In this document: one piece after another, positions 1 to 64,000 of the stretch
How the letters are laid out: each line of letters opens with the position of its first letter
Position numbering within the stretch: position 1 is the stretch's first letter
Source: Terramyces sp. JEL0728
Taxonomy: Eukaryota; Chytridiomycota; Chytridiomycetes; Rhizophydiales; Terramycetaceae
Reading direction: 5' to 3'
Assembly (NCBI GenBank): GCA_027603945.1
Contig: JADIIU010000006.1
Location: forward strand, 124,001-188,000
Length of the DNA stretch: 64,000 nucleotides
Made by a program: the position numbers and the translations under genes
The notes under the pieces: model-generated
Database searches by the model: none
What the model was told of the DNA's origin: nothing
The model's input: the letters and a program-made list of their open reading frames with translations, nothing else

Positions 1-1255
1 CTCTACCCAGCCTTTTGCCGATGTATAAAACTCACAGTCATCTGCACGGATATCCCGAACGAAAAGTGCTGCGTGAATTGCCTCCTCTAGAAATTCTTCG
101 TTCCGAAACACATATTCAGCAATCCCTAACAGTAGGCGGAAAGGCGGGGTCTGGCAAATCAGATGGTCGTATGGCCGTATCCCCAACTTTTCCCAACAGT
201 CAACAATCGCTAGCAATGACAAGTGGGAATTCTTTCGATTAATTCGCAAATACCGGCTTTCTCTCAGTTTTTGGGACTGCACCAAGAGAAAATTGATCCA
301 ACAGCGAGTCAGAAAGTAAGATTGGATTTCTCTCGAAACCTTGAAAAACAAAATCGCGAGCCTAAATCAAGGATAATTACTCGATACACTCGCGCTCTAA
401 ACTCTTTATCCTTTTCTTGGATCATCAGCTTGAATAGGTCCGAAACAGACTGTGCATATTGCTGGACTTGGCCAAAAGCATAAGGATTTAATAGCACTAG
501 CCCTGGAATTAGTTGCGAATACCAGCATATACGTGCCATTTGTTCCCATAGATTCTTAGTGCCATTAGAGTCTTGGCATTTTCAATACCGCCGATATATT
601 GAGCATTTTCCCATGGAAAGATTGTGTTGGTCTTCCATGCAGTGCCCATTGATAAAAATGCCAAGTGCGTAACTGCTTGAGTGTCTGCTGTAATGTGATC
701 GTGTTCTTTGGCTGTCAGATGGACTATTTTAGATTCAAGAGATTCTAGGATATCAACAGCTAGATCAAAACTTGCATTGTCGCTTCTATGTCTAATCATC
801 ACCAATGGCTTTGGTTAAATTGAATTACTTGGTTTTTTGGATTCACCGTAGGTCCATGCAAAGAGTGGCATGTCACTATATTCACATCATCTGGCAAATA
901 CTTTTCGAATGCCTTAATTTCTGGATCTTTTACTGATGTCTGTCCACATGCGATAGATCCTATTCTCATTGCTGGTCCAAATTGTGCAACCACCTTTTCA
1001 ATGTACGCTGCTTCCACTGAAAACATAATAAAATCGCATCTGCGAGCAATTGCGTACCCATCCTTCCATACTTTAAATCCTTGCTTTTCAAAAGGTTTAA
1101 TCTTTTCATAGTTCTCTGGCAAATCGCAAACATTCACACTAATTTCAATACCAGGTGTACTTTTTCCATCCCGCTTTCAGGAAATGCTTCCCGTATAGCA
1201 TCCCCATGTCTCCAAATCCTATAATACCCAACTCCAGCCTACTTTTTTCCGTCAT
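1..1255 (-). CDS. TYR1: Prephenate dehydrogenase (tyrosine biosynthesis), 3' end cut by window edge
   Basis: This gene encodes the NADP-dependent oxidative decarboxylase that turns prephenate into 4-hydroxyphenylpyruvate in tyrosine synthesis. The start at 1255-1253 opens directly into a Rossmann loop (GIIGFGDMG). The next exons carry the family-typical CHSLHGP, HDKITADTQAVTH-like and LRIYGNKWHVYAG stretches, which align along their whole length with the fungal enzyme as I know it. Five introns must be removed to keep frame: 1139-1160 (22 nt), 809-828 (20), 503-522 (20), 362-380 (19) and 232-253 (22). After splicing, conserved segments join exactly, for example KP|NSHLSLLAIVD across the last intron. 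The C-terminus, perhaps some tens of residues, lies beyond position 1. The enzyme is normally cytosolic. Its presence argues against a strongly reduced parasite that has lost amino-acid synthesis. Confidence 0.93.
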
Positions 1256-1418
1256 GTGTAAGTGATTGTGATTTCCAAAAAAGGATTTTGCGGGAGATTA
1301 GCGAGATTAATGGCCGTATGAAATAGAGAATATCCATCAGAAAAGAGACAATATCATCCATCTGCGGCTGATTAATGAGGAATAAGGTACCTGAAATTTC
1401 TTACTAGAACGCGTTTAT

Positions 1419-4400
1419 ATGGAGGAAATCAAAAATCTGTTAAATGCCGACCAAGATACGGCAGAGGAATACCTGTCAATAGAAAAATCCATCAAGGAAG
1501 CGTATAAAAGTTTATATGATTTAAATCTGGTGGTTGGAGACGACGATATCGAAAAATTCAACAATAGACTTAAAAACTGCCCACCACTACCTAACCGACC
1601 GAATACCCCCAAAAATATGGAATACGACAGCCTGGATACATTTCAAAAGACTCATAAAAAGAAATTCAAGTCCAATCTAAGTTCTTCCAAAAAACTACTT
1701 AGTAGCCAACTGTTGAGAGCAGCTCATGGAGACCGCCAGATACATGCGAAAACTCCGAGGCATAATGTCCTTTTTGACGAAAATGCATTTCAAAGAGTTA
1801 TCCCAAAGGCTTCCAGCGATTTCAATTTGGTTTATGCCCAGGATTTGGAAAATCAACATTTCGAACTTCCACAGTTTACAGGCACTGCCCAAAGATGGAG
1901 GACTGGTGTTTCATTGCCTATTACAATTACAAAGGTTGATAAAGCAAATAGCTATTCTCAGCAATTCGAAGATATCAAGCCCAAAGTGAATTCCAGACCA
2001 GTATCGGCCATACCAAAAATAGCAGAAGAACCTGAAGCAAAATTAAAAAAAGTGAAGCGAAAGAAGCCCAAGAAAAAAAAGGCTAAAAAGGTTATTAATC
2101 TGGATCTCGCAGAGGAAAAGCTAGCTGTCCTGGAAGAAACTTTGCCAGTGGATGGAAAAAAGTTGCCGCTGGAGTGGTTTGACAACCCCAAATTTTTAGA
2201 TACAAAGTCTCCAGAGGAATGGGTTGAATTTATCAAACGGTTGGCTGCCAAGGATTCAGTCTCTCTATCGAGATACCACAATATAAATGCAACAGCAGAA
2301 GAAGGGTGGAAATGGGGTAAATGCAAAGTGCTTGAATACGACGTTGACACTGAAATGTTTTTGATAGAATGGATCGACATAGGAGGACAAAAATGGGTGC
2401 GTAGATTCAATTTGTTGTTCCCTGGCGAAAATCTTGATGCTTTTTCAAGAAGGATGGAGCATGCATCCACCGCTAGGAATGAATATGAAATAATGGAAAG
2501 GTGCGAAAAGGAAATTAAAACTTCAAAATTAGAGACTTTAGCACCCTATCCGCCAAGCTTTAAAACAGGCATACTGAAAAGAGTGGGGCCAATTTCAAAG
2601 CAAAATGAGATCAACATTATTGTAAGTTGAAGATTGACAGTTAGGAAGACTGTTTCAAAGAGTTGCACGAAGAATATATGCATTCCATGAAAAAAGTCGA
2701 TTACACTTTGAAAATGCAACTTACAACAAAAGATCAGGCTATTCAAAAAGCAGAAAAGTTTACAGATTTAGCACTGTCGAAATTTGACGTGGAAAAAGAA
2801 GATTTGGGGGGATATATCTATTCTAGAGTAGCTGCAGTTTCAAGGGGGCTGTCGGACTACATGTTTCACGCAAATCCAAATCTACAGCTTGTTTTGAACC
2901 AGATTCTTGTTAGCCTACGTAATATCATTCAGCCAGAAAACCATTTCTTTTCCTTTACTATGGATTTTCCGGTAAAATTCATGAATTTCACCCAACGAGC
3001 AATTTCTCACTGTGAGTTAATCCAAACAAAACTGGTTCATGAATGGCCATTGACTATTGCTAAACTAATTGAAGATAAACTAGGGGATTTTTTCAAATTA
3101 AACGAGTCAAACTACAAATCATATTTGGACAGTAGATGCTACAGTTTTTTGTCGCTAGTAAACAGCATCATGGAAGGACAAGTGCACAATCTTTTAATTC
3201 ACGGGCTGTTAACATACCTAGGATTCTTCAATATCCGAGCTGAGGTGGTTGGAGAAAAAGTCAACCCTGCTGCAAAATTGTACTACTTGAGTTACTTTTC
3301 TCAACACAAATTGATACCGCCCAAATTCAATCAAAACCCGAAATTTTTGATTATTCATGTTGGTATTGCCAATGTAAAGGTCAATAATTCTTTTTACGGA
3401 GGAAATGTCAGCAGATTAATGAAGGATGTTAGTTTTGAACAAAGTAATGAGGTGGTTTTAACTCCAACAATGGAAGAAGTCAAAGAAGCGCTCATTAGTA
3501 CGTTTAGATTCCCCCTGGACCTGACAGACAGCCGTATTCCTACGATATCCAGTTTATTGATGGTAAACTTAATAGAAGTGGCACATACACACTTGCACAC
3601 GCTAGAATCGGACTCAACGAGTGTATTTGAAAAGGGAAAGGAAATCTTGTTTAAAATTATCGATGACGTTACTCCTAGAATAGATAGAATCGTGGACAAA
3701 TACAAAGCATATGAATACTTGATTCAAAATAATCCGCTGGACAAACTAACTTTAAACAGTCCCTTGGAAGATTTTTACAGACCTGTGGAAATTATTAATG
3801 AAGTGCGGTCTGAAATTTCAGACTTATCAAGGGACCAGGTAGAGGTTTTACCTTTTGTAGTTGACTGCTCAATCATAAAGGACCTGTTCATGGAACTGTC
3901 GTCTAAATCGTTCCTGATGATATCCGATCTTTTATCTCAAAAGATTAGAATCAAGTGCAACGAATTGCTATCAGTGTATGACGCACTTTCTGAACAAATC
4001 CAACTGGACCCCGGATTGGTTGCCCTGTGGTGGAAAGACCTGAAGACAGCTATTGACAATTGCCGAAGAGAGTATGATAACTTCCAGATTCAAGTAATTT
4101 GCTTTTAACGCAGTTTGAAGATGTGCAAAAGACTTGGCAAGTAATGTACAACTACACTATGCCAGTGCCAGACGACGTGAACCAATTATACTGGAAAACA
4201 TACGAATGGCCGAGCACAATGAGCAACCATTTAGAATCTGCCGACGCCAAGTTGAAAAACTCAAAGAAATTGATTTGCGCCAGAATACAGCGAGATATCG
4301 GATATGTATTTGACACAGTGGATAATTTGCAGGAGCAGCTGGTTTACTTTAACGAAATTGATGATATACAGCAGTCATTTATGGCAAATAGAAAAGTAAA

Positions 4401-7400
4401 ATCCCTCGTGGAATTAGTAGAGTCAACTGTTGGGTTGGTTGGATCAATCAGAAAGCAAGAAGAAGCCATGGACATCCCATTGTCGTCGTTTCGTTCATTT
4501 GAAGAGGTGATTGCTTCATATAGAATGTATGATGAAATGTGGCAATTAGTAGAGGATGTACACTCCAATCTCAACGAGTGGATTAACGAATGGTTCATGA
4601 ACTTGAATGCCGATATTATTGTAAGCAAAGTTCAATCGTGGAACGCTACACTGTTTGTTTGTTTTGATAAATTTTCGGCGAATCCACAAGCAACAAAAGT
4701 ATTGAACCAGTTGAAAATTGACATTGATGATTTTTGGAGAAATTCCAGTGTGATTACCTTCCTGAGGAACCCAGCCCTCAAACCTTACCACTGGGAAAAA
4801 ATCAGTTCAGTAATCGGTCTCTCCCTCACTGATTTCCAAACTCTTCGCCTGGTTGAAATTCTGGATTTAGACTTGGAACTAGTGCAAACGGTAATCGCGG
4901 ATATTACAAATCAAGCAGTTTTAGGATATAAGCACGATCAACTACTCGATAAAATGAAAGCAGAACTAACACAAAATGAGTTTTCTGTAGAACAAATACC
5001 CAACGAAGAAACTACAATTTTAACAAATATCGAAGTGTGCCAAAGTATGCTGGAGGATCAACTCATCAGATGTGAAAATGTCTTCATTTCTGTGGAAGAT
5101 AATGAGTCCAGGGCAAAGTTTGAAAAATGGGTAACGCAAATTCACAAGGCACTGGAAATGCTGAACCTGATCAACGAGCTTCAGAGATTTTACACAAGAC
5201 ACCTGCCTATTTTCCGAAGTAGCAATAACCTCTCTATTATAGAGAGCAATATGGTAGAGTTTTTTACTTCTGCCGCAAAGACAATTACTATAGCCCTCGA
5301 TGTATTCACCAAAAATAGGAAATTCATAACCCTCATATATCGAACCGATTTGTACGAATCAATCGCTGGAGCAATAAAGAGAGTAACTTATGTAAAGGAA
5401 AATATATCAGTCACTCTGCAGTAATCGATAACTAAAGTAGAACAAAAAGAAATCAATTTCCAAGATTCTATTTCGTTACAGACGAGCATATGCTTGATAC
5501 CCTTACGTGCACTACTTTGGATCAATTAACAAAGATCGTGTATCACTATTTCCCTTCAATCGGCAAGCTCATTGAGGGACACAAAGTAGTAGAGGTGCAG
5601 GCCCAGGATGCACAGCCAGCAAGAGCAAGCGGCAGAGGAGCTTTGGTCAAGGGCGGAGGACTGGCAGTCAAGAAGCTGATCGAAAAGAAGAAACAAAATG
5701 AAATTCGCGTCCCAACGGTGGAAGGATTTTTTGGATTTAGTGGAGAACGCGTTGCTTTCACTCCGCCATATGAATTTAAGGAAGTTGATGTGTCGTTGAT
5801 TGAACTGGAAAAAAATATGGTTGAAGCGCTTAAACACAATTTCCTGAACGCGTATCAGTCTACTGTGGATATTGATATTAGCGAGAAAGTCATCCATGCG
5901 TATCCATGCCAAATTCTGATGGTTGTATACAAAAATGTGATTGATAAGCAATTTGCAAAGCTAATAGATCAGTGGGATAAATACAGATTCAGAGAATTCA
6001 GGAATGCGCTTTTTTCAAATTTGGAGATTATTCTCGATTTACTACGAAATACAAGCCAATCTATGGACAAAAAGATTAAATTGGAAAGCTTGGCTGCCCT
6101 GTATTTCCTATATTATAGCAACACTGAAGACCTCCAGTCTGCGGAAAAATTTAATCTATATAATTTAAAATATACTGTGGAAACCCCTCCAGATATATGT
6201 ATTTCAGTTAATGACTCCAAAAGGTTCAAGTACGGATTTGAATATATTGACGGTGGAAGTAAATTAATAATAACACCCTCCATTTCACAAACATTTTACC
6301 GAGTAATCTATTCGTTATCCTCGCATAAACTACCACTACTATGCGGACCAAAAGGATCGGGGAAACTTTCGGCGATCAGTGAATTTTGCTACTATCTTGG
6401 GTTCCCATCAAAGTTTTATTCTGGAAATATCGTAGACAAGTACTTTTTGAAGAATTTGATGTTTGGAATCCAATCAACTTACCATGCAGTTATCATTTCA
6501 AACTTTCATTTGCTGGCAGACGAACTCCATCAACTGCTCTCGGCCGTAGAATTGCGAAATGACTACTTGAAAACATCATTCTTGAAAATGCCTTTGATAT
6601 TCACCGTGCCAAATCAAGGAAGCTGGGGGAATATTTTTCATGCATATCGCAAAAAGTATCGATTGGTTGGTGTGATGAAAAAGGATCTATTTGCGTATTT
6701 AGAGGCATTATTAACGGTGCAGAATTTCAAGCAAGCTAAAGTACTAGCAAAGAAAGTTTGTCTAATAGCACATCATACCCAACTTATATTTCAAAGAGAA
6801 ATTTTGAACTCTAGCAACATCAAATACATTGTTGATTTGGCAATTCAATCCAAAAGTATATCCAACGGAAATGAATTTGTCCAGCTTAAAAACGCTGTTG
6901 TTACTTTTTTCAAATCTGCTGTATCAGCTAACGATTTAAATTCGGTAAAAGACATTGTAAACTCTGTTTTGAAATTGCATGTCGACGCCGATGGATTCAG
7001 CACCAACGATTTGATTGAAATGGCCAGGAAAATGTATGTGGATGCAAAATTGACCCCGCTGGATTACTACTGCGGCAAAGTTGCCCAGGTTATAACCAGT
7101 ATTCAAGCAAAAAGGAACGTGATCCTTTTAGGAGGAAACTACACCGGAAAGTCCACTGTATTAAACATTGCGCAGTCGGTAAAGAATAATTTGCTGCCGA
7201 AAAACGCATTTATTAAACTGTATAGACATTTTCCAGACGCAATTCATCCCGACAGGCTTATCTACAAGTCAGTTAACTCGAGAGAAGGAATTTCACAACA
7301 AATTTTACACAATGCCAGACTTCATATTTCAAAAATGGTGCAACTTTGTGGACCTCTAATTGCAAGTGAGCACCGTTTCTCGTGGTTTCTTTTGGATGGT

Positions 7401-10400
7401 GATGTTTGCAACGCTTGGCCCGAAATAGTAGACACTATTGTTTGCTATGAAAGCTCCCCCCATTTTAAAGCTGTTGACCTATTTTATGAAACTACAAATT
7501 TGGCGAATTACGCACCAAATCTCATGGCAAAGTCCTCTATTGTTTTCCTGGAGCAAAAGCATTTGAAATGGGACACGTTAATTGCCAACGAGCTTATTGA
7601 AGTCCCAAAAGTTGTAAAAAAGCAGGAAAGATTTATTCAACAGCTTCATGAATCAATTTTAGTTCCAACTATAAAGTTCCTGCAAATTAATGGATTCTGG
7701 CCGTCCGACTATTACTCTGAAAAACTCGCACATATCCGAGTATTGAAAATGCTTTTATGTTTAATTGTAGAAAAAGGAACCAAGGGTTACGAAAGGCTAA
7801 CCACCAACGAACAAAGTTTATGGATTCTATTCAGTTTCCTTTTCAGCGTTATATGGACAGTTGGCAACCATCCATCCTACGAAAAAAAAGTCGAGTTTGA
7901 TCGGTTCTTTAGAGATCTCTTGAAAAATATGAAAGGAGACCTTTCCACGTTAGAGTCTGTTGCAAATCTCAGCAGCGGTTACCTTGCGAGTGCAATGGCA
8001 ATTCCAGAAACCAATTTGATATTTGACTACATTGTGGATGACAAGTTGACACAATGGATACCTTGGCCAAGTGGGAACGAGGAAAAGCTGTATGGCTACG
8101 CCTCGAACCCACTGAATCTGTTTACCTCTCGGGATTTAATACAGGTGACTTACTTTACAAGATTGTTTATTAGGAGCACTAGTCCTATTGTCATTTCTGG
8201 ATTCAAGGGAGTGGGGAAAACCAAAAATCTAGTCGCGGCACTGAAAAATATATTAGACGATCAAGCAAAACATTTTGAAGACGGCATTGGCAAAATTGCA
8301 CTGTCGAGATGCACTACAAACGAATCTTTTCAAAGCCAGTTTGCAAAGAATACCTTCAAAAAGAGACACAATGCGCGAGGATCTCAGGATGGTCGCAGAA
8401 AAATCATTTTTGTGGAGGATATGCATTCCATTTCATATTTAGGAGTCCAAAATTCACCCACAGAAACACTTCGAATGATCTGCGATACGAAAACGTGGTT
8501 TTCCGACACTGATGCTATGGAATCTGTCAACAATATCCAGCTCACCGCCGAATGGCGAATATCCAAAGCCAGAACCGACGTGTCTACCCGCATTGCAAGA
8601 TACTTTTTAGGAATTATTTTGGACGACGACGAAAAATTTAAGATGGAAGATATGTTCAAAGCTGCACTGGTGAAAAAATTTGAAAAATTGGACTCTGCAT
8701 TTGCAGGGAAATGTTTTGAAGCTACTTTTGATATCTACAGAAAATTAAAATGCACCATGCTACCAACGCCTACTACTCCCCATGTCCAATTCCTAATGAA
8801 AGACGTGGCAAACATTTTCAAAGGGCTGTTGTGTTTTCCCCAGAAAGCTACTAATTGGGTGGAAGCATTCGAGCTATGGACTCATTGTCTTTCGCTGGCC
8901 TTTAAAAACAGATTATTTGACTCGGAAGCTGGGCAGTATGAAACCGTTGCAGATGAAATTGTAAGGAAATACTTTGAAGTGGAGCTATACGTAAACCAAT
9001 TTGAAACCCTGCCATATTTCTACACGCAACCAGATGTAATCATATCGTTCGGGTCGGCGAGTGCTAATTTGAAAATTATGGACCTAAATGTACTTGTCAA
9101 CAGCATTAGGTACAGAAATTCTTGGATATTGGAGCTGGGGTCCTTGGACGAACTTCATAATGATGCATTGGTGATTTCCAACCAAATGGCTTTTACATTT
9201 GTGAATATGAATTCGCATATCGTGCTCATTGACTCGTACGATCATATGAAGTTTAAAGCCGCCCAATTGTGTTCGTTTTTAATCATGCACAAGTTTATGC
9301 ATTTCGAACCAAAAAAACTCACATCAACCGAGGAGGAGGAAGAGTTGCGATGGGTTCAGCATATGAAAAATATTGTCAAACTCCAAAAATCTGAACAGCC
9401 GCTGCTGCTCTTTTTTGACTTTTGCGCACTAAACAATAGTCAAATATTGGATGTTATCTCTCTTTTAAAATATGGAATTCCAGCGTGTTATTACGACAAA
9501 ATATATCTTGAAAAGAGGACTATTATTGAAGACAAACAAATTGGACTGGAAAAGTTTCGCGATTCAGCAAAGCGATTGACAAAAATATGCCTCTCGCTTC
9601 CATCAATGGAATTTTGTTTGCAAAATCAAGTGTGTGTAACTTATCCAAATTTGCTGTGCTTGGGCACTATATATCAACTACAGCCGATATCTCCGCTTTC
9701 ATTAGAAAATGTTATAAGGAGCAAGTTCAAGGAATACGGCTTTATCCAAACGATTGATTTACTACCAATTGGCAGTTTTATTAATTGGGCATACACCGCT
9801 ATTCCAGGTATTTTAGAGGATAAATTTGTAAACGAAAAAGATTTGGACTTGATGACCCAAGATAATATAGTCTTGGCGGCTCTAGAATTCGCAAAGCAGT
9901 TTGTTTTCAACTGCAAGGCAAAGATGGAAAATAGAGAGAGGCTAGAAACTGCTATTAAAATGATTGACAAATCGTTTTCCAGCATGGATAACACGCAGCT
10001 GGAATATGATCAAAAGAAAGAGGTAGCTGTAGATTGACATCAGAAAGCCGAGCAGGATAATGAAGAAACTCAACTTCTGCTGCAGGAAATGGAAAACGAT
10101 CGAAACTCTATCGAGTTGAATCTTGCTGAAGCAAAGAAAGACTCGGAGATAAACGCCAGATACATGGAAGAAATGGAATACTTAAGAAGTCTATGCACAA
10201 CAGAAATAGAAAAGGTAATTCCTCCGCTACAAGAAGCTATCGCAGCAGTCGAGTCTTTAGATAGAGCAGACATTTATGATTTAAAAGGGCTGACTGATCC
10301 GTCTAAAAGTATTTTGACTGTCCTGGAATGTGTTGTTATCCTTCAAAAATTTGATGTAAAACCAGGAGAACAGATGTGGGAAGCAGTTAAAAGAATGATA

Positions 10401-13400
10401 TCCGAAAAGCATTTTGTAGCAAACATCAAAAATTGTATCAGTGATTCTCATCATATTACACCAGTAATTGTGCACATAGTCGATCGAATGGCAAAGGGCG
10501 ATATTTTCAACTCTAAAGGAATAACAAACAATGCTACAATAGTGCTACGGAACTGGGTGGTTGCATACACCAAATATAATGCAACAAACCTTGAATTAAA
10601 TCAAAAACGGAAATTGTTGGAGGAGACTGAAATAAAGTCCCGAGAAAAAGATACAGCAATATTGGAAAGTAAGAATAAAATAGTTGAACTGGAAAATCAA
10701 ATCAAACTCAAACGAGTACAATTTGGGGAGATGATAAAAATGCACGAGGAAACAAACTACAGACTTAAAGAACTAGAACATAAACTGGCTTCAGCGGCCT
10801 TCATCAAAGGCCCATTAGAATCGTTGAAATTAAAGTTCCTCGACCTGCTTGATAAGGCAGTGGATGCCCAAAATAACGTATTGCCTCAATGTTTGGTTTC
10901 AGCTAGCTCACTGGTACTTTTAGGGCATTTCCCCCATTATATCCGAAAGTTAATTAGAAAATCTTGGGTTGCAAAGCTGACAGATTTCAATTTGCCAGGC
11001 TTGGGCGAAGACTTTGATGCGCTGAATATTTATGAGCCAGTTCATAATAGGCAAGGTGCAATATCGTACGACTTGCCTTCCGACGATGCAGTCTATGAGA
11101 CGATGCTAATGGCACGGTATTCCAGCAAAATTCCAGTTATTCAAGATCAATTACAAATTGCAACCAATTGGTTCCAAGTGATAGAAAAGGATTCAAAAAT
11201 CGAATTCCTACCGTTTAACACTCCTAATGTTATTGATAAAATTGAAACGGCAATAGGGCTTGAAAAGAAAGTTGTGCTGCAGCTACCTCCCAATCCAAAT
11301 TATACATTGTTTGAACAAATTGTAGATTTCGCTTTAAAGTTACAAAAGGAAAGTGAAAAGGGTACAAGCGTGATTCCAATGAAAGACTTTCGGCTGTACA
11401 TCGTAACCGATTCTCTGCTGAGTGATGTATTTTCCAACTGCCCATTTAAAAAGCATTTGGCTCCAATTAACTTATCTCTCAGCTCCCATTACACAGAAAA
11501 GGTGATTGAAGACAGCATTTGCCGAATTCACAATGAAGACTTGAAGAAAAAGACCATACTGTCCTTAAGCGAAAATATCCAGTTGCGGTTGCGCTTGAAC
11601 ATTGTGTATGCAAGGGCAATCGAGTTTGCTAAATCACTTGTTGATACCGATATCTATGGGGGAAATATGTATCAAACTATTATCGACACAGATTCTCAAT
11701 TGAATACAATTATCCAGAAAATATTTCATCAGAATCAAACAATCGAAGCCTATAGCAACCTTTTGCAGCCGTATGCCACTTTGGGAAAATCATTGGAACC
11801 AATTTATGAATGTATGAGCAACATGATCAGGATAAACCCGCGGTACAGCTTCTCAATGGATGAGTTTTTAGGAGTATGCAAAGAGAAAATTGCTATGCTA
11901 GCTCCGACAATAACGGATGTGGGTTCTAAAGCCTACTGCGAAGAAGTGCTTAAATTTGTGTACTATAGCTACGTCCCTGGGTAAATCGTTACTGATAGAA
12001 GGTTAAAGGCTCCAGACCAAAGCATTTTTTCGTTTATGCTCGCAGTTTCCATCGCACAAGCACCGCTTTATCAAAAAGACGAATCGCTGATATTCCCAAA
12101 GATTTATATCAAGTTTTTGTTTTTGTATAAAGTGCCAGACAGGAATAGGGAACATAGGAGCCAAAAACCGCTGGAAACAATTTTGAAGAACCCGGCAAAG
12201 TACTGGCTCGCAGAAGCAAAATGGAAATTCATAACGAATTTGGCAAACTTCTCTAGGTTTCAGTCTTTTGCACCAGATTTTAGTAAATACGCAAACAGAG
12301 CGACTACCCCACAGTCGGAAGTATCTTGGCAAGAAATATTTGAAGCTCGAGATCCGCTCAAAATACAAATGCCTGTTCGATGGCAGTTCCATCTGACTAG
12401 AATTGAAAAGTATTTGGTATACAGAGTTATTCGCCCTGATTCTTTGTCTCTAATAATGGACGAATACTCAAAATCAGTGTTAGGGTCGGGAATTGTTGAA
12501 ATAGGATTCCCAAATGATCTGCTCCTGCAGAGATACCAATTGATGACCCCGTATAAGCCAATAGTGCTGTTTATCGAGGATTTGGAAGACCCGATCACCT
12601 TAATTCAGCAATTGAATTCGAAATTTGGCTCGTGTCCCATGATTGTCGTTAATTCCAACTCAATCGGCGATTCCTTCGACTCTACCATTCAAAATGCAGT
12701 TAATACTGGGACGTGGCTTACTTTATGTCTGTATAAAAGCAGTTCGGAAGAAATGGATCTTTTGTTTAGAAAATTAAACAAATTACAGGAAAATCAGTCT
12801 AAAACCGTGTCGTCATTTAGACTCTTTATCATTTCAAATAACGAGGATCATATTCCTAATGCATTTCTAGCAAATTCACTAAAAATTTTCAAAGAAGACT
12901 ACCAAGAATATCGCTACTATCTTAATGATGCACTCCGAACGCTGGAAATCAAGCACATTTCTTTGGAAGAGTGCGAAGAGGATTTCAAGAGACTTTTATT
13001 CAACTTTTGTGTTTTCTATTCTGCAGTAAAATACAGGATGAATGTTGGATTATTGACAATTGACAATTATTTACAGATAGCCATTCCCGATATTTCTTGG
13101 GCAATCAAAAAGCTGACTGCAATCAATAATTTTGTTACGAAAAAGGTTGATACTTCAGTTGAGGCAGATGTAGTTTATTTGTTCAGAAGCATTGTGGAGA
13201 AGAATTGGGGAAGTCAGCTGCAAAACGAAACAGATAGCCAATGGTGTTACGAACTTTTCAAATATATAATGGCGATTAAATGGCCAGAAACCGACGACTC
13301 AGTTGCAAAATTGAATTTGCCTCCTTTAAAGCAAATCTACGATCTTTTTTGCAAAAATTCATTTTCGCAAGTTCTTGAACAAGTTGCAAAATTGCCAAGG

Positions 13401-14565
13401 GGAATATATTTCGAAATAACCTCCCTCGCGTGTGCTGAAAATGTATATATGCTCATGGAGTCCCAAAAATCACAAAAAGTCCTTCAAGCCTACCAAAAGA
13501 TATATCCAAACGAGAACGGAAAAATTGAAAGAGGATCTCACAGCTTCCATTTACTGCTACCCGCCCTAAAGGAATTTTGTTCAAGGCTTGTGCTAGAACA
13601 GAAGCATTCGTGGAGCAAGAATACAGACACAAAAGTAACGAAAACTGTTGTGCATAAAGACAAGACTCGGCTATACCCAAAAAGTATGGATTTGTTTGCA
13701 AAAGAAAACTTTATTTTATATAAGGCGATGCTGCAATATATCTCCAGCTCTGTTTCCGGGCTGATTTCCCAACTTGAAGGAGAAGAAATTATCGACCCAG
13801 CAGGCATCAAAATGGCCAAAGAAATTGCCAACGACATTGTTCCATCTGTGTGGTTATCGAGCGGGAAATGCTATGCAACAGCGCTAACCTTCAGTGCATG
13901 GGCGGCAGATTTTGTGGCAAGGTTGAGTTTCACCAGATCGTGGTTTACAATCAAGTATGAGGGCAAAAAAGGAGTTTCTACCAAAATGATTTACTACGAT
14001 ATCACCAAACTGTTCAAGCCGGAAGATTTCTTGCCAGGTGACTGTTTACTAACTAAGCAATGCTTCTGGATTCTTCAGTTTTAATGAATGAGCCAGTCGA
14101 GAACATTGAAATTGAAACAGTGCTGGTGTCTGAACGCCAAAAAACCCCTCCTGATCGTGGTGTATACGTAAGCGGTCTATATCTATACGGGGCTGCGTTT
14201 GATTTCCACAAGAACGTAATTAAAGGCGTAAGGCCTTCTGAATTAGCAGTCAAAATGCCAAGCGTACATGCATATTAATTTAGATATGGATATTCCCAAA
14301 AATGAAGTTCAACTCTGAATCTGCAAAGAAATCAATTGCGAGGCCCAACGTACTTCGAAAATCAATATTCCGAATTCAATGTCCCATCTACTCGATGAAA
14401 ATACATAACACTTTCCATGCCAAATTAAACTTTGGCCAAAAATACACTTCAGAGTCAAAAGTAGTTGGATACATTAGTTTAACCTCGGAAGTGCCTCCAT
14501 CGCACTGGACTCTTCGAAATCTATTTTTAGCCTGCGAAAAGCCAACTCTATCTAAACCAATCTAA
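1419..14565 (+). CDS. Axonemal-type dynein heavy chain, DNAH1-like, with degenerate AAA1
   Basis: Eight exons encode about 4,333 residues once seven introns are removed: 2622-2644, 4094-4113, 5421-5440, 10023-10043, 11981-12001, 14038-14057 and 14264-14283 (20-23 nt). The Lys-rich N-terminus is followed by LPLEWFDNPKF...SPEEW, which from memory resembles DNAH1 inner-arm chains, and the length fits that class. Then come the linker (FPRFYFVTDEHMLD), the AAA ring, a coiled-coil stalk with a microtubule-binding tip (about residues 2800-3080), AAA5/AAA6 and the C-terminal domain ending in VPPSHWTLRNLFL. AAA2 (GGNYTGKS, about 1884) and AAA3 (GFKGVGKT, about 2240) keep Walker A loops. AAA1 has GPKGSGKL (about 1622) but no DEFNR-type Walker B and no GYAGR-type motif. 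AAA4 has no recognisable P-loop. This makes it a flagellar-type heavy chain with an atypical motor; the DNAH1 assignment is an inference, and a DNHD1/DNAH14-like divergent chain is the alternative. Confidence 0.9.
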
Positions 14566-14583
14566 TGAAATTTCAACTTTATA

Positions 14584-16788
14584 TTAATAAAGCAAGCTGC
14601 CGCACTTTGAATTGGAAATCACAAACGCAAGATACTCGACAGTCCCACGATTGTTCATGAAATGTCCTCCCCTTTCAATCTTGATAATGATTGGTTTCTC
14701 TCTACTTTTCTTTGTATTTCGCAACTTTGCTATAAACTTTAGCGGTTCGTAATATGGCACTCTGGAATCCTCCAGTCCACACGACACATAAACTGCCGGA
14801 AATTTATGAGGTCTTAGGTTGTGGTATGGCGAATATTCTATCATGGCATCTAGGATGGTAGAATTGAACGGCGTGCCCCATTCAGTCCGCTCATATGAAG
14901 TCCAAGGCACAGTTTCGTCTATCATATCGTAAATTGGATCAATATATGGTACATGCGCAATAACCGACTCGAATTTAGTCGAAAAAAAGTTGGAAATGAT
15001 TGCATTCCCAGAAATCAGCCCACCTGCACTTCTCCCTTTTAAGGATATGCAATCTGGATCTGCAATTCTTGTCGATACCAGGTAATCAATACATCTTTGC
15101 ACGTCCAAAAAGGTGTTTCTCTTTTTTTCATACTTTCCATTTAAATACCAGTTTCTTCCCAGATCTCCATCGCCTCTCGGATGGCATATAGCCCAAACAT
15201 ATCCTCTGAATTTAGTGTGTCTTACCTATGTAACAACGGGAATATTTCATTGGAAAATGCGGGATCTTGAAATCCGCCGTAAGCTCCATATGCATTAATA
15301 AACAAGGGTCTCTTTAGCGGATGAAATCCATAATCTTGATAACCTGCGTCTATTTTATATACAATTGATATCGGGATAGACAGGGTTGGTACTGTAAGCT
15401 GCTGCTGAACGAAACTTGAGGGATCAAAGTTTTGTGCGTAATCAATCACCAATTTTGCTATACTGCTTTCCAAATTAAGGACATACAACTTTGCCGGCTG
15501 GATAAACGACGAGTTTGAAAATAGTACACAATGGTGATCAAATTTTCGGTAGATTCTGCTGTCAATATCCACAAATAATCCTGGGCTGATGGAGTATGGC
15601 TGGAGTCCAAAAGACATGGTGCGTTGACGACCATTTGGAAGGTTGATTATAGTAATTTTCCGCACTGCATCTGATCTAATCCAAAGCAAAAGATAATTTC
15701 TTTGCATTTCCATCTTTTCAATAAATGCGTGATCACTTGCGAATACGGTAGCTTGATTTGAAAGTTGATTTATAGGGAATTTCGTGATGGAAAAGTTGTC
15801 GTTGTAAATGTTGGACCTGCAATAGAAATATCCATTATTATGTTCAATGTCATAGTAGATGCCGGGAACTCGGGAAATAACGGAACTCAGAGTATATTTA
15901 CCATTGGAGTGTGCTATTCGCTGATATTCACTGGTTATCTGTCCTGAAGATTTAATAAACAAATAATTCTGATCGGCGGTCTGTACAATTTCCACAGTCA
16001 ATGCTGGGTCTGCCTCTTCATAAATCTTTTCAATGACCAAAGAGCCTACATGAATCCGATAAATTTCAAGAGGTACGCCCCACTCTCTGCTAACTACATT
16101 ATAGTAGAGAAAATCTACGTGAGCAGGAAATACCTCCAGAGAACCACCTGGCGGAATAGTATGTATCCGGTATAGGGCCATAAATTGTCGAATGAGAAGT
16201 GTAGTTGTATATGTACAAGCCAAAAAGCTCACTGCCTGTCAAATCCAATGAAAATGCCAGAACGGATTCATTCAATACTTCGAAAATACCAACCGCGTTG
16301 TAATTGGAATCCTGAGTAAACTGGTTTATATCTAAGAGAAGCTCCTTTGGAGCGGCAGTATAGCAATCACAATCATTGTACTCTACCTTCTGTCGGAAAT
16401 ATCGCCCGTCAATAACCCAATATAAATGGTTTCCGAATTCCCAATATCCTGATATCTCTGCTTCTATGTCAATGCACGAATTTGGATTAATATTTACATC
16501 TATCTGCAACTCTTTTTCAATTTGTTGCATAATTTTATGATTTTGACTGATCCACTTGTTTGTGTACTGCGTTTCAGCGAGTATATATTCCTTTACCCCT
16601 AAATCCTGCTTGTTGCGCAGGTACAGATAATCATCTTGGAACTGAGCACTTCCAATGTTATAAAACGTGGGTAACTTGCTGGGAATAGGTTGCAGATCTA
16701 ATTCGTATTCAATAGCGAATTGCCAGAGCGCAACCGACGTAATAATAAACACTATCACCAGCCCAAAAGTTTGCTCTCGATTTTTCAT
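14584..16788 (-). CDS. Oligopeptidase B-like serine peptidase (S9A) with N-terminal membrane anchor
   Basis: This is a prolyl-oligopeptidase-family enzyme of about 721 residues. Two introns are removed: 16115-16133 (19 nt) and 15206-15225 (20 nt). The second lies exactly between FPLLHR and GYVWAICHPRGDGDLGR, rebuilding the conserved block before the catalytic domain. The catalytic triad is visible: Ser in LKGRSAGGL, Asp in SCGLEDSRVPYYEP and His in ERGGHF. These contexts are closer to oligopeptidase B (basic-residue cleavage) than to prolyl oligopeptidase. The N-terminus (MKNREQTFGLVIVFIITSVALW) is a short basic segment plus one hydrophobic helix, so a type II membrane protein or cleaved signal peptide is likely; this is unusual for cytosolic OpB. 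The stop lies 18 bp from the dynein stop, and the start codon lies 1 bp from the start of the divergent CSN1 gene. Confidence 0.85.
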
Positions 16789-16789
16789 T

Positions 16790-18153
16790 ATGCGAAATCA
16801 AGATCAAGAATCTGGGGGGAATGAACAAAAGAAACAAAGACAGTCAAACGAATTTGATTTCGAAAACTTTCCGTACGCTGGAAGAGCTAGAGTGGAACGA
16901 TTGTTATTTGTAGCAAGGAATTGCCCAAATTCTAGAATTGAAGCTTACAAACTGGCAATCTCGGAAATTCAAAAGGGATGTGATGTCAACAAGTACAAAG
17001 ACACTATCAGCAAGCTAAATGCCGAGTTGGAATCTCAGAAATTTCCGCAGGTGGATGTGGATGTAGATTGGATTTCTCAAACAAGCTCGGCAGTTTCTGC
17101 AAAGAACGAAAAATTGGAAAACGAACTGAATAATTACAAGAATATCCAGCTAAAGGAAAGTATCAGGGTACTTGTTACTGATGTAGATGGGGTACAATGA
17201 TTTTGCAGACCATTTTGCTTCCATTGGCCAATTGAATCATGCCTTGAAATTCTACACCAGCACTAGGGATTATTTGACAATTCCTATTCACATTCTAGAA
17301 ATGTGCAACAATATCATCGAGGTAGTACTTTCTAATGAAGGCTAGTCTGGAACTGGACAATTACTCCAACATCAACACGTTTATCTTGAAAGCAAACCAA
17401 GTGGTTGCAAGCCCCGAAAAGCAAATGTATATGAACAAGTTTACTGCAGTGTCGGGTTTGATGCACTTGAAGAACAGCCAATTCAAACTAGCCGCTTTGA
17501 AATTTCTTGATGTGCCTTTTGAGACTGCAGCAAAGCTGTGGGGTGTAACGAATAGCTAATCTAGTTTATCGCGGCAAAAGATATCGCAGTTTATACTGGA
17601 TTGTTGGCACTTGCTTCATTCGAACGTAACGACTTGAAATCCAAAATTCTTGAAAATCAGAATTTCAAAAACTTTTTGGAGCTGGAACCGCAAATTAGGG
17701 AGCTAATCAAAGCATTTTATTCCTCTAAATTCACATTCTGCTTTGAAATTTTGAGCAATATGCAGTATGACCTGACTCTGGACTATTTCCTTTCAAAACA
17801 TGTATCTACGATATACTCCAACATTAAAAACAAAGCCATCCTCCAATACTGTTCACCATTCGTTTCGATAGATATGTACCAAATGGCCAAAGTATTTGAC
17901 ACCAGCATCGAATTACTTGAACAGCAAGTTGTTGCATTAATAACTGAAAATCAACTTGATGCCCGTATTGATTCACAAAACAAAGTAATAGCTGTTAACA
18001 TAGGTAATTAGAGCAAATACAACCAACGAACAATCTCAGGTGTACGCGCAAAGTATCCAGCTTGGTAAAAAGTACCTGTTGCAAACACGGTACATGTTTC
18101 TTCGATCGAAACTGATTCAAAGCGGAATGTACTTGAAAGCAGACAGAAAGTAA
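16790..18153 (+). CDS. CSN1: COP9 signalosome subunit 1 (GPS1), PCI-domain protein
   Basis: After four introns are removed (17168-17186, 17322-17340, 17545-17564 and 17985-18003; 19, 19, 20 and 19 nt) the protein has about 428 residues. It follows CSN1/GPS1 from end to end: FPYAGRARVERLLFVA, DVDWISQTS...NYKNIQLKESIR, the TPR-like helices, then a PCI domain with GLLALASFERNDLKS, FLELEPQIRELI, ILQYCSPFVSIDMYQMA and ARIDSQNKV. CSN1 is a scaffold subunit of the complex that removes NEDD8 from cullin-RING ubiquitin ligases, in nucleus and cytosol. The start at 16790 is the only ATG just ahead of conserved sequence; the frame stays open upstream but has only non-ATG starts. The last intron is decided by homology: reading through it meets stop codons, whereas splicing gives NKVIRANTTNEQ and a plausible C-terminus ending at 18153. 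Confidence 0.92.
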
Positions 18154-18244
18154 GGTTAAATAAATGTGAAAATTGCCATATTCTACTGACAAGTAATTTT
18201 CAGTTCCCACTCTGGTAAAACATAAATGTAAACATGCAGGAATT

Positions 18245-20121
18245 TTATCCAGTTCTAAACGTAGAAACAAGTTTCTCTCTAATTCCACTAAACGCCTCTC
18301 CAGCCAAACTGCTCTGAGGGACACTAAACACCACAGTCCTATTCCTCCTCCCAACTTTTTCGTTCCGCGACAATTCATTAAACAGCCCTTTAGCTTGTTT
18401 AAACACAACTTCACTCCTTTTTACAGTCGTATCCAATCTAATTTTCTCTGGGACTGGCATTGGCACCATTGGTATAATTATACTGTTAATGTTTGTATAG
18501 TGGCATAGCTCTAGTATTGATCTGTACCCTTGGATCAGCGGCGTCCTGCTGTTTGCTTCGTCTACATTAATTGATATTCACCAAGCGAAGAGTATACCAG
18601 GTGGAAAACCACATGTATATTGGGTATATTTGAGTGCTTGGTGATGAAATACTCGCCTATGTTAATTAAAGACACCTTCTTGTATCTTGGCACTGGGAAG
18701 CTGATTAAATATACTGTCAAAGTGCAGTTCAGGATGCAACATGCAATAGTCAAACAATTGTTTGTTGGCCTTACCTCTTCCATACCCCTCCAACTCATTT
18801 TCATTAACCAAGAGTATAATTGCAGATATAGATGGCGAGTATAAGGCAGAATAAGTGGACAACTTTAGTGCAGAGTAAAGTTCGTTGTTTAGTTTGAAAA
18901 ATGCACCACGTTCAACGACTTTGAGTTGAATACTGTACAAGTTGCGGATTTGCTGAGTACCGCTGTATATAGTAAATGATTCTGATAAATTTGTGAAATC
19001 AATCTTGGTCTCGCTTGCTCTGGCTTCATCTTCGACTTTGAATGCATCAGTCATCTTTTCTAAAAAGTTACTGAATGGCGATGCTCTAGAAGGTTTGGGC
19101 GATTCATTTCCAACCAACTTTGACAGTGAAAATGAACGTTTTTCTGACAATGACTTTTTATCGTCCGCTATATTTGAATTTGAGCTCGATTTGCGCAAAA
19201 TTGAGTTTTGTTGCATCGTTTTTGGGAATCTTTTGGTCAACAGCTTTGCTCTTGCGTGTTCTTTAACCTTGTCTGGAGATTCTAGTAGCAGCATTACAGC
19301 GCCTTCCTGTTATTACACTTTTAGATACCATTGAGTTTTTTGCCATTTCCAAAGCACTTGTTACGTCCTGTTCTTCAAATCCCATATCCATTAATTCCAA
19401 CACTGGCTTTGGGACTTGTTTCTCTATTGGTTTAGGAGCTGGATTAGGCAAGTCTTCAACTATTTCTTCAGTGTATTCCATATTCATTATCTCACTAAAA
19501 GTCTTTAATATGAAATTCCTGTACAGTTTGCGTTGTCTGCCAAGATTGACATTCAACTGGTTGATATAGCCATCCAGGTACAATTGTATTTCTTGCTGCT
19601 GTCTCTTTCTCTCTTGCGCAATTTCAACAATATTTCCTTCGGCAATCGGTTGTTGAACCTCACCAATGGTTTCCCTATAAAGCTCATAACTCTTTTCCTG
19701 TTCCACTTGATACTTTTCTTCAAATTCCATTATAGAGTCCAGTATCTTTTGATCTGGATGAGAAATCAGATAATGAAATGCATTTGAAAAGTCAATCTCG
19801 GTTAGTATTTCTTACTTTGTTTATATTTGCAAAACGCGAGTATGTTTTTGTGTATGATGAAATCCAATCTTGTTTTACTCGTTGTTTTCTCTCCTCCTCA
19901 GTCTCGACTGTATCCTGTTCAGTTTTCTCTTGATCTATTTGTTCCGTCTGTGTGTTTGGTTGTAATTCCTGTGCAGTGCTGTTTTCTGCTGCCTTTTCCG
20001 CTACTTCCTCTACTGGCACATGCGTTTCCGTCTCATTGGTTTTCTTTCCATCTTGGGTTTCAGTCTCTTTGTTTACAGATCTCTTTCTCTGTCTGATTGG
20101 CTCGTCACTTTCTGGATCCAT
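18245..20121 (-). CDS. FERRY3: FERRY complex subunit 3 homologue (C12orf4 / DUF2362) with UBA domain
   Basis: Five exons encode about 598 residues. Introns are 19797-19815 (19 nt), 19307-19328 (22), 18657-18675 (19) and 18562-18581 (20). The C-terminus matches human C12orf4 as I remember it: HLVYSSL|DEANSRTPLI, EVVFKQAKGLFNEL and VVFSVPQSSLAGE. The middle holds a UBA-like domain (LELMDMGFEEQDVTSALEMAKNSM then EGAVMLLLES), which only becomes complete when the 22-nt intron is removed. The N-terminal 100 residues are acidic and low complexity. In animals FERRY3 belongs to a Rab5 effector complex that links early endosomes to mRNAs. I chose ATG 20121 because the longer frame starts only with a GTG. 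An N-terminal exon could still be missing. Neighbours (CSN1, PPR gene) give no functional hint. Confidence 0.82.
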
Positions 20122-20229
20122 AAGATTGGTGTTTAACTTTTTCACATTTACAAAACAGAACCCAAACTTTATTAGAATCGAACCAGCCTGGTGCTTTGGC
20201 CTACAGAATAACGGTCAATGCTAAATGTA

Positions 20230-21768
20230 CTATTCAAAGGTTGATGAATACCATGAGTCCAAAGAAGGATCGGGAGAATCAACCATATCGCCGAACGTCC
20301 TACACATGCCCTTGATCCGCAAATAAGTTTCAAAGTCATTCTGCTTGTTTAATAAATATGCAGCCTTGTCAAACACTCTGCTTTTAGCATAAATCAAAAT
20401 AATCTGCTGATAAATAAACCTCGTTAACTCCTTGTTTTGTTTAATGAAATATTCAATCTTGCTGATTTCTTTACGAGAATTAAGCGATTCTAGCAAAAGC
20501 AAGAGCGATTTCGGTGAATGCTTGATTCCATTGTTAATCATCAACTGAAATAGTTTTACAATTTTTCTTGTTCTTCTTTGCTGTTTTAGTATTTCTGCAA
20601 ACAAAATGTAATTGTAACGACTCAAGTCCCTTGTGATTCTCAGCTGTTTAAACTCTTTTCTCAACAGCAGATGTGTAAAAATGAGATTGTAGTGATTTGA
20701 ATTGTATCTTTTTGATTGGTTGTAAAAGTACACAAGCTCATTAGAATCGAGCGCAAGTTTCATTATTGCTGAGAGTAACTGCGAGCTGTTGTAGCCGCCA
20801 TTTTGGATATAATTGTTGTAAAATTGGATTCCCTGCTGTAATTCATTTCCTTTAATAAAAAAGACTTCAAATGGATGTATTAGGTATGGATTAGGTTGGT
20901 GGTATTGGAGACTCTTTTTGTATATTAAAAGGGCTGATTGGTATTCATTGATTGAAAGAAATGCATTGATTAGCCTCGAATAACAGGATATCGGGATTTT
21001 CTGATTTAAAAGCTGTTTTAGGATCTTTTCATAGTCCTTTCTTTCTGGCTTGTTTTCCATTAATTTTTTCGTATTAGAATGTCTATCCGTAAAAGACCCA
21101 CTTTTTTGTATGATTGTTGTAAATTCATTGATGAATTTCTTTCCATAAACAAGCGAAGCAATCAAGCTAGAATTCATTTCAAACGAATCAAAATAAAAAT
21201 ATTCACAAACTTGCACAGATTTCATGTAGTCGCACAGCATTAGTTTGAATTGATTCGTTTCATTCTGGTAATCTTGTATTCTAATTTTTTTCTCTAAAAA
21301 CGGAAATCTCTTGAACTCATTCAGCTGCTCCTGGACTTTTTTGATTTCAGTGAATCTGCGCTGCCGTATCAGCGATTTGATTAGATTTAGTAGAAATGTT
21401 TCTGAAGGTTTAAACTCCTGCTGTTTGAATTTATCCAATAGAATACTAGTGCGAGGGAAACAATCTGTGCTGATCCAAATATGAAATAGCAGATTATACA
21501 CCAATTCATTGATTTCAAATCTCTTTGTTAATTGGATTGCATTTGACAAATCTTGGTATTTCAAGTGTAATTTTAATATTTTATCCAATTCATCTTTACG
21601 AACATCAAGTAAATCATACAGAACTGGCTGATTGTTTCTAAGAGACTGTTCTATTAAATTTAACTTGTTGGGGTTCTTTGTATTTATCTGTATCTCTGTT
21701 GAATATTTTAGGGTTGTGTTCCTTGGTATCTGCATTCCTGCAGAATATTTTAGTATTGGTCTAATCAT
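20230..21768 (-). CDS. PPR-like helical-repeat protein, probably mitochondrial
   Basis: A single uninterrupted frame of about 512 residues. The start (MIRPILKYSAG...) is rich in basic and hydroxyl residues and has no acidic residue for about 25 positions, which fits a mitochondrial presequence. The rest is a series of helical pairs with spacing like pentatricopeptide repeats, for example FLLNLIKSLIRQRRFTEIKKV, ISCYSRLINAFLSINEYQSALLIYKKSL and IYQQIILIYAKSRVFDKAAYLLNKQ. Fungal PPR proteins of this size act in mitochondrial RNA processing or translation; I cannot assign a named orthologue. The presequence contains an imperfect internal repeat (LKYSAGMQI / LKYSTEIQI). The ATG at 21768 is used; a TTG in frame lies just upstream. 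No intron was needed, in contrast to most neighbours. Confidence 0.62.
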   Translation of the reverse strand: MIRPILKYSAGMQIPRNTTLKYSTEIQINTKNPNKLNLIEQSLRNNQPVLYDLLDVRKDELDKILKLHLKYQDLSNAIQLTKRFEINELVYNLLFHIWISTDCFPRTSILLDKFKQQEFKPSETFLLNLIKSLIRQRRFTEIKKVQEQLNEFKRFPFLEKKIRIQDYQNETNQFKLMLCDYMKSVQVCEYFYFDSFEMNSSLIASLVYGKKFINEFTTIIQKSGSFTDRHSNTKKLMENKPERKDYEKILKQLLNQKIPISCYSRLINAFLSINEYQSALLIYKKSLQYHQPNPYLIHPFEVFFIKGNELQQGIQFYNNYIQNGGYNSSQLLSAIMKLALDSNELVYFYNQSKRYNSNHYNLIFTHLLLRKEFKQLRITRDLSRYNYILFAEILKQQRRTRKIVKLFQLMINNGIKHSPKSLLLLLESLNSRKEISKIEYFIKQNKELTRFIYQQIILIYAKSRVFDKAAYLLNKQNDFETYLRIKGMCRTFGDMVDSPDPSLDSWYSSTFE

Positions 21769-22165
21769 TTTTTGCAAAAAATTCCATTCGCAATCAGCAA
21801 GTATTGGTGGACGGTGTATATTAGAGATCTCCCTATGTTGCTATTTAGAGCAAGGCTCGGTAAACTAAAATCTTTACGGTTGAGCAACAGCGTCCCTCGA
21901 GAACATTTTTGTGATATTGCAAGATGAACACTCGGTAACGTGCACAGAACTACTTTAAATCTATCCTTTGAATGTTCAAGCAGCTCTACAATCTAAACCC
22001 GAGCCATAATCAATTACTGTTTATTTCCATCTTGAAAGTTCCAGGCATTTGATCCAACGTCGTAATCAAAATGTAGATTCACAACAACCTACGGAATAAT
22101 ATCCGCATAGCTGTTCCGGTTCCGGTCCAACTACCAATTTTAATATTGGACTCACTTTTTAATAA
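21769..22165. other. Intergenic region between divergent PPR and small-ORF genes
   Basis: About 400 bp with no supported gene. It should contain the promoter of the PPR gene on the minus strand and, if that gene is real, of the small plus-strand ORF at 22166. I found no tRNA A/B box pair, no long repeat and no coding frame here. Confidence 0.5.
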
Positions 22166-22426
22166 ATGCAATCGAGTCTGTTCTTGTCTCAAAAAAAGCC
22201 ACCAAGAATGACAGAACAAAAACCACCATTACTACAACCTATACAACCGATACAACCCAAACAAATACCTATAAAAGGTGTACAATATAGTGTATCTAGA
22301 CGTCCTTCCATCGATGCTCCTACCACGCCGCCAAATACTCCTTCAGCTAGTTTTTCTATAAATGATTTAGGACTGAAATTGGAGAAATTGAAAAGCGAGC
22401 GGGAAAAGAGCGCTCCGTCTGCATAA
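22166..22426 (+). CDS. Small hypothetical protein, Pro/Ser-rich N-half and short charged helix
   Basis: This is an 86-codon frame starting with a true ATG. The composition is protein-like: a Pro/Gln-rich stretch (PPLLQPIQPIQPKQIPIKG), then a Ser/Thr-Pro stretch (RRPSIDAPTTPPNTPSASF), then a predicted short helix (INDLGLKLEKLKSEREKSA). RRPS is a basophilic-kinase-like site and TPPNTP contains proline-directed sites. I do not recognise a family, and the length alone does not prove a gene. Support comes from its isolation between two clear genes, from the absence of a competing frame, and from the biased composition, which is unlike random intergenic DNA. Confidence 0.4.
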   Translation: MQSSLFLSQKKPPRMTEQKPPLLQPIQPIQPKQIPIKGVQYSVSRRPSIDAPTTPPNTPSASFSINDLGLKLEKLKSEREKSAPSA

Positions 22427-22548
22427 TAAACTGTTTTTTGTATTAGCTCGGATTGTTCAAAGTTGGATTTTGGAGTTCTGTCTATCCAAAGTTTTGAAAT
22501 CTGCCCTGGAAATAATATGAAAAACGTTACACAAAAATGATATATTAA

Positions 22549-25500
22549 CTAAATAGATTCGTCAAGCAAGAGCCTGGGGTCTAGCAATTTGCTTTCTACA
22601 TAGGAAGACGAAAGTGATGGAGGAGCTGTGTCGAATGCGAGTCTTGGGTCTAGCAATTTGCTTTCCGCATACGATGAAGTGCGTGAATGCACAGAATCTA
22701 ATGGCATACGAGGCTCAAACAGCTTTTGATCTCTATCCACATACGAACTATTCCGTGACATTTTCGAATCCAAATTCAGCCTAGGATCAACAAACTTTCT
22801 TTCGTCGGCAATACTATGGTATGAAGAGTTTCTAGAAAGATTCTTGATTTGATCCAATGGAGTCTTTTTGTATTTAAAGTTCTGTAATTCACTGACAAGC
22901 CCTTCTTTTTCTTTTTTGATTGAATCATAGATACGCTGAAGCTCAGTATTCTTTTCCTTTTGAATCTCTTTTTCCGACTGTACGTTATTATAGTCCATTG
23001 ATTGCTGGTGCAACTGATTTTGCAGTTTATCATTTTCATTCTCCAACCTCTTGTACTGATTCAACAACGCATCGTACTTTGATTTATACTTTTTGTAGTC
23101 TTCAACCAAGTAATTGGTTTCTAGAATTGTTGTTGAAAGCGTTTGGATTTGCCCCAGCTCCTTTTCTAGTTCTAGTTCCAGAGCCCTGATTGACTCGGCC
23201 TTGGATACTTGTAATTCTTTGTTTGTTTCGACCAGTTCATCAATTTCTGCTTGCATGTTTTTAAGGTTTACTGCTGCCAAATCGCGCTCTTTTGATAGGA
23301 ACTGCACTTCTTTTTGAAGTGAATTTATTCGGTCTGTTAGTTTCTGAATATTTTCAGTCGACTCTTTCAAGAGTGCCTCGGTTTTCTGGTAAATGTCGTC
23401 CGCGAATTGCTTTTCTTTGCCAGAGTCTGCTAGTTGCTCATTCAGCGATTTTAATTGCTCTTTGTGCCTGGATAGTTGGAATTTAAGTGTTTCGTTCTGT
23501 TGGATTAGTGCCGAAGTATCATTATAAATTGACTGCGTTTGCTGCGTAAATTCTTGTTTGCTGTTTTGCAATCTCTCGTATAATTGAATAAAGTCTTTCT
23601 CCAACTCTTGCTTTTCTCTTTTTGAAGCTTCCAGATGATCTTCAATTGCCTTTGATTTCTTTGTCGACACGTCCAGTTTAAATAGTGCTTCATCCAGAGT
23701 CTTTTCCAGCAGCTCTACTTTTCTCTTGAGATCCAATCTTTCCTTTCCAAACTGTAGCTCTTGATTTCTCAACCGCGTTTGAATCACTTCCATTGCGCTC
23801 GAAGCTTCGCAAAGTTGATTTTCAGCATAGCTCTGCATCATTTCAAACTCGTGGATAGCACCAGATTGGTTTGCATTTTTCTTTTTCAGATCATTCCACC
23901 CATTAACTAAATCCCTGACTGTAGTAACAAAACTCAATAAAATATTGGTGTCAATAGCTTCAATTTGCTTTAGTTTTCCAGATTTGATTCCATTTTTCGT
24001 TCTTTCTGGCAATAACACAATCTCTTCAGGAGTCCACGGTAAATGGATATCCAAAAGAGAACCAATTTCTGATAGTGTAATTTGAATACTTGCAATATTC
24101 TTGGTTTGTTTCAAGACCGTTTTCTTTAGAGCCTCATTTTGGGTTTCAAATTGCTGAATGTCTTTTTTCTTTTCCGCCAAAGAGTTATTCAGCTCTTGTA
24201 GGGTTTGTTGAGATTCTGCAAATTTAGACGAGTAATCTTGCAGCTGAGCTATTTGTTTCTGCGAGTACTCTAATTCTAAACTTGTTTGTTGCTTTTGCAT
24301 TTGCAATTCAATGTTTTGGTCATACATTTCTGTCAGCTGAGCGGCAGTGTCTTTGTTGATCGATTCTAATTTCTTTAGTTGGTCCTGCAGGTTATTGTAT
24401 TCGACTTCAGAGCCTTTATATCTCTTTTTTAGCTGCAAAATTTGTTGAACTTTATCTTCTAGTTCCGAAATTAGGTTGTCTTCTCGCAAATTGTACTCTG
24501 CAATTTGCTGTTCTGTGCCCTTTAGGGTTTCCAGCAATTCTTTCTTTGACGACTCAAGAGTGCCAAAAGAGTTTTGCACGGAAATCAATTCATTTTGCAG
24601 CTTCAATTTCTGGTTTGCATGATCGTCCTTCATCGTTTGTATATTGGCCTTGTGTTCTCCTTCCAGTTTTTCTAAAGTGGATACCTTGTCTGAGGAAACT
24701 TTTGAGCAAAGCTCTTCCAGTTCAGCTTGTTGCTTCTTCTTGGCCTCTTTAGCAAGCTTTTTCAAATCATCTTTGTGTTGCTCTTCTTCTTTCTTTAGAG
24801 CTTTTTTCAAGTCTGTAAGCTCCACGTATAAATTTTGTACCTCTTGAGACAGTTGTTTTTGTTGAGCAACTATCTGATCATTTTCAAGAGAGAGTGTGTA
24901 TATTTTCTCTTGTCGAATTTTCAGGGTTTCTTGTAAATCCTTTAATTGAGCGCTTTGATTGTCAATTTCCTTGTATTTCTTCTCAGCCTCTGCTTCCAAG
25001 TCCTTGATTGACGATAAGAGAGAATGTTTTTCTTCTTTCAAGGCGCTACATTCCGTTTCCTTCCTGGAGAGAGTTTCTTTAGTTGATTCCACATCACTGA
25101 CCAATTTGCGAAGCATTTCCTTCTGGGAGGCTTCGATGGTTTTCATCCTTTCAATTGTCAGTAAATAGTCATGGATTTTGATCTCAATGTCCTGCTTTTC
25201 GCTTTTAAGTAAGGAAATTTCCGAAAAATGCTTTGCTTCAGACTCGGCAAGTTTTGATATTGCTTCGTCCGCTCTCTTGTTGAGGCTTGCGCAAAAGTCC
25301 TTTTCTTTGGATAGTTCGAGCAGCAAACTAGCATGCTTTGCAGATGACTCTTCAATTTTTTCGAGAATTTCGTCGTATTCCTCTTGCTTCTTTTGTAAAT
25401 TGAGATTTTTCTGCTCCAATTCTCTTTCCAAGCTCTTTAACTTGGTATAGGTGCCCTCTTCAAAAGAAATGGAAGAAGCCTTCATCTTTTTGATCTCTTC

Positions 25501-28500
25501 TTGGGATTTTTCTAGTTCCATAGTTATTTTTACAATCTCAATTTCTTTGAATTTGACAACTTCTTGCAATTTTGAAAGCTGTTTTTCTGCAAAATGTAGC
25601 TTTTCTTGCACATCGTTAATAGATTTACGACTTGAATCTCCATTTGCCTCGGCTTTTGCTTTAAATTGATTTAACTCAATGATGTGCTGCTGTTTCAAAT
25701 CTTCAATTTTTTCCTTTGCTTCCATCTTTATCCGTGACAGTTGCTGGGACAATTCTTCGATTTGGCTGTCGTACTTTTTGGACGAAATCGCAAGTTGATT
25801 CTGGTGCGATTTTACCATTTCCGAATTGCTGTTTTCGTAATCTAGTTTCAGTTTAACTTTTTCATCTGATGCCAACTTCTTCAGCGACTCCAACTCGTAC
25901 TTGAGGCTCGAAATTTCTATCGCCCTATCACTTTTTTCTCTTTCCAGAATGAGCTTGTACTTTTCCTCCAATGCCTCCAAATCTCTTTGCGCATCTTTGG
26001 ACTGCAGTTTGCTTTGGGTTTCAGTTTTGTTTAATCTAGATTGTGACTCTTCATACGACTCTTTTAAACTTCGCAGTTCTTTGTTAAGGGAAGTGAGGGA
26101 GTAACTCAGTTGTTCAATTTGAGACTCAGACTCTTTCTTTTCCCTTTCAACTTTCTTTACTTGCTCAATGAAATCTTCTATTTGCGACTTGTATTCTTGA
26201 ATCCGCTGTTCGTGACTATTGCAGTTTGCAGCTGAAGTAGAAAGATTGATTTCCATTTTCTGGTTCTTGCTTTCTAATTCGTTTAATTTGGATTGCAAAT
26301 CTAGCATACGGTTTTCACAGTCTGAAAGCTTTTGTTTTAAGGCACTGCTATTCGAAATGTAGTTCATGTTGCTGGATTCAATTTCCAAAAGCTTGGCATC
26401 CTTGCTAGATATCTTTGATTGGAGGTTCGAAACAACCAGTTCCTGTTCTGATAGTTTATACTTTAAATCTTTAATATTTTGCTCCAAATCGTTGCACTTG
26501 TATTCTTTTTGCTGCATTTTTTGCTGCGTTGACGCCAGGAGCGATTCGGTATCCACAATTTTGGATTTCAAGTTATTCATTTCCCTTTCAAAGTCGAATT
26601 TAAATCGTTCCTTATCAGATCCTGTTTGCTGCTTAAAATTGGAGTGCTGCTCGTGCAACTCGCTCAATTCAGCTTTTAACTGCTTTGTAATCTTGGACTG
26701 TTCCACTGCTTTCTCATCCTATAGTTAGATAAGCAATTACATATTCTTTTTGAGTTGATACCAGTTTGATTTCAAGCTCTTTCAGCGACCCATCTTTGTT
26801 GCAGAGTTTGGTTTGAAGAGTGGTGATGGCAGCTTGGAGTTCTTCCAATTCCAACTCCCTTTCTCGGACTTTTCGATTTGAAATTTCTGCATTGGTGTCT
26901 TTCTCTTGTATATCTGCCACTTGTTCTTCAAACTTTCTTTCCATTTCAGAAATTGTTTCTGAATTTTTCTGAATAATCGTCTGCTGTTGCTTGATTCTGT
27001 CATGTGCTGCAACACACTCTTTTCTAGCTTCTTCCAAGGCCACCTGGGTCTGTTTCTGCTGCCGATCAGATGAAGTAGCAGTGATTTTCATATGTTCGAT
27101 CGTTCCTCTGGCCTGTTCAAGGTTTTGCTTTTGTTGATTTAAAATCGATTTGATTGATTCCAACTCATCTTTTGTATCACTTAGATCTGACTTGGTTTGA
27201 GCTAGTTTTTCTTTAGATTTGCTGAATTGGCTACTTTGTTCTGCAAAGTCTCCAATTTTTGCTTGAAGCTGTTGATCCAATTTTACAATTTCGTCCTGTT
27301 TCTGAGATGCCAATGCTTTACAGCTATTATAGCTTGCCTCAATTTCAGTGCACTTCTTTTGCAGATCACCGATTGTTGTATTTGAACTCTCGATAAACGA
27401 TTTGATCTGCATGAGCAGCCCACCATGGTGCGCAAAAGTTACCATCGAGCTCGTTTGAGCCGCGTGTACGACATTTTGGATTTCATCAACCAAATGCTGT
27501 AAGGTAGAGGTGCGGTCGCTTAACTGTTTGATATTTGAATCTTTTTCATTTACATCGCCACTAATGTTTTGAATTTTGAAGCTTTGGTTTTGGATTGTAG
27601 CGGAATGGTCCTTGATTAAGGCGTCTTTAGTTGCCAAGTCGCTTTCAAGCGATTTAAGTTTCGCAGACATAGTCTTGTTTGAATCGGTCTCCAGCTTCAA
27701 TTGCGATTTAATCTCGATCACTACCAATTCATTTTCAGTTATGGTCTTTCTATTTTGTATCTTTTGTTCTTCCACCATGTTTTCAAGCTCACTTTGAACT
27801 TTCTTGAGAGACGAAGCCTGATTTTTGCTGTCATTTAGCAGATGCTCCAGTTCGGAAATTTTCTTTTGGAGCATTGTAGACTGGTAAGAGGTGTCGTGAA
27901 TGTTGCTTTCTTTCTCCATTAATTTGCCCTTCAGGGTCGATACTTGCTCTTGCAACAAATTTATGTTGTTGCTTTGGTCTTCAATTAACTGTGTGTTTTC
28001 ATCCCTTAGTTGTAACGAATTTTGAACAGCCCTATTCAATTCATCAATCAGAGCTTGTAACGAACTGGTTTCGTCAAATACCAAAGAGGTTTTTCGTGGG
28101 TCTGAGCGTCCACCGAGTTTGCTTAAACCTAACGAAGGCGAGGCACCTCTCTTTCCAAGTCCAAAGCTGGACATGTTTCTTTTCATAGGAATAAGCTGTG
28201 TAATGGCGAAATCAACTGATTCCACCATAAACTCCAAGCCAGTCTGCTTCTTGCCCAGACTTTCAGTGGCTTCCTGCAGCTCTGTTTGCAACTGTTTGAT
28301 CACAGCTTTGGCTTTTTCGTCTGATTTTTTAAAGGACTTTTCTTTCTCTTCCATTGTATCGCTCAGTTCATTCAGTTTTCCATTCAACTCAATAATGGCC
28401 CGCTGCTTCATCACAGTCTCCTCTTCTTGTCGGAGAGTGATTTCCTCTTGTCGTTTGGTTTGCAAAATCTGTTTGGCTGTTATATCTTCTTGCTCTTTTA

Positions 28501-31500
28501 ACAAGTTTTGGAGATACTGCATTTCCATTTCATACTCGTGCGCACTTGCAGATTTGCTCTTTGACAATTTCTCTCGCTCCTGTTCACTTGTTTCATAGTC
28601 TGATACGGCTTGTTGATGTTTCTTTTTCAGGGCTTCAAAGTCAATGGTTAAACTATTCTTTAAAATGGTTAGGGATTTAATATCTTCGTCTTTAGTTGAA
28701 ATTGCAGATTTGAGTTTATCAACTTCTGTTTTTCCATCTTCCTCAATCTTTCCGACTCTTGTTTCCCACTCTTTGATCTTTCCGTCTTTATCTGAAATCA
28801 TCTTTTCTAGTTTTTCTACTTTTGCGGCGAGTTCTGCGATTTGCGCATCATATTGTGATGTGTCGAATTTCTTGATTTTTAAAGTATCGTCATCTCCCAT
28901 AATTGACTCTCTGTGATGCACAACCTTTTCATTATCATCGTCTTCTCCGGCTGCATCCGCGCTGGAGGAGGTCATTGTAATATCGTTGATATTCTTGGAC
29001 TTTACTATATAGCGCACCAAGCTTTTATAGGCATCGAGCCATGTTTGCTTCTCTTGTATAGATGAATGTGCAATAATGTATCTGTTTGGCTGATCGTATT
29101 CACTGGTTGCCAATATTTCGATTTCCAGCAATTGGGTACTTCCGTTTCCTGGATTTAATGGCTACTTTACCTTGACTTCCCAACGTTTCTGAAATATCAC
29201 AGACTCTGATATCTTTCAGAGCAGTCTTTTCAATTACGTGGTGTTTATCTCGCCAGTCTTTGCGGGCAAGAATAAGCATATCATTGAACATGAACATTTT
29301 CCTCGTTTTCCTGCTATCGCTAAACATAACTTGTATTGCATCTTCTCGAACCAGAAATCGGTTGGAGTTTACTATATTGATCTTTTCTGAAAATCTGTTT
29401 TGAACTTCAATCATTGGCTTCATTCCATTCAATTTACGTGCGCATTCGTTGATTGTTGCCACGCAATTTTGCATTCTCTCCATAGCTTTATTGATGGATA
29501 TTAAATCCGAGTGGTCTGGCGGAGTGTTCTTTATCATTTCTCTGATAAGCAACGGATATTTGCAAATTCTTTGGATTGGCTTTAGCAAAAACCCTGGCAA
29601 ATCCAGCTGTCTAATAATTGGATTTCTATAAACTTCTTCCAAAAAGGATTTGATTTCTGCTTTAGCCAAAAGAGATTTGATAAACTTGGCGGAATTCGCT
29701 TGCTGGTTGCTGCAGTACGGAATATAGCACATAAATCTTTCGCCCATTGACAAGAAAACTTCGGCATAGGCGTTGATATTCCTTATGTCATCAATCTGTG
29801 TGAGTAAATACAAGAAATCAGAATTTACAGATAAAATCTGTTCAACGTTTGCAAACAGCATTTGCATATTTTTAGGAAACATGTTTGGCAAGCTCTGCAT
29901 AGGTTTCATAAACATCTATTGTTAATGGACATCCTACTTCAACTATGATTGCCAAATCGCGGACATAGTCTCGCTCAGTTTGCATAAGTTCCCAAATAAC
30001 TGAAAGTCGCTGTTTTTCTTTATCAGAGAGAAATTTGTATACGCTTGGTGGTATTAAATCCTGAACTTTTTGGTCAACCGCACCTTGTAATATTTCTCCT
30101 GGAGATAGCTGTCCTGTAATAAAAATGGTTCCTCTATTTGAAGATTCAGCCCGTGATCTAGTTACTATTGCCCCTTCATCCCCTTTAGGAACCAATATCG
30201 TTGAATTCCTTCCGCCAGAAGCAAGGTATGTATCTTCATCGCCGACTGGCTTTATCTCGTACGTAACTGAGTTAGATTGTGGCGATCGAATTACACTATT
30301 AGTTCTTGTTCTCCCAGCTTCTGGCTGTGCGACGTGTGTTGGTGTTTCTGGCTGTGCGATGTGTGTTGGTGTTTGAGGTGTACTGGGAGGGAACAGTTCA
30401 GAGGATTCTTTTGACGAATTCAACTGATCATCCGAATATATAATATCATTCTTATTTGGGGGGGCCGAAGTAGATCTGTTTCTCCTAAATGAAGTATCGT
30501 CAGGGTTGGCATCGTTTGTGGATCTGAGTCTCCTAAACCATGAAACCTTTCTATTTTCTTGGTTGGGTAACTCCAAGTTTGTTACTCTTTGCGGCTCTGC
30601 AGATTTAGGTCTTTCATGGGTGGCAGCTGCAGGCTTTTCCTTTACTTTTACGAGATTAGCCGGAAACCATCCGGTAACTGGTTTCTTATCTTCCATACCG
30701 GTGACTCCTTTCCACCAACCGCCTTCTGGGCACTCCATCACTATGATTGATGTCCCTGTTGTAAAGGATAGTTCGTCTTGCTTTGTTTTTTCATAATCGT
30801 AAATAGCTACCACCGTGGTCCCTCTTGGCACAGGCTCTACTGGCCCAATATCTTCTTCAGACACCTCAGCCTTTGAGCTTGGCGGGTGGTATGTTTTATC
30901 TGGGCTATAGTGTTCCACGGCCAACTTGGGAAAGAAACCTTGTTGTCCATTTCTGATATCTTTGGATTGGATAGTCCCTTTTAACCAATACAATTCGTCT
31001 TCTTTTGGTGTGATATCCAGTTCTATGATATCCCCAAACTTCAGCCCCAATTCATCCAAATCTTGGGCATGGTAGTCACTAATTGCGATCAAGATGTTGC
31101 CAGCCTCGAATGGCTTTTCCACTTTCTCTGGGTCTGGTTCAGCAAGGCGATTCAAACTAAGAGTCGAAGCTTGCATCAGCTTAATCTGCGGCGGGGAATT
31201 TGTCAAAGCTTTTTCAAATGTATTATCCACATTTACTTGCGGATCTTCAACAGCAGTCCCTACTTTGAAATCAGTGTCTTTTGAAAATGAATTTCTAATT
31301 GTCAATGATAATTACTGTCTTTCGCTGGTGATTTCTAGAGCTGCTTCTTGCAAAACAGAACTAGGTTAACTATTTCATTACTCTAGAGCTGCTTCCGTTT
31401 GCTGTTGACTATCGGTAGAAATGTTGCCTAGTGCTTCCTCTGCATTTGGACTATTGTTAATCCAACATACTTTGTAGTTCCCACAGGGTTCACTTCTGAA

Positions 31501-32018
31501 TTAACTCCACCTAAACTTTTCTCTTCTGTCGATTGAATTTCAGTCTTTTCGTCTCTAATTCCATTATCTTGACCAAGCGTAGTGGCTTCTTGTGTCTTGC
31601 TAGCTACGATATCATCCGCTTTGTCTATTATATTAAAACTTGGCGTCTCGTGCAGTGTATCTGAATTTTCTTTGGCGGGTAGTGTGTCCTCCATTGGATT
31701 ATCTTTTATGGCATTCTCTGAATTTTGCCCAGTACTATTCTCCTCGGTAAACGATTCGAAATCTGGTTTCTTTTTTGAATTGACTGGCTCCTCTGGTTTG
31801 TCGTAAATTGACATTGTACTGGCATTATTTTGCGGTCCATGCTTTAGAGTTTTTATTTCAACATCCATCGAGTTGATTGAAACCAGATCCAGAGATTTCT
31901 CTCTCTTTGGATATGACCCAACATTATCATTTGGTTCGGAACTAACATCCAGATCATCAATATTTGTAATCGATGCGATGGGCGATATATCCATTTTGTC
32001 TAGACTATCTTTTGACAT
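22549..32018 (-). CDS. Giant SH3-SH3-RhoGEF(DH)-PH-coiled-coil protein
   Basis: Seven exons give about 3,113 residues. Introns: 31451-31470, 31361-31381, 31295-31315, 29916-29937, 29149-29170 and 26719-26740 (20-22 nt). All splice junctions keep frame with no stop. Order: a disordered acidic N-terminus (residues 1-280); SH3-1 (about 288-352, ISDYHAQDLDELGLKFGD); SH3-2 (about 378-440, AIYDYEKTKQDELSF...GGWWKG); a Ser/Pro-rich linker with two TPTHxAQPE repeats; a DH domain (about 650-860, LMQTERDYVRDL, LPGFLLKPIQRICKYPLLI); a PH domain (about 870-990, MFMFNDMLILARK ... KQTWLDAYKSLV) joined across the 29149-29170 intron; then roughly 2,000 residues of coiled coil; and a tail with four SSY...DPRL motifs. 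It is predicted to activate a Rho-family GTPase on a long filamentous scaffold. I know no named protein with this layout. Confidence 0.85.
22552..22850 (-). repeat. Four C-terminal protein repeats, SSY...K(L/F)xxPRxxxD
   Basis: The last 100 residues of the giant RhoGEF-coiled-coil protein contain four copies of a module: SRNSSY or a variant (SRTSSY, SLSSSY), a spacer of 3-8 residues, then K[LF][LVF][DE]PR[LM]x[LF]D. The last two copies are almost identical at DNA level (a shared CTAGCAATTTGCTTTC word), so they duplicated recently. Conserved Tyr and R-x-S positions suggest a phosphorylatable short linear motif that binds a partner. Confidence 0.85.
30321..30374. repeat. 27-bp tandem duplication inside the RhoGEF linker
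   Basis: Two adjacent 27-bp units (30321-30347 and 30348-30374) differ at one base. They encode two TPTHxAQPE units on the minus strand, so the duplication keeps the frame. Confidence 0.9.
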
Positions 32019-32264
32019 GTCTTCTAAGAAAGAGAAATCTTGCGATTACATCATCGTAAAAATGTCAATGAGATAATACTACTGATGCAAAAACGTTACT
32101 TTGGCAAAGATATAGAATGATTTTCTATCCGTGGCTATTATGTCGCTCTGTAATTCGGCCAAACATCTAACTAATCGCGACACAACAAGCTCAGTTTCTA
32201 TACTCACTAATCGCATTCAACATGCACAAATTCCTTTTCGGTCCTCCTTTGTTTTTTACTAGAA

Positions 32265-33740
32265 ATGGAGAAAGTCGAAAAGTTGAAAATTGCGAAAAAG
32301 AAATTGCAAGAATTTAGACTCACCAAGAGCAGAAAGGGATTTTCAAAGAGTTCAGCAGATACAGGAGTAGATCGTAGCAATGCCGACAATATTTCAATTG
32401 AAAGCGATGGTGGGACCGGAAGCATATATGGAATCGACCACACTTTACAACTTTCCTTTGAAATGCCAAATTCATCAATGCACGATACAGAATTGCCATT
32501 GTCTGAAGATAAAATTGAAGTTTTGGAATTGATGCTAAATTTCAAAGACTCTGAACTGCAAGAGGCAAAAGTTAGAATTGACGAGCTCGAGAACCTATTG
32601 GCAAGCAAGGAGAAGCAATTGAAATCGCAAGAATCAGCTCATATATCATCAAACATCATCGATACGGTTAAAGTGGCGGCACACGAAGTATTTCAAAATA
32701 TAAGGGAAGTGGTACAAGAAGTAGTAGAAGAAGACCAAGAAGACTTTAGCGAAGAGCCTGAGGAACAGATGGGGCTCGATCAAAAAGTTGAAGAGACACA
32801 CAAAGAAAACGATCAAGTTCAGCATTCCAGACAAGGGACAGTAACTGAACTGGAAAAAGAAACTTTGGTTAGCTGCTTAAAATTCAACACTGATGAAATA
32901 TTTCAGCTAAAGCATACCATTGCAAAGTTGCAAAATGGAAATTTAGAGGAGCTTCGACAAATAAAAAAGCATTCAGATCATCAAGAGCATATATTGAGAA
33001 GCAAAATTGAAAGATTGGAACGGGAGCTGGCTTTGGCTAGAATCAATAACGCCGTTATGCCGTACAACTTGGACAACATGGAGTTGTCGGTGGAACTCAA
33101 TTTGGAGAAAGCAAATCATGCAAAGAGCACCGCATCGGGCTCTCTATTACTTTCAAACATAGACATGCAAAAGAAAATTGGATTGCTATATACCATCTTT
33201 CATTTGGAAGAACCGTTCACCAATTCTTCTTTTGAAAAACTTTTACAAATATTGAACGAAATATTGAAAGAATGGATCAGAATTAAAGCTGATCTTGAAG
33301 AAGCTCATCAAGTGATTGAAATGCAACATTTGAAAATTATTGAAGCCCTGGATAAGCAGGAAACCCAAAAACTGAGTCGATTAACAATGATTAAAGCGGT
33401 GTCAATGGAATTCACAGACGAAACAACATTCCTAGATCAAATACTAGCAGAATTAAAAGAGCATCCTATGAACAGCGATCCTGCGATTCAAAAGTTGCTT
33501 GTCGAATGTGATAGAATCAATCAAGTGTTTACCCAGCTGCGATTAAAGTTGGCTGCTAAATCAGATAGACTAGATTTCCAGCTTGGATTGAATGCAGAAA
33601 TGAAAAAACTGTTTATCACGAATGCAATCTCTGGCAGCCCCATAGATGTTGATTTCAATGTGATTGGCAAATTCAACGAGGCGAAAATTGAGGTTGGAAG
33701 ATTGCAGGAGCTGTTAATTTCCAATGATATATCATATTAA
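32265..33740 (+). CDS. Coiled-coil protein, possibly a golgin
   Basis: A single exon of about 491 residues starts at ATG 32265. The first 30 residues (VEKLKIAKKKLQEFRLTKSR) resemble the basic N-terminus of GM130-type golgins, where this segment binds the tethering factor p115. Residues 85-130 and 200-270 are coiled coil, separated by a strongly acidic region (VVEEDQEDFSEEPEEQ), and the C-terminal 170 residues are helical. There is no GRIP domain or membrane anchor at the end. The golgin idea rests on the N-terminal motif only. It is divergently transcribed from the giant RhoGEF-coiled-coil gene across 246 bp, so a shared promoter is possible. Confidence 0.6.
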   Translation: MEKVEKLKIAKKKLQEFRLTKSRKGFSKSSADTGVDRSNADNISIESDGGTGSIYGIDHTLQLSFEMPNSSMHDTELPLSEDKIEVLELMLNFKDSELQEAKVRIDELENLLASKEKQLKSQESAHISSNIIDTVKVAAHEVFQNIREVVQEVVEEDQEDFSEEPEEQMGLDQKVEETHKENDQVQHSRQGTVTELEKETLVSCLKFNTDEIFQLKHTIAKLQNGNLEELRQIKKHSDHQEHILRSKIERLERELALARINNAVMPYNLDNMELSVELNLEKANHAKSTASGSLLLSNIDMQKKIGLLYTIFHLEEPFTNSSFEKLLQILNEILKEWIRIKADLEEAHQVIEMQHLKIIEALDKQETQKLSRLTMIKAVSMEFTDETTFLDQILAELKEHPMNSDPAIQKLLVECDRINQVFTQLRLKLAAKSDRLDFQLGLNAEMKKLFITNAISGSPIDVDFNVIGKFNEAKIEVGRLQELLISNDISY

Positions 33741-33828
33741 TAAATAATTAATTTCGAGATTCTTACTATAGGCAAATACGCGGTGATGTCATACTAAATT
33801 CTATTTGAATTTACACCTCCTTAATAAA

Positions 33829-36800
33829 ATGGATTCTGAAGAAGAAAATAGCAATGGAGAATTTTCAGGGAGTGAAGCAGATAACAATGTTCAAGATGAA
33901 GAGGTAGTGGAGGAAACGGGTGAAGAATTTGAGGAAAGTGAAGAGGAGGAAGACGAGGGAGATTCAGAAGAGGAAGAAGACGGTCTGTCCGATAATGGAG
34001 ACCAGCAAATTGCGGAAACCACTAGTGGACTAAACGAAATCCTGCAATCCATAGAGGCAGACAATGATTCTGCAGCAACTGCAATCTTTGATGAAATCCA
34101 AAATACACTGAAACAAGTCGCATCCAACTCTACTGAAGAGGTAGCTGCATTGATTCAAAAATTGGGGTTGGACTATGAAAAATTTAACAGCCTGTTAAGT
34201 GAATCCAAACGCCAAACTAAAACAATTGCCCAGAAAGCTGCCAAATTATCACAGGATTTGGTAGAGAACCATGGAAAGATGAAGAATGTTCTTAAAACTG
34301 TTCAGACCGACCGCCAAATGGTTAGTTCGATGAGAAAGGAATTGAAGAAGGCTTGGAAAGTCGTTGAAGTAAATACCGAGAAAGAAATGAAATCAAAAGA
34401 AGTTATTTCTGGGTTGAAAAACGAGCTAGCTGCCCTCAAGTATGCATCTTCAGATGGCGCATCAGCAGTTGGTGGAGGAATTCCAGACTCTGTGACTTTG
34501 GGGAAAAACAAACTATTGTCGCTTCAACTAGAGCAGGAAGAAGTCATTAAAAAGCTTGCCAAGGTATTTAAATGCTAACCAGACCAAACAAGAATTGGAA
34601 AATGAATTGGCCAATTCACTAAATGAGATTAAAGCATTGAAGGTCGATGTAGAAGATTCGGAGGTAAAAATAGAACACTTGTGCAAAGAAAGAGAGTATA
34701 AAGATGAAGAAATGCTTTCTTTAAAAGATTACTTGGCAGCAAAGAAATCAGAACATGACCGTGAAATCAGAGAAAGAGAAAAAACAGAAAAAGAGTTGCG
34801 ATTTTCAACGGAAGCCAATGAAAAAAAGGAAGCTGATGTAAAAATAAAAACTGAAGAAATCAAACTACTAAAGGAAGGGTTGGCAAAGACAGAACTGCTC
34901 CTTCAAAATGAAAAAGTACGAAGTGAAAAGCTAGAGACCGAAAGAGATCATTTACAATCGATCCAGATCCGGTTCCAGCAAGATTTGGATGAACAAGCGG
35001 TCACAAGCCAATCACTCCTCAATAAAACACACGAACAAGGGAGGAAGCTGAAATCTTCTGAAGATGAAATATCAAGATTAAGGGAATTAAACAAGACGCT
35101 TTCCAAATCAAAGCAACTATTAATGAAGAAATTCAAAGTAATTGACGAGACCAAAACTGGTATTGAACTAGAACGAGATACCCTTCGCGTATTTGGTTTT
35201 TAATATTCAGAGCGTCAATTCCCATCTAAAACATGATGTCGAATCTACTAAAAAGGAATTGGAAACAGCCTCTAAAAATGTTGATATGCTTACCAGAGAA
35301 AGAGACATTTCACAAAAGAATTTTGTGAAATCAACGACTGCTTCTCTAAAGCAGTACAATATTCTGAAGCTTTCGGAACAAAATAAACGCAATTTGGAGC
35401 AAGAAATACAAGCCTACAAAGATGAAGCCCAGAAAATGAGAAAAGTAATCAGGATTAACACCAGCTTATCTATACGCTCGAAAGGGAAAGAGATGACCAC
35501 CTGAATCAAGTCTCGCTGATGAACCACGAAGCAGACGCAAAAGATGAAGAAATTAAGATGAAGGATGTCATTATCTTTGATTCCAAAAAGAAAATCACAG
35601 AGTTTGAAAAGAAACTGAAGGAGCAGCAAACTTTGTATGAAAATGTCCGCACTGACAGAAACGTCTACTCCAAAAACTTGTTGGAGAGCCAAGACGAAAT
35701 CATGGAAATGAAGAGAAAACTGAAGATCATGAACCACCAGGTGGAGCAGTTGAAGGAAGAAATCGCCTCTCGCGAAACAGGTAATTATTCTGTAATGTAG
35801 TTTTGGTAAAAGAACACTTTGAACACTCCAAATTAGAAAAGGAAAAGGAAGCCCTGCTTTTGCAAATTGCGAAACTGCAACAACAGCATGATGAATCGCA
35901 CCAAATGATCCAAAACCAGCAGTGTGAAGAAAATAAACTGCGACACATTATCAGTGAAGCTGATTTGGAAAGAATACGCCAAAAAAAAGAGTACGACTGT
36001 GTGGTACAAGAAAGAGTAATATTTATTTTATATCCAGGATATTTTAGGAACACAGCTGATCAGGCGTAACGATGAACTTAGTTTACTCTACGAAAAAATC
36101 AAAATCCAAACATCCACTTTAAACAAAGGAGAAATCCAATACAGAGAACGACTTGAAGATATTCGTGTGCTAAGACTGGAAATTAAAAAGCTGCGCAGAG
36201 AGAAAGTGATATTGCAAACAGAAACACAGAATGTAGATAGTCTACGAAACGAAATATTCAAGCTTCAGCGTGATATTTTGCGGGAGCGAACTCGTGTCAA
36301 AGTATTGGAAGGTTTCTTTTCCTAACTTTCAGAAGAATTAGAATCGCCAATGAATATTCATAGATGGAGAAAGTTGGCTGGATCAGACCCATCAACCTAC
36401 GAATTAATCTCAAAGATCCAAACACTTCAAAAACGTTTGATTTCAAAGACTGAAGAGGTTGTAGAGAAAGAGTTAATAATTCAACAAAAAGAGAAACTGT
36501 ATGCTGATGTAAAGAAAGTACTACAGAGGCAGCCTGGGCCAGAGATACTGGAGGAGCTTCAAGTTGTTCGAGCGGCAGTCAAATCAAAAGTTAGGGAATC
36601 AAAGGTTAGTTTCATTAACCAAGGCACTAGCATCAGAGCTAAACATGTACCACTCGCAAGTTAACGAATACAAGTATGAAATTGAGAAATTGAATAGGGA
36701 AATGCAAGAATTGAAAAGCAAATACTTTCAACTTCGTAAAAAGAGACAAAACGAAAAACGAATTCAAGTTGCCACCATTAAAGAGCCTGATCTATATCCA

Positions 36801-37403
36801 TTATTTGATGATCGCGCAACGCCGTTTGGCATGAATGAAGAGCTTCCCGCTTTACCAAACAAACCACAGAGGTAAACTTTATTTAATGCAAGTCGCGGAA
36901 ATACTGGAAAGACCATCAAGTCAAATGTTGTTGCTGGCCCTAGATTCTCTGGAGGTGGGTTTAACATGTCCACTGGTACCAATGTAAATCAGAAACCGAA
37001 AACTGCTGAGCCTGAAGCAATTGATACCAAACCAATACCTATCCCAGACCATGAGATAAATTTGGAAGATCGGCCTGTAGTAGATATTGCTACCCCTGAT
37101 GCATTTTCCAAAGTGGAAGTAGTCCGAATGCCAACAACTGCAGTGGAGCAGCCAAAGGAGATAGAACAGCAATCTGTGCCAGTGGAAATCCAAGAGATGA
37201 AACCTAGCGATGATGCTAGTTTGCCAGTTGATACACCGTTAATGAACGAACCACAGGGCGAAGTTACATCGAAATCATTGCTTGATGTAAACGCTGCAAG
37301 GCAATTGAATGGATCTGGAGGTAGTCATGGTGCAAATCAATCTGCGATAGGAAGCACAGTAGGCTCAAGGGCAGATATAGCCAGTGCTCCAGAGGAAACA
37401 TAA
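33829..37403 (+). CDS. CFAP58: CFAP58 (CCDC147), flagellar coiled-coil protein
   Basis: Nine exons give about 1,136 residues. Introns: 34564-34582, 35189-35210, 35445-35464, 35781-35800, 36016-36037, 36312-36332, 36605-36623 and 36872-36892 (19-22 nt). After splicing, conserved CFAP58 blocks line up in order: NKRNLEQEIQAYKDEAQKMR, YSKNLLESQDEIMEMKRKLK, RRNDELSLLYEKIKI, IHRWRKLAGSDPSTYELI, LQKRLISKTEEVVEKEL and ASELNMY...NEYKYEIEKL. CFAP58 is needed for assembly of the sperm flagellum in animals. This protein is longer than the human one (about 872 residues as I recall) because of a highly acidic N-terminus (about 60 residues) and a disordered C-terminal tail of about 150. The last intron is inferred: unspliced, the protein would stop right after ALPNKPQR. 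Splicing adds GPRFSGGGFNMS, which resembles the vertebrate tail, and the frame then stays open to 37403. Confidence 0.92.
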
Positions 37404-37436
37404 TTGTTTTAATAGTATTTTATTGTTAAACTAATT

Positions 37437-37934
37437 TCAATCTTCTTCATCAACCTCTTCCATTACTATTACACCGTCGTCTTCATCCACTTTGTTTCGC
37501 TTCACAGACATTTGCTCCAGCAGAGCAGCGGGAAGTATCGTCTTTTCATCTGCCCCGTTATGCCCAAGAAAACAAAACCACTCACCGTCACCTCCGCCAA
37601 TCCACCACGACCCTAAAAATCCCAAATCCTTTGTTGTTGCCGACGTTCTCCACGAAATATCGCCTTTTCTTTCTCTGGAGGGGAAATGAAGGTATCCAGC
37701 ATAAGCAAATAACCCAATTACAAACGCTTTAGTTGGTTTCATTGCACTCCCATTAAATAGCCAATCTCCAGTCATACTGATTGCCCAAGTCGTGTACAAT
37801 ATTGAGCGCATAGAAGGGCTTGTAAAATATAGCCAGAGCATTTCTGGTCTCTGTCTAGGTTCATCTAAAACATGTCCTAAATAAAACGAGCTGAATCCAA
37901 GTAATCCATAGTCCAAGAAACTCGCCAATGCCAT
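37437..37934 (-). CDS. Small multi-pass membrane protein, unknown
   Basis: About 165 residues from ATG 37934; a longer frame begins only at a TTG. Two or three hydrophobic segments can be seen: LLGFSSFYLGHVL, SILYTTWAISMTGDWLF and AFVIGLFAYAGYL. A soluble stretch rich in Trp/Gly follows (GSWWIGGGDGEWFCFLG), and the tail is very acidic (EEVDEED). I do not recognise the family. The start codon lies 30 bp from the start of the divergent TBC1D7 gene, and the stop lies 33 bp from the CFAP58 stop. Confidence 0.6.
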   Translation of the reverse strand: MALASFLDYGLLGFSSFYLGHVLDEPRQRPEMLWLYFTSPSMRSILYTTWAISMTGDWLFNGSAMKPTKAFVIGLFAYAGYLHFPSRERKGDISWRTSATTKDLGFLGSWWIGGGDGEWFCFLGHNGADEKTILPAALLEQMSVKRNKVDEDDGVIVMEEVDEED

Positions 37935-37964
37935 TTTGATTTTCCAACTTTTTTCGAATTTCAA

Positions 37965-38902
37965 ATGGATATTAGAAAAGCTTATTATTCGTCGCTTGGA
38001 GTAAAGGTAATCGAATCAAAGAAATCGGTAGAGCAGGCGTTGCAGGATAATATTTTGGTAAAGGACAAACTTTCATTCATTTGCAAATGGGTTAGAATAC
38101 CGCATGTGTATCGGAATATAGTTTGGAAAGTGTTACTAGGTGATTATTAAATAATAAGAGATGTGATGCCGCTTAATAAGCGGGCCTGGGATATGTCGAT
38201 CAAAGAGCGGAGATTACAATTTCAATTGCTGAAGGAAGCTGTGTCGGTATTAACCAACGATCCAAAAATACTAAAGAATGAAGTTTCTGCAAAAACGATG
38301 GCTCAAATGCTCTTGATCGAAATATCTCAGGATCCATTTTCAACCGAAAATTCGTTTCTAGATCCCCCACAGCATATCATTTCGATGGCATCTGCAATTC
38401 TTAATATTTACGACGACTTTGATGAGGAAGATTCATTCTGGATTCTTGTCGGATTTGTAAACAGTTTCAATATTTCCACTGCACCCGACCCAATAGTGCC
38501 GGCAATGAATATCTCGCTGCTGAAAGATAATTCGGATTTGTTGTCTCATATTATATCTCTGAATATTGATTTAGATAGGGTGACGAAGCCCTGGTTTCAG
38601 TCAATGTTTAGCAGCGTGGTTAGTTACCAATCAATCGAAAGTTTATGGGATATAATAATTGGTGGAGGGAAATCCATTATTTTTCATGCAGCCGCTGCAA
38701 TATTCAAGACTTTTAGCAAAAGGCTGATCCAAACTCAAACTCCGCAAGATTTTTATGATGTCTGTAAAGAGGTAACTCGTCCTAATTGAAGCTGGAAACC
38801 CGCATAGACTCCAACCAGGTAGTTCAGCTAGCAATAGAAAAGTGGGAAAGCCCAGAGCTGGAAAATCTGCCAAAAGACCAAAGATTTGTATCAATAAACT
38901 AA
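37965..38902 (+). CDS. TBC1D7: TBC1D7 homologue (TSC complex subunit)
   Basis: Three exons encode about 298 residues, close to human TBC1D7 (293 as I recall). Introns 38140-38160 (21 nt) and 38772-38791 (20 nt) are needed. The N-terminus matches well: RKAYYSSLGVKVIESKKSVE, then HVYRNIVWKVLL, as in human YRALVWKVLLG. Further matches are DSFWILVGFVNSFN, KPWFQSMFSSVV and SIESLWDIIIGGGK. TBC1D7 is the third subunit of the TSC1-TSC2 complex, which turns off Rheb and so restrains TORC1; its own TBC domain lacks the catalytic finger residues. Finding it implies a TSC-Rheb branch in this organism. For the first intron, only the 21-nt choice keeps frame; a 19-nt choice meets a stop. Confidence 0.85.
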
Positions 38903-38934
38903 CGGGTAAATACAGTTTATTCTAAATTCATTCA

Positions 38935-39193
38935 ATGGCTGTACTTGTCAATTTTATCCGATAGGACTCTTTGAGCAAAAACGACTTCTTCGAACCTGTA
39001 GTGGTGGGTGTGTCTGCCAAGGAAAATGTATTTAGGAATATTAGATTTCATGTTTTCGGTTTAATCGATATCGCTCTATTTATGGCCTCTGTTTGTAGCA
39101 CAATCACCGCACTAGTGCATAGACTTCATGCGCGAGCTGGCCAAATTGGTCGGTATTTCCTTTTTTGACCGACAACAAAAGTATTCCTCTTGA
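38935..39193 (+). CDS. Possible small helical protein, uncertain gene model
   Basis: Starting at ATG 38935 and removing two putative introns, 38941-38964 (24 nt) and 39091-39115 (25 nt), gives 69 residues: a short N-terminus, a conserved-looking block (KENVFRNIRFHVFGLIDIALFMAS), then CIDFMRELAKLVGISFFD. The model is weak: both introns are longer than every other intron in the window, and neither has a clear YTRAY branch word. I recognise no family. The stretch could also be non-coding 3' flank of TBC1D7. Confidence 0.3.
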
Positions 39194-39374
39194 AGGTATC
39201 TATATCTCTGCAATTACCTCTGCCAGCACTTGGCTGCAGTGCGTTCAAGTCTCAGATGGCCATCTTTAAAGATTCGCATTCTGTGGAGCTGTGCAGTACA
39301 ATGTAAAGTGACCGCTCTGCGATCAGAAATTAACCTCCGCGAAACACAAACGAAAACGTACAGTGAACAGTAGT

Positions 39375-41453
39375 TTATTCAATTTGAGGAGTGTACGAGA
39401 ATACAGCCTTGTCCTGATACGATTTATGCATCTTTGCACAATTCAATGAACAAAAAGAGTAATTCAACGAATTCCTGGTAACAGTGGAAGTGATTTCGAA
39501 GGCTCGAACATGGCTTTCAAAGCACGACTTTCTGCATTGATGGCATGGGACTGATGAAAGTACTTCTGCTCTCATATGATAACTTAATAGGTGCTTATCA
39601 ATTGCGTATGCCAAATATGAGCGATACTTCTCATAAGCTTTTAAACTATCCTCTGCGACGTCGTAACTTTCTAATTTTTCTAGAAAACTGTTGGTTACAA
39701 TGGTTTTGGTAATCTCCCGTAATGTTGGCAAAATCTTTGGAACCATGTAAATCGTCTTGTTTTCGCCGCATTTGGTGAATTTTGTAAATATCTTGTTAGC
39801 GAGAAAGTACATAGTAAATAATGAACCACAAGTCGCTTTGTTCTTTTACTCTGATTGAAGCTTCGAAAATGCATTGAATCCCCCCTAGGTCTATTATTTT
39901 TTCTCTGCATTTTTCTGAGATTATATCGAGATTACCACATTCAGAAAGATTCAATAGCGCGACTGACCCAAATAGTTGTAGCAACAAAGGCTTTGAACAT
40001 TGAATTTTGGAATTTGCCCTCGAATACAGTACTGGTTCTGGTGTTTGGCGATCCTCGATTTCTTCACTGTTTTCTCCTTTAGAGTAAGCCCTGCGCATTG
40101 CGTTGATAATCAATTGAAGCCCGTCATTGCTGAATACGGTTTGCCTGTGGACACCTTGATTAATAGCCACCGTACTACTTTTCATCACGATAGAGCCGAT
40201 AGCAAACAGAGCCGTAGTCTGCAATGATTCTTGTTCGGGGAATTTTTTCATTAAATTCAGTATCAATTCCACACCATTCTGTTTTGAAACAATACCCTCA
40301 TCTACTTGCTCTCTGTTTGCAAAGAACATGTGTGCTAGAGCAAAACATGCGGTAATTTGGAACGATGGATGGTCGCTAAACTTTTTCATTACACTAAAGA
40401 TGAGAGATAATAATTCATTCTTGTAGCTTGTAATGTTCATTCCAGAGTTAGCCAACGACCCCAATGCGTGCCAGCAAGCTTGGTCAATATAGTGTTACCA
40501 GACGCCAAATCGACATTTTGGTGGTGATTGGTCAAACTCTTGATTGACAGTCCAAGGAAATCTTCTCTGTCCAGAATATGTAAACACGTTTTTCCTAAAC
40601 TCGAAAATGCATGGAATGCTTGGATTTGCAGGTCTACGTGTTTCAAGTGTAGCCTCATTGCCTTCAAAATCAGCATGCATCCGTTATTTTCAATAATATA
40701 TTTGGCGTTTACTTTATGGCAGGCCAGATTCGCAAGGGTTGCGCATATCTCTGCTTGGACTGCCGGATCTTTCATAAACTACTGTTAGGGACAAATACTT
40801 TTGACATATTGTCTAGTACGTATTTGATACATCCAATGTCCAACATGATCTCGCGATTTCCTTCGATTGAGGCCAAATTTGCCAAACACGCTGAACAGTT
40901 GATTTGTAACTGCATGCTGAATGGAAAAGCCTTCATTGCTTGCATTATCAGCTGAATTCCGCCTTTTTCTCCAATTCTAGTTGCGAATTCATCCAATCTG
41001 GAAAAGATACGTACCAGTTGCATCACAGTAACCACTTTGTTTTCAATCTGGGTTAGAATTTTGGTACTTCATCTTTTGTGAAATTCGAATACAAGTTGAT
41101 TAGCGTCCAGGAAAAATGCTGAAGATGGGCAAAGATCAAGTCTGTGGTTTCAATATATTCCTTGAATTGCTTCTCGTATTGAATATCTAGAGTCAATTAC
41201 AAATACAATTCTTCACGTTGATAAAATACAATAGAAAAAGGTTGAGATACTGCGACGATTCATCTTCAACTGTAATTTGTGGAATACAATCACTCTCAAT
41301 CTTCATAACACGAGATATATGAGTCTGCAAAACTCTCAAGTCCATTGGGAGCAATTCCGAGGGTATTTTTTGACTTGATAGTGAACTCCGTCTGCTGCAG
41401 CTGCCATTTTCCATTATTGACGCCGGAAAGCAATCTTCTTTTATTGTATTCAT
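39375..41453 (-). CDS. Armadillo-repeat protein with C-terminal Cys-rich motif
   Basis: Six exons give about 659 residues; introns are 41187-41206, 41048-41067, 40779-40798, 40479-40498 and 39792-39810 (20, 20, 20, 20 and 19 nt). The core is a row of ARM-type repeats, for example GGIQLIMQAMKAFPFSMQLQ, NCSACLANLASIEGNREIML, ACWHALGSLANSGMN and ITACFALAHMFFANREQ. The C-terminal 100 residues hold C-x2-C-x3-C ... C-x3-C-x3-H (PCHQCRKSC ... FCSLNCAKMH), suggestive of a zinc site related to but not matching MYND. ARM proteins of this kind are scaffolds. The fourth intron is decided by repeat continuity: splicing 40479-40498 restores DLAS|ACWHALGSLANS. I cannot name an orthologue. Confidence 0.78.
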
Positions 41454-41653
41454 CTGCAGAGATAACTTGGTGACGTCGCCAGTTTAATACGCGAACAAAA
41501 TAAATAAACTACTGGTCCACCATCGCAGCACCACAATAATAGTTTGGGAGTGTGGCCGACACCATCAAAAACCAAGGGCAGTAAGGTGTATTGGAAGGCT
41601 GATGTATTCCCTCCGCCTCTGAATTTTTTCAAACCCAAAGTTTCCCATACAAA

Positions 41654-43920
41654 ATGGATTACCACAAAGTCAACGAAATACATGATATGGAACTGAGAAC
41701 GTTAAAGAAATCCGGAACTTCCTACATACAGATAGATCAGGATAATGACGATGATACGATCACAGTTGAAGACCAGAATCCTTGGACTGCCTCGGTTGTT
41801 CCAACTGCAGATGATCCCAACACACTCGCACTCACTTTCCGAGTATTATTTTTTGGTTGATAGTCGTTAATGTAGGTGTACTGTGGTGTATATGCCTTGG
41901 ATTCATCAACACACTCTTCAGTTTTAGAAAGAATCCTTTCAGAGTGCCTCCAACGGTAGTTACGCTGTTATCGTATCCAATGGGTGTATTTATGGAAGTA
42001 GTGCTGCCAGAAAATACGATATTTAATCCTGGACCATTCACTATCAAAGAGCATGTGTTGATTGTATTGATGGCTGTTGCTGGAGGGTCGAACCCATACG
42101 GTGTCGATAATGTAGTTGCTCAGTACGCAGATCACTTATTGGACGATAAGAATGTAACTTTTCTGAATTCGTTGGCATGGGTACTTTCATCCCAGATGAT
42201 CGGATTAGGAGTTACCGGTATTTGTAGGAGATTTCTGGTGAAACCGAGCGCTATGCTGTGGCCGAAAATCCTGCCAGAAATCGCACTGTATACCTCCTTT
42301 CACGATTCTGTAGATAAAGACGTATCTCAGTACAAGATGTCCAGATATACGTTCTTTTGGATGTTTTTTGCAATAGTATTTGTATATCAGTGGCTACCGG
42401 GGTATTTCATTACATCGCTGGGACTTGTATCGGTCTTATGTCTGTTTTCAACGAATCGGACAATTAGGCTACTTGGATCTGGGGATAGTTTTGAAGGGCC
42501 AGGAATTCTATCTTTATCATTTGATTGGACTGTTATTGCCCATTTGGAGCCGCTAACTACTCCTTTTTGGGCTTCGATGAATTTGTTTGTAAAGTCCGTA
42601 TTTTGGCTGTGGATCGCTGTCCCTTTAGTCTATTACTGGAATCCTTACAATTCTCCGAAATTGCAAGCAAAGTATGGCTACGGGAATGCTACTGTTACAA
42701 CAGACCCAGTCCCTGTTATAAACAGTAACCGCCTTTACGATTCAAACGGGCTGGAAATTTCACCAATCAACTTTGTAACTGGAGCGCATAGTGTCGAGAA
42801 TTCGAATGGTCCGTTTTACATGTCTGCATCGTTTGTAATAATCTATATTTGTCATTTCATGAACATTACAGCCATTATTTCCCATGTCTTCCTATGGCAC
42901 GGAAGTGATATATACCGACAGACCAAAGAAGCTTTTTCTAATGTAAAATCCAAGGATTTTCACGATATCCACAACAAACTGATGGATGTGTATCTTGACA
43001 TCTCCGATTGGATGTATCTGGCATGGTTTGCCGTTTTCGCAGTGATCCAAGTACTGGTTTGTTCCTACACCCCATTCCATATGCCGGTTTGGGCTACTAT
43101 TCTATCCATTACCATTGGAGTTATCATGACCGTTCCAGTAGGCATTATTCAAGCGATATCAGGGGCTCATATGGGAATCAATGTACTGACTGAATTGGTA
43201 GTAGGGTTCATTTTGCCTGGACAAATTGTTCCAGTAATGACGTTTAAATCACTCGGATATAATGTAATGCTTCAAGCTTTATTCTTGACAAAAGATCTGA
43301 AAATTGGACATTACTTGCATATTTCACCAATTTCAATTGTCTTGACGCAACTTTTAGGGATCGTACTTGGGTCATTTTCCAGTACAGCTTGTGCATTTTT
43401 TGTAATGGAAACCATGAAGAGTTTAATCTCTGATCCAAATAACGAATGGGGAGCAACTGCTTACACCACATTTGTTACTGCTGGAGGAATCTGGGGTGCT
43501 ATAGGTCCAGCGAGATTCTTTGGTCCGAGTTCGCCATATTTTTCACTGTTGCTTGGATTCCCAATTGGTTTGGTTCTGCCGTTTATTCCGTGGTACATGA
43601 ACAAGATTCTGCCAAAGAAATTCTGGAAGCACATCAATGTCCCATTGCTTACTATTGGGTTTCATGCTGGATCCAACCAAGCTACTGTGGTTGTTCCATT
43701 CCTTATATCTTATATTTTCAATGTCGTTGTATTTAAATATCGCCGACAATGGTGGGACAAGTATAATTTCATTCTTGCATGTGCACTGGACTCTGGAGTA
43801 GCTGTTGCTAGTTTAATCATCATATTCTGGGAGCAAGTGGGAAGTTCAGGAAGACCGGCCCCAAGTATTTTGACCCCTGAATCATCTCTGGACTTTTACT
43901 GCTTAGAAAAACCATATTAG
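41654..43920 (+). CDS. OPT-family oligopeptide transporter 1
   Basis: Two exons encode about 748 residues; the single intron is 41856-41875 (20 nt), placed in the first membrane segment (LTFRVLFFG|VLWCICLGF). It is a proton-coupled importer of small peptides or glutathione/siderophore-type substrates in the plasma membrane. Family motifs are SYPMGVFMEVVLP, NPGPFTIKEHVLI, a paired AGGSNPYGVDN, LGYNVMLQALFLTKDLKIGHY and GGIWGAIGPARFFG. It has 14-16 hydrophobic segments. It is clearly paralogous to the gene at 53429-55793 but its codon use is much less biased, and the C-termini differ. The gene starts 200 bp from the divergent ARM-repeat gene. Confidence 0.93.
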
Positions 43921-43941
43921 TATATCATTTCAATAAATTTA

Positions 43942-45002
43942 TTAAGCAGCAACTCCATATCCTTGTTCTTTCCAATACTCGGCGGTTCTTTTGAAACCTT
44001 CGTCAAGTGATACCAAAGGCTTGTAACCCAACAATTTCTTTGCCTTTGAAATATCATAGTATCTATTTGCATCCATGAACTTTACTCTGAATCTGGTAAG
44101 CGTGGGATGGAGAGTAGCAAACGGCTGTGCAATCCATGTAAGGAAATCATTAAAAGCTCCAACAGCAAAAGCAACAGAATTTGGCAGTCTAATCCTTTGC
44201 GTATTTCGGTATCCTAATTCATGTAATAATCTCTTTGGATAATCCCAAAAGAATATTGGCTGGTCGTTTGTAATATAGAATGCCTGGATTAACAAAATAT
44301 ACTTCTCCGTCGATTCCGCTTTGCCATTGAATCCTGTCAGCCGCCAAGATGTGCGCATAAGCTACATTGTCCACGTATGTAACATCAAACAAGTTTTGGT
44401 TGTTACCCACCATCAACCTCCATTGGCCTTGTTAACAATAAATTACCTTTCTTGCCAGACTCAGCAACTGCAAAACTCCCCTGGGCGTCTTTAGGTCCGA
44501 AAATCCCACTTGGCCTGATGGAACAAGTCAGCAAGTGTTCACAATTGGCTTTCAAAACTTCCGTTTCAGCAAGTGCTTTGGACTCGTTGTATGCGTCCAT
44601 ATGAACTTTACAGTGCGGTACAGTTTCATCAGCGTTAACCAAATGATTTCCATTAAAAGTGACACTAGCTGAAGAGGTAAAGATTAGTTTGGTGACATTT
44701 TGTTCCAGACATGCATCGATTACATTTCGTGTTCCTTCAACATTTACCTTGAAATACAGCGAGGCTGCTTTTCCATGAATCGGCGATGCTGTATGAATTA
44801 CAACAGTCTTGTTTTTGCAGGCGTCGCTAACTTGTACAGGATCGGTGATATCTCCTTGAATTGTTTCTTCCAAACGCGGATCTGCACCGTTAATTCGCAA
44901 ATCAAAAATTGAGACTGTATTCCCTCGATCTAATAACTGAGTGCACAGTGCTTGGCCTAGAAACCCGCATCCTCCAATAACGAGATAGTGATCCTTGACC
45001 AT
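43942..45002 (-). CDS. ERG26: Sterol-4-alpha-carboxylate 3-dehydrogenase (NSDHL/ERG26)
   Basis: Three exons give about 340 residues. Introns are 44428-44446 (19 nt) and 44284-44302 (19 nt). The protein is an extended short-chain dehydrogenase: nucleotide loop GGCGFLGQAL near the start, FTSSASVTFNG, then the catalytic Y-x3-K (AYNESKALAE), then RPSGIFGP. After the first intron the conserved GNNQNLFDVTYVDNVAYAHI follows, typical of ERG26/NSDHL. The second intron joins DGE to AFYITNDQPIFFW, as in yeast GETFFITNDTPTYFW. It oxidises and decarboxylates C4-carboxysterols in C4-demethylation at the ER. No membrane anchor is obvious. The stop lies 21 bp from the OPT1 stop. Confidence 0.9.
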
Positions 45003-45484
45003 TTTTTCAAAAGTTAAATTACTCGTGCCACAGAGCTTGTAATTTAATCCCTCGCTTTAGTTTATATGGACAAAGTTGCTCAACTGCTATAATGATTCCG
45101 ATCAAAGTATAAGCTCCTTTCCAATACCAGGTGCTCCAAGGATCTTAATTTGGCAGTTTGTGCGAATTAACGGGATGCGGCTAGAGATAATATTGCACTT
45201 GTATAATCAAGCCTACTGGGTCGACCAATTGAGATTCAATCTGAATTCCAACACTCATTATAAAAGCTACAATCTTTATTTGATGATCCAGGCATAATTT
45301 GGCAAAAACAAAATGTTTAACATCCAAGGACCTATTGTTTGCCCATAGCAATCACATTACCATCATCCACCTTCCAGTTTCTTTGGTTCCACGTGATTCA
45401 CAATTCCATGTGCCAATTAGAAAATCAAAAAAAACTTTTGAATCCAACATTCCCAAGGTATAAAAATATTAATTCAAAGCAATA
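45003..45484. other. Divergent intergenic region between ERG26 and the AGC carrier
   Basis: About 480 bp. Apart from the TATA-like element near its right end I see no gene. A 73-codon frame at 45076-45297 has no ATG near its start and no family resemblance, and I could not extend it by plausible short introns. Confidence 0.5.
45458..45467 (+). promoter_or_regulatory. TATA-like element upstream of the AGC carrier
   Basis: GGTATAAAAA lies about 18-27 bp before the ATG at 45485. The same ten bases occur upstream of the chitin-binding gene (51921-51930, minus strand) at almost the same distance from its ATG. This supports a real core-promoter element and very short 5' leaders. Confidence 0.5.
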
Positions 45485-47404
45485 ATGAAATTCCTTGACT
45501 CTATTCTAGGAAAAACTCAGTCTGCAAAGAACGTGTTTGAAAAATTCGCCTCTAATTCAAATGGTGAACATGCAATGACTCTTGCTGATTTCTCAAAAAG
45601 CATCGATTTGACCAAACTCAAATTAAACAACGAATCTAGCGTTGAATTGCTGTTTAAGGCGGCCGATATCAATTCTACTGGACAGTTATCTCTCAATGAT
45701 TTCACAGATTTTTATTTGGTACTGGAATCATCAGATGCTGAATATCAAATTTTGTCCAGATTAGTTGGAAAAACGGGTGTTACTAACTTGACCACTGATC
45801 AAATCAAGCAATTCTTTGGGAAATCCTCACTGGGTGTAGATTTTAACAGCGACGCGATTAAATTGGCTTTGGGACAAGGCAGCAAGCCTGTTTCTGTCCA
45901 TGAATTCTCTGAATTTGTAAAAATACTGCGCCAAGAACGTTTAAAGGCTTACTTTAAGAAGCACGATGTAAAACAAACTGGAATAATTCCTTCTGATTTG
46001 GCATTGAACCTTCTCACTACTTGGGGTGGTTACAAACCAACTTCTACTATTGCAAACAACTTCAAAGCAGCCAGCACGTCCGTAACTTTTGTTGAATTGG
46101 TGGCTTTAAACCAAGTATTATCCCGTTTAGACACTGTCAAGCATTTGATTGGCGATATGAATGACAAAGGAATCACTGTCACTGTGGAATCGTTCTCTAT
46201 TTCAGCCAAAAACTATTTGAACTATGATTCATTTACACCATTAGAAATCGATGTATTGTTCAGATTGGTTGGGTCAAATAGAGATGCTTCAGTTGCCTTT
46301 GCCCCACTATTCAACCCATCCTATGAGCCTTCTGGCGATGCTCACCACGTTGTGCGTCTCTCTGCAGCAATGGAAGTTGCAAAGAGTGTCTATAACTTTG
46401 CTCTTGGGTCTATTGCTGGTGCTATTGGTGCAGCGGCTGTATATCCTATCGATTTGGTGAAAACTAGAATGCAGAATCAAAGGTCGTCTGTTGTTGGACA
46501 AGTCTTGTACAAGAATGGAATTGATTGCTTCAAAAAGGTAGTTAAAATGGAGGGTGTTGCCGGATTATACTCTGGATTAATCCCTCAATTGGTTGGTGTT
46601 GCTCCAGAAAAGGCAATTAAACTGACCATGAACGATTTGGTTAGAAGTAGACTAAAGGACGACAATGGAAAAACCCCTCTATGGGCCGAAATCCTGGCTG
46701 GCATGACTGCCGGTGGATCCCAAGTCTTGTTTACTAATCCTTTGGAAATTGTAAAGATTAGATTACAAGGTACTTTTTATTAATTATTAGTTCAGGGTGA
46801 AGTTGCGAAAGCCGGAATTGAAGGAGCAGCTGCTAGAATGTCTGCTATCGGAATTGTTCGCCAATTAGGCTTACTTGGTCTATACAAAGGAGTTGGTGCC
46901 TGTTTGCTTCGCGATATCCCATTCTCTGGTATTTTCTTCCCAGTCTATGCACATATCAAGAGAGATTTGTTCCGAGAAGGTGTTGATGGGCACAAATTGA
47001 CGATTCCTGAAGTAGATCCGGACTAACCCTAGTTATTGGCTTCAGGCGCTATTGCTGGCATGCCAGCTGCGTATCTTGTTACTCCTGCAGATGTTATTAA
47101 AACCCGTCTTCAAGTCCAAGCAAGACAAGGACAAACTACATATCATGGTATAACGGACGCATTCTACAAAATAATGAAGGAAGAAGGCCCAAAAGCGTTC
47201 TTCAAAGGTGGTGTTGCCCGTATTCTTCGTAGTTCACCTCAGTTCGGGGTCACATTAGCATCCTATGAAGTACTACAGAAATATTTGGCAGTTGACTTTG
47301 GGGACAATCCCATCCAAACCTCGAATGGTCCTGTCAAGCTAACTAATGCAGAAATCGGTACTCGTAACTCTCTACGATTGCTTGGTGAATTATCTCTAAG
47401 ATAA
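45485..47404 (+). CDS. Mitochondrial Ca-regulated aspartate/glutamate carrier (aralar/citrin type)
   Basis: Three exons give about 625 residues; introns are 46770-46790 (21 nt) and 47012-47032 (21 nt). The N-terminal 300 residues are an EF-hand-like regulatory region ([25 protein letters not shown]), and then three mitochondrial-carrier repeats follow. The signature P-x-D/E-x-[VI]-[KR] occurs three times: [22 protein letters not shown] and [11 protein letters not shown]. This is the layout of SLC25A12/13 (yeast Agc1), which exchanges aspartate and glutamate across the inner membrane for the malate-aspartate shuttle. Canonical Ca-binding loops look weak, so calcium control may be reduced. The first intron is fixed by restoring [19 protein letters not shown]-like element lies just upstream. 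Confidence 0.92.
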
Positions 47405-47492
47405 ATTAAAATTCATATTAAAACTCTGATCTCATAATTACAGATTCTAATTTATTCTTTACTTGCATGGACCGTTTGCGAATAGTCTACAA

Positions 47493-48287
47493 TCAGATGG
47501 TGATTGTCATTCTGGTGTATTTTATGGATTCGTCCACTTTTCCATCCGTCACAAATACTTTGTTGAAGCATCGATGGCACCACATGCATCCATCGTAGCA
47601 TTCGGCGCTATTAAAAACACTAAACTTTGGATCCCCATATCTACAAGCCGCACAAGTAGGTCGGAGCAACTTTTCCTGAAATATGGCACTGGGATAATCT
47701 TGAATATATTTTGGATCCACGAATGGACGCAACAGCCTTACTTGATTGATTTGAAATGTATGTTTACAGCTACCTTGATGTACCAACACGTATGATTCAT
47801 CTAATCGCACTGATAAATCTAGCAGTTTGGTATCCATTGAAAAGTACTCTAGTTCTGCTGCTTGTCCTATCCGCGACTGATTCCTTTCCCATTCCTTGAA
47901 CTTTTTAAGCGTAGATTCTTGGTCAGTGTATACACGGTTATCAATTACAATATATTCCGACAAGTTGCCTTCGTGTTCCAATATTGTATAATTTGCCATA
48001 CAAATTAGTCCCGAAATGACATCTTGTAATGTTTGTGTGCCAAGGAACTTATACTTTCCAAACAATTCGCCGTCAGCAAGGAATGACATTTCCAGCACAA
48101 TTTCAAGCGATTCAATGTAGTCCTTCCCAGCAGGTTTCTTTGGGATGATTTTGGTAATATCGTAGAGTGTGGTTTCTTGCGGTACAGATTCGATATCCAG
48201 TAATTTTGGCTCTGGATGTTTTACATAATATTCAGAAAGATCCGTCGCATTAAGTTGCTCCAAGAATGACCTGGGACGGAATTTCAT
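47493..48287 (-). CDS. SNAPC3: SNAPC3 / SNAP50 homologue, snRNA promoter factor subunit
   Basis: A single exon of about 264 residues begins at ATG 48287 (12 bp inside a longer frame that starts with TTG). The C-terminal half matches the SNAP50 zinc domain: VLVHQGSCKHTFQINQVRLL, then YIQDYPSAIFQEKLLRPTCAAC and DGCMWCHRCFNKVF. That gives a Cys/His cluster as in SNAPC3 (HQG.C.H ... C..C ... C..C). In animals and plants this subunit helps SNAPc recognise the proximal sequence element of snRNA genes. It is shorter than the human protein (411 as I recall). The start codon lies 21 bp from the start of the divergent glutathione synthetase gene. Confidence 0.85.
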   Translation of the reverse strand: MKFRPRSFLEQLNATDLSEYYVKHPEPKLLDIESVPQETTLYDITKIIPKKPAGKDYIESLEIVLEMSFLADGELFGKYKFLGTQTLQDVISGLICMANYTILEHEGNLSEYIVIDNRVYTDQESTLKKFKEWERNQSRIGQAAELEYFSMDTKLLDLSVRLDESYVLVHQGSCKHTFQINQVRLLRPFVDPKYIQDYPSAIFQEKLLRPTCAACRYGDPKFSVFNSAECYDGCMWCHRCFNKVFVTDGKVDESIKYTRMTITI

Positions 48288-48308
48288 TGAATTTTTCAAT
48301 TCAAGAAA

Positions 48309-49806
48309 ATGTTTGGAGTTTGGCCGCCTAATTTACCAGAGGAAAAACAACAAGAGCTATTGAAATTAGCAATTGACTGGGCTACTGCGAATGGACTGAT
48401 TGTGAGATCAGCTGGGACAGAGATGGCAGTTCATGCTCCCTTTGCACTATTTCCTTCCCCATTTCCTAAACAAGGGTACGAATTAGCACATAAAATACAG
48501 CCGCTTTTCAATATTCTCGTAGATAGAGTGGCAAAGGACAAAGAGTTTCTGGATTCTATAATGAAGAGGTTCGAATAGCTAATGTAGTTTGTCGGAATCT
48601 GATGAATTTACTCGGCGTGTTTACGATATTTACAAGGCCAAACCATCAAAGCAAACCATATGGATGGGAATTCATAGATCTGACTACTTGGTCCATTTTG
48701 ACAAGCAACCAATGATCAAGCAGGTGGAGTTGAACACCATTGCGTCTTCTTTTTCTTCATTGTCGAGTAAAACTGACCTGCTCCATCGGTATCTGGCAAA
48801 TAGAACTGATTTCTTTAATGAATTCGCACCGGAACATTTGGATATCAAAACAACCGCGTTCCCAAAGAATGAATCCGGAGCGGCAATCGCCAATGGACTA
48901 GCCAAAGCGCATTTCTTGTACGGTTCCCCAAGGTAAGCTTCATTAATGTAGCGCAAAAGTATTAATGGTTGTCCAGCCAAATGAAAACAATATTTTTGAT
49001 CAAAGGTGGATCGAACAAGAACTATTCACAACGTAAGTAATAATTAATCCAGCCACGGTGTCAAAATGATTAGAAGATCGCTGTATGAAATCAGTCAACA
49101 GGCTACACTTGAAGGTCCTAAGAATCGTCTTCATATTGGGTCTGACGAAATCGCAGTTACATACTTTAGAGCTGGATATGCACCTGGTGATTATCCAACG
49201 GAATATGAATGGGACGGTAGATCTCTAATTGAAGAATCATACTCCATTAAATGCCCTAATGCTGCATACCATTTAGTTGGAAGTAAAAAGATGCAGCAAG
49301 TATTAGCTATGCCAGATATGCTTGAAAAGTAATATTTGTATAACAGCAGGTTTATGACTAAGGAACATTCAAGTTTACTGAGAACTTCGTTTACTGGGCT
49401 GTATCCGCTAGATTCCAGTCCAGAAGGAATCCAGGCTTACGAGAATGCCCTCAAAAACCCGTCCAAATATGTATTGAAGCCGCAAAGGGAGGGAGGCGGT
49501 AACAACTACTATGGTCAAGATATTGTCGACCAACTTTCAAAAATGTCTCCAAAGGAACGCAGCGGTTTCATTCTTATGGATTTGATTAAACCTCCTCCAT
49601 TAAAGAACTCTCTCGTCAGACGTGGCCAGTTGACCGAAGCAGACGTTATCAGCGAGCTGGGCATTTATGGAATTTGGATAGGCGACTGTGATGTGTGCCT
49701 TGTAAACACCAGTGGTGGACATTTGTTACGAACAAAGAGCAGTAGTTCTAATGAAGGTGGAGTAGCAGCTGGCTTTGCTGTCCTTGACTCTCCATTTTTA
49801 ATATAA
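48309..49806 (+). CDS. GSH2: Glutathione synthetase (eukaryotic type)
   Basis: Five exons give about 472 residues, as in the human enzyme (474). Introns: 48569-48587, 48933-48951, 49033-49052 and 49329-49349 (19, 19, 20 and 21 nt). It joins gamma-glutamylcysteine and glycine using ATP. Typical sequence: AVHAPFALFPSPFP near the start, HFDKQPMIKQVELNTIASSF, EYEWDGRSLIEESYSIKCP, FTGLYPLD, the glycine-rich ATP loop KPQREGGGNNYYG, and the terminal GGHLLRTKSSS..EGGVAAGFAVLDSP, which closely matches the family C-terminus. The short third exon (48952-49032) is 81 nt. Cytosolic. Together with the PRXL2 pair and the peptide transporters it forms a local thiol/peptide group, which may be coincidence. 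Confidence 0.95.
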
Positions 49807-49940
49807 TCATTCCCAGCTAATATTGTCTTTTGATTTCCGGCGAGTGTGCTGAACAGTTTAGCATTGAGTCGCTTTGGTTCAGTAGTTAGACACTTTTGAA
49901 TTATCTCTTTTTTCACTAAATTATCTTGAGAAATTTCGGA

Positions 49941-50649
49941 ATGTATCAAGATACAAGCACTTTAATGATATCCAGACTCAAGAAACTACCAGCCATTAAA
50001 TTACACTCTGATACCCGCAGTATCTGTACGAATGAGCTGCTGGCGACGCATTGCTTGTTCATTGTTATCCGCACTCCAAAGTAAATCCAATTAATCCCAG
50101 CTGTGCAATGTGCAAGCGGACAATCAGCGAAATCAAGAAACTCAATCTGTCTGTATTTTACTCTAACGCAGGAATTCAATGTGTCGATTTACATTGTCGC
50201 AAAGGACGAAAAAGATTATGTTGCATTTGACAGACGAAAAGTCCTGATAGATAAAAAGATGGAGTTTTACAAGGTGCTGGGAGAAGGTAAAGTTCGCACC
50301 ATGCCGGTTTCACAATGTATTCGCAGTTAATGGTAGTGCTACATCCGCGGCTGATTTATAATGCACTGGCAGCACGAATGGAAGGATTCTGGGATTCACC
50401 ACAAGTGTCCGAGAACAAGTAAACTCAATTGATGAAAGAATACTTGGAGGTGGGTTGCTAGTAAGTGACAGAGGCGAAATTGTATTTAAATATTTGGAAG
50501 AGGTAGCTGGAGATCGGCCAGATTTGGTTAGTTTGATCAACGCCTGTCAAGCATTGAAAAATCAAGAGGATGCTGAACAGGACTTTGAAACTGCGTTTTC
50601 GAGTGAAAGTCTGGTATCAATGGGGTTCGACTTTGCCAAAATTACTTGA
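49941..50649 (+). CDS. PRXL2/AhpC-TSA_2-like thioredoxin-fold protein, copy 1
   Basis: Five exons give 209 residues. Introns: 50081-50100 (20 nt), 50153-50171 (19), 50317-50336 (20) and 50419-50438 (20). The fold is thioredoxin-like with a CxxC redox site (RTPNCAMCKR), IYIVAKDEKD, the KVLIDKKMEFYKVLG strand-helix, KILGGGLLVSDRGEIVFKY and DLVSLINACQALK. This pattern is that of the peroxiredoxin-like 2 family, where it suggests a cytosolic thiol oxidoreductase. ATG 49941 is chosen; a second in-frame ATG is at 49965. It is a tandem paralogue of the next gene (both 209 residues) but has two additional introns, one cutting the codon before the CxxC motif. Confidence 0.78.
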
Positions 50650-50730
50650 TACACACTAGAGGTTTATTTTCTGTTTCGAGAACTTTCTCTAGTTGGGTAA
50701 TTTTTGTAAATTTTTCCGCCCTTCCAATAA

Positions 50731-51399
50731 ATGAATTCGAAATTACCTATTTTACCAACATATTCCCTGCAACCAGTAACAGGAAACCAAGAGCCGATTA
50801 CTACAGATGAATTACTGCAGAAAAGCCACAGTTTATTCATCGTCCTCCGTACTCCAAACTGTCCACTTTGCAAAAAAACAGTGCAAGTCCTGACAACAAT
50901 GGGACTGGAAGTAATTCCTGCTAATATAGGAATACAATGTCAGTGTGTATGTGATTTTAAAAGACAAAATCGACGCTCATCACTTGGATTACGATAGAAA
51001 CAAAGTACTGATTGACGAAGAATACAGTTTTTACAAATTCTTGGGAGATGAAAATGGACAAGTGCGAACGATACCAACAATAAAACTCTTGTCGCCTGGC
51101 CCAGTTAAAGAATACGTTAAAGCTTATTATGAAGGATTCAGGAATACCGAGCATTTAAGCGACAATATGTAATATTTTTTAATGGCAGGGTGTTGGGTGG
51201 GACTATACTTGTCAGCAATCAAAAGGAAGTGCTATATCAGTTTAGCGAGCCGCTACCTGGCTACCAACCTGATCTGAATCGCATAGTGAACGATTGCAGG
51301 GCTTTGAAAGGACAAGCTACTGCAGAACAAGATTTCAATGTGGCATTCTCGACAGATAACCTGCTGTCATTAGGAATCGACTTTAGTAGAATTGGATGA
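50731..51399 (+). CDS. PRXL2/AhpC-TSA_2-like thioredoxin-fold protein, copy 2
   Basis: Three exons give 209 residues; introns are 50911-50929 (19 nt) and 51169-51188 (20 nt). The CxxC site is RTPNCPLCKK. VYVILKDKIDAHHLDYDRNK, KVLIDEEYSFYKFLG, QVRTIPTIKLLSPG, the GGTILVSNQKEVLYQF strand pair and DLNRIVNDCRALK match copy 1. Copy 2 lies 81 bp downstream in the same direction, so the pair arose by tandem duplication, but they have diverged considerably. Its two introns sit at the same positions as introns 2 and 4 of copy 1. Introns 1 and 3 are absent without scars. Function is inferred from the family only. Confidence 0.78.
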
Positions 51400-51426
51400 A
51401 TAAATATTTTATTTGCCATCATAAGT

Positions 51427-51897
51427 TTAAAAAGTGCAGTTCCCAAATAATGGCTGGCACCCTTTTCTACCGTCGCAGTGTTCAGCAGAAGTTCCACATT
51501 GGCCATTGATACTGCAGCAGGAACCGTCAATACATTTGAAACCGCCCGAATTTGCCCCACAAACAGGTACCAGCTTTGTGTTGGTAGGAACTACTCTACC
51601 GCAGTATCCATTGGCACAAGTAGCACCTGCTTTGCAAACCGTACTGCCGACTGAATTAGGGCCACAGTTTTCAGGAGCGACTTTAGTCGACAAGAAGCAT
51701 TGTCCGTATCCAAGCTGGCACCCTACTTCAGATGCGCAGTATCCATCTCCTAGCCCACAGTGTCCTTTGGAGTTGCAGCAATTACCGGCTTTGCAAACGC
51801 GGCCTGTAGATACATCAGAAGGATCAATAGAGCCTGGACCGCATTGGAGACTTATAGCTGAAGCAGTGACAAGAGAGAGCAGGACGGAAAAGATCAT
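51427..51897 (-). CDS. Secreted hevein-type chitin-binding protein (CBM18)
   Basis: About 156 residues from ATG 51897. The first 16 residues (MIFSVLLSLVTASAIS) form a typical signal peptide. Two good CBM18 modules follow: CGPGSIDPSD...VCKAGNCCNSKGHCG...YC...GCQ...GQC, and VCGANSGGFKCIDGSCCSINGQCG...HC...GCQ...GNC. Between them is a module that lacks several cysteines (CGPNSVGSTVCKAGATCANGYCG). No enzymatic domain is attached. Such proteins coat or protect chitin of the fungal wall or bind foreign chitin. A longer frame starts at 51945, but those extra codons overlap a GGTATAAAAA promoter word and would spoil the signal peptide, so I reject that start. Confidence 0.88.
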   Translation of the reverse strand: MIFSVLLSLVTASAISLQCGPGSIDPSDVSTGRVCKAGNCCNSKGHCGLGDGYCASEVGCQLGYGQCFLSTKVAPENCGPNSVGSTVCKAGATCANGYCGRVVPTNTKLVPVCGANSGGFKCIDGSCCSINGQCGTSAEHCDGRKGCQPLFGNCTF

Positions 51898-51920
51898 TTG
51901 GTTTGGTTTCGATACGTCTG

Positions 51921-51930
51921 TTTTTATACC
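51921..51930 (-). promoter_or_regulatory. TATA-like element upstream of the chitin-binding gene
   Basis: On the minus strand the sequence reads GGTATAAAAA, about 24-33 bp before the ATG at 51897. It is identical to the element before the AGC carrier start. Confidence 0.5.
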
Positions 51931-53428
51931 TTTTATTTCTGTCATACCTTCCTAATCTGATATTTAATATAACTCAGTTATGTTGTACAGTTTTAATCCA
52001 TCGTTTCGTTTGTGTTCAATTTAATATATCAAAGTCGGGCTTGGTGATGTTCAATTATCACTACTACGGAAATACTGGTTCGACAATGAGAGCAGATTTA
52101 CATGCGGTAGTAGGGGTAAATCAAACGAAATCCGAATCTACTTTGTTTCTCCAGTGAAACCCAAGTCTAATGTCTGACGCTTTTCCCTTGTGTCTCCATT
52201 TAGTTCAACAATGGAAACGAAAATTGAGTTTGGGCACAGAAGTTGCACTCGATGTGCAGTGGAATCTTCAAATCAGTACCGAAACAGCACTGTATTTTCT
52301 ACTCGTAGAGATGACTCAATAACTGGCTTTCCATGGAATATTAAAAAAGCGACTTTTGTTTTCACCGTGACTAGTTCGGAAACTCGACGAGTGGTGGGTT
52401 CCTCGCAAGGTGCCTTCCTAATTGAAAATCTTGGTGATCCACTCAAAATTAAAAAGCGTTTTGGCTTCATAGTGGGCTTTAGGTAGGATATGTTATTACG
52501 AATTCCTGGTCGGCTTAACGACCACGCTGGAGAAAGGAGCCACTACCCCCATAACTCATTTTAAAAAAAAGTGAAACATTTCACTGTTTCAGCCCTTTAT
52601 GGACTGAATACAAACCATTTTGGTACCTGTCTACCATCATCAATGAAATCTTTTTTGGCATGTCATCCGATTAGTTGGGACAAGATCTACGTTTTCCGCA
52701 CATTGCCAACAAATAAAATAATCAAAGAGATATTGTGATCAGATGTCGATAACAATAATTAACGGCCGTGTGCATATCTTTGAATACCAACTGACATTCT
52801 TGTGTACCAAATATTGAGAAAGAATTGGAATGGGTCGGATACAACTATCTCTGTCAGTAGATCCACGAGTTATTTAGATAAATACAATTTTAACATCTGA
52901 ACGCATTTTTAATATGAAATATTGGAAATTCCAAGCTTGTGGTATTTTATTGAGACCAGTCAATGCGTACCCTGCAAATACCAAGTATATCGAGGACTGT
53001 CGGTCGGCTGCTTGCTGCAGAGGATTCCTTGCTCGTTAATATCACTCTTGGCATGCGATTGCTATTTATCCATTCGCCATTTTTCCCCACCTTATAGGCT
53101 TGATTCTTTTTAATGACCTGGTTGATCAAAACCAATTGGTGGTGGTCAGTGTCCCGTAGTACAAGTGATAAGCGACAGGTTACAAGCCGGAACCTTTTTA
53201 TTAGTTTCTACTCGATAAATCAATGATTTTTCACTGCAAAACCTGCACGTAATCAGGGCTTTCAAGGCCGGCCAGCGAGCGATTTTTAAACAGTCGGGCG
53301 CTGTTTTAATTTCTTTCACAGTTTCAATTGGAACCACAAGATGCGCGTGTGGCGCCTCACCATGCGAGTGTAAAATTCAAGGGAACTTCCTGTTAAAAGA
53401 ACGATTGTAAGAAGTGTTTAATCATCCT
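51931..53428. other. Gene-poor stretch upstream of OPT transporter 2
   Basis: About 1.5 kb, the longest stretch here without a firm gene. It holds a plus-strand open frame at 52211-52486 (91 codons from ATG, strand-like composition, no family). On the minus strand, two neighbouring frames between about 52947 and 53345 look protein-like (for example ALITCRFCSEKSLIYRV and HHQLVLINQVIKKNQAYKVG) but need a +1 shift near 53150 and have no ATG. I could not join them with a 19-23 nt GT-AG intron, so they may be a decayed gene. The remainder presumably holds the OPT2 promoter. Confidence 0.4.
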
Positions 53429-55793
53429 ATGTCTGAAGAAAAAAAGGCCGAATTGGCTTACGACATTGAAAAGCACGAAATAGACTTAGATGACGCCGAA
53501 TTGGCCGATGCTGAATTGGCCAACGACTGGATTGCCGGTGTAGTTGTAAAGGAAGATGACCCAGATACTCCAGCGTTGACCTTCCGTACCTTGTTGTTGG
53601 GTTGTATCTGGGCAGTCTTTTTGGCTTTGGCTAACTGTTTGTTCACCTTCAGAGCCAACCCTTTCATTATTCCAAACGCTTTGGCCACCCTTTTGGCTTA
53701 CCCTATGGGTATCTTCATGGCTGCCGTCCTCCCAGATGTTCAAGTCTTTGGCTTCTCTCTCAACCCTGGGCCATTCACTGTCAAGGAACATGCGTTGATT
53801 ACTATTATCGCATCCTCAGCTGGTGGTCAACCTTATGGTGTTGACAACGTTGTTGGTCAGCACTGGGATAGATTCGTCGCTGACAGAGATATTACCTTCT
53901 GGAACTCTTTGCCATGGATTCTTGCTACTCAATTCATTGGTTATGGTGTTGCAGGTCTTTCAAGAAGATTCTTGGTCAGACCAGCTGCTATGATGTGGCC
54001 TGGTGTCTTGCCATCTATTGCTTTGTTGAACTCTTTCCATGAAAAACCTGAAGAATCTACCGAATCCAAGAGATACACTTTGTCCCGTTACAACTTTTTC
54101 TGGATCATTTTCGCCTTCATTTTCATTTATGAATGGCTCCCATTGTACTTTGCTCCAGCTTTCTCTATGGTCTCTCTCCTTTGTATCCTTGCAGGAAAGA
54201 ACCGCACTCTCAAAATTTTCGGATCTGGTGGTTACCAAGGTGGATTTGGTGTGTTGACTCTCTCCTTTGACTGGACCATTATCACTGCTTCTGCTCCATT
54301 GGCCACTCCTCTCTGGGCTGGATTGAACTACTTTACCGGCTACATTTTCTGGGGCTGGATCATTGTCCCAATTGTTGAATATACCAATCCGTTCAATGTT
54401 GGTTCTGAATCTAAGAGCCCAGAACTCGGAAACTTGATCTTATCCAGAATGGGCTGGGGTGAAGCAAACAATTACACTACCGACCCAATCCGTATGGTCA
54501 ACGTTCCTGGTATCTACAACAAGAATGGCAAGAAAGTTCCAATCACAAGAAATAACGAAAGTAAAGCTATCTTGAACTACAACTCGCCACCAACTATTGA
54601 CGAAACTTTCTATGAAGCCAACAAACCATTCTACCTTACCTCCAACTTTTCCATCTGTTACTTTGCCTCTTTCATCAACATTGCTGCAGTGTTCTCACAC
54701 GTAGTCTTGTGGTATGGAAAGGATGTTTACCGCCAAACCAAGGAAGCCATTAACCAAATCAACGACTCTGAAGAAGATGAACTCAACGTTAGAATGAAAG
54801 CTTACCCAGAAGTTCCAGATTGGTTCTACCTTGCTTTCCTCGGTGTTTTCACTCTCTTGCAAGTAATCTCTGGTTTAGTTACTGCATTCAAGATGCCATG
54901 GTGGTCTTCTCTATTTGCTGTAGTTTTGGGTACCATCTATGTTATTCCAATCGGTGTTATTCAAGCTGTTTCTGGATACCAAATGGGTCTCAACGTATTG
55001 ACTGAATTCATTATCGGTTTGTTGACTCCTGGAGATATTGTTGGTGTTATGTGCTTCAAGTCCCTCGGCTACAACATGGTTATTCAAGCTCTTAACTTGG
55101 CCTCTGATTTGAAGATGGGCCACTACATGGCTATTGCTCCAACCTCCATGTTCATCTGTCAAATGATTGGTACTTTTATCGGTGCTATTGGTAATCTTTC
55201 GGTTGCTTTCTGGGCTGAACAAGGTCTTGCAAATCAATTTGAAAACAATGGTAATGCTTGGGATCCATCTACTTCTTATGGTGTATTCATTAACGCTGGT
55301 GGTATCTGGGGTGCTATTGGACCTGCCAGATTCTTTGGTAAAGGATCTCCTTACTACTCTTTGTTATTAGGTTTCCCAATTGGTATTGTCCTTCCATTCA
55401 TCCCATGGTTGTTGAACAAGGTTGTCCCATCCAAGAACTGGCACTTGATCAACATTCCACTTTTGACCCAAATGAACTTTACCGGTCAAAACCAAGGTTT
55501 CCTTACTATTCCTTTCATCTTGAACATTGTATTCAACAAGTTCATCTATACTTACAACAGAGAATGGTGGAACAAGTACAACTTTATCTTATCTGTAAGA
55601 ATATTTCTAATAATAGGTTGCTTTAGATTCCGGTGCTGCAGTCGCTACTTTGGTAATTACTTTTATGCAATTCCAAATTACCAGTCCAGTTGGTGTCAGT
55701 TTCTTCAACCCTGCTCAACCAGTTAACCCAACTGTTGATTACTACTGTTATGAACGTTCTTTCAACGGATCTGAAGCTGCAGGTTATCCATAA
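53429..55793 (+). CDS. OPT-family oligopeptide transporter 2, strongly codon-biased
   Basis: Two exons encode about 780 residues; the single intron is 55595-55616 (22 nt), close to the 3' end. Without splicing the frame ends early in a non-conserved tail; with splicing it gives SVALDSGAAVATLVITFMQF and the usual OPT ending with NPTVDYYCYERSF. Motifs parallel OPT1: AYPMGIFMAAVLP, NPGPFTVKEHALI, GGQPYGVDN, LGYNMVIQALNLASDLKMGHY and GGIWGAIGPARFFG. The N-terminus is an acidic cytosolic region with duplicated DDAELADAELA. Codons are restricted to a small set (GGT, GCT, TCT, AAG, AAC, TTG), unlike OPT1 and most neighbours, which points to high expression. The start is ATG 53429; the frame opens slightly earlier with GTG. 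Confidence 0.94.
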
Positions 55794-55879
55794 ATGTATC
55801 TTTGAATAAAACATGTTAGAGTACTTTGCTTTTTGGTTCTCGTACAAATATTAACTTGTCCGAAATATTGAAATCTAGA

Positions 55880-57061
55880 ATGCAAGTTGATCAACTGGTT
55901 TTCTTCTCCAACGAAATATTGAAAACCCACACGACAGATACGGATTCCGTTATTAGAAATAGAGTTACTCAGTCGATAAAGTACTTGGAATATGCTCTTC
56001 AGCTCAATCCCCAGCCGTTCCAGCAACTTGTTGTGAATTACCAACTAGGAATGCTATATACCAAATACACTGAAAACAAGGATAAAGCAAGCCAGCTGAT
56101 AACTAGAGGGCTATTGGATTCCAAGATACTTTCCAATGAATATTATCACAAATTTCTAGATTTACAAAGCGAATTATTCCATAGCAAACGAAGCGCAGAT
56201 TTTCAATCACAACTAGTTTCTGCATTTAAAAAGGGACAGTTTAATGAAAGCATACAAAATTATGATCTTGGCGTACATGTAATACACTTGCTGGCATTAT
56301 TCCAAAAAGGGGATTACAAGCAGGCACAATCTCAATTGCCACAGCTACATATGATGATTGAGCAACAGACTAGTATTAAATGGTATGCAATCGGATATAT
56401 CTTGTCTGCGCTGGCTCAATGTAAAACAGATATAAAGAAATCGATAATGTACCTGGATGAAGGAAGGAAATTTGTGCAATTTGAACTTTCAAAACAAAAA
56501 ACATTCTTGAACCCACTTGCAATGCTGGATCACAAACAGTTCTTGTCGAAAATAAGCCATTTGATTGACTTGCTGCATGTGGATTTGCTTATAGCAAGTT
56601 CAGAGTATATTGCAGCTTTCAATACTCTGCAAAATATGAATATGGACGATGCCGCAGTCAGCCAAGTCAATAGATTGTTTCGCATCCTGAACATCAAAGA
56701 AATTAGTACCAGTGCTCCGCCAAGTAAAAACAAGTTTGTATCCAATCTTGGGGAAGCAATCAAAAGTACCAACACAAATGAAACAAAGAAACTGCTGTTG
56801 GAAATCATAAAGTACAACCAAGACTACCAACTAAATTCGATCGCATTGTTCATGCTCGGCGATATCTTTCAACTTACTAATGCTAACCAAGCAAAGAATA
56901 TGTACGAGAAATCAAAGTACCTTGGAAGCCTGGTGTATTTCAAGCAAGTGGTTGAATTGTGTGATGCGCGATTGACGAGATCTAAAGTTGGACAATGGGA
57001 TTCCAACTGCCTAATCGCAAGAGAATATGTGCTCGCACAACTGAATAAATATAAACTATAG
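55880..57061 (+). CDS. MAU2: MAU2/SCC4-like cohesin loading factor subunit
   Basis: A single exon of about 393 residues, made of TPR-like helices. SIKYLEYALQLNPQPFQQLVVNYQLGMLY, then LITRGLLDSKILSNEYYHKFLDLQSELF, corresponds in spacing to MAU2 (human LGSVLYHHTKNSEQARSHLEKAW as I recall). The later SIALFMLGDIFQL...AKNMYEKSKYLGSLVYFKQVVELCDARL matches the MAU2 C-terminal repeats. MAU2 and NIPBL/SCC2 load cohesin on chromatin. It is shorter than human MAU2 (about 613), and no extra exon is obvious. ATG 55880 is chosen because MQVDQLVFFSNEIL lines up with the start of MAU2 helix 1; the open frame begins further upstream only with TTG. Confidence 0.68.
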   Translation: MQVDQLVFFSNEILKTHTTDTDSVIRNRVTQSIKYLEYALQLNPQPFQQLVVNYQLGMLYTKYTENKDKASQLITRGLLDSKILSNEYYHKFLDLQSELFHSKRSADFQSQLVSAFKKGQFNESIQNYDLGVHVIHLLALFQKGDYKQAQSQLPQLHMMIEQQTSIKWYAIGYILSALAQCKTDIKKSIMYLDEGRKFVQFELSKQKTFLNPLAMLDHKQFLSKISHLIDLLHVDLLIASSEYIAAFNTLQNMNMDDAAVSQVNRLFRILNIKEISTSAPPSKNKFVSNLGEAIKSTNTNETKKLLLEIIKYNQDYQLNSIALFMLGDIFQLTNANQAKNMYEKSKYLGSLVYFKQVVELCDARLTRSKVGQWDSNCLIAREYVLAQLNKYKL

Positions 57062-57114
57062 TCGCTTTTATCAACAAAGTGTAACATTTCTTATGAATCT
57101 AAAACGAGAATTTA

Positions 57115-57633
57115 TTATAAAAACATGCTGGATTCCTTTCTTGGCAATTTGAATAGCTTGACATCAAAATCCAACCCTTTCAAGACAGTCTTCAAATTAT
57201 TCGTGAACGAATAGTTATCCAAAATCTTGTACACTGTGACATTATCATCAAATGTAAGCAATGATGCTCCGATGCCGACACAAACTCCTTTCGAGTTCCC
57301 CTTCTTTTTAAAAACCTGGATTCCATCGTTGTTGTCTGGGCTACTAGAATCCACTTGCAAAACCGTGGTTTTTGAGCTGATTTGTAAAATGTATTTTGAA
57401 GCATTGTAAAGCTCTTGCGGTTTTAGATTGCAATGCACAATATAGTGTCCTTTGTATTCATAGACTTTGAGTGCCGAATCAACGACCGGCTTCAAATTTA
57501 CATCCAGTGTAGTTACGAGCACAGGCTTTTTTTCTAGTTGAGGAAGGTCAAGTTCAGCGAGTTTCAGCTGGCTATTGATCTCTTCCAATTCCTTTATTTC
57601 GTAATCGTATCCCAAGTCAATTGTAAAATTCAT
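57115..57633 (-). CDS. Hypothetical protein, mixed alpha/beta
   Basis: About 172 residues from ATG 57633, one exon. The N-terminus is acidic and helical (YDYEIKELEEINSQLKLAEL). It is followed by alternating strands and helices: PVLVTTLDVNLKPVV, KGHYIVHCNLKPQELYNASKYILQI, GVCVGIGASLLTFDDNVTVYKIL, then a basic tail (KLFKLPRKESSMFL). No transmembrane segment or known motif is visible. It lies between MAU2 (53 bp from its stop) and the cytochrome b5 gene (33 bp upstream). I cannot name a family; a proteasome-assembly-chaperone type fold crossed my mind but I have no motif to support it. Confidence 0.55.
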   Translation of the reverse strand: MNFTIDLGYDYEIKELEEINSQLKLAELDLPQLEKKPVLVTTLDVNLKPVVDSALKVYEYKGHYIVHCNLKPQELYNASKYILQISSKTTVLQVDSSSPDNNDGIQVFKKKGNSKGVCVGIGASLLTFDDNVTVYKILDNYSFTNNLKTVLKGLDFDVKLFKLPRKESSMFL

Positions 57634-57666
57634 AGATCTTCCAGGGTTGTAAAATGAAAAAAGAGT

Positions 57667-57903
57667 TTATTTCAGCTCGCAAAGCTGATAGAATTTTAGC
57701 AATTCCAAAGCATCTTTGGAATGTGGATGGTTACCATTACGGAATACATCGGAAATATCCTTACCCAAGTACTCCCTTAGAAATAGTATGCCGCCTGGAT
57801 GTGATTCTTCCTCTAGGTAATCAGTGATATCATATACCATATCATCAAGTATTACATAAGCATCATCAATCGTATTGTGTAGTTCTACTTTTGCTCTATC
57901 CAT
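57667..57903 (-). CDS. Short cytochrome b5-like haem-binding protein, no membrane anchor
   Basis: 78 residues, a bare cytochrome b5 domain. The first haem ligand is in EESHPGG; the second is in the FRNGNHPHSKDALELL segment, where the family has F..(G)H...A...L. YVILDDMVYDITDYL is the typical first strand and helix. The protein ends at KFYQLCELK, so the C-terminal transmembrane anchor of ER cytochrome b5 is missing; it is a soluble form or part of a partner complex. The ATG at 57903 gives a natural start just ahead of the domain. Confidence 0.82.
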   Translation of the reverse strand: MDRAKVELHNTIDDAYVILDDMVYDITDYLEEESHPGGILFLREYLGKDISDVFRNGNHPHSKDALELLKFYQLCELK

Positions 57904-58012
57904 CCTCCAAAAAAGAAAAAAATACCAGTTTTCAGAGCAAAGAATATCATTGGTAAATTATCCGCTGCATAATATCCATATATTGGATCTTGGAATTTAA
58001 ACTCCACGACAA

Positions 58013-59017
58013 ATGCCAAATTTTTTGACATTGCGATTGTTCCCGATGCAAACAGACACAATTCTGGATATAACGACAAAGACAACTTCAATCATAGGGT
58101 TACTGGGAGTATTTTCAATGATATACTTAATGTACACTAACGAACTCGATATATCCAAACCAATGGGTCGGTTCATGATAATAATGACACTTGCAGATTT
58201 ACTCGATGCAGTATTGAAATTAATGGGGCCAGTTGATACTCTGGACGGCTGTCTAACCCAAGCGGTGTTTATAGAATTTGAATATATGCTATCAATAACC
58301 ACCAGTTTCACGATGGGATTCCTTGCTTTATATTTGACGTTTCTAAACGGCAGTCTCAATATCGTACTATTGAACCACTTGAAGCTAGTTGGATGGATTG
58401 TTGGCGTATCTATAATCTTTGGACTGTCAATACTATTTATACCGGAGATGGTTACCAACAGCGAAGAGTATTGCTTCATCTCTAGCGATTATCCTGCTTT
58501 TCAGATTCTGTTTTTCTATGGATGGCTGTGGATTATCTTGATGGCAAACATAGTTTGCATTTCTACCAGTGTATATTACCTGCGGAATAGTCTGTCCAGT
58601 GACACATCCAGTAGCAGGGCTTTTATTAGGCGGTTACTGTTCTTCCTGGGGTCGTTTGTTATTGTATGGTTCTTTGTCGCTCTAGACCAATTGGTAATCT
58701 TTGCCAGCGGCAGCGTATTTGGGATTGGGTTTTTGAAAGCGCTGTTTTCTCCACTACGGGGATTGTGGAACTTTTTGGCTTACTACCTGTCAAATTATTT
58801 TTACAAGCAAGAAAAGAATCTGGCAGTCAAAGCATTAGGGAATTCCAAGTCTAAATCGATTGATTTCATTGCATCTGCCTCGTCTGTTGTGAAAACAGCG
58901 ACACCAAAGATTGCAGTGTTGGAAAGTACTTTGACAGACAGAGCAAAAGAAAGTTTGGTAGCTGTCAACAAGAATTATGTTAAACCTGATTACAGCAAGC
59001 TGCATATCCTGAAATAA
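58013..59017 (+). CDS. Seven-transmembrane receptor, cAMP-receptor/Git3-like
   Basis: 334 residues, one exon. Seven hydrophobic segments can be counted: IIGLLGVFSMIYLMY; FMIIMTLADLLDAVLKL; AVFIEFEYMLSITTSFTMGFLALYL; LVGWIVGVSIIFGLSILFI; QILFFYGWLWIILMANIVCIS; RLLFFLGSFVIVWFFVALDQLVIF; and GFLKALFSPLRGLWNFLAYYL. A Cys before TM3 and another in EEYCFISSDYPAF (extracellular loop 2) could form the usual disulfide. Loop 3 is Ser-rich with a basic end (SSSRAFIRR), and the C-terminal tail of about 70 residues is soluble. This is the pattern of Dictyostelium cAMP-receptor-like and fungal Git3-type GPCRs that sense nutrients. The ligand is unknown. Confidence 0.75.
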   Translation: MPNFLTLRLFPMQTDTILDITTKTTSIIGLLGVFSMIYLMYTNELDISKPMGRFMIIMTLADLLDAVLKLMGPVDTLDGCLTQAVFIEFEYMLSITTSFTMGFLALYLTFLNGSLNIVLLNHLKLVGWIVGVSIIFGLSILFIPEMVTNSEEYCFISSDYPAFQILFFYGWLWIILMANIVCISTSVYYLRNSLSSDTSSSRAFIRRLLFFLGSFVIVWFFVALDQLVIFASGSVFGIGFLKALFSPLRGLWNFLAYYLSNYFYKQEKNLAVKALGNSKSKSIDFIASASSVVKTATPKIAVLESTLTDRAKESLVAVNKNYVKPDYSKLHILK

Positions 59018-59044
59018 AAGAATTGATTTAGAAGGTGTGTGCTT

Positions 59045-59102
59045 AAATACAGTCGCAAATACAGTCGCAAATACAGTTGCAAATACAGTCGCAAATACAG
59101 TT
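59045..59102. repeat. 12-bp tandem repeat (minisatellite)
   Basis: Nearly five copies of AAATACAGTCGC; the third copy has T for C in the second-last position of the core (AAATACAGTTGC). It lies between the convergent stops of the receptor gene (59017) and TOM70 (59171). Confidence 0.95.
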
Positions 59103-59170
59103 CATTGATAGAGAAACAATATTTTATTAGTCGGTGCGGAGTGCTGTTACAGCTGCCGGGAAATTCTAAG

Positions 59171-60880
59171 TTAACAAATAAACACCTTCATGACATGAAT
59201 TTGAGCAGCTGCAGCTTCCTTGCATTGAATAACGTTTAAAACTTCAGCTTCTGTGCGAGCAATTTCAATCGCTTGATCATAAACTACCAACGCATCTTCC
59301 ATTTTGTTTTGGTGGCATAGTAATTGCGCTAATTGAGTATAGGCAATGTCGCACAGCGGATCAACCTCAATGGCTTTTCTGCAAAGCTTTTCAGCTTCGT
59401 TTGCATCTTGTTTCCATTGAACACAAAGAATGGCCTTGTTGATATACGGTAATGGAGAAGACGGATCCATAGAAATGGCCTTGTCGAAACTCTTTTCAGC
59501 TAATATTAATCGAATTTACCATCAACAAAGGTTTGCTTATCCATCAAGATTTCACCATGATAATTCCAAACTTCTGCACTGTTTTCAAACAGCTTCTTTG
59601 CTTCTCTGAATTTCTTTTCAGCACCAACAATGTCACCAAGCTTGTATTTGGCGACTCCCATTTGAATGTGGACATACACTGAAGATTCAGATGCGCTTTC
59701 ATTCTTTAATGAAGTGCTGTAGTCATCAATGGCACCTTGGAAATCTCCAGTCAAGAACCGGACTTGCCCGCGGTGATAATACAAATCAGGGTTTGTTGAA
59801 GATATTAAACTAGCCTTTTCAAACTGTTCAACAGCTCTTTCCACGTCTGCTCTCTCCATATAAAGCGTTGCTCTTTTGATGATGGTGTTGATATTCTTTG
59901 GGTCGTTCAATAATGAGTTTTCCAGATCCGACACTGCATCGTCAACTCTTCCCATCAAGAATAGAATAGTTCCTCTATAGTTTAAAGCTTTTGCTTTAAT
60001 GAATTCAGTGGAAAAATCGTCGGCTGCGATTGTTTCTTCAGCCAAATCAAAAGATTCTTGCCACTTGCGTGCTTTTGCAGCTTCAAAGGTTTTTTTCAGT
60101 AGCAAGTCAGATTCGTTGGTAGTGTCCAGTTCTGCAGTAATTGTATAATCATTTGGAATCGTTCTGAATGAATCCATATATGCGGAAATGAAAGTTTCCG
60201 ACGGCATTTTGGCAACTTTGGTTTTCATTACATCTCTGGCTTTTGCAGTTGCAATAACTTTAAGAATACGATCTGGTGCAGCAAGAGATTGTTGATTTTG
60301 GAATCCTTCCAAAACGCAAACAACAGTGAAATCGTTCAGCGCATCTTGCAATCTTTCCAACTTTTCGTTGGCAACAGCTCGGCGATGGAATGCTTTAATA
60401 TATTTAGGATCCAATTCAATTGCTTTGTTGCAATCGTCGATCACCAACTCGTATTTTCCAAGGTTGGAGTATGATGCTGCTCTGTTGCAATAATACACGG
60501 ATGTAGGCGCTAAATCGATCGCTTTGGTGTATTGCTCAATTGCCTTGTCATATTTCTGTTCTGCATAGAATTTGTTCCCCAATGCTTTTGCTTGTGAAGC
60601 TAATTCAACATTTTCGTTTGAAGATTCTTGAACTGGAGTTGTTGTTTTTGGACTCTTGACTTCCTTTTCTACAACAGGTTCTAGAATGAATTGATATATT
60701 ACCAGGAGCATCTTGGGAAGTCTTTGACTTTCTCTTCTTTGGCTTCTTTTTCTTTGCTGCAACCTTGGCATCTACTACTTCTGGCTTGGCGCTTGAATAA
60801 TATACTGCGCCAGCTACTACCCCAGTAGCAATGGTAGCACCAAGGAGGAGTTTCCAATTCTTCTTGACAAATGTTTCCAT
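59171..60880 (-). CDS. TOM70: TOM70 mitochondrial import receptor
   Basis: Three exons give about 555 residues; introns are 60681-60702 (22 nt) and 59500-59519 (20 nt). The start (METFVKKNWKLLLGATIATGVVAGAVYY) is an N-terminal outer-membrane anchor, followed by a Lys-rich linker (AAKKKKPKKRKSK). TPR units follow: ALGNKFYAEQKYDKAIEQYTKAIDL, YYCNRAASYSNLGKYELVIDDCNKAIEL, and many more to the end. The clamp-type TPR and Tom70 core (ALNDFTVVCVLEGFQNQ) match the family. It receives Hsp70/Hsp90-bound carrier precursors, which would include the AGC carrier encoded nearby. The start at 60880 is the ATG just before the anchor; the longer frame begins at a GTG further upstream. Confidence 0.92.
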
Positions 60881-61169
60881 TGGAATTTGGATGAAAAAAA
60901 ATTTCTGCAATAATATTAATATATATCTTCCCACTCCAATTGAGAAGGGCAGCAGGATGTGCATGCACTTGCTCCACTTTCACGAACCAGCTATAAGGTT
61001 GTCACACGAATTCGCTAACCGCAACGGTAATCGAGCTGCTAAATGTGCCCAATCGGCATTCTCAAACAATTTGGATTTTATTATATGGTACAAAAACTCG
61101 TTTCACTTGCTTGGCTGTTACGTCATGCCAACCTGATTCAATTCGCGCTAAACTTCTTTATCTTTTCTA

Positions 61170-62105
61170 ATGGGCACCTCCAGTCAAGCAAATTCCAATA
61201 TCATAGTAGGAGCAGCGACAGATATCGGGGGAAAGCCTGAGCAACAGGACGACTATCTGGTTTTGCCTAATTTTTTGGTCATTGACAATCAAATAGTACA
61301 TTTGATAGGCATCTTTGACGGGCATGGTAAGCAATACTAAATCAAGGAAGCGACGGAAAGAAAGCTGCAAATGAAGCGAAAGCGCTATTCCCTACTGTGT
61401 TGGCCTCGCTCAAAGACACAATAAAAGAAGACCCATTACAAGCACTCAAAAACTCGTTTACTATTGTAAACGACAATATGAGGCACAACCAAGCGATTGA
61501 TACTTACTTGTCAGGAACCACAGCAGTAATATCACTAATCATTGACAACAATCTCCACGTCGCCCATGTTGGGGATAGCAAGTTGGCAATATACAAGGAG
61601 AATGAAAAAAAACTAAGCGGGAAATCGCTTACAATGTAACTGTCGTTGACGTTAGGGACCATAATTGCGACTCTGCTGACGAAAGAAAACGTGTGGAGGC
61701 AGCGGGGGCAAGAGTGGAGCAGTTATGGTTGGATGGAAAGGCTGACGGGCCATTAAGAATATTCAAAGGCACACTACCATACCCAGGGTAATTGCCAGCT
61801 AATTTAGAATCATAGTAACGCGAACACTTGGCGATGCGGCTGCTCAAACAATCGGTGTGTTGCCAGACCCTGATGTACTGACAGTAAAATTGGCCCCAGA
61901 AGACAAATATCTGGTTTTTGGCACCGATGGCTTGTGGGACGGCTTATCTGTTGATCAAGTAGGAAAAGTCATCTTGAAGGGAGGAAATCCAGTCGAAATT
62001 GCAAACAAAATGCTAAAGTACGGACTTGATGGACTCAACAAAAAGCAAATAGATGACAATATTACACTTATCGTTTGCCGCTTGGCTGGTGGGATATTAG
62101 CGTAA
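61170..62105 (+). CDS. PP2C-type protein phosphatase
   Basis: Four exons give about 291 residues; introns are 61327-61346, 61636-61655 and 61788-61807 (each 20 nt). Metal-binding motifs are present: EQQDDYLV near the start; the DGHG motif, cut by the first intron between H and G; GTTAVISLIIDNNLHVAHVGDSK; after the second intron LTMDHNCDSADERKRVEAAGARV; then VTRTLGDAA; FGTDGLWDGLS; and DDNITLIV. It is a Mg/Mn-dependent Ser/Thr phosphatase, likely cytosolic. The apparent frameshift around 61636 is an intron: splicing restores the canonical A-LT-DH...ER block, so the gene is intact. Confidence 0.92.
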
Positions 62106-62203
62106 ATAAAATGTACATTTTTCATATCTCTTTCCAATGAGTCGCTTGAATGGCTGCAAATATTGCTTTGGTTTCGATTTTAAAATTGTAAAAAGCAATC
62201 GCA

Positions 62204-64000
62204 ATGGATTTGAAAAAGCTACAGCAAGGTACACCAAAAATAATCAAGATGCGCTTTTGAAGATGATCAACCTGAATCAGGAAATATCTGATTCGGAAAT
62301 AATATGGAAGGTGCTCATATATGACAAATTTGGACAGGATGTTATCTCGCCATCACTTCGATTAGGAGAATTAAGGTCATCTGGAATTACCCTGCATATG
62401 TACTGTTTAGCTTAACGTCAGGTCATTAGCCAGTGATAGACAGCCCATCCCCGATGTCCCTGCTATCTATTTCCTTGAACCAACTCCAGAAAATATCGCA
62501 AATTTAGGAGAGGTAATTGAAAAGTAATGAATTAGGATTTAAAGAAGCAGCTGTACGATTCGTTTTACATTAATTTTACATCAACATTGCCAAGAGCACT
62601 AATGGAGGATTTGGCTGCACAAGCAGTTTCAACAAATTCGCAGCAATTAATCTCCCAAGTCTACGACCAATATTTAAATTATGTTTGCTTGGAACCTCAA
62701 TTGTTTTCGTTGGAAATTCCAAGAGCTTATCAAATATTAAACAGTCCAACAACGGCAGAATCAGTAATTGAAAGACTGGTGGACCAAATCGCCTCATCCC
62801 TGTTCTCAGTAATAGTCACATTGGGAAATGTTCCCATTATCAAGTGTCCAAAAGGAAATGTTGCCGAAGCAGTTGCTAAAAAGTTGGATTCAAAGTTGCG
62901 CAATAACATTTTGAATAGTAGAGCCAGTTTGTTTGCCAACCAAGTTCACTTGACTCGTCCAGGTGATTCTTACTAATTTAGTGTTGATACTCTTGGACAG
63001 GGACTTGGACCTTACTTCGTTGTTAACTCACACCTGGACATATTCTACACTTTTCCATGATCTACTGGACATGAAATTAAATAGAGTATGCTTTATGGCA
63101 GATGAAAAAGGCAGAAAGGTAGAAAAGAAATACGACATTGATGTTGCTGATCCATTTTGGCTAAAAAATGCTGCAAGTCCTTTACCAGAAGTTGGCGGTA
63201 CATTGTTTATAATTTAGTGTTTATTGATGAAGAAACAAAAAGCTACCACGAGCAGGTCAATCGAATGGGTGCCGATGCCGCTGATCCAAACGACTACTCT
63301 GCCACCACAGGAAGTCTAGCCTCTACAATGCAGAAATTGCCGGAATTAAGACTGAGACAAAAAGTACTGGATATGCACACTGTTGCAGCTACCTCATTAT
63401 TGAATGGGATCATGCAAAGACAGTTGGATTCGTTTATTAAGATGGAAGAATCGTTGGGAAAACTGACTACACCGGCGATTTTGCAAGTAATCAAAGAAGA
63501 GCAAAAGCTACCAGAAGACAAGTTGCGTCTAGCACTTGCATATATATTGTCGTGTGATGTCTCGAATGACGATGTAAACAAAATTGAAGCTGCATTATCG
63601 GAAATTGGTGCTGAAACTTCATCTATTAAATTCATCAAAAAGTAATATCAGTTAAACCTAGTATTCGAATGCAATTCAAAATGATGTCGACTGCAAATAC
63701 CCCCAGTCAAAGTACGGCATCAACCTCTGATCTACTTGGAGCTTTTTCGTCAAACTTTTCAAGAGTAATTCGATACTAATCAAGTTTACCGGTACTCTAC
63801 AAAACGCTGGCATCGGAGAAGGATTTGGTAATCTGATTGCTGGGGTAAAGAATATGCTCCCCACACGCAGCGAACTTGCAGTGACCAAAACTGTTGATGC
63901 AATTATGGAAGGGAGCGCTCCAGGAAGCGGAACGGAAGATTACTTGACGTTTGATCCAAAGGTTGCTAAACCACAGTTTTCAGCCAAGAAGCAAACGTTT
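62204..64000 (+). CDS. SLY1: SLY1 (SCFD1), Sec1/Munc18 protein, 3' end cut by window edge
   Basis: Introns: 62229-62248, 62400-62421, 62513-62535, 62963-62981, 63198-63217, 63642-63661 and 63765-63784 (20, 22, 23, 19, 20, 20 and 20 nt). Spliced sequence follows SLY1: ALLKMINLNQ, EIIWKVLIYDKFGQDVISP, DRQPIPDVPAIYF, DSFYINFTSTLPRALMEDLA, VYDQYLNYVCLEPQLFSLEI, VLILLDRDLDLTSLLTHTW, KKYDIDVADPFW. It clasps the syntaxin-5/SED5 SNARE complex in ER-Golgi transport. The first intron contains no in-frame stop, so a longer open frame begins at 62137; removing it and starting at ATG 62204 gives MDLKKLQQDALLKMINLNQ, which matches the yeast N-terminus. The last ~100 or more residues lie beyond the window. 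Confidence 0.93.

Follow-up and report, generated by a model that had tools for sequence, protein, structure and literature searches.

The chytrid Terramyces sp. JEL0728 is predicted to have the majority of its genes broken by introns of 19-23 nt, which are among the shortest known. We analyzed a stretch of 64,000 nt (the window, 64 kb) and 20 other 10-kb stretches, together 264 kb of the 15.0-Mb assembly. Our explanation as a whole, which we hold with high confidence, is that these would be U2-type spliceosomal introns, reduced throughout the genome to 19-23 nt, with a mode of 20 nt, and bound as compact units. Judged by their sequence, identity as U2-type spliceosomal introns is nearly certain, and for the order of the binding steps the odds are even at best. 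That the segments are removed by splicing we infer. Retention would break the frame for 295 of 359 introns (18-23 nt), and 55 of the 64 others contain an in-frame stop.

Length class and distribution

An independent gene model found 70 introns in 19 of the 27 gene models of the window (17, 31, 10, 10 and 2 introns of 19, 20, 21, 22 and 23 nt). One further 22-nt intron (1139-1160), skipped by the finder in the 5' part of W27, was placed by hand. The resulting 71 introns (17, 31, 10, 11 and 2 at the same lengths, in 19 genes) reproduced exactly the tally of the first-pass annotation, which had been made from the letters of the window. Pfam covered 17 of the 27 gene models (W1 in its first 1,383 residues only). 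W27 matched PDH_C with an E value of 0.0017 only, and its name, TYR1-like, comes from the first-pass annotation. The predicted features are as follows (plus and minus denote strands; all introns but 1139..1160 were placed by the gene model).

232..253, minus, 22-nt intron, W27 (TYR1-like); branch A at nt 15
362..380, minus, 19-nt intron, W27; branch A at nt 14
503..522, minus, 20-nt intron, W27; branch A at nt 14
809..828, minus, 20-nt intron, W27; branch A at nt 14
1139..1160, minus, 22-nt intron, W27 5' part; hand-placed, no YTNAY word
2622..2644, plus, 23-nt intron, W1 (dynein heavy chain); boundary uncertain, first pass of the finder put a different 23-nt gap here
4094..4113, plus, 20-nt intron, W1; branch A at nt 15
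5421..5440, plus, 20-nt intron, W1; no YTNAY word
10023..10043, plus, 21-nt intron, W1; branch A at nt 15
11981..12001, plus, 21-nt intron, W1; branch A at nt 15
14038..14057, plus, 20-nt intron, W1; branch A at nt 15
14264..14283, plus, 20-nt intron, W1; branch A at nt 15
15206..15225, minus, 20-nt intron, W26 (S9 peptidase); no YTNAY word
16115..16133, minus, 19-nt intron, W26; branch A at nt 14
17168..17186, plus, 19-nt intron, W2 (RPN7/PCI protein; CSN1 in the first pass)
17322..17340, plus, 19-nt intron, W2
17545..17564, plus, 20-nt intron, W2
17985..18003, plus, 19-nt intron, W2
18562..18581, minus, 20-nt intron, W25 (Ferry subunit 3-like)
18657..18675, minus, 19-nt intron, W25
19307..19328, minus, 22-nt intron, W25; no YTNAY word
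19797..19815, minus, 19-nt intron, W25
26719..26740, minus, 22-nt intron, W23 (long, coiled-coil-like by inspection)
29149..29170, minus, 22-nt intron, W23; no YTNAY word
29916..29937, minus, 22-nt intron, W23
31295..31315, minus, 21-nt intron, W23
31361..31381, minus, 21-nt intron, W23
31451..31470, minus, 20-nt intron, W23
34564..34582, plus, 19-nt intron, W4 (putative CFAP58-like; name from the first pass)
35189..35210, plus, 22-nt intron, W4
35445..35464, plus, 20-nt intron, W4
35781..35800, plus, 20-nt intron, W4; no YTNAY word
36016..36037, plus, 22-nt intron, W4
36312..36332, plus, 21-nt intron, W4
36605..36623, plus, 19-nt intron, W4
36872..36892, plus, 21-nt intron, W4
38140..38160, plus, 21-nt intron, W5 (TBC-domain protein); no YTNAY word
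38772..38791, plus, 20-nt intron, W5
39792..39810, minus, 19-nt intron, W21 (armadillo-repeat-like protein)
40479..40498, minus, 20-nt intron, W21
40779..40798, minus, 20-nt intron, W21
41048..41067, minus, 20-nt intron, W21
41187..41206, minus, 20-nt intron, W21
41856..41875, plus, 20-nt intron, W6 (OPT oligopeptide transporter)
44284..44302, minus, 19-nt intron, W20 (3-beta-HSD-like)
44428..44446, minus, 19-nt intron, W20
46770..46790, plus, 21-nt intron, W7 (aspartate-glutamate carrier AGC1); junction ungapped in 119/119 homologs
47012..47032, plus, 21-nt intron, W7; ungapped in 119/119
48569..48587, plus, 19-nt intron, W8 (glutathione synthetase); ungapped in 113/116, deposited model short of 8 adjoining residues
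48933..48951, plus, 19-nt intron, W8; ungapped in 110/116, deposited models drop it with the following exon and intron
48952..49032, plus, 81-nt exon, W8; absent from deposited Terramyces, Boothiomyces JEL0866 and Globomyces JEL0801 proteins
49033..49052, plus, 20-nt intron, W8; ungapped in 112/116
49329..49349, plus, 21-nt intron, W8; weaker, ungapped in 31/116, no YTNAY word
50081..50100, plus, 20-nt intron, W9 (thioredoxin-like protein)
50153..50171, plus, 19-nt intron, W9
50317..50336, plus, 20-nt intron, W9
50419..50438, plus, 20-nt intron, W9
50911..50929, plus, 19-nt intron, W10 (resembles W9)
51169..51188, plus, 20-nt intron, W10
55595..55616, plus, 22-nt intron, W11
59166..59185, minus, 20-nt intron, W16 (TPR protein)
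59500..59519, minus, 20-nt intron, W16
60681..60702, minus, 22-nt intron, W16
61327..61346, plus, 20-nt intron, W14 (PP2C phosphatase); no YTNAY word
61636..61655, plus, 20-nt intron, W14
61788..61807, plus, 20-nt intron, W14
62400..62421, plus, 22-nt intron, W15 (SLY1/Sec1 family); ungapped in 115/118, database model short of 8 adjoining residues
62513..62535, plus, 23-nt intron, W15; ungapped in 116/118, no YTNAY word
62963..62981, plus, 19-nt intron, W15; ungapped within 6 aa in 19/118 only, database model short of 40 adjoining residues
63198..63217, plus, 20-nt intron, W15; ungapped in 116/118
63642..63661, plus, 20-nt intron, W15; ungapped in 117/118, no YTNAY word, database model short of 28 adjoining residues
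63765..63784, plus, 20-nt intron, W15; ungapped in 103/118

Indel errors can mimic any frame-restoring gap, and such gaps might therefore reflect sequencing or assembly frameshifts or the decay of pseudogenes. A gene finder was run with a coding model built from uninterrupted open reading frames, without motif scores and with a length prior flat over 10-60 nt. GT..AG ends then yielded 110 frame-restoring gaps of 19-23 nt over the 264 kb, whereas each of 27 other dinucleotide pairs, used as controls, gave a background of 7-24 gaps and no peak. Besides this GT-AG-specific length peak, a branch motif that was not imposed lies at fixed spacing, conserved protein blocks span the junctions, and duplicated genes keep the introns in both copies, two of them with frame-neutral indels. 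An origin in error or decay is hardly credible against these observations.

When the prior was flat over 10-120 nt, the third iteration counted 28, 51, 20, 19 and 6 introns for the lengths 19, 20, 21, 22 and 23 nt, and 0-5 for any other length. A short-range model limited to 15-30 nt placed 358 of 362 introns at 19-23 nt. The open-range runs showed a single narrow length class below ~25 nt, the 19-23-nt peak, and no other peak in ranges extending to 120 nt or 300 nt in the 264 kb. Introns of 50 nt or longer, which the first-pass annotation had named as evidence against its reading if common elsewhere, thus form no such class, and a minority of longer introns is possible. Short introns occurred in all 20 stretches sampled outside the window (6-21 per stretch; 21 of 21 with the window), so the proposal of a genome-wide population held across the 264 kb sampled. 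If this sample is typical, simple arithmetic (rather than a count) gives ~20,000 such introns in the genome.

The earlier statement that all introns are GT-AG stands as a nearly universal rule, and not as a strict one. GT-AG ends were retained in 448 of 452 and 449 of 456 introns when other ends were permitted at a penalty, and 3 GC-AG and 2 GT-TG candidates were detected outside the window. A scan for motifs (distances from donor words to YAG) showed no clear peak because the +5 G is weak, and the coding-frame approach was used instead.

Protein conservation and database gene models

Twelve introns were tested against homologous proteins. For 10 of them, 103 or more of the 116-119 homologs had no gap at the junction, and the other 2 fall in gapped alignment regions. 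W7, spliced in silico, was identical to the deposited Terramyces protein (100% over 625 aa). At no fewer than 6 of the 12 checked introns, the database gene models are wrong and delete conserved residues.

These models raise the possibility that the true introns are longer (~40-140 nt) and that the 19-23-nt class is a modelling artefact. Database models on the contig do imply longer introns at short-intron sites, and the open-range run returned 141 scattered longer candidates. However, the implied longer introns would remove 8, 27, 8, 40 and 28 residues from glutathione synthetase and SLY1, and relatives keep much of this sequence. At least one edge of each implied intron lies within one residue of the predicted short splice sites. 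The 141 candidates have no length peak: 52 have one site in common with a short intron, 13 are unneeded and 16 are antisense, which leaves 60 unexplained. When the candidates with a common site are set aside, a YTRAY word at the right distance occurs in 19 of 89, as against 262 of the 359 short introns. It is therefore very unlikely that longer introns account for the data.

Two related genera, Boothiomyces and Globomyces, lack the same W8 exon in their deposited proteins, and because of this the ultra-short introns may reach beyond the genus Terramyces. Conserved residues can be missing from public gene models of Terramyces and perhaps also from those of related genera, a point of relevance to chytrid phylogenomics and annotation.

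Three pairs of near-identical blocks provided a further comparison, with introns present in both copies of duplicated genes. In one pair both intragenic indels were intronic (21 to 20 nt) and the frame was kept; the other two pairs had no intronic indels. Counted over all three pairs, 523 intronic sites contained 2 indels, as against a single one, located at the end of a gene model, among 11,867 exonic sites (Fisher p 0.005).

Splice signals and the splicing machinery

Although motifs were not imposed in the first pass of the finder, the 359 introns share GTAAnT as their 5' consensus, its +5 G being weak (20%; commonest hexamer GTAATT, n=58), and an equally unimposed branch site, YTAAY. The distance from the first G to the branch A is mostly 13-14 nt and that from the branch A to the last G mostly 5-6 nt, which agrees with the claim of a branch-point word only a few nt upstream of the 3' AG. 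YTNAY was present 4-9 nt before the end in 306 introns and lacking in 53; YTRAY was present 4-7 nt before the end in 262, compared with 4.2% of 30,818 AG sites. The 5' arm is nearly fixed in length, and among 261 introns that have a single YTRAY word where expected, the two arm lengths are independent (correlation 0.06, permutation p 0.27). U12-type introns have the 5' splice site RTATCCTT, and GTATCC was absent from the 25 commonest 5' hexamers of the 359 introns, which do not conform to that type.

The genome encodes a U2 snRNA (140 bits) whose branch-pairing region matches the consensus. The SF1 gene is intact (HH, KH and zinc knuckles; Pfam input residues 1-420 of 466, including one doubtful 15-nt gap). 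When other ends were permitted, this gap became a 21-nt GC-AG intron. U2AF65 scored 251.7 bits unspliced and 333.8 bits after removal of four 19-20-nt introns (cut-off 310.3). These conserved components point to an ordinary U2-type spliceosome working in an extreme geometry, and the first-pass term "undescribed system" was therefore too strong, as ultra-short intron populations are a known kind. The uniformity and extreme size of the segments might suggest removal by another route, such as IES-type DNA elimination, a tRNA-type endonuclease or ribosomal bypassing. The GT-AG ends, a YTAAY motif that fits the conserved U2 and intact SF1 and U2AF65 genes make this extremely improbable.

Searches for other components were less productive. 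A family search of the genome for U1 snRNA was empty, and none of the four loci matching the canonical U1 5' end holds U1. U6 snRNA was not found in the genome with its consensus as DNA, a second pattern or a gapped pattern. Two U6-family matches (27 bits, cut-off 44) lie inside a protein gene with two near-identical copies and were rejected. With 2 mismatches at most allowed, a core pattern of U6 matched 18 sites, close to the 16 of a reversed control, and none of the 8 examined was U6. U2 was the sole eukaryotic positive control in these snRNA searches. The machinery is thus documented in part only: the inspection suggested by the first-pass annotation revealed no loss of U2, SF1 or U2AF65, and U1 snRNA was not found. 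Smu1 and RED are required for short introns in human; RED had no match in Terramyces and none in any control genome either, which makes the empty result uninformative.

It is possible, though unlikely, that the introns are spliceosomal with an altered early step, in which U1 is lost or strongly diverged and recognition starts at the 3' half of the intron, with distance deciding the choice of 5' splice site. The U1 results, the rarity of +5 G and the almost invariant 5' arm are consistent with this. On the other hand, the empty U1 searches are weak evidence, since U6, necessarily present, also escaped; the U1 5' end in Terramyces may start differently from the pattern used, and the evidence is at the snRNA level. 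Quite doubtful is a broader version, in which Terramyces, Boothiomyces and Globomyces would have rebuilt early assembly, with U1 lost or unrecognisable, the 5' splice site selected according to its reach from the branch A to which U2 is bound, and a U6 gene diverged or split by ultra-short introns, which would explain the absence of a contiguous U6. If true, this would be a fungal spliceosome with a B-complex geometry unlike those of human and yeast.

Under the preferred reading, an ordinary U2-type spliceosome would bind each intron as a single compact unit. SF1 and U2AF65 would read the branch site and AG jointly, because there is no room for a polypyrimidine tract between them, after which U2 would make its normal pairing with the branch site. 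The first G and the AG would each be required at a fixed reach from the branch A. The extended U6/5' splice site and U2/branch helices seen in the human B complex do not fit into 13-14 nt at the same time. U1 would therefore probably not keep the 5' splice site while U2 is completely docked; the site would be passed on in sequence, or a shortened helix would bind it. Intron length might then drift by 1-2 nt inside the limits of the two reaches.

Comparison with other ultra-short introns

Human B complexes are considered to require about 52 nt from 5' splice site to branch site, a limit of roughly 50 nt (PMC6692369); with 13-14 nt in Terramyces, splicing must locate the start, branch point and end of an intron in far less space. 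The host is indeed fungal-side with flagellar genes, as first proposed (Chytridiomycota, Rhizophydiales). A survey of 644 fungal genomes describes chytrids as relatively intron-rich and terms a 63-bp mean "relatively short" (PMC8476143). Introns of Terramyces resemble other fungal introns in being GT-AG and, as predicted, spliceosomal, but differ in their 20-nt mode. Among the matches listed in the open-access literature, no ultra-short intron population was reported for a fungus or chytrid, so the kind is known and, as far as this limited literature shows, new in a fungus.

The likeness to nucleomorph and Stentor introns was correctly drawn in the first pass, and mikrocytids should be added. 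Chlorarachniophyte nucleomorph introns (18-21 nt, PMC10245619) have a near-equal length range and are similarly abundant within narrow size limits; they lie in extremely reduced remnant endosymbiont nuclei, whereas those of Terramyces lie in the nuclear genome (15.0-Mb assembly) of a fungus that carries flagellar genes. Mikrocytid introns (16-17 nt; 224 predicted in M. mackini) are likewise numerous and uniform in length with conserved motifs (PMC10245619), but belong to parasites whose proteome and spliceosome are both reduced; their number compares with the extrapolated ~20,000 in Terramyces. Trichomonas type B introns, the shortest of 23 nt, are also short with CTAA close to the 3' end, whereas that genome is intron-poor and also has type A introns of 56-196 nt (PMC12316389). 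The same 2025 paper called a 23-nt intron among the shortest known to date; Terramyces would be a fungus running mainly at 19-22 nt, and thus a nuclear fungal test case for the minimum size of a spliceosome substrate.

Heterotrich ciliates are also known for populations of such short introns. In Stentor coeruleus the introns are 15-16 nt, and the near-fixed branch A, at nt 10 of 15 or nt 11 of 16, leaves 5 nt to the end (PMC9505925). Stentor keeps most core splicing proteins and all its snRNAs are reported, whereas U1 and U6 were not found in Terramyces. The Terramyces 5' arm is 4-5 nt longer and its YTAAY is clear, in contrast to the weak branch consensus of Stentor (PMC9505925). With 5 nt in Stentor and 5-6 nt in Terramyces, the two offer a test case for a common floor near 5 nt between branch site and 3' splice site.

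Length distribution of the introns

Genes were predicted with a three-periodic coding model and Viterbi decoding; the initial version contained no splice motifs, being given just GT..AG and a length range, and its coding model was at the start trained on uninterrupted ORFs only. Already with this training, a cluster at ~20 nt was visible in the window. In a 264-kb sample, made up of the window and 20 stretches of 10 kb (drawn from 17 further contigs and from elsewhere on the window contig), the third iteration placed 28, 51, 20, 19 and 6 introns at 19, 20, 21, 22 and 23 nt, respectively, versus 0–5 at each other length in the range of 10–120 nt. When an identical procedure was applied to 27 other dinucleotide pairs, 7–24 gaps of 19–23 nt were obtained, whereas GT-AG yielded 110. 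The peak persisted with learned motif scores and an allowed range of 12–300 nt (70, 120, 46, 32 and 7 introns at 19–23 nt, one at 18 nt, none at 24–25 nt). The final short-range model comprised 155 gene models, 111 of them intron-bearing, and 358 of its 362 introns were 19–23 nt long, although this purity is partly built in by a restriction to 15–30 nt. In the window it placed 70 introns across 19 of 27 gene models; together with one placed by hand (1139–1160), this reproduces exactly the first-pass annotation, which had counted 71 GT-AG introns of 19–23 nt in nineteen genes. Of 359 introns of 18–23 nt, 295 have a length not divisible by three, and 55 of the other 64 contain an in-frame stop.

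We infer that the 19–23-nt introns are spliced out, as three indirect tests (homology, natural variants and the U2AF65 score) agree. Homology was assessed over 12 residues round each junction for 12 introns of AGC1, glutathione synthetase (closest relatives excluded from its homolog set) and SLY1. Ten junctions were ungapped in at least 103 of 116–119 homologs, and the other two fell in homolog gap regions (ungapped in 31/116 and 19/118). AGC1 spliced in silico was 100% identical over 625 aa to a deposited protein of Terramyces sp. JEL0728. Natural variants came from three pairs of near-identical duplicated blocks (~1% divergence), in which 11,867 sites in exons, 523 in introns and 1,847 between genes were compared. 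The locus pair L029/L030 has two one-base indels in introns, each of which changes 21 to 20 nt without altering the reading frame, and the introns of the other two pairs have none; of the remaining indels, eight are intergenic and one, scored as exonic, sits at the extreme end of a gene model. The difference between introns and exons (Fisher p 0.005) provides modest support, the indels being few. Finally, the U2AF65 gene scored 251.7 bits unspliced and 333.8 bits after removal of four introns of 19–20 nt (family cut-off, 310.3).

Near-identical duplicated blocks were seen in contigs C3, C18, C26, C42 and C44, and also in C111 and C199. They lie ~29–62 kb apart within one contig or on two contigs and represent either tandem duplication or unmerged haplotypes.

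Splice signals and the splicing machinery

At the 5' splice site of the 359 introns, A occurs at +3 in 89% and at +4 in 58%, T at +6 in 65%, and G at +5 in only 20%. A conserved +5 G normally pairs with U1 and U6; in this 264-kb sample +6 T is the stronger position. YTNAY was present 4–9 nt before the end in 306 of the 359 introns, and most branch As follow the first G by 13 or 14 nt and precede the last G by 5 or 6 nt, which bears out the earlier statement that branch-point words lie a few nt from the 3' AG. In 261 introns with one YTRAY word each, a 5' arm (first G to branch A) of 12–16 and a 3' arm (branch A to last G) of 4–8, the variances of the two arms were 0.53 and 0.49. The arms were uncorrelated (0.06, permutation p 0.27), and we therefore read them as reflecting two separate distance rules rather than a single rule on total length.

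A larger locus set was also modelled with ends other than GT-AG permitted but penalised; GT-AG was kept in 448/452 and 449/456 introns. Exceptions were three GC-AG candidates, one GT-TG candidate (locus L026) and seven other pairs seen once each, the latter probably misplaced introns. The two kinase gene copies at L004 and L005 share a further GT-TG candidate (20 nt, ~2192–2211 of each locus), identified by visual reading, with CTAAC at the usual distance; perhaps distance can substitute for AG.

The first-pass annotation had pointed to the spliceosomal genes as a place to look for losses or changes. U2, SF1 and U2AF65 proved conserved, whereas a family search of the 15.0-Mb assembly did not find U1 snRNA, and matches to the canonical U1 5' end did not lie within a U1. 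The U2 snRNA (140 bits; G000:C70:14443-14635, locus L031) matches the family consensus across its branch-pairing region. In SF1, the helix-hairpin, KH and zinc-knuckle domains are present, together with an RRKTRW motif resembling the one that binds U2AF65. U2AF65 covers family profile positions 68–507 of 510 and retains YWD..P.GYE, which resembles the U2AF35-binding site. A contiguous U6 snRNA was equally not found in the assembly by family, pattern and further searches, which weakens any claim about U1; because U6 must exist, this points to a gap in the assembly, a gene that is split or has diverged, or insufficient reach of the search. Two 27-bit U6 matches were rejected since they sit in a coding gene, and none of 8 examined among 18 pattern matches was U6. 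A search for RED matched neither this assembly nor any of the control genomes.

Longer candidates and database gene models

In the open-range run, 141 candidates of 24–300 nt remained, without a length peak: 52 use a splice site of a short intron, 13 are at places needing none, 16 are antisense to genes and 60 are unexplained. It is possible that the genome has a small minority of longer introns, because 19 of the 89 candidates without a shared site have YTRAY at the right distance, versus 4.2% of all AG, in a run that favoured YTRAY.

The deposited Terramyces glutathione synthetase HDV01_006262 lacks 8 and 27 residues beside predicted introns, and its C-terminal end continues into the tandem thioredoxin-like genes W9 and W10, a three-gene fusion (window 48309–51399). 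The database SLY1 protein from the window contig is without 8, 40 and 28 residues. Each of these five deletions, which touch 6 of the 12 introns of the three genes, has at least one edge no more than one residue from a predicted splice site; thus, it seems that one true site was mispaired with a wrong partner, giving longer introns (43–139 nt, as computed from the proteins). Both AGC1 introns are modelled identically in the database.

The same 27-residue stretch is absent from two further glutathione synthetases, those of Globomyces sp. JEL0801 and Boothiomyces sp. JEL0866. In Boothiomyces macroporosus, the protein starts just beside the first junction. These observations suggest that ultra-short introns occupy matching positions in these relatives. 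However, B. macroporosus retains the 27 residues, and no scar was seen in AGC1 and SLY1 of Globomyces pollinis-pini, so the suggestion for these relatives is tentative.

Comparison with known systems and the source organism

According to PMC6692369, a gap of 15 nm separates the U6/5' splice site helix from the U2/branch helix in human B complexes, ~52 nt are thought necessary from 5' splice site to branch site, and in vitro splicing was lost once this distance in the MINX substrate was cut to 46 nt. The 13–14 nt in Terramyces are far shorter. Because SF1, U2AF65 and U2 are conserved, the most economical reading would be an ordinary U2-type spliceosome in which recognition may be sequential or proceed via shortened helices, and the branch site and AG would be recognised together as a single element. 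In Stentor, the branch A is nt 10 in 15-nt introns and nt 11 in 16-nt introns, hence 5 nt from the end (PMC9505925), compared with a branch A to last G distance of mostly 5–6 nt in Terramyces; this analogy suggests a common floor for the branch-to-3' splice site distance. The original observation was exact and its interpretation largely right, but calling the system undescribed goes too far: ultra-short intron populations are already known as a kind, and their occurrence in a fungus is the new part, to the extent of the literature searched.

The source, described initially as a fungal-side opisthokont, is indeed a chytrid of the order Rhizophydiales, in agreement with the AGC1 identity. Flagellar genes (the first two below) are present in the window, as expected of a zoosporic chytrid.

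Further genes in the window
1419–14565: dynein heavy chain (Pfam DHC_N2)
33829–37403: CFAP58-like gene (name from the first-pass annotation)
41654–43920: transporter-like gene (Pfam OPT)
53429–55793: transporter-like gene, similar to the one at 41654–43920
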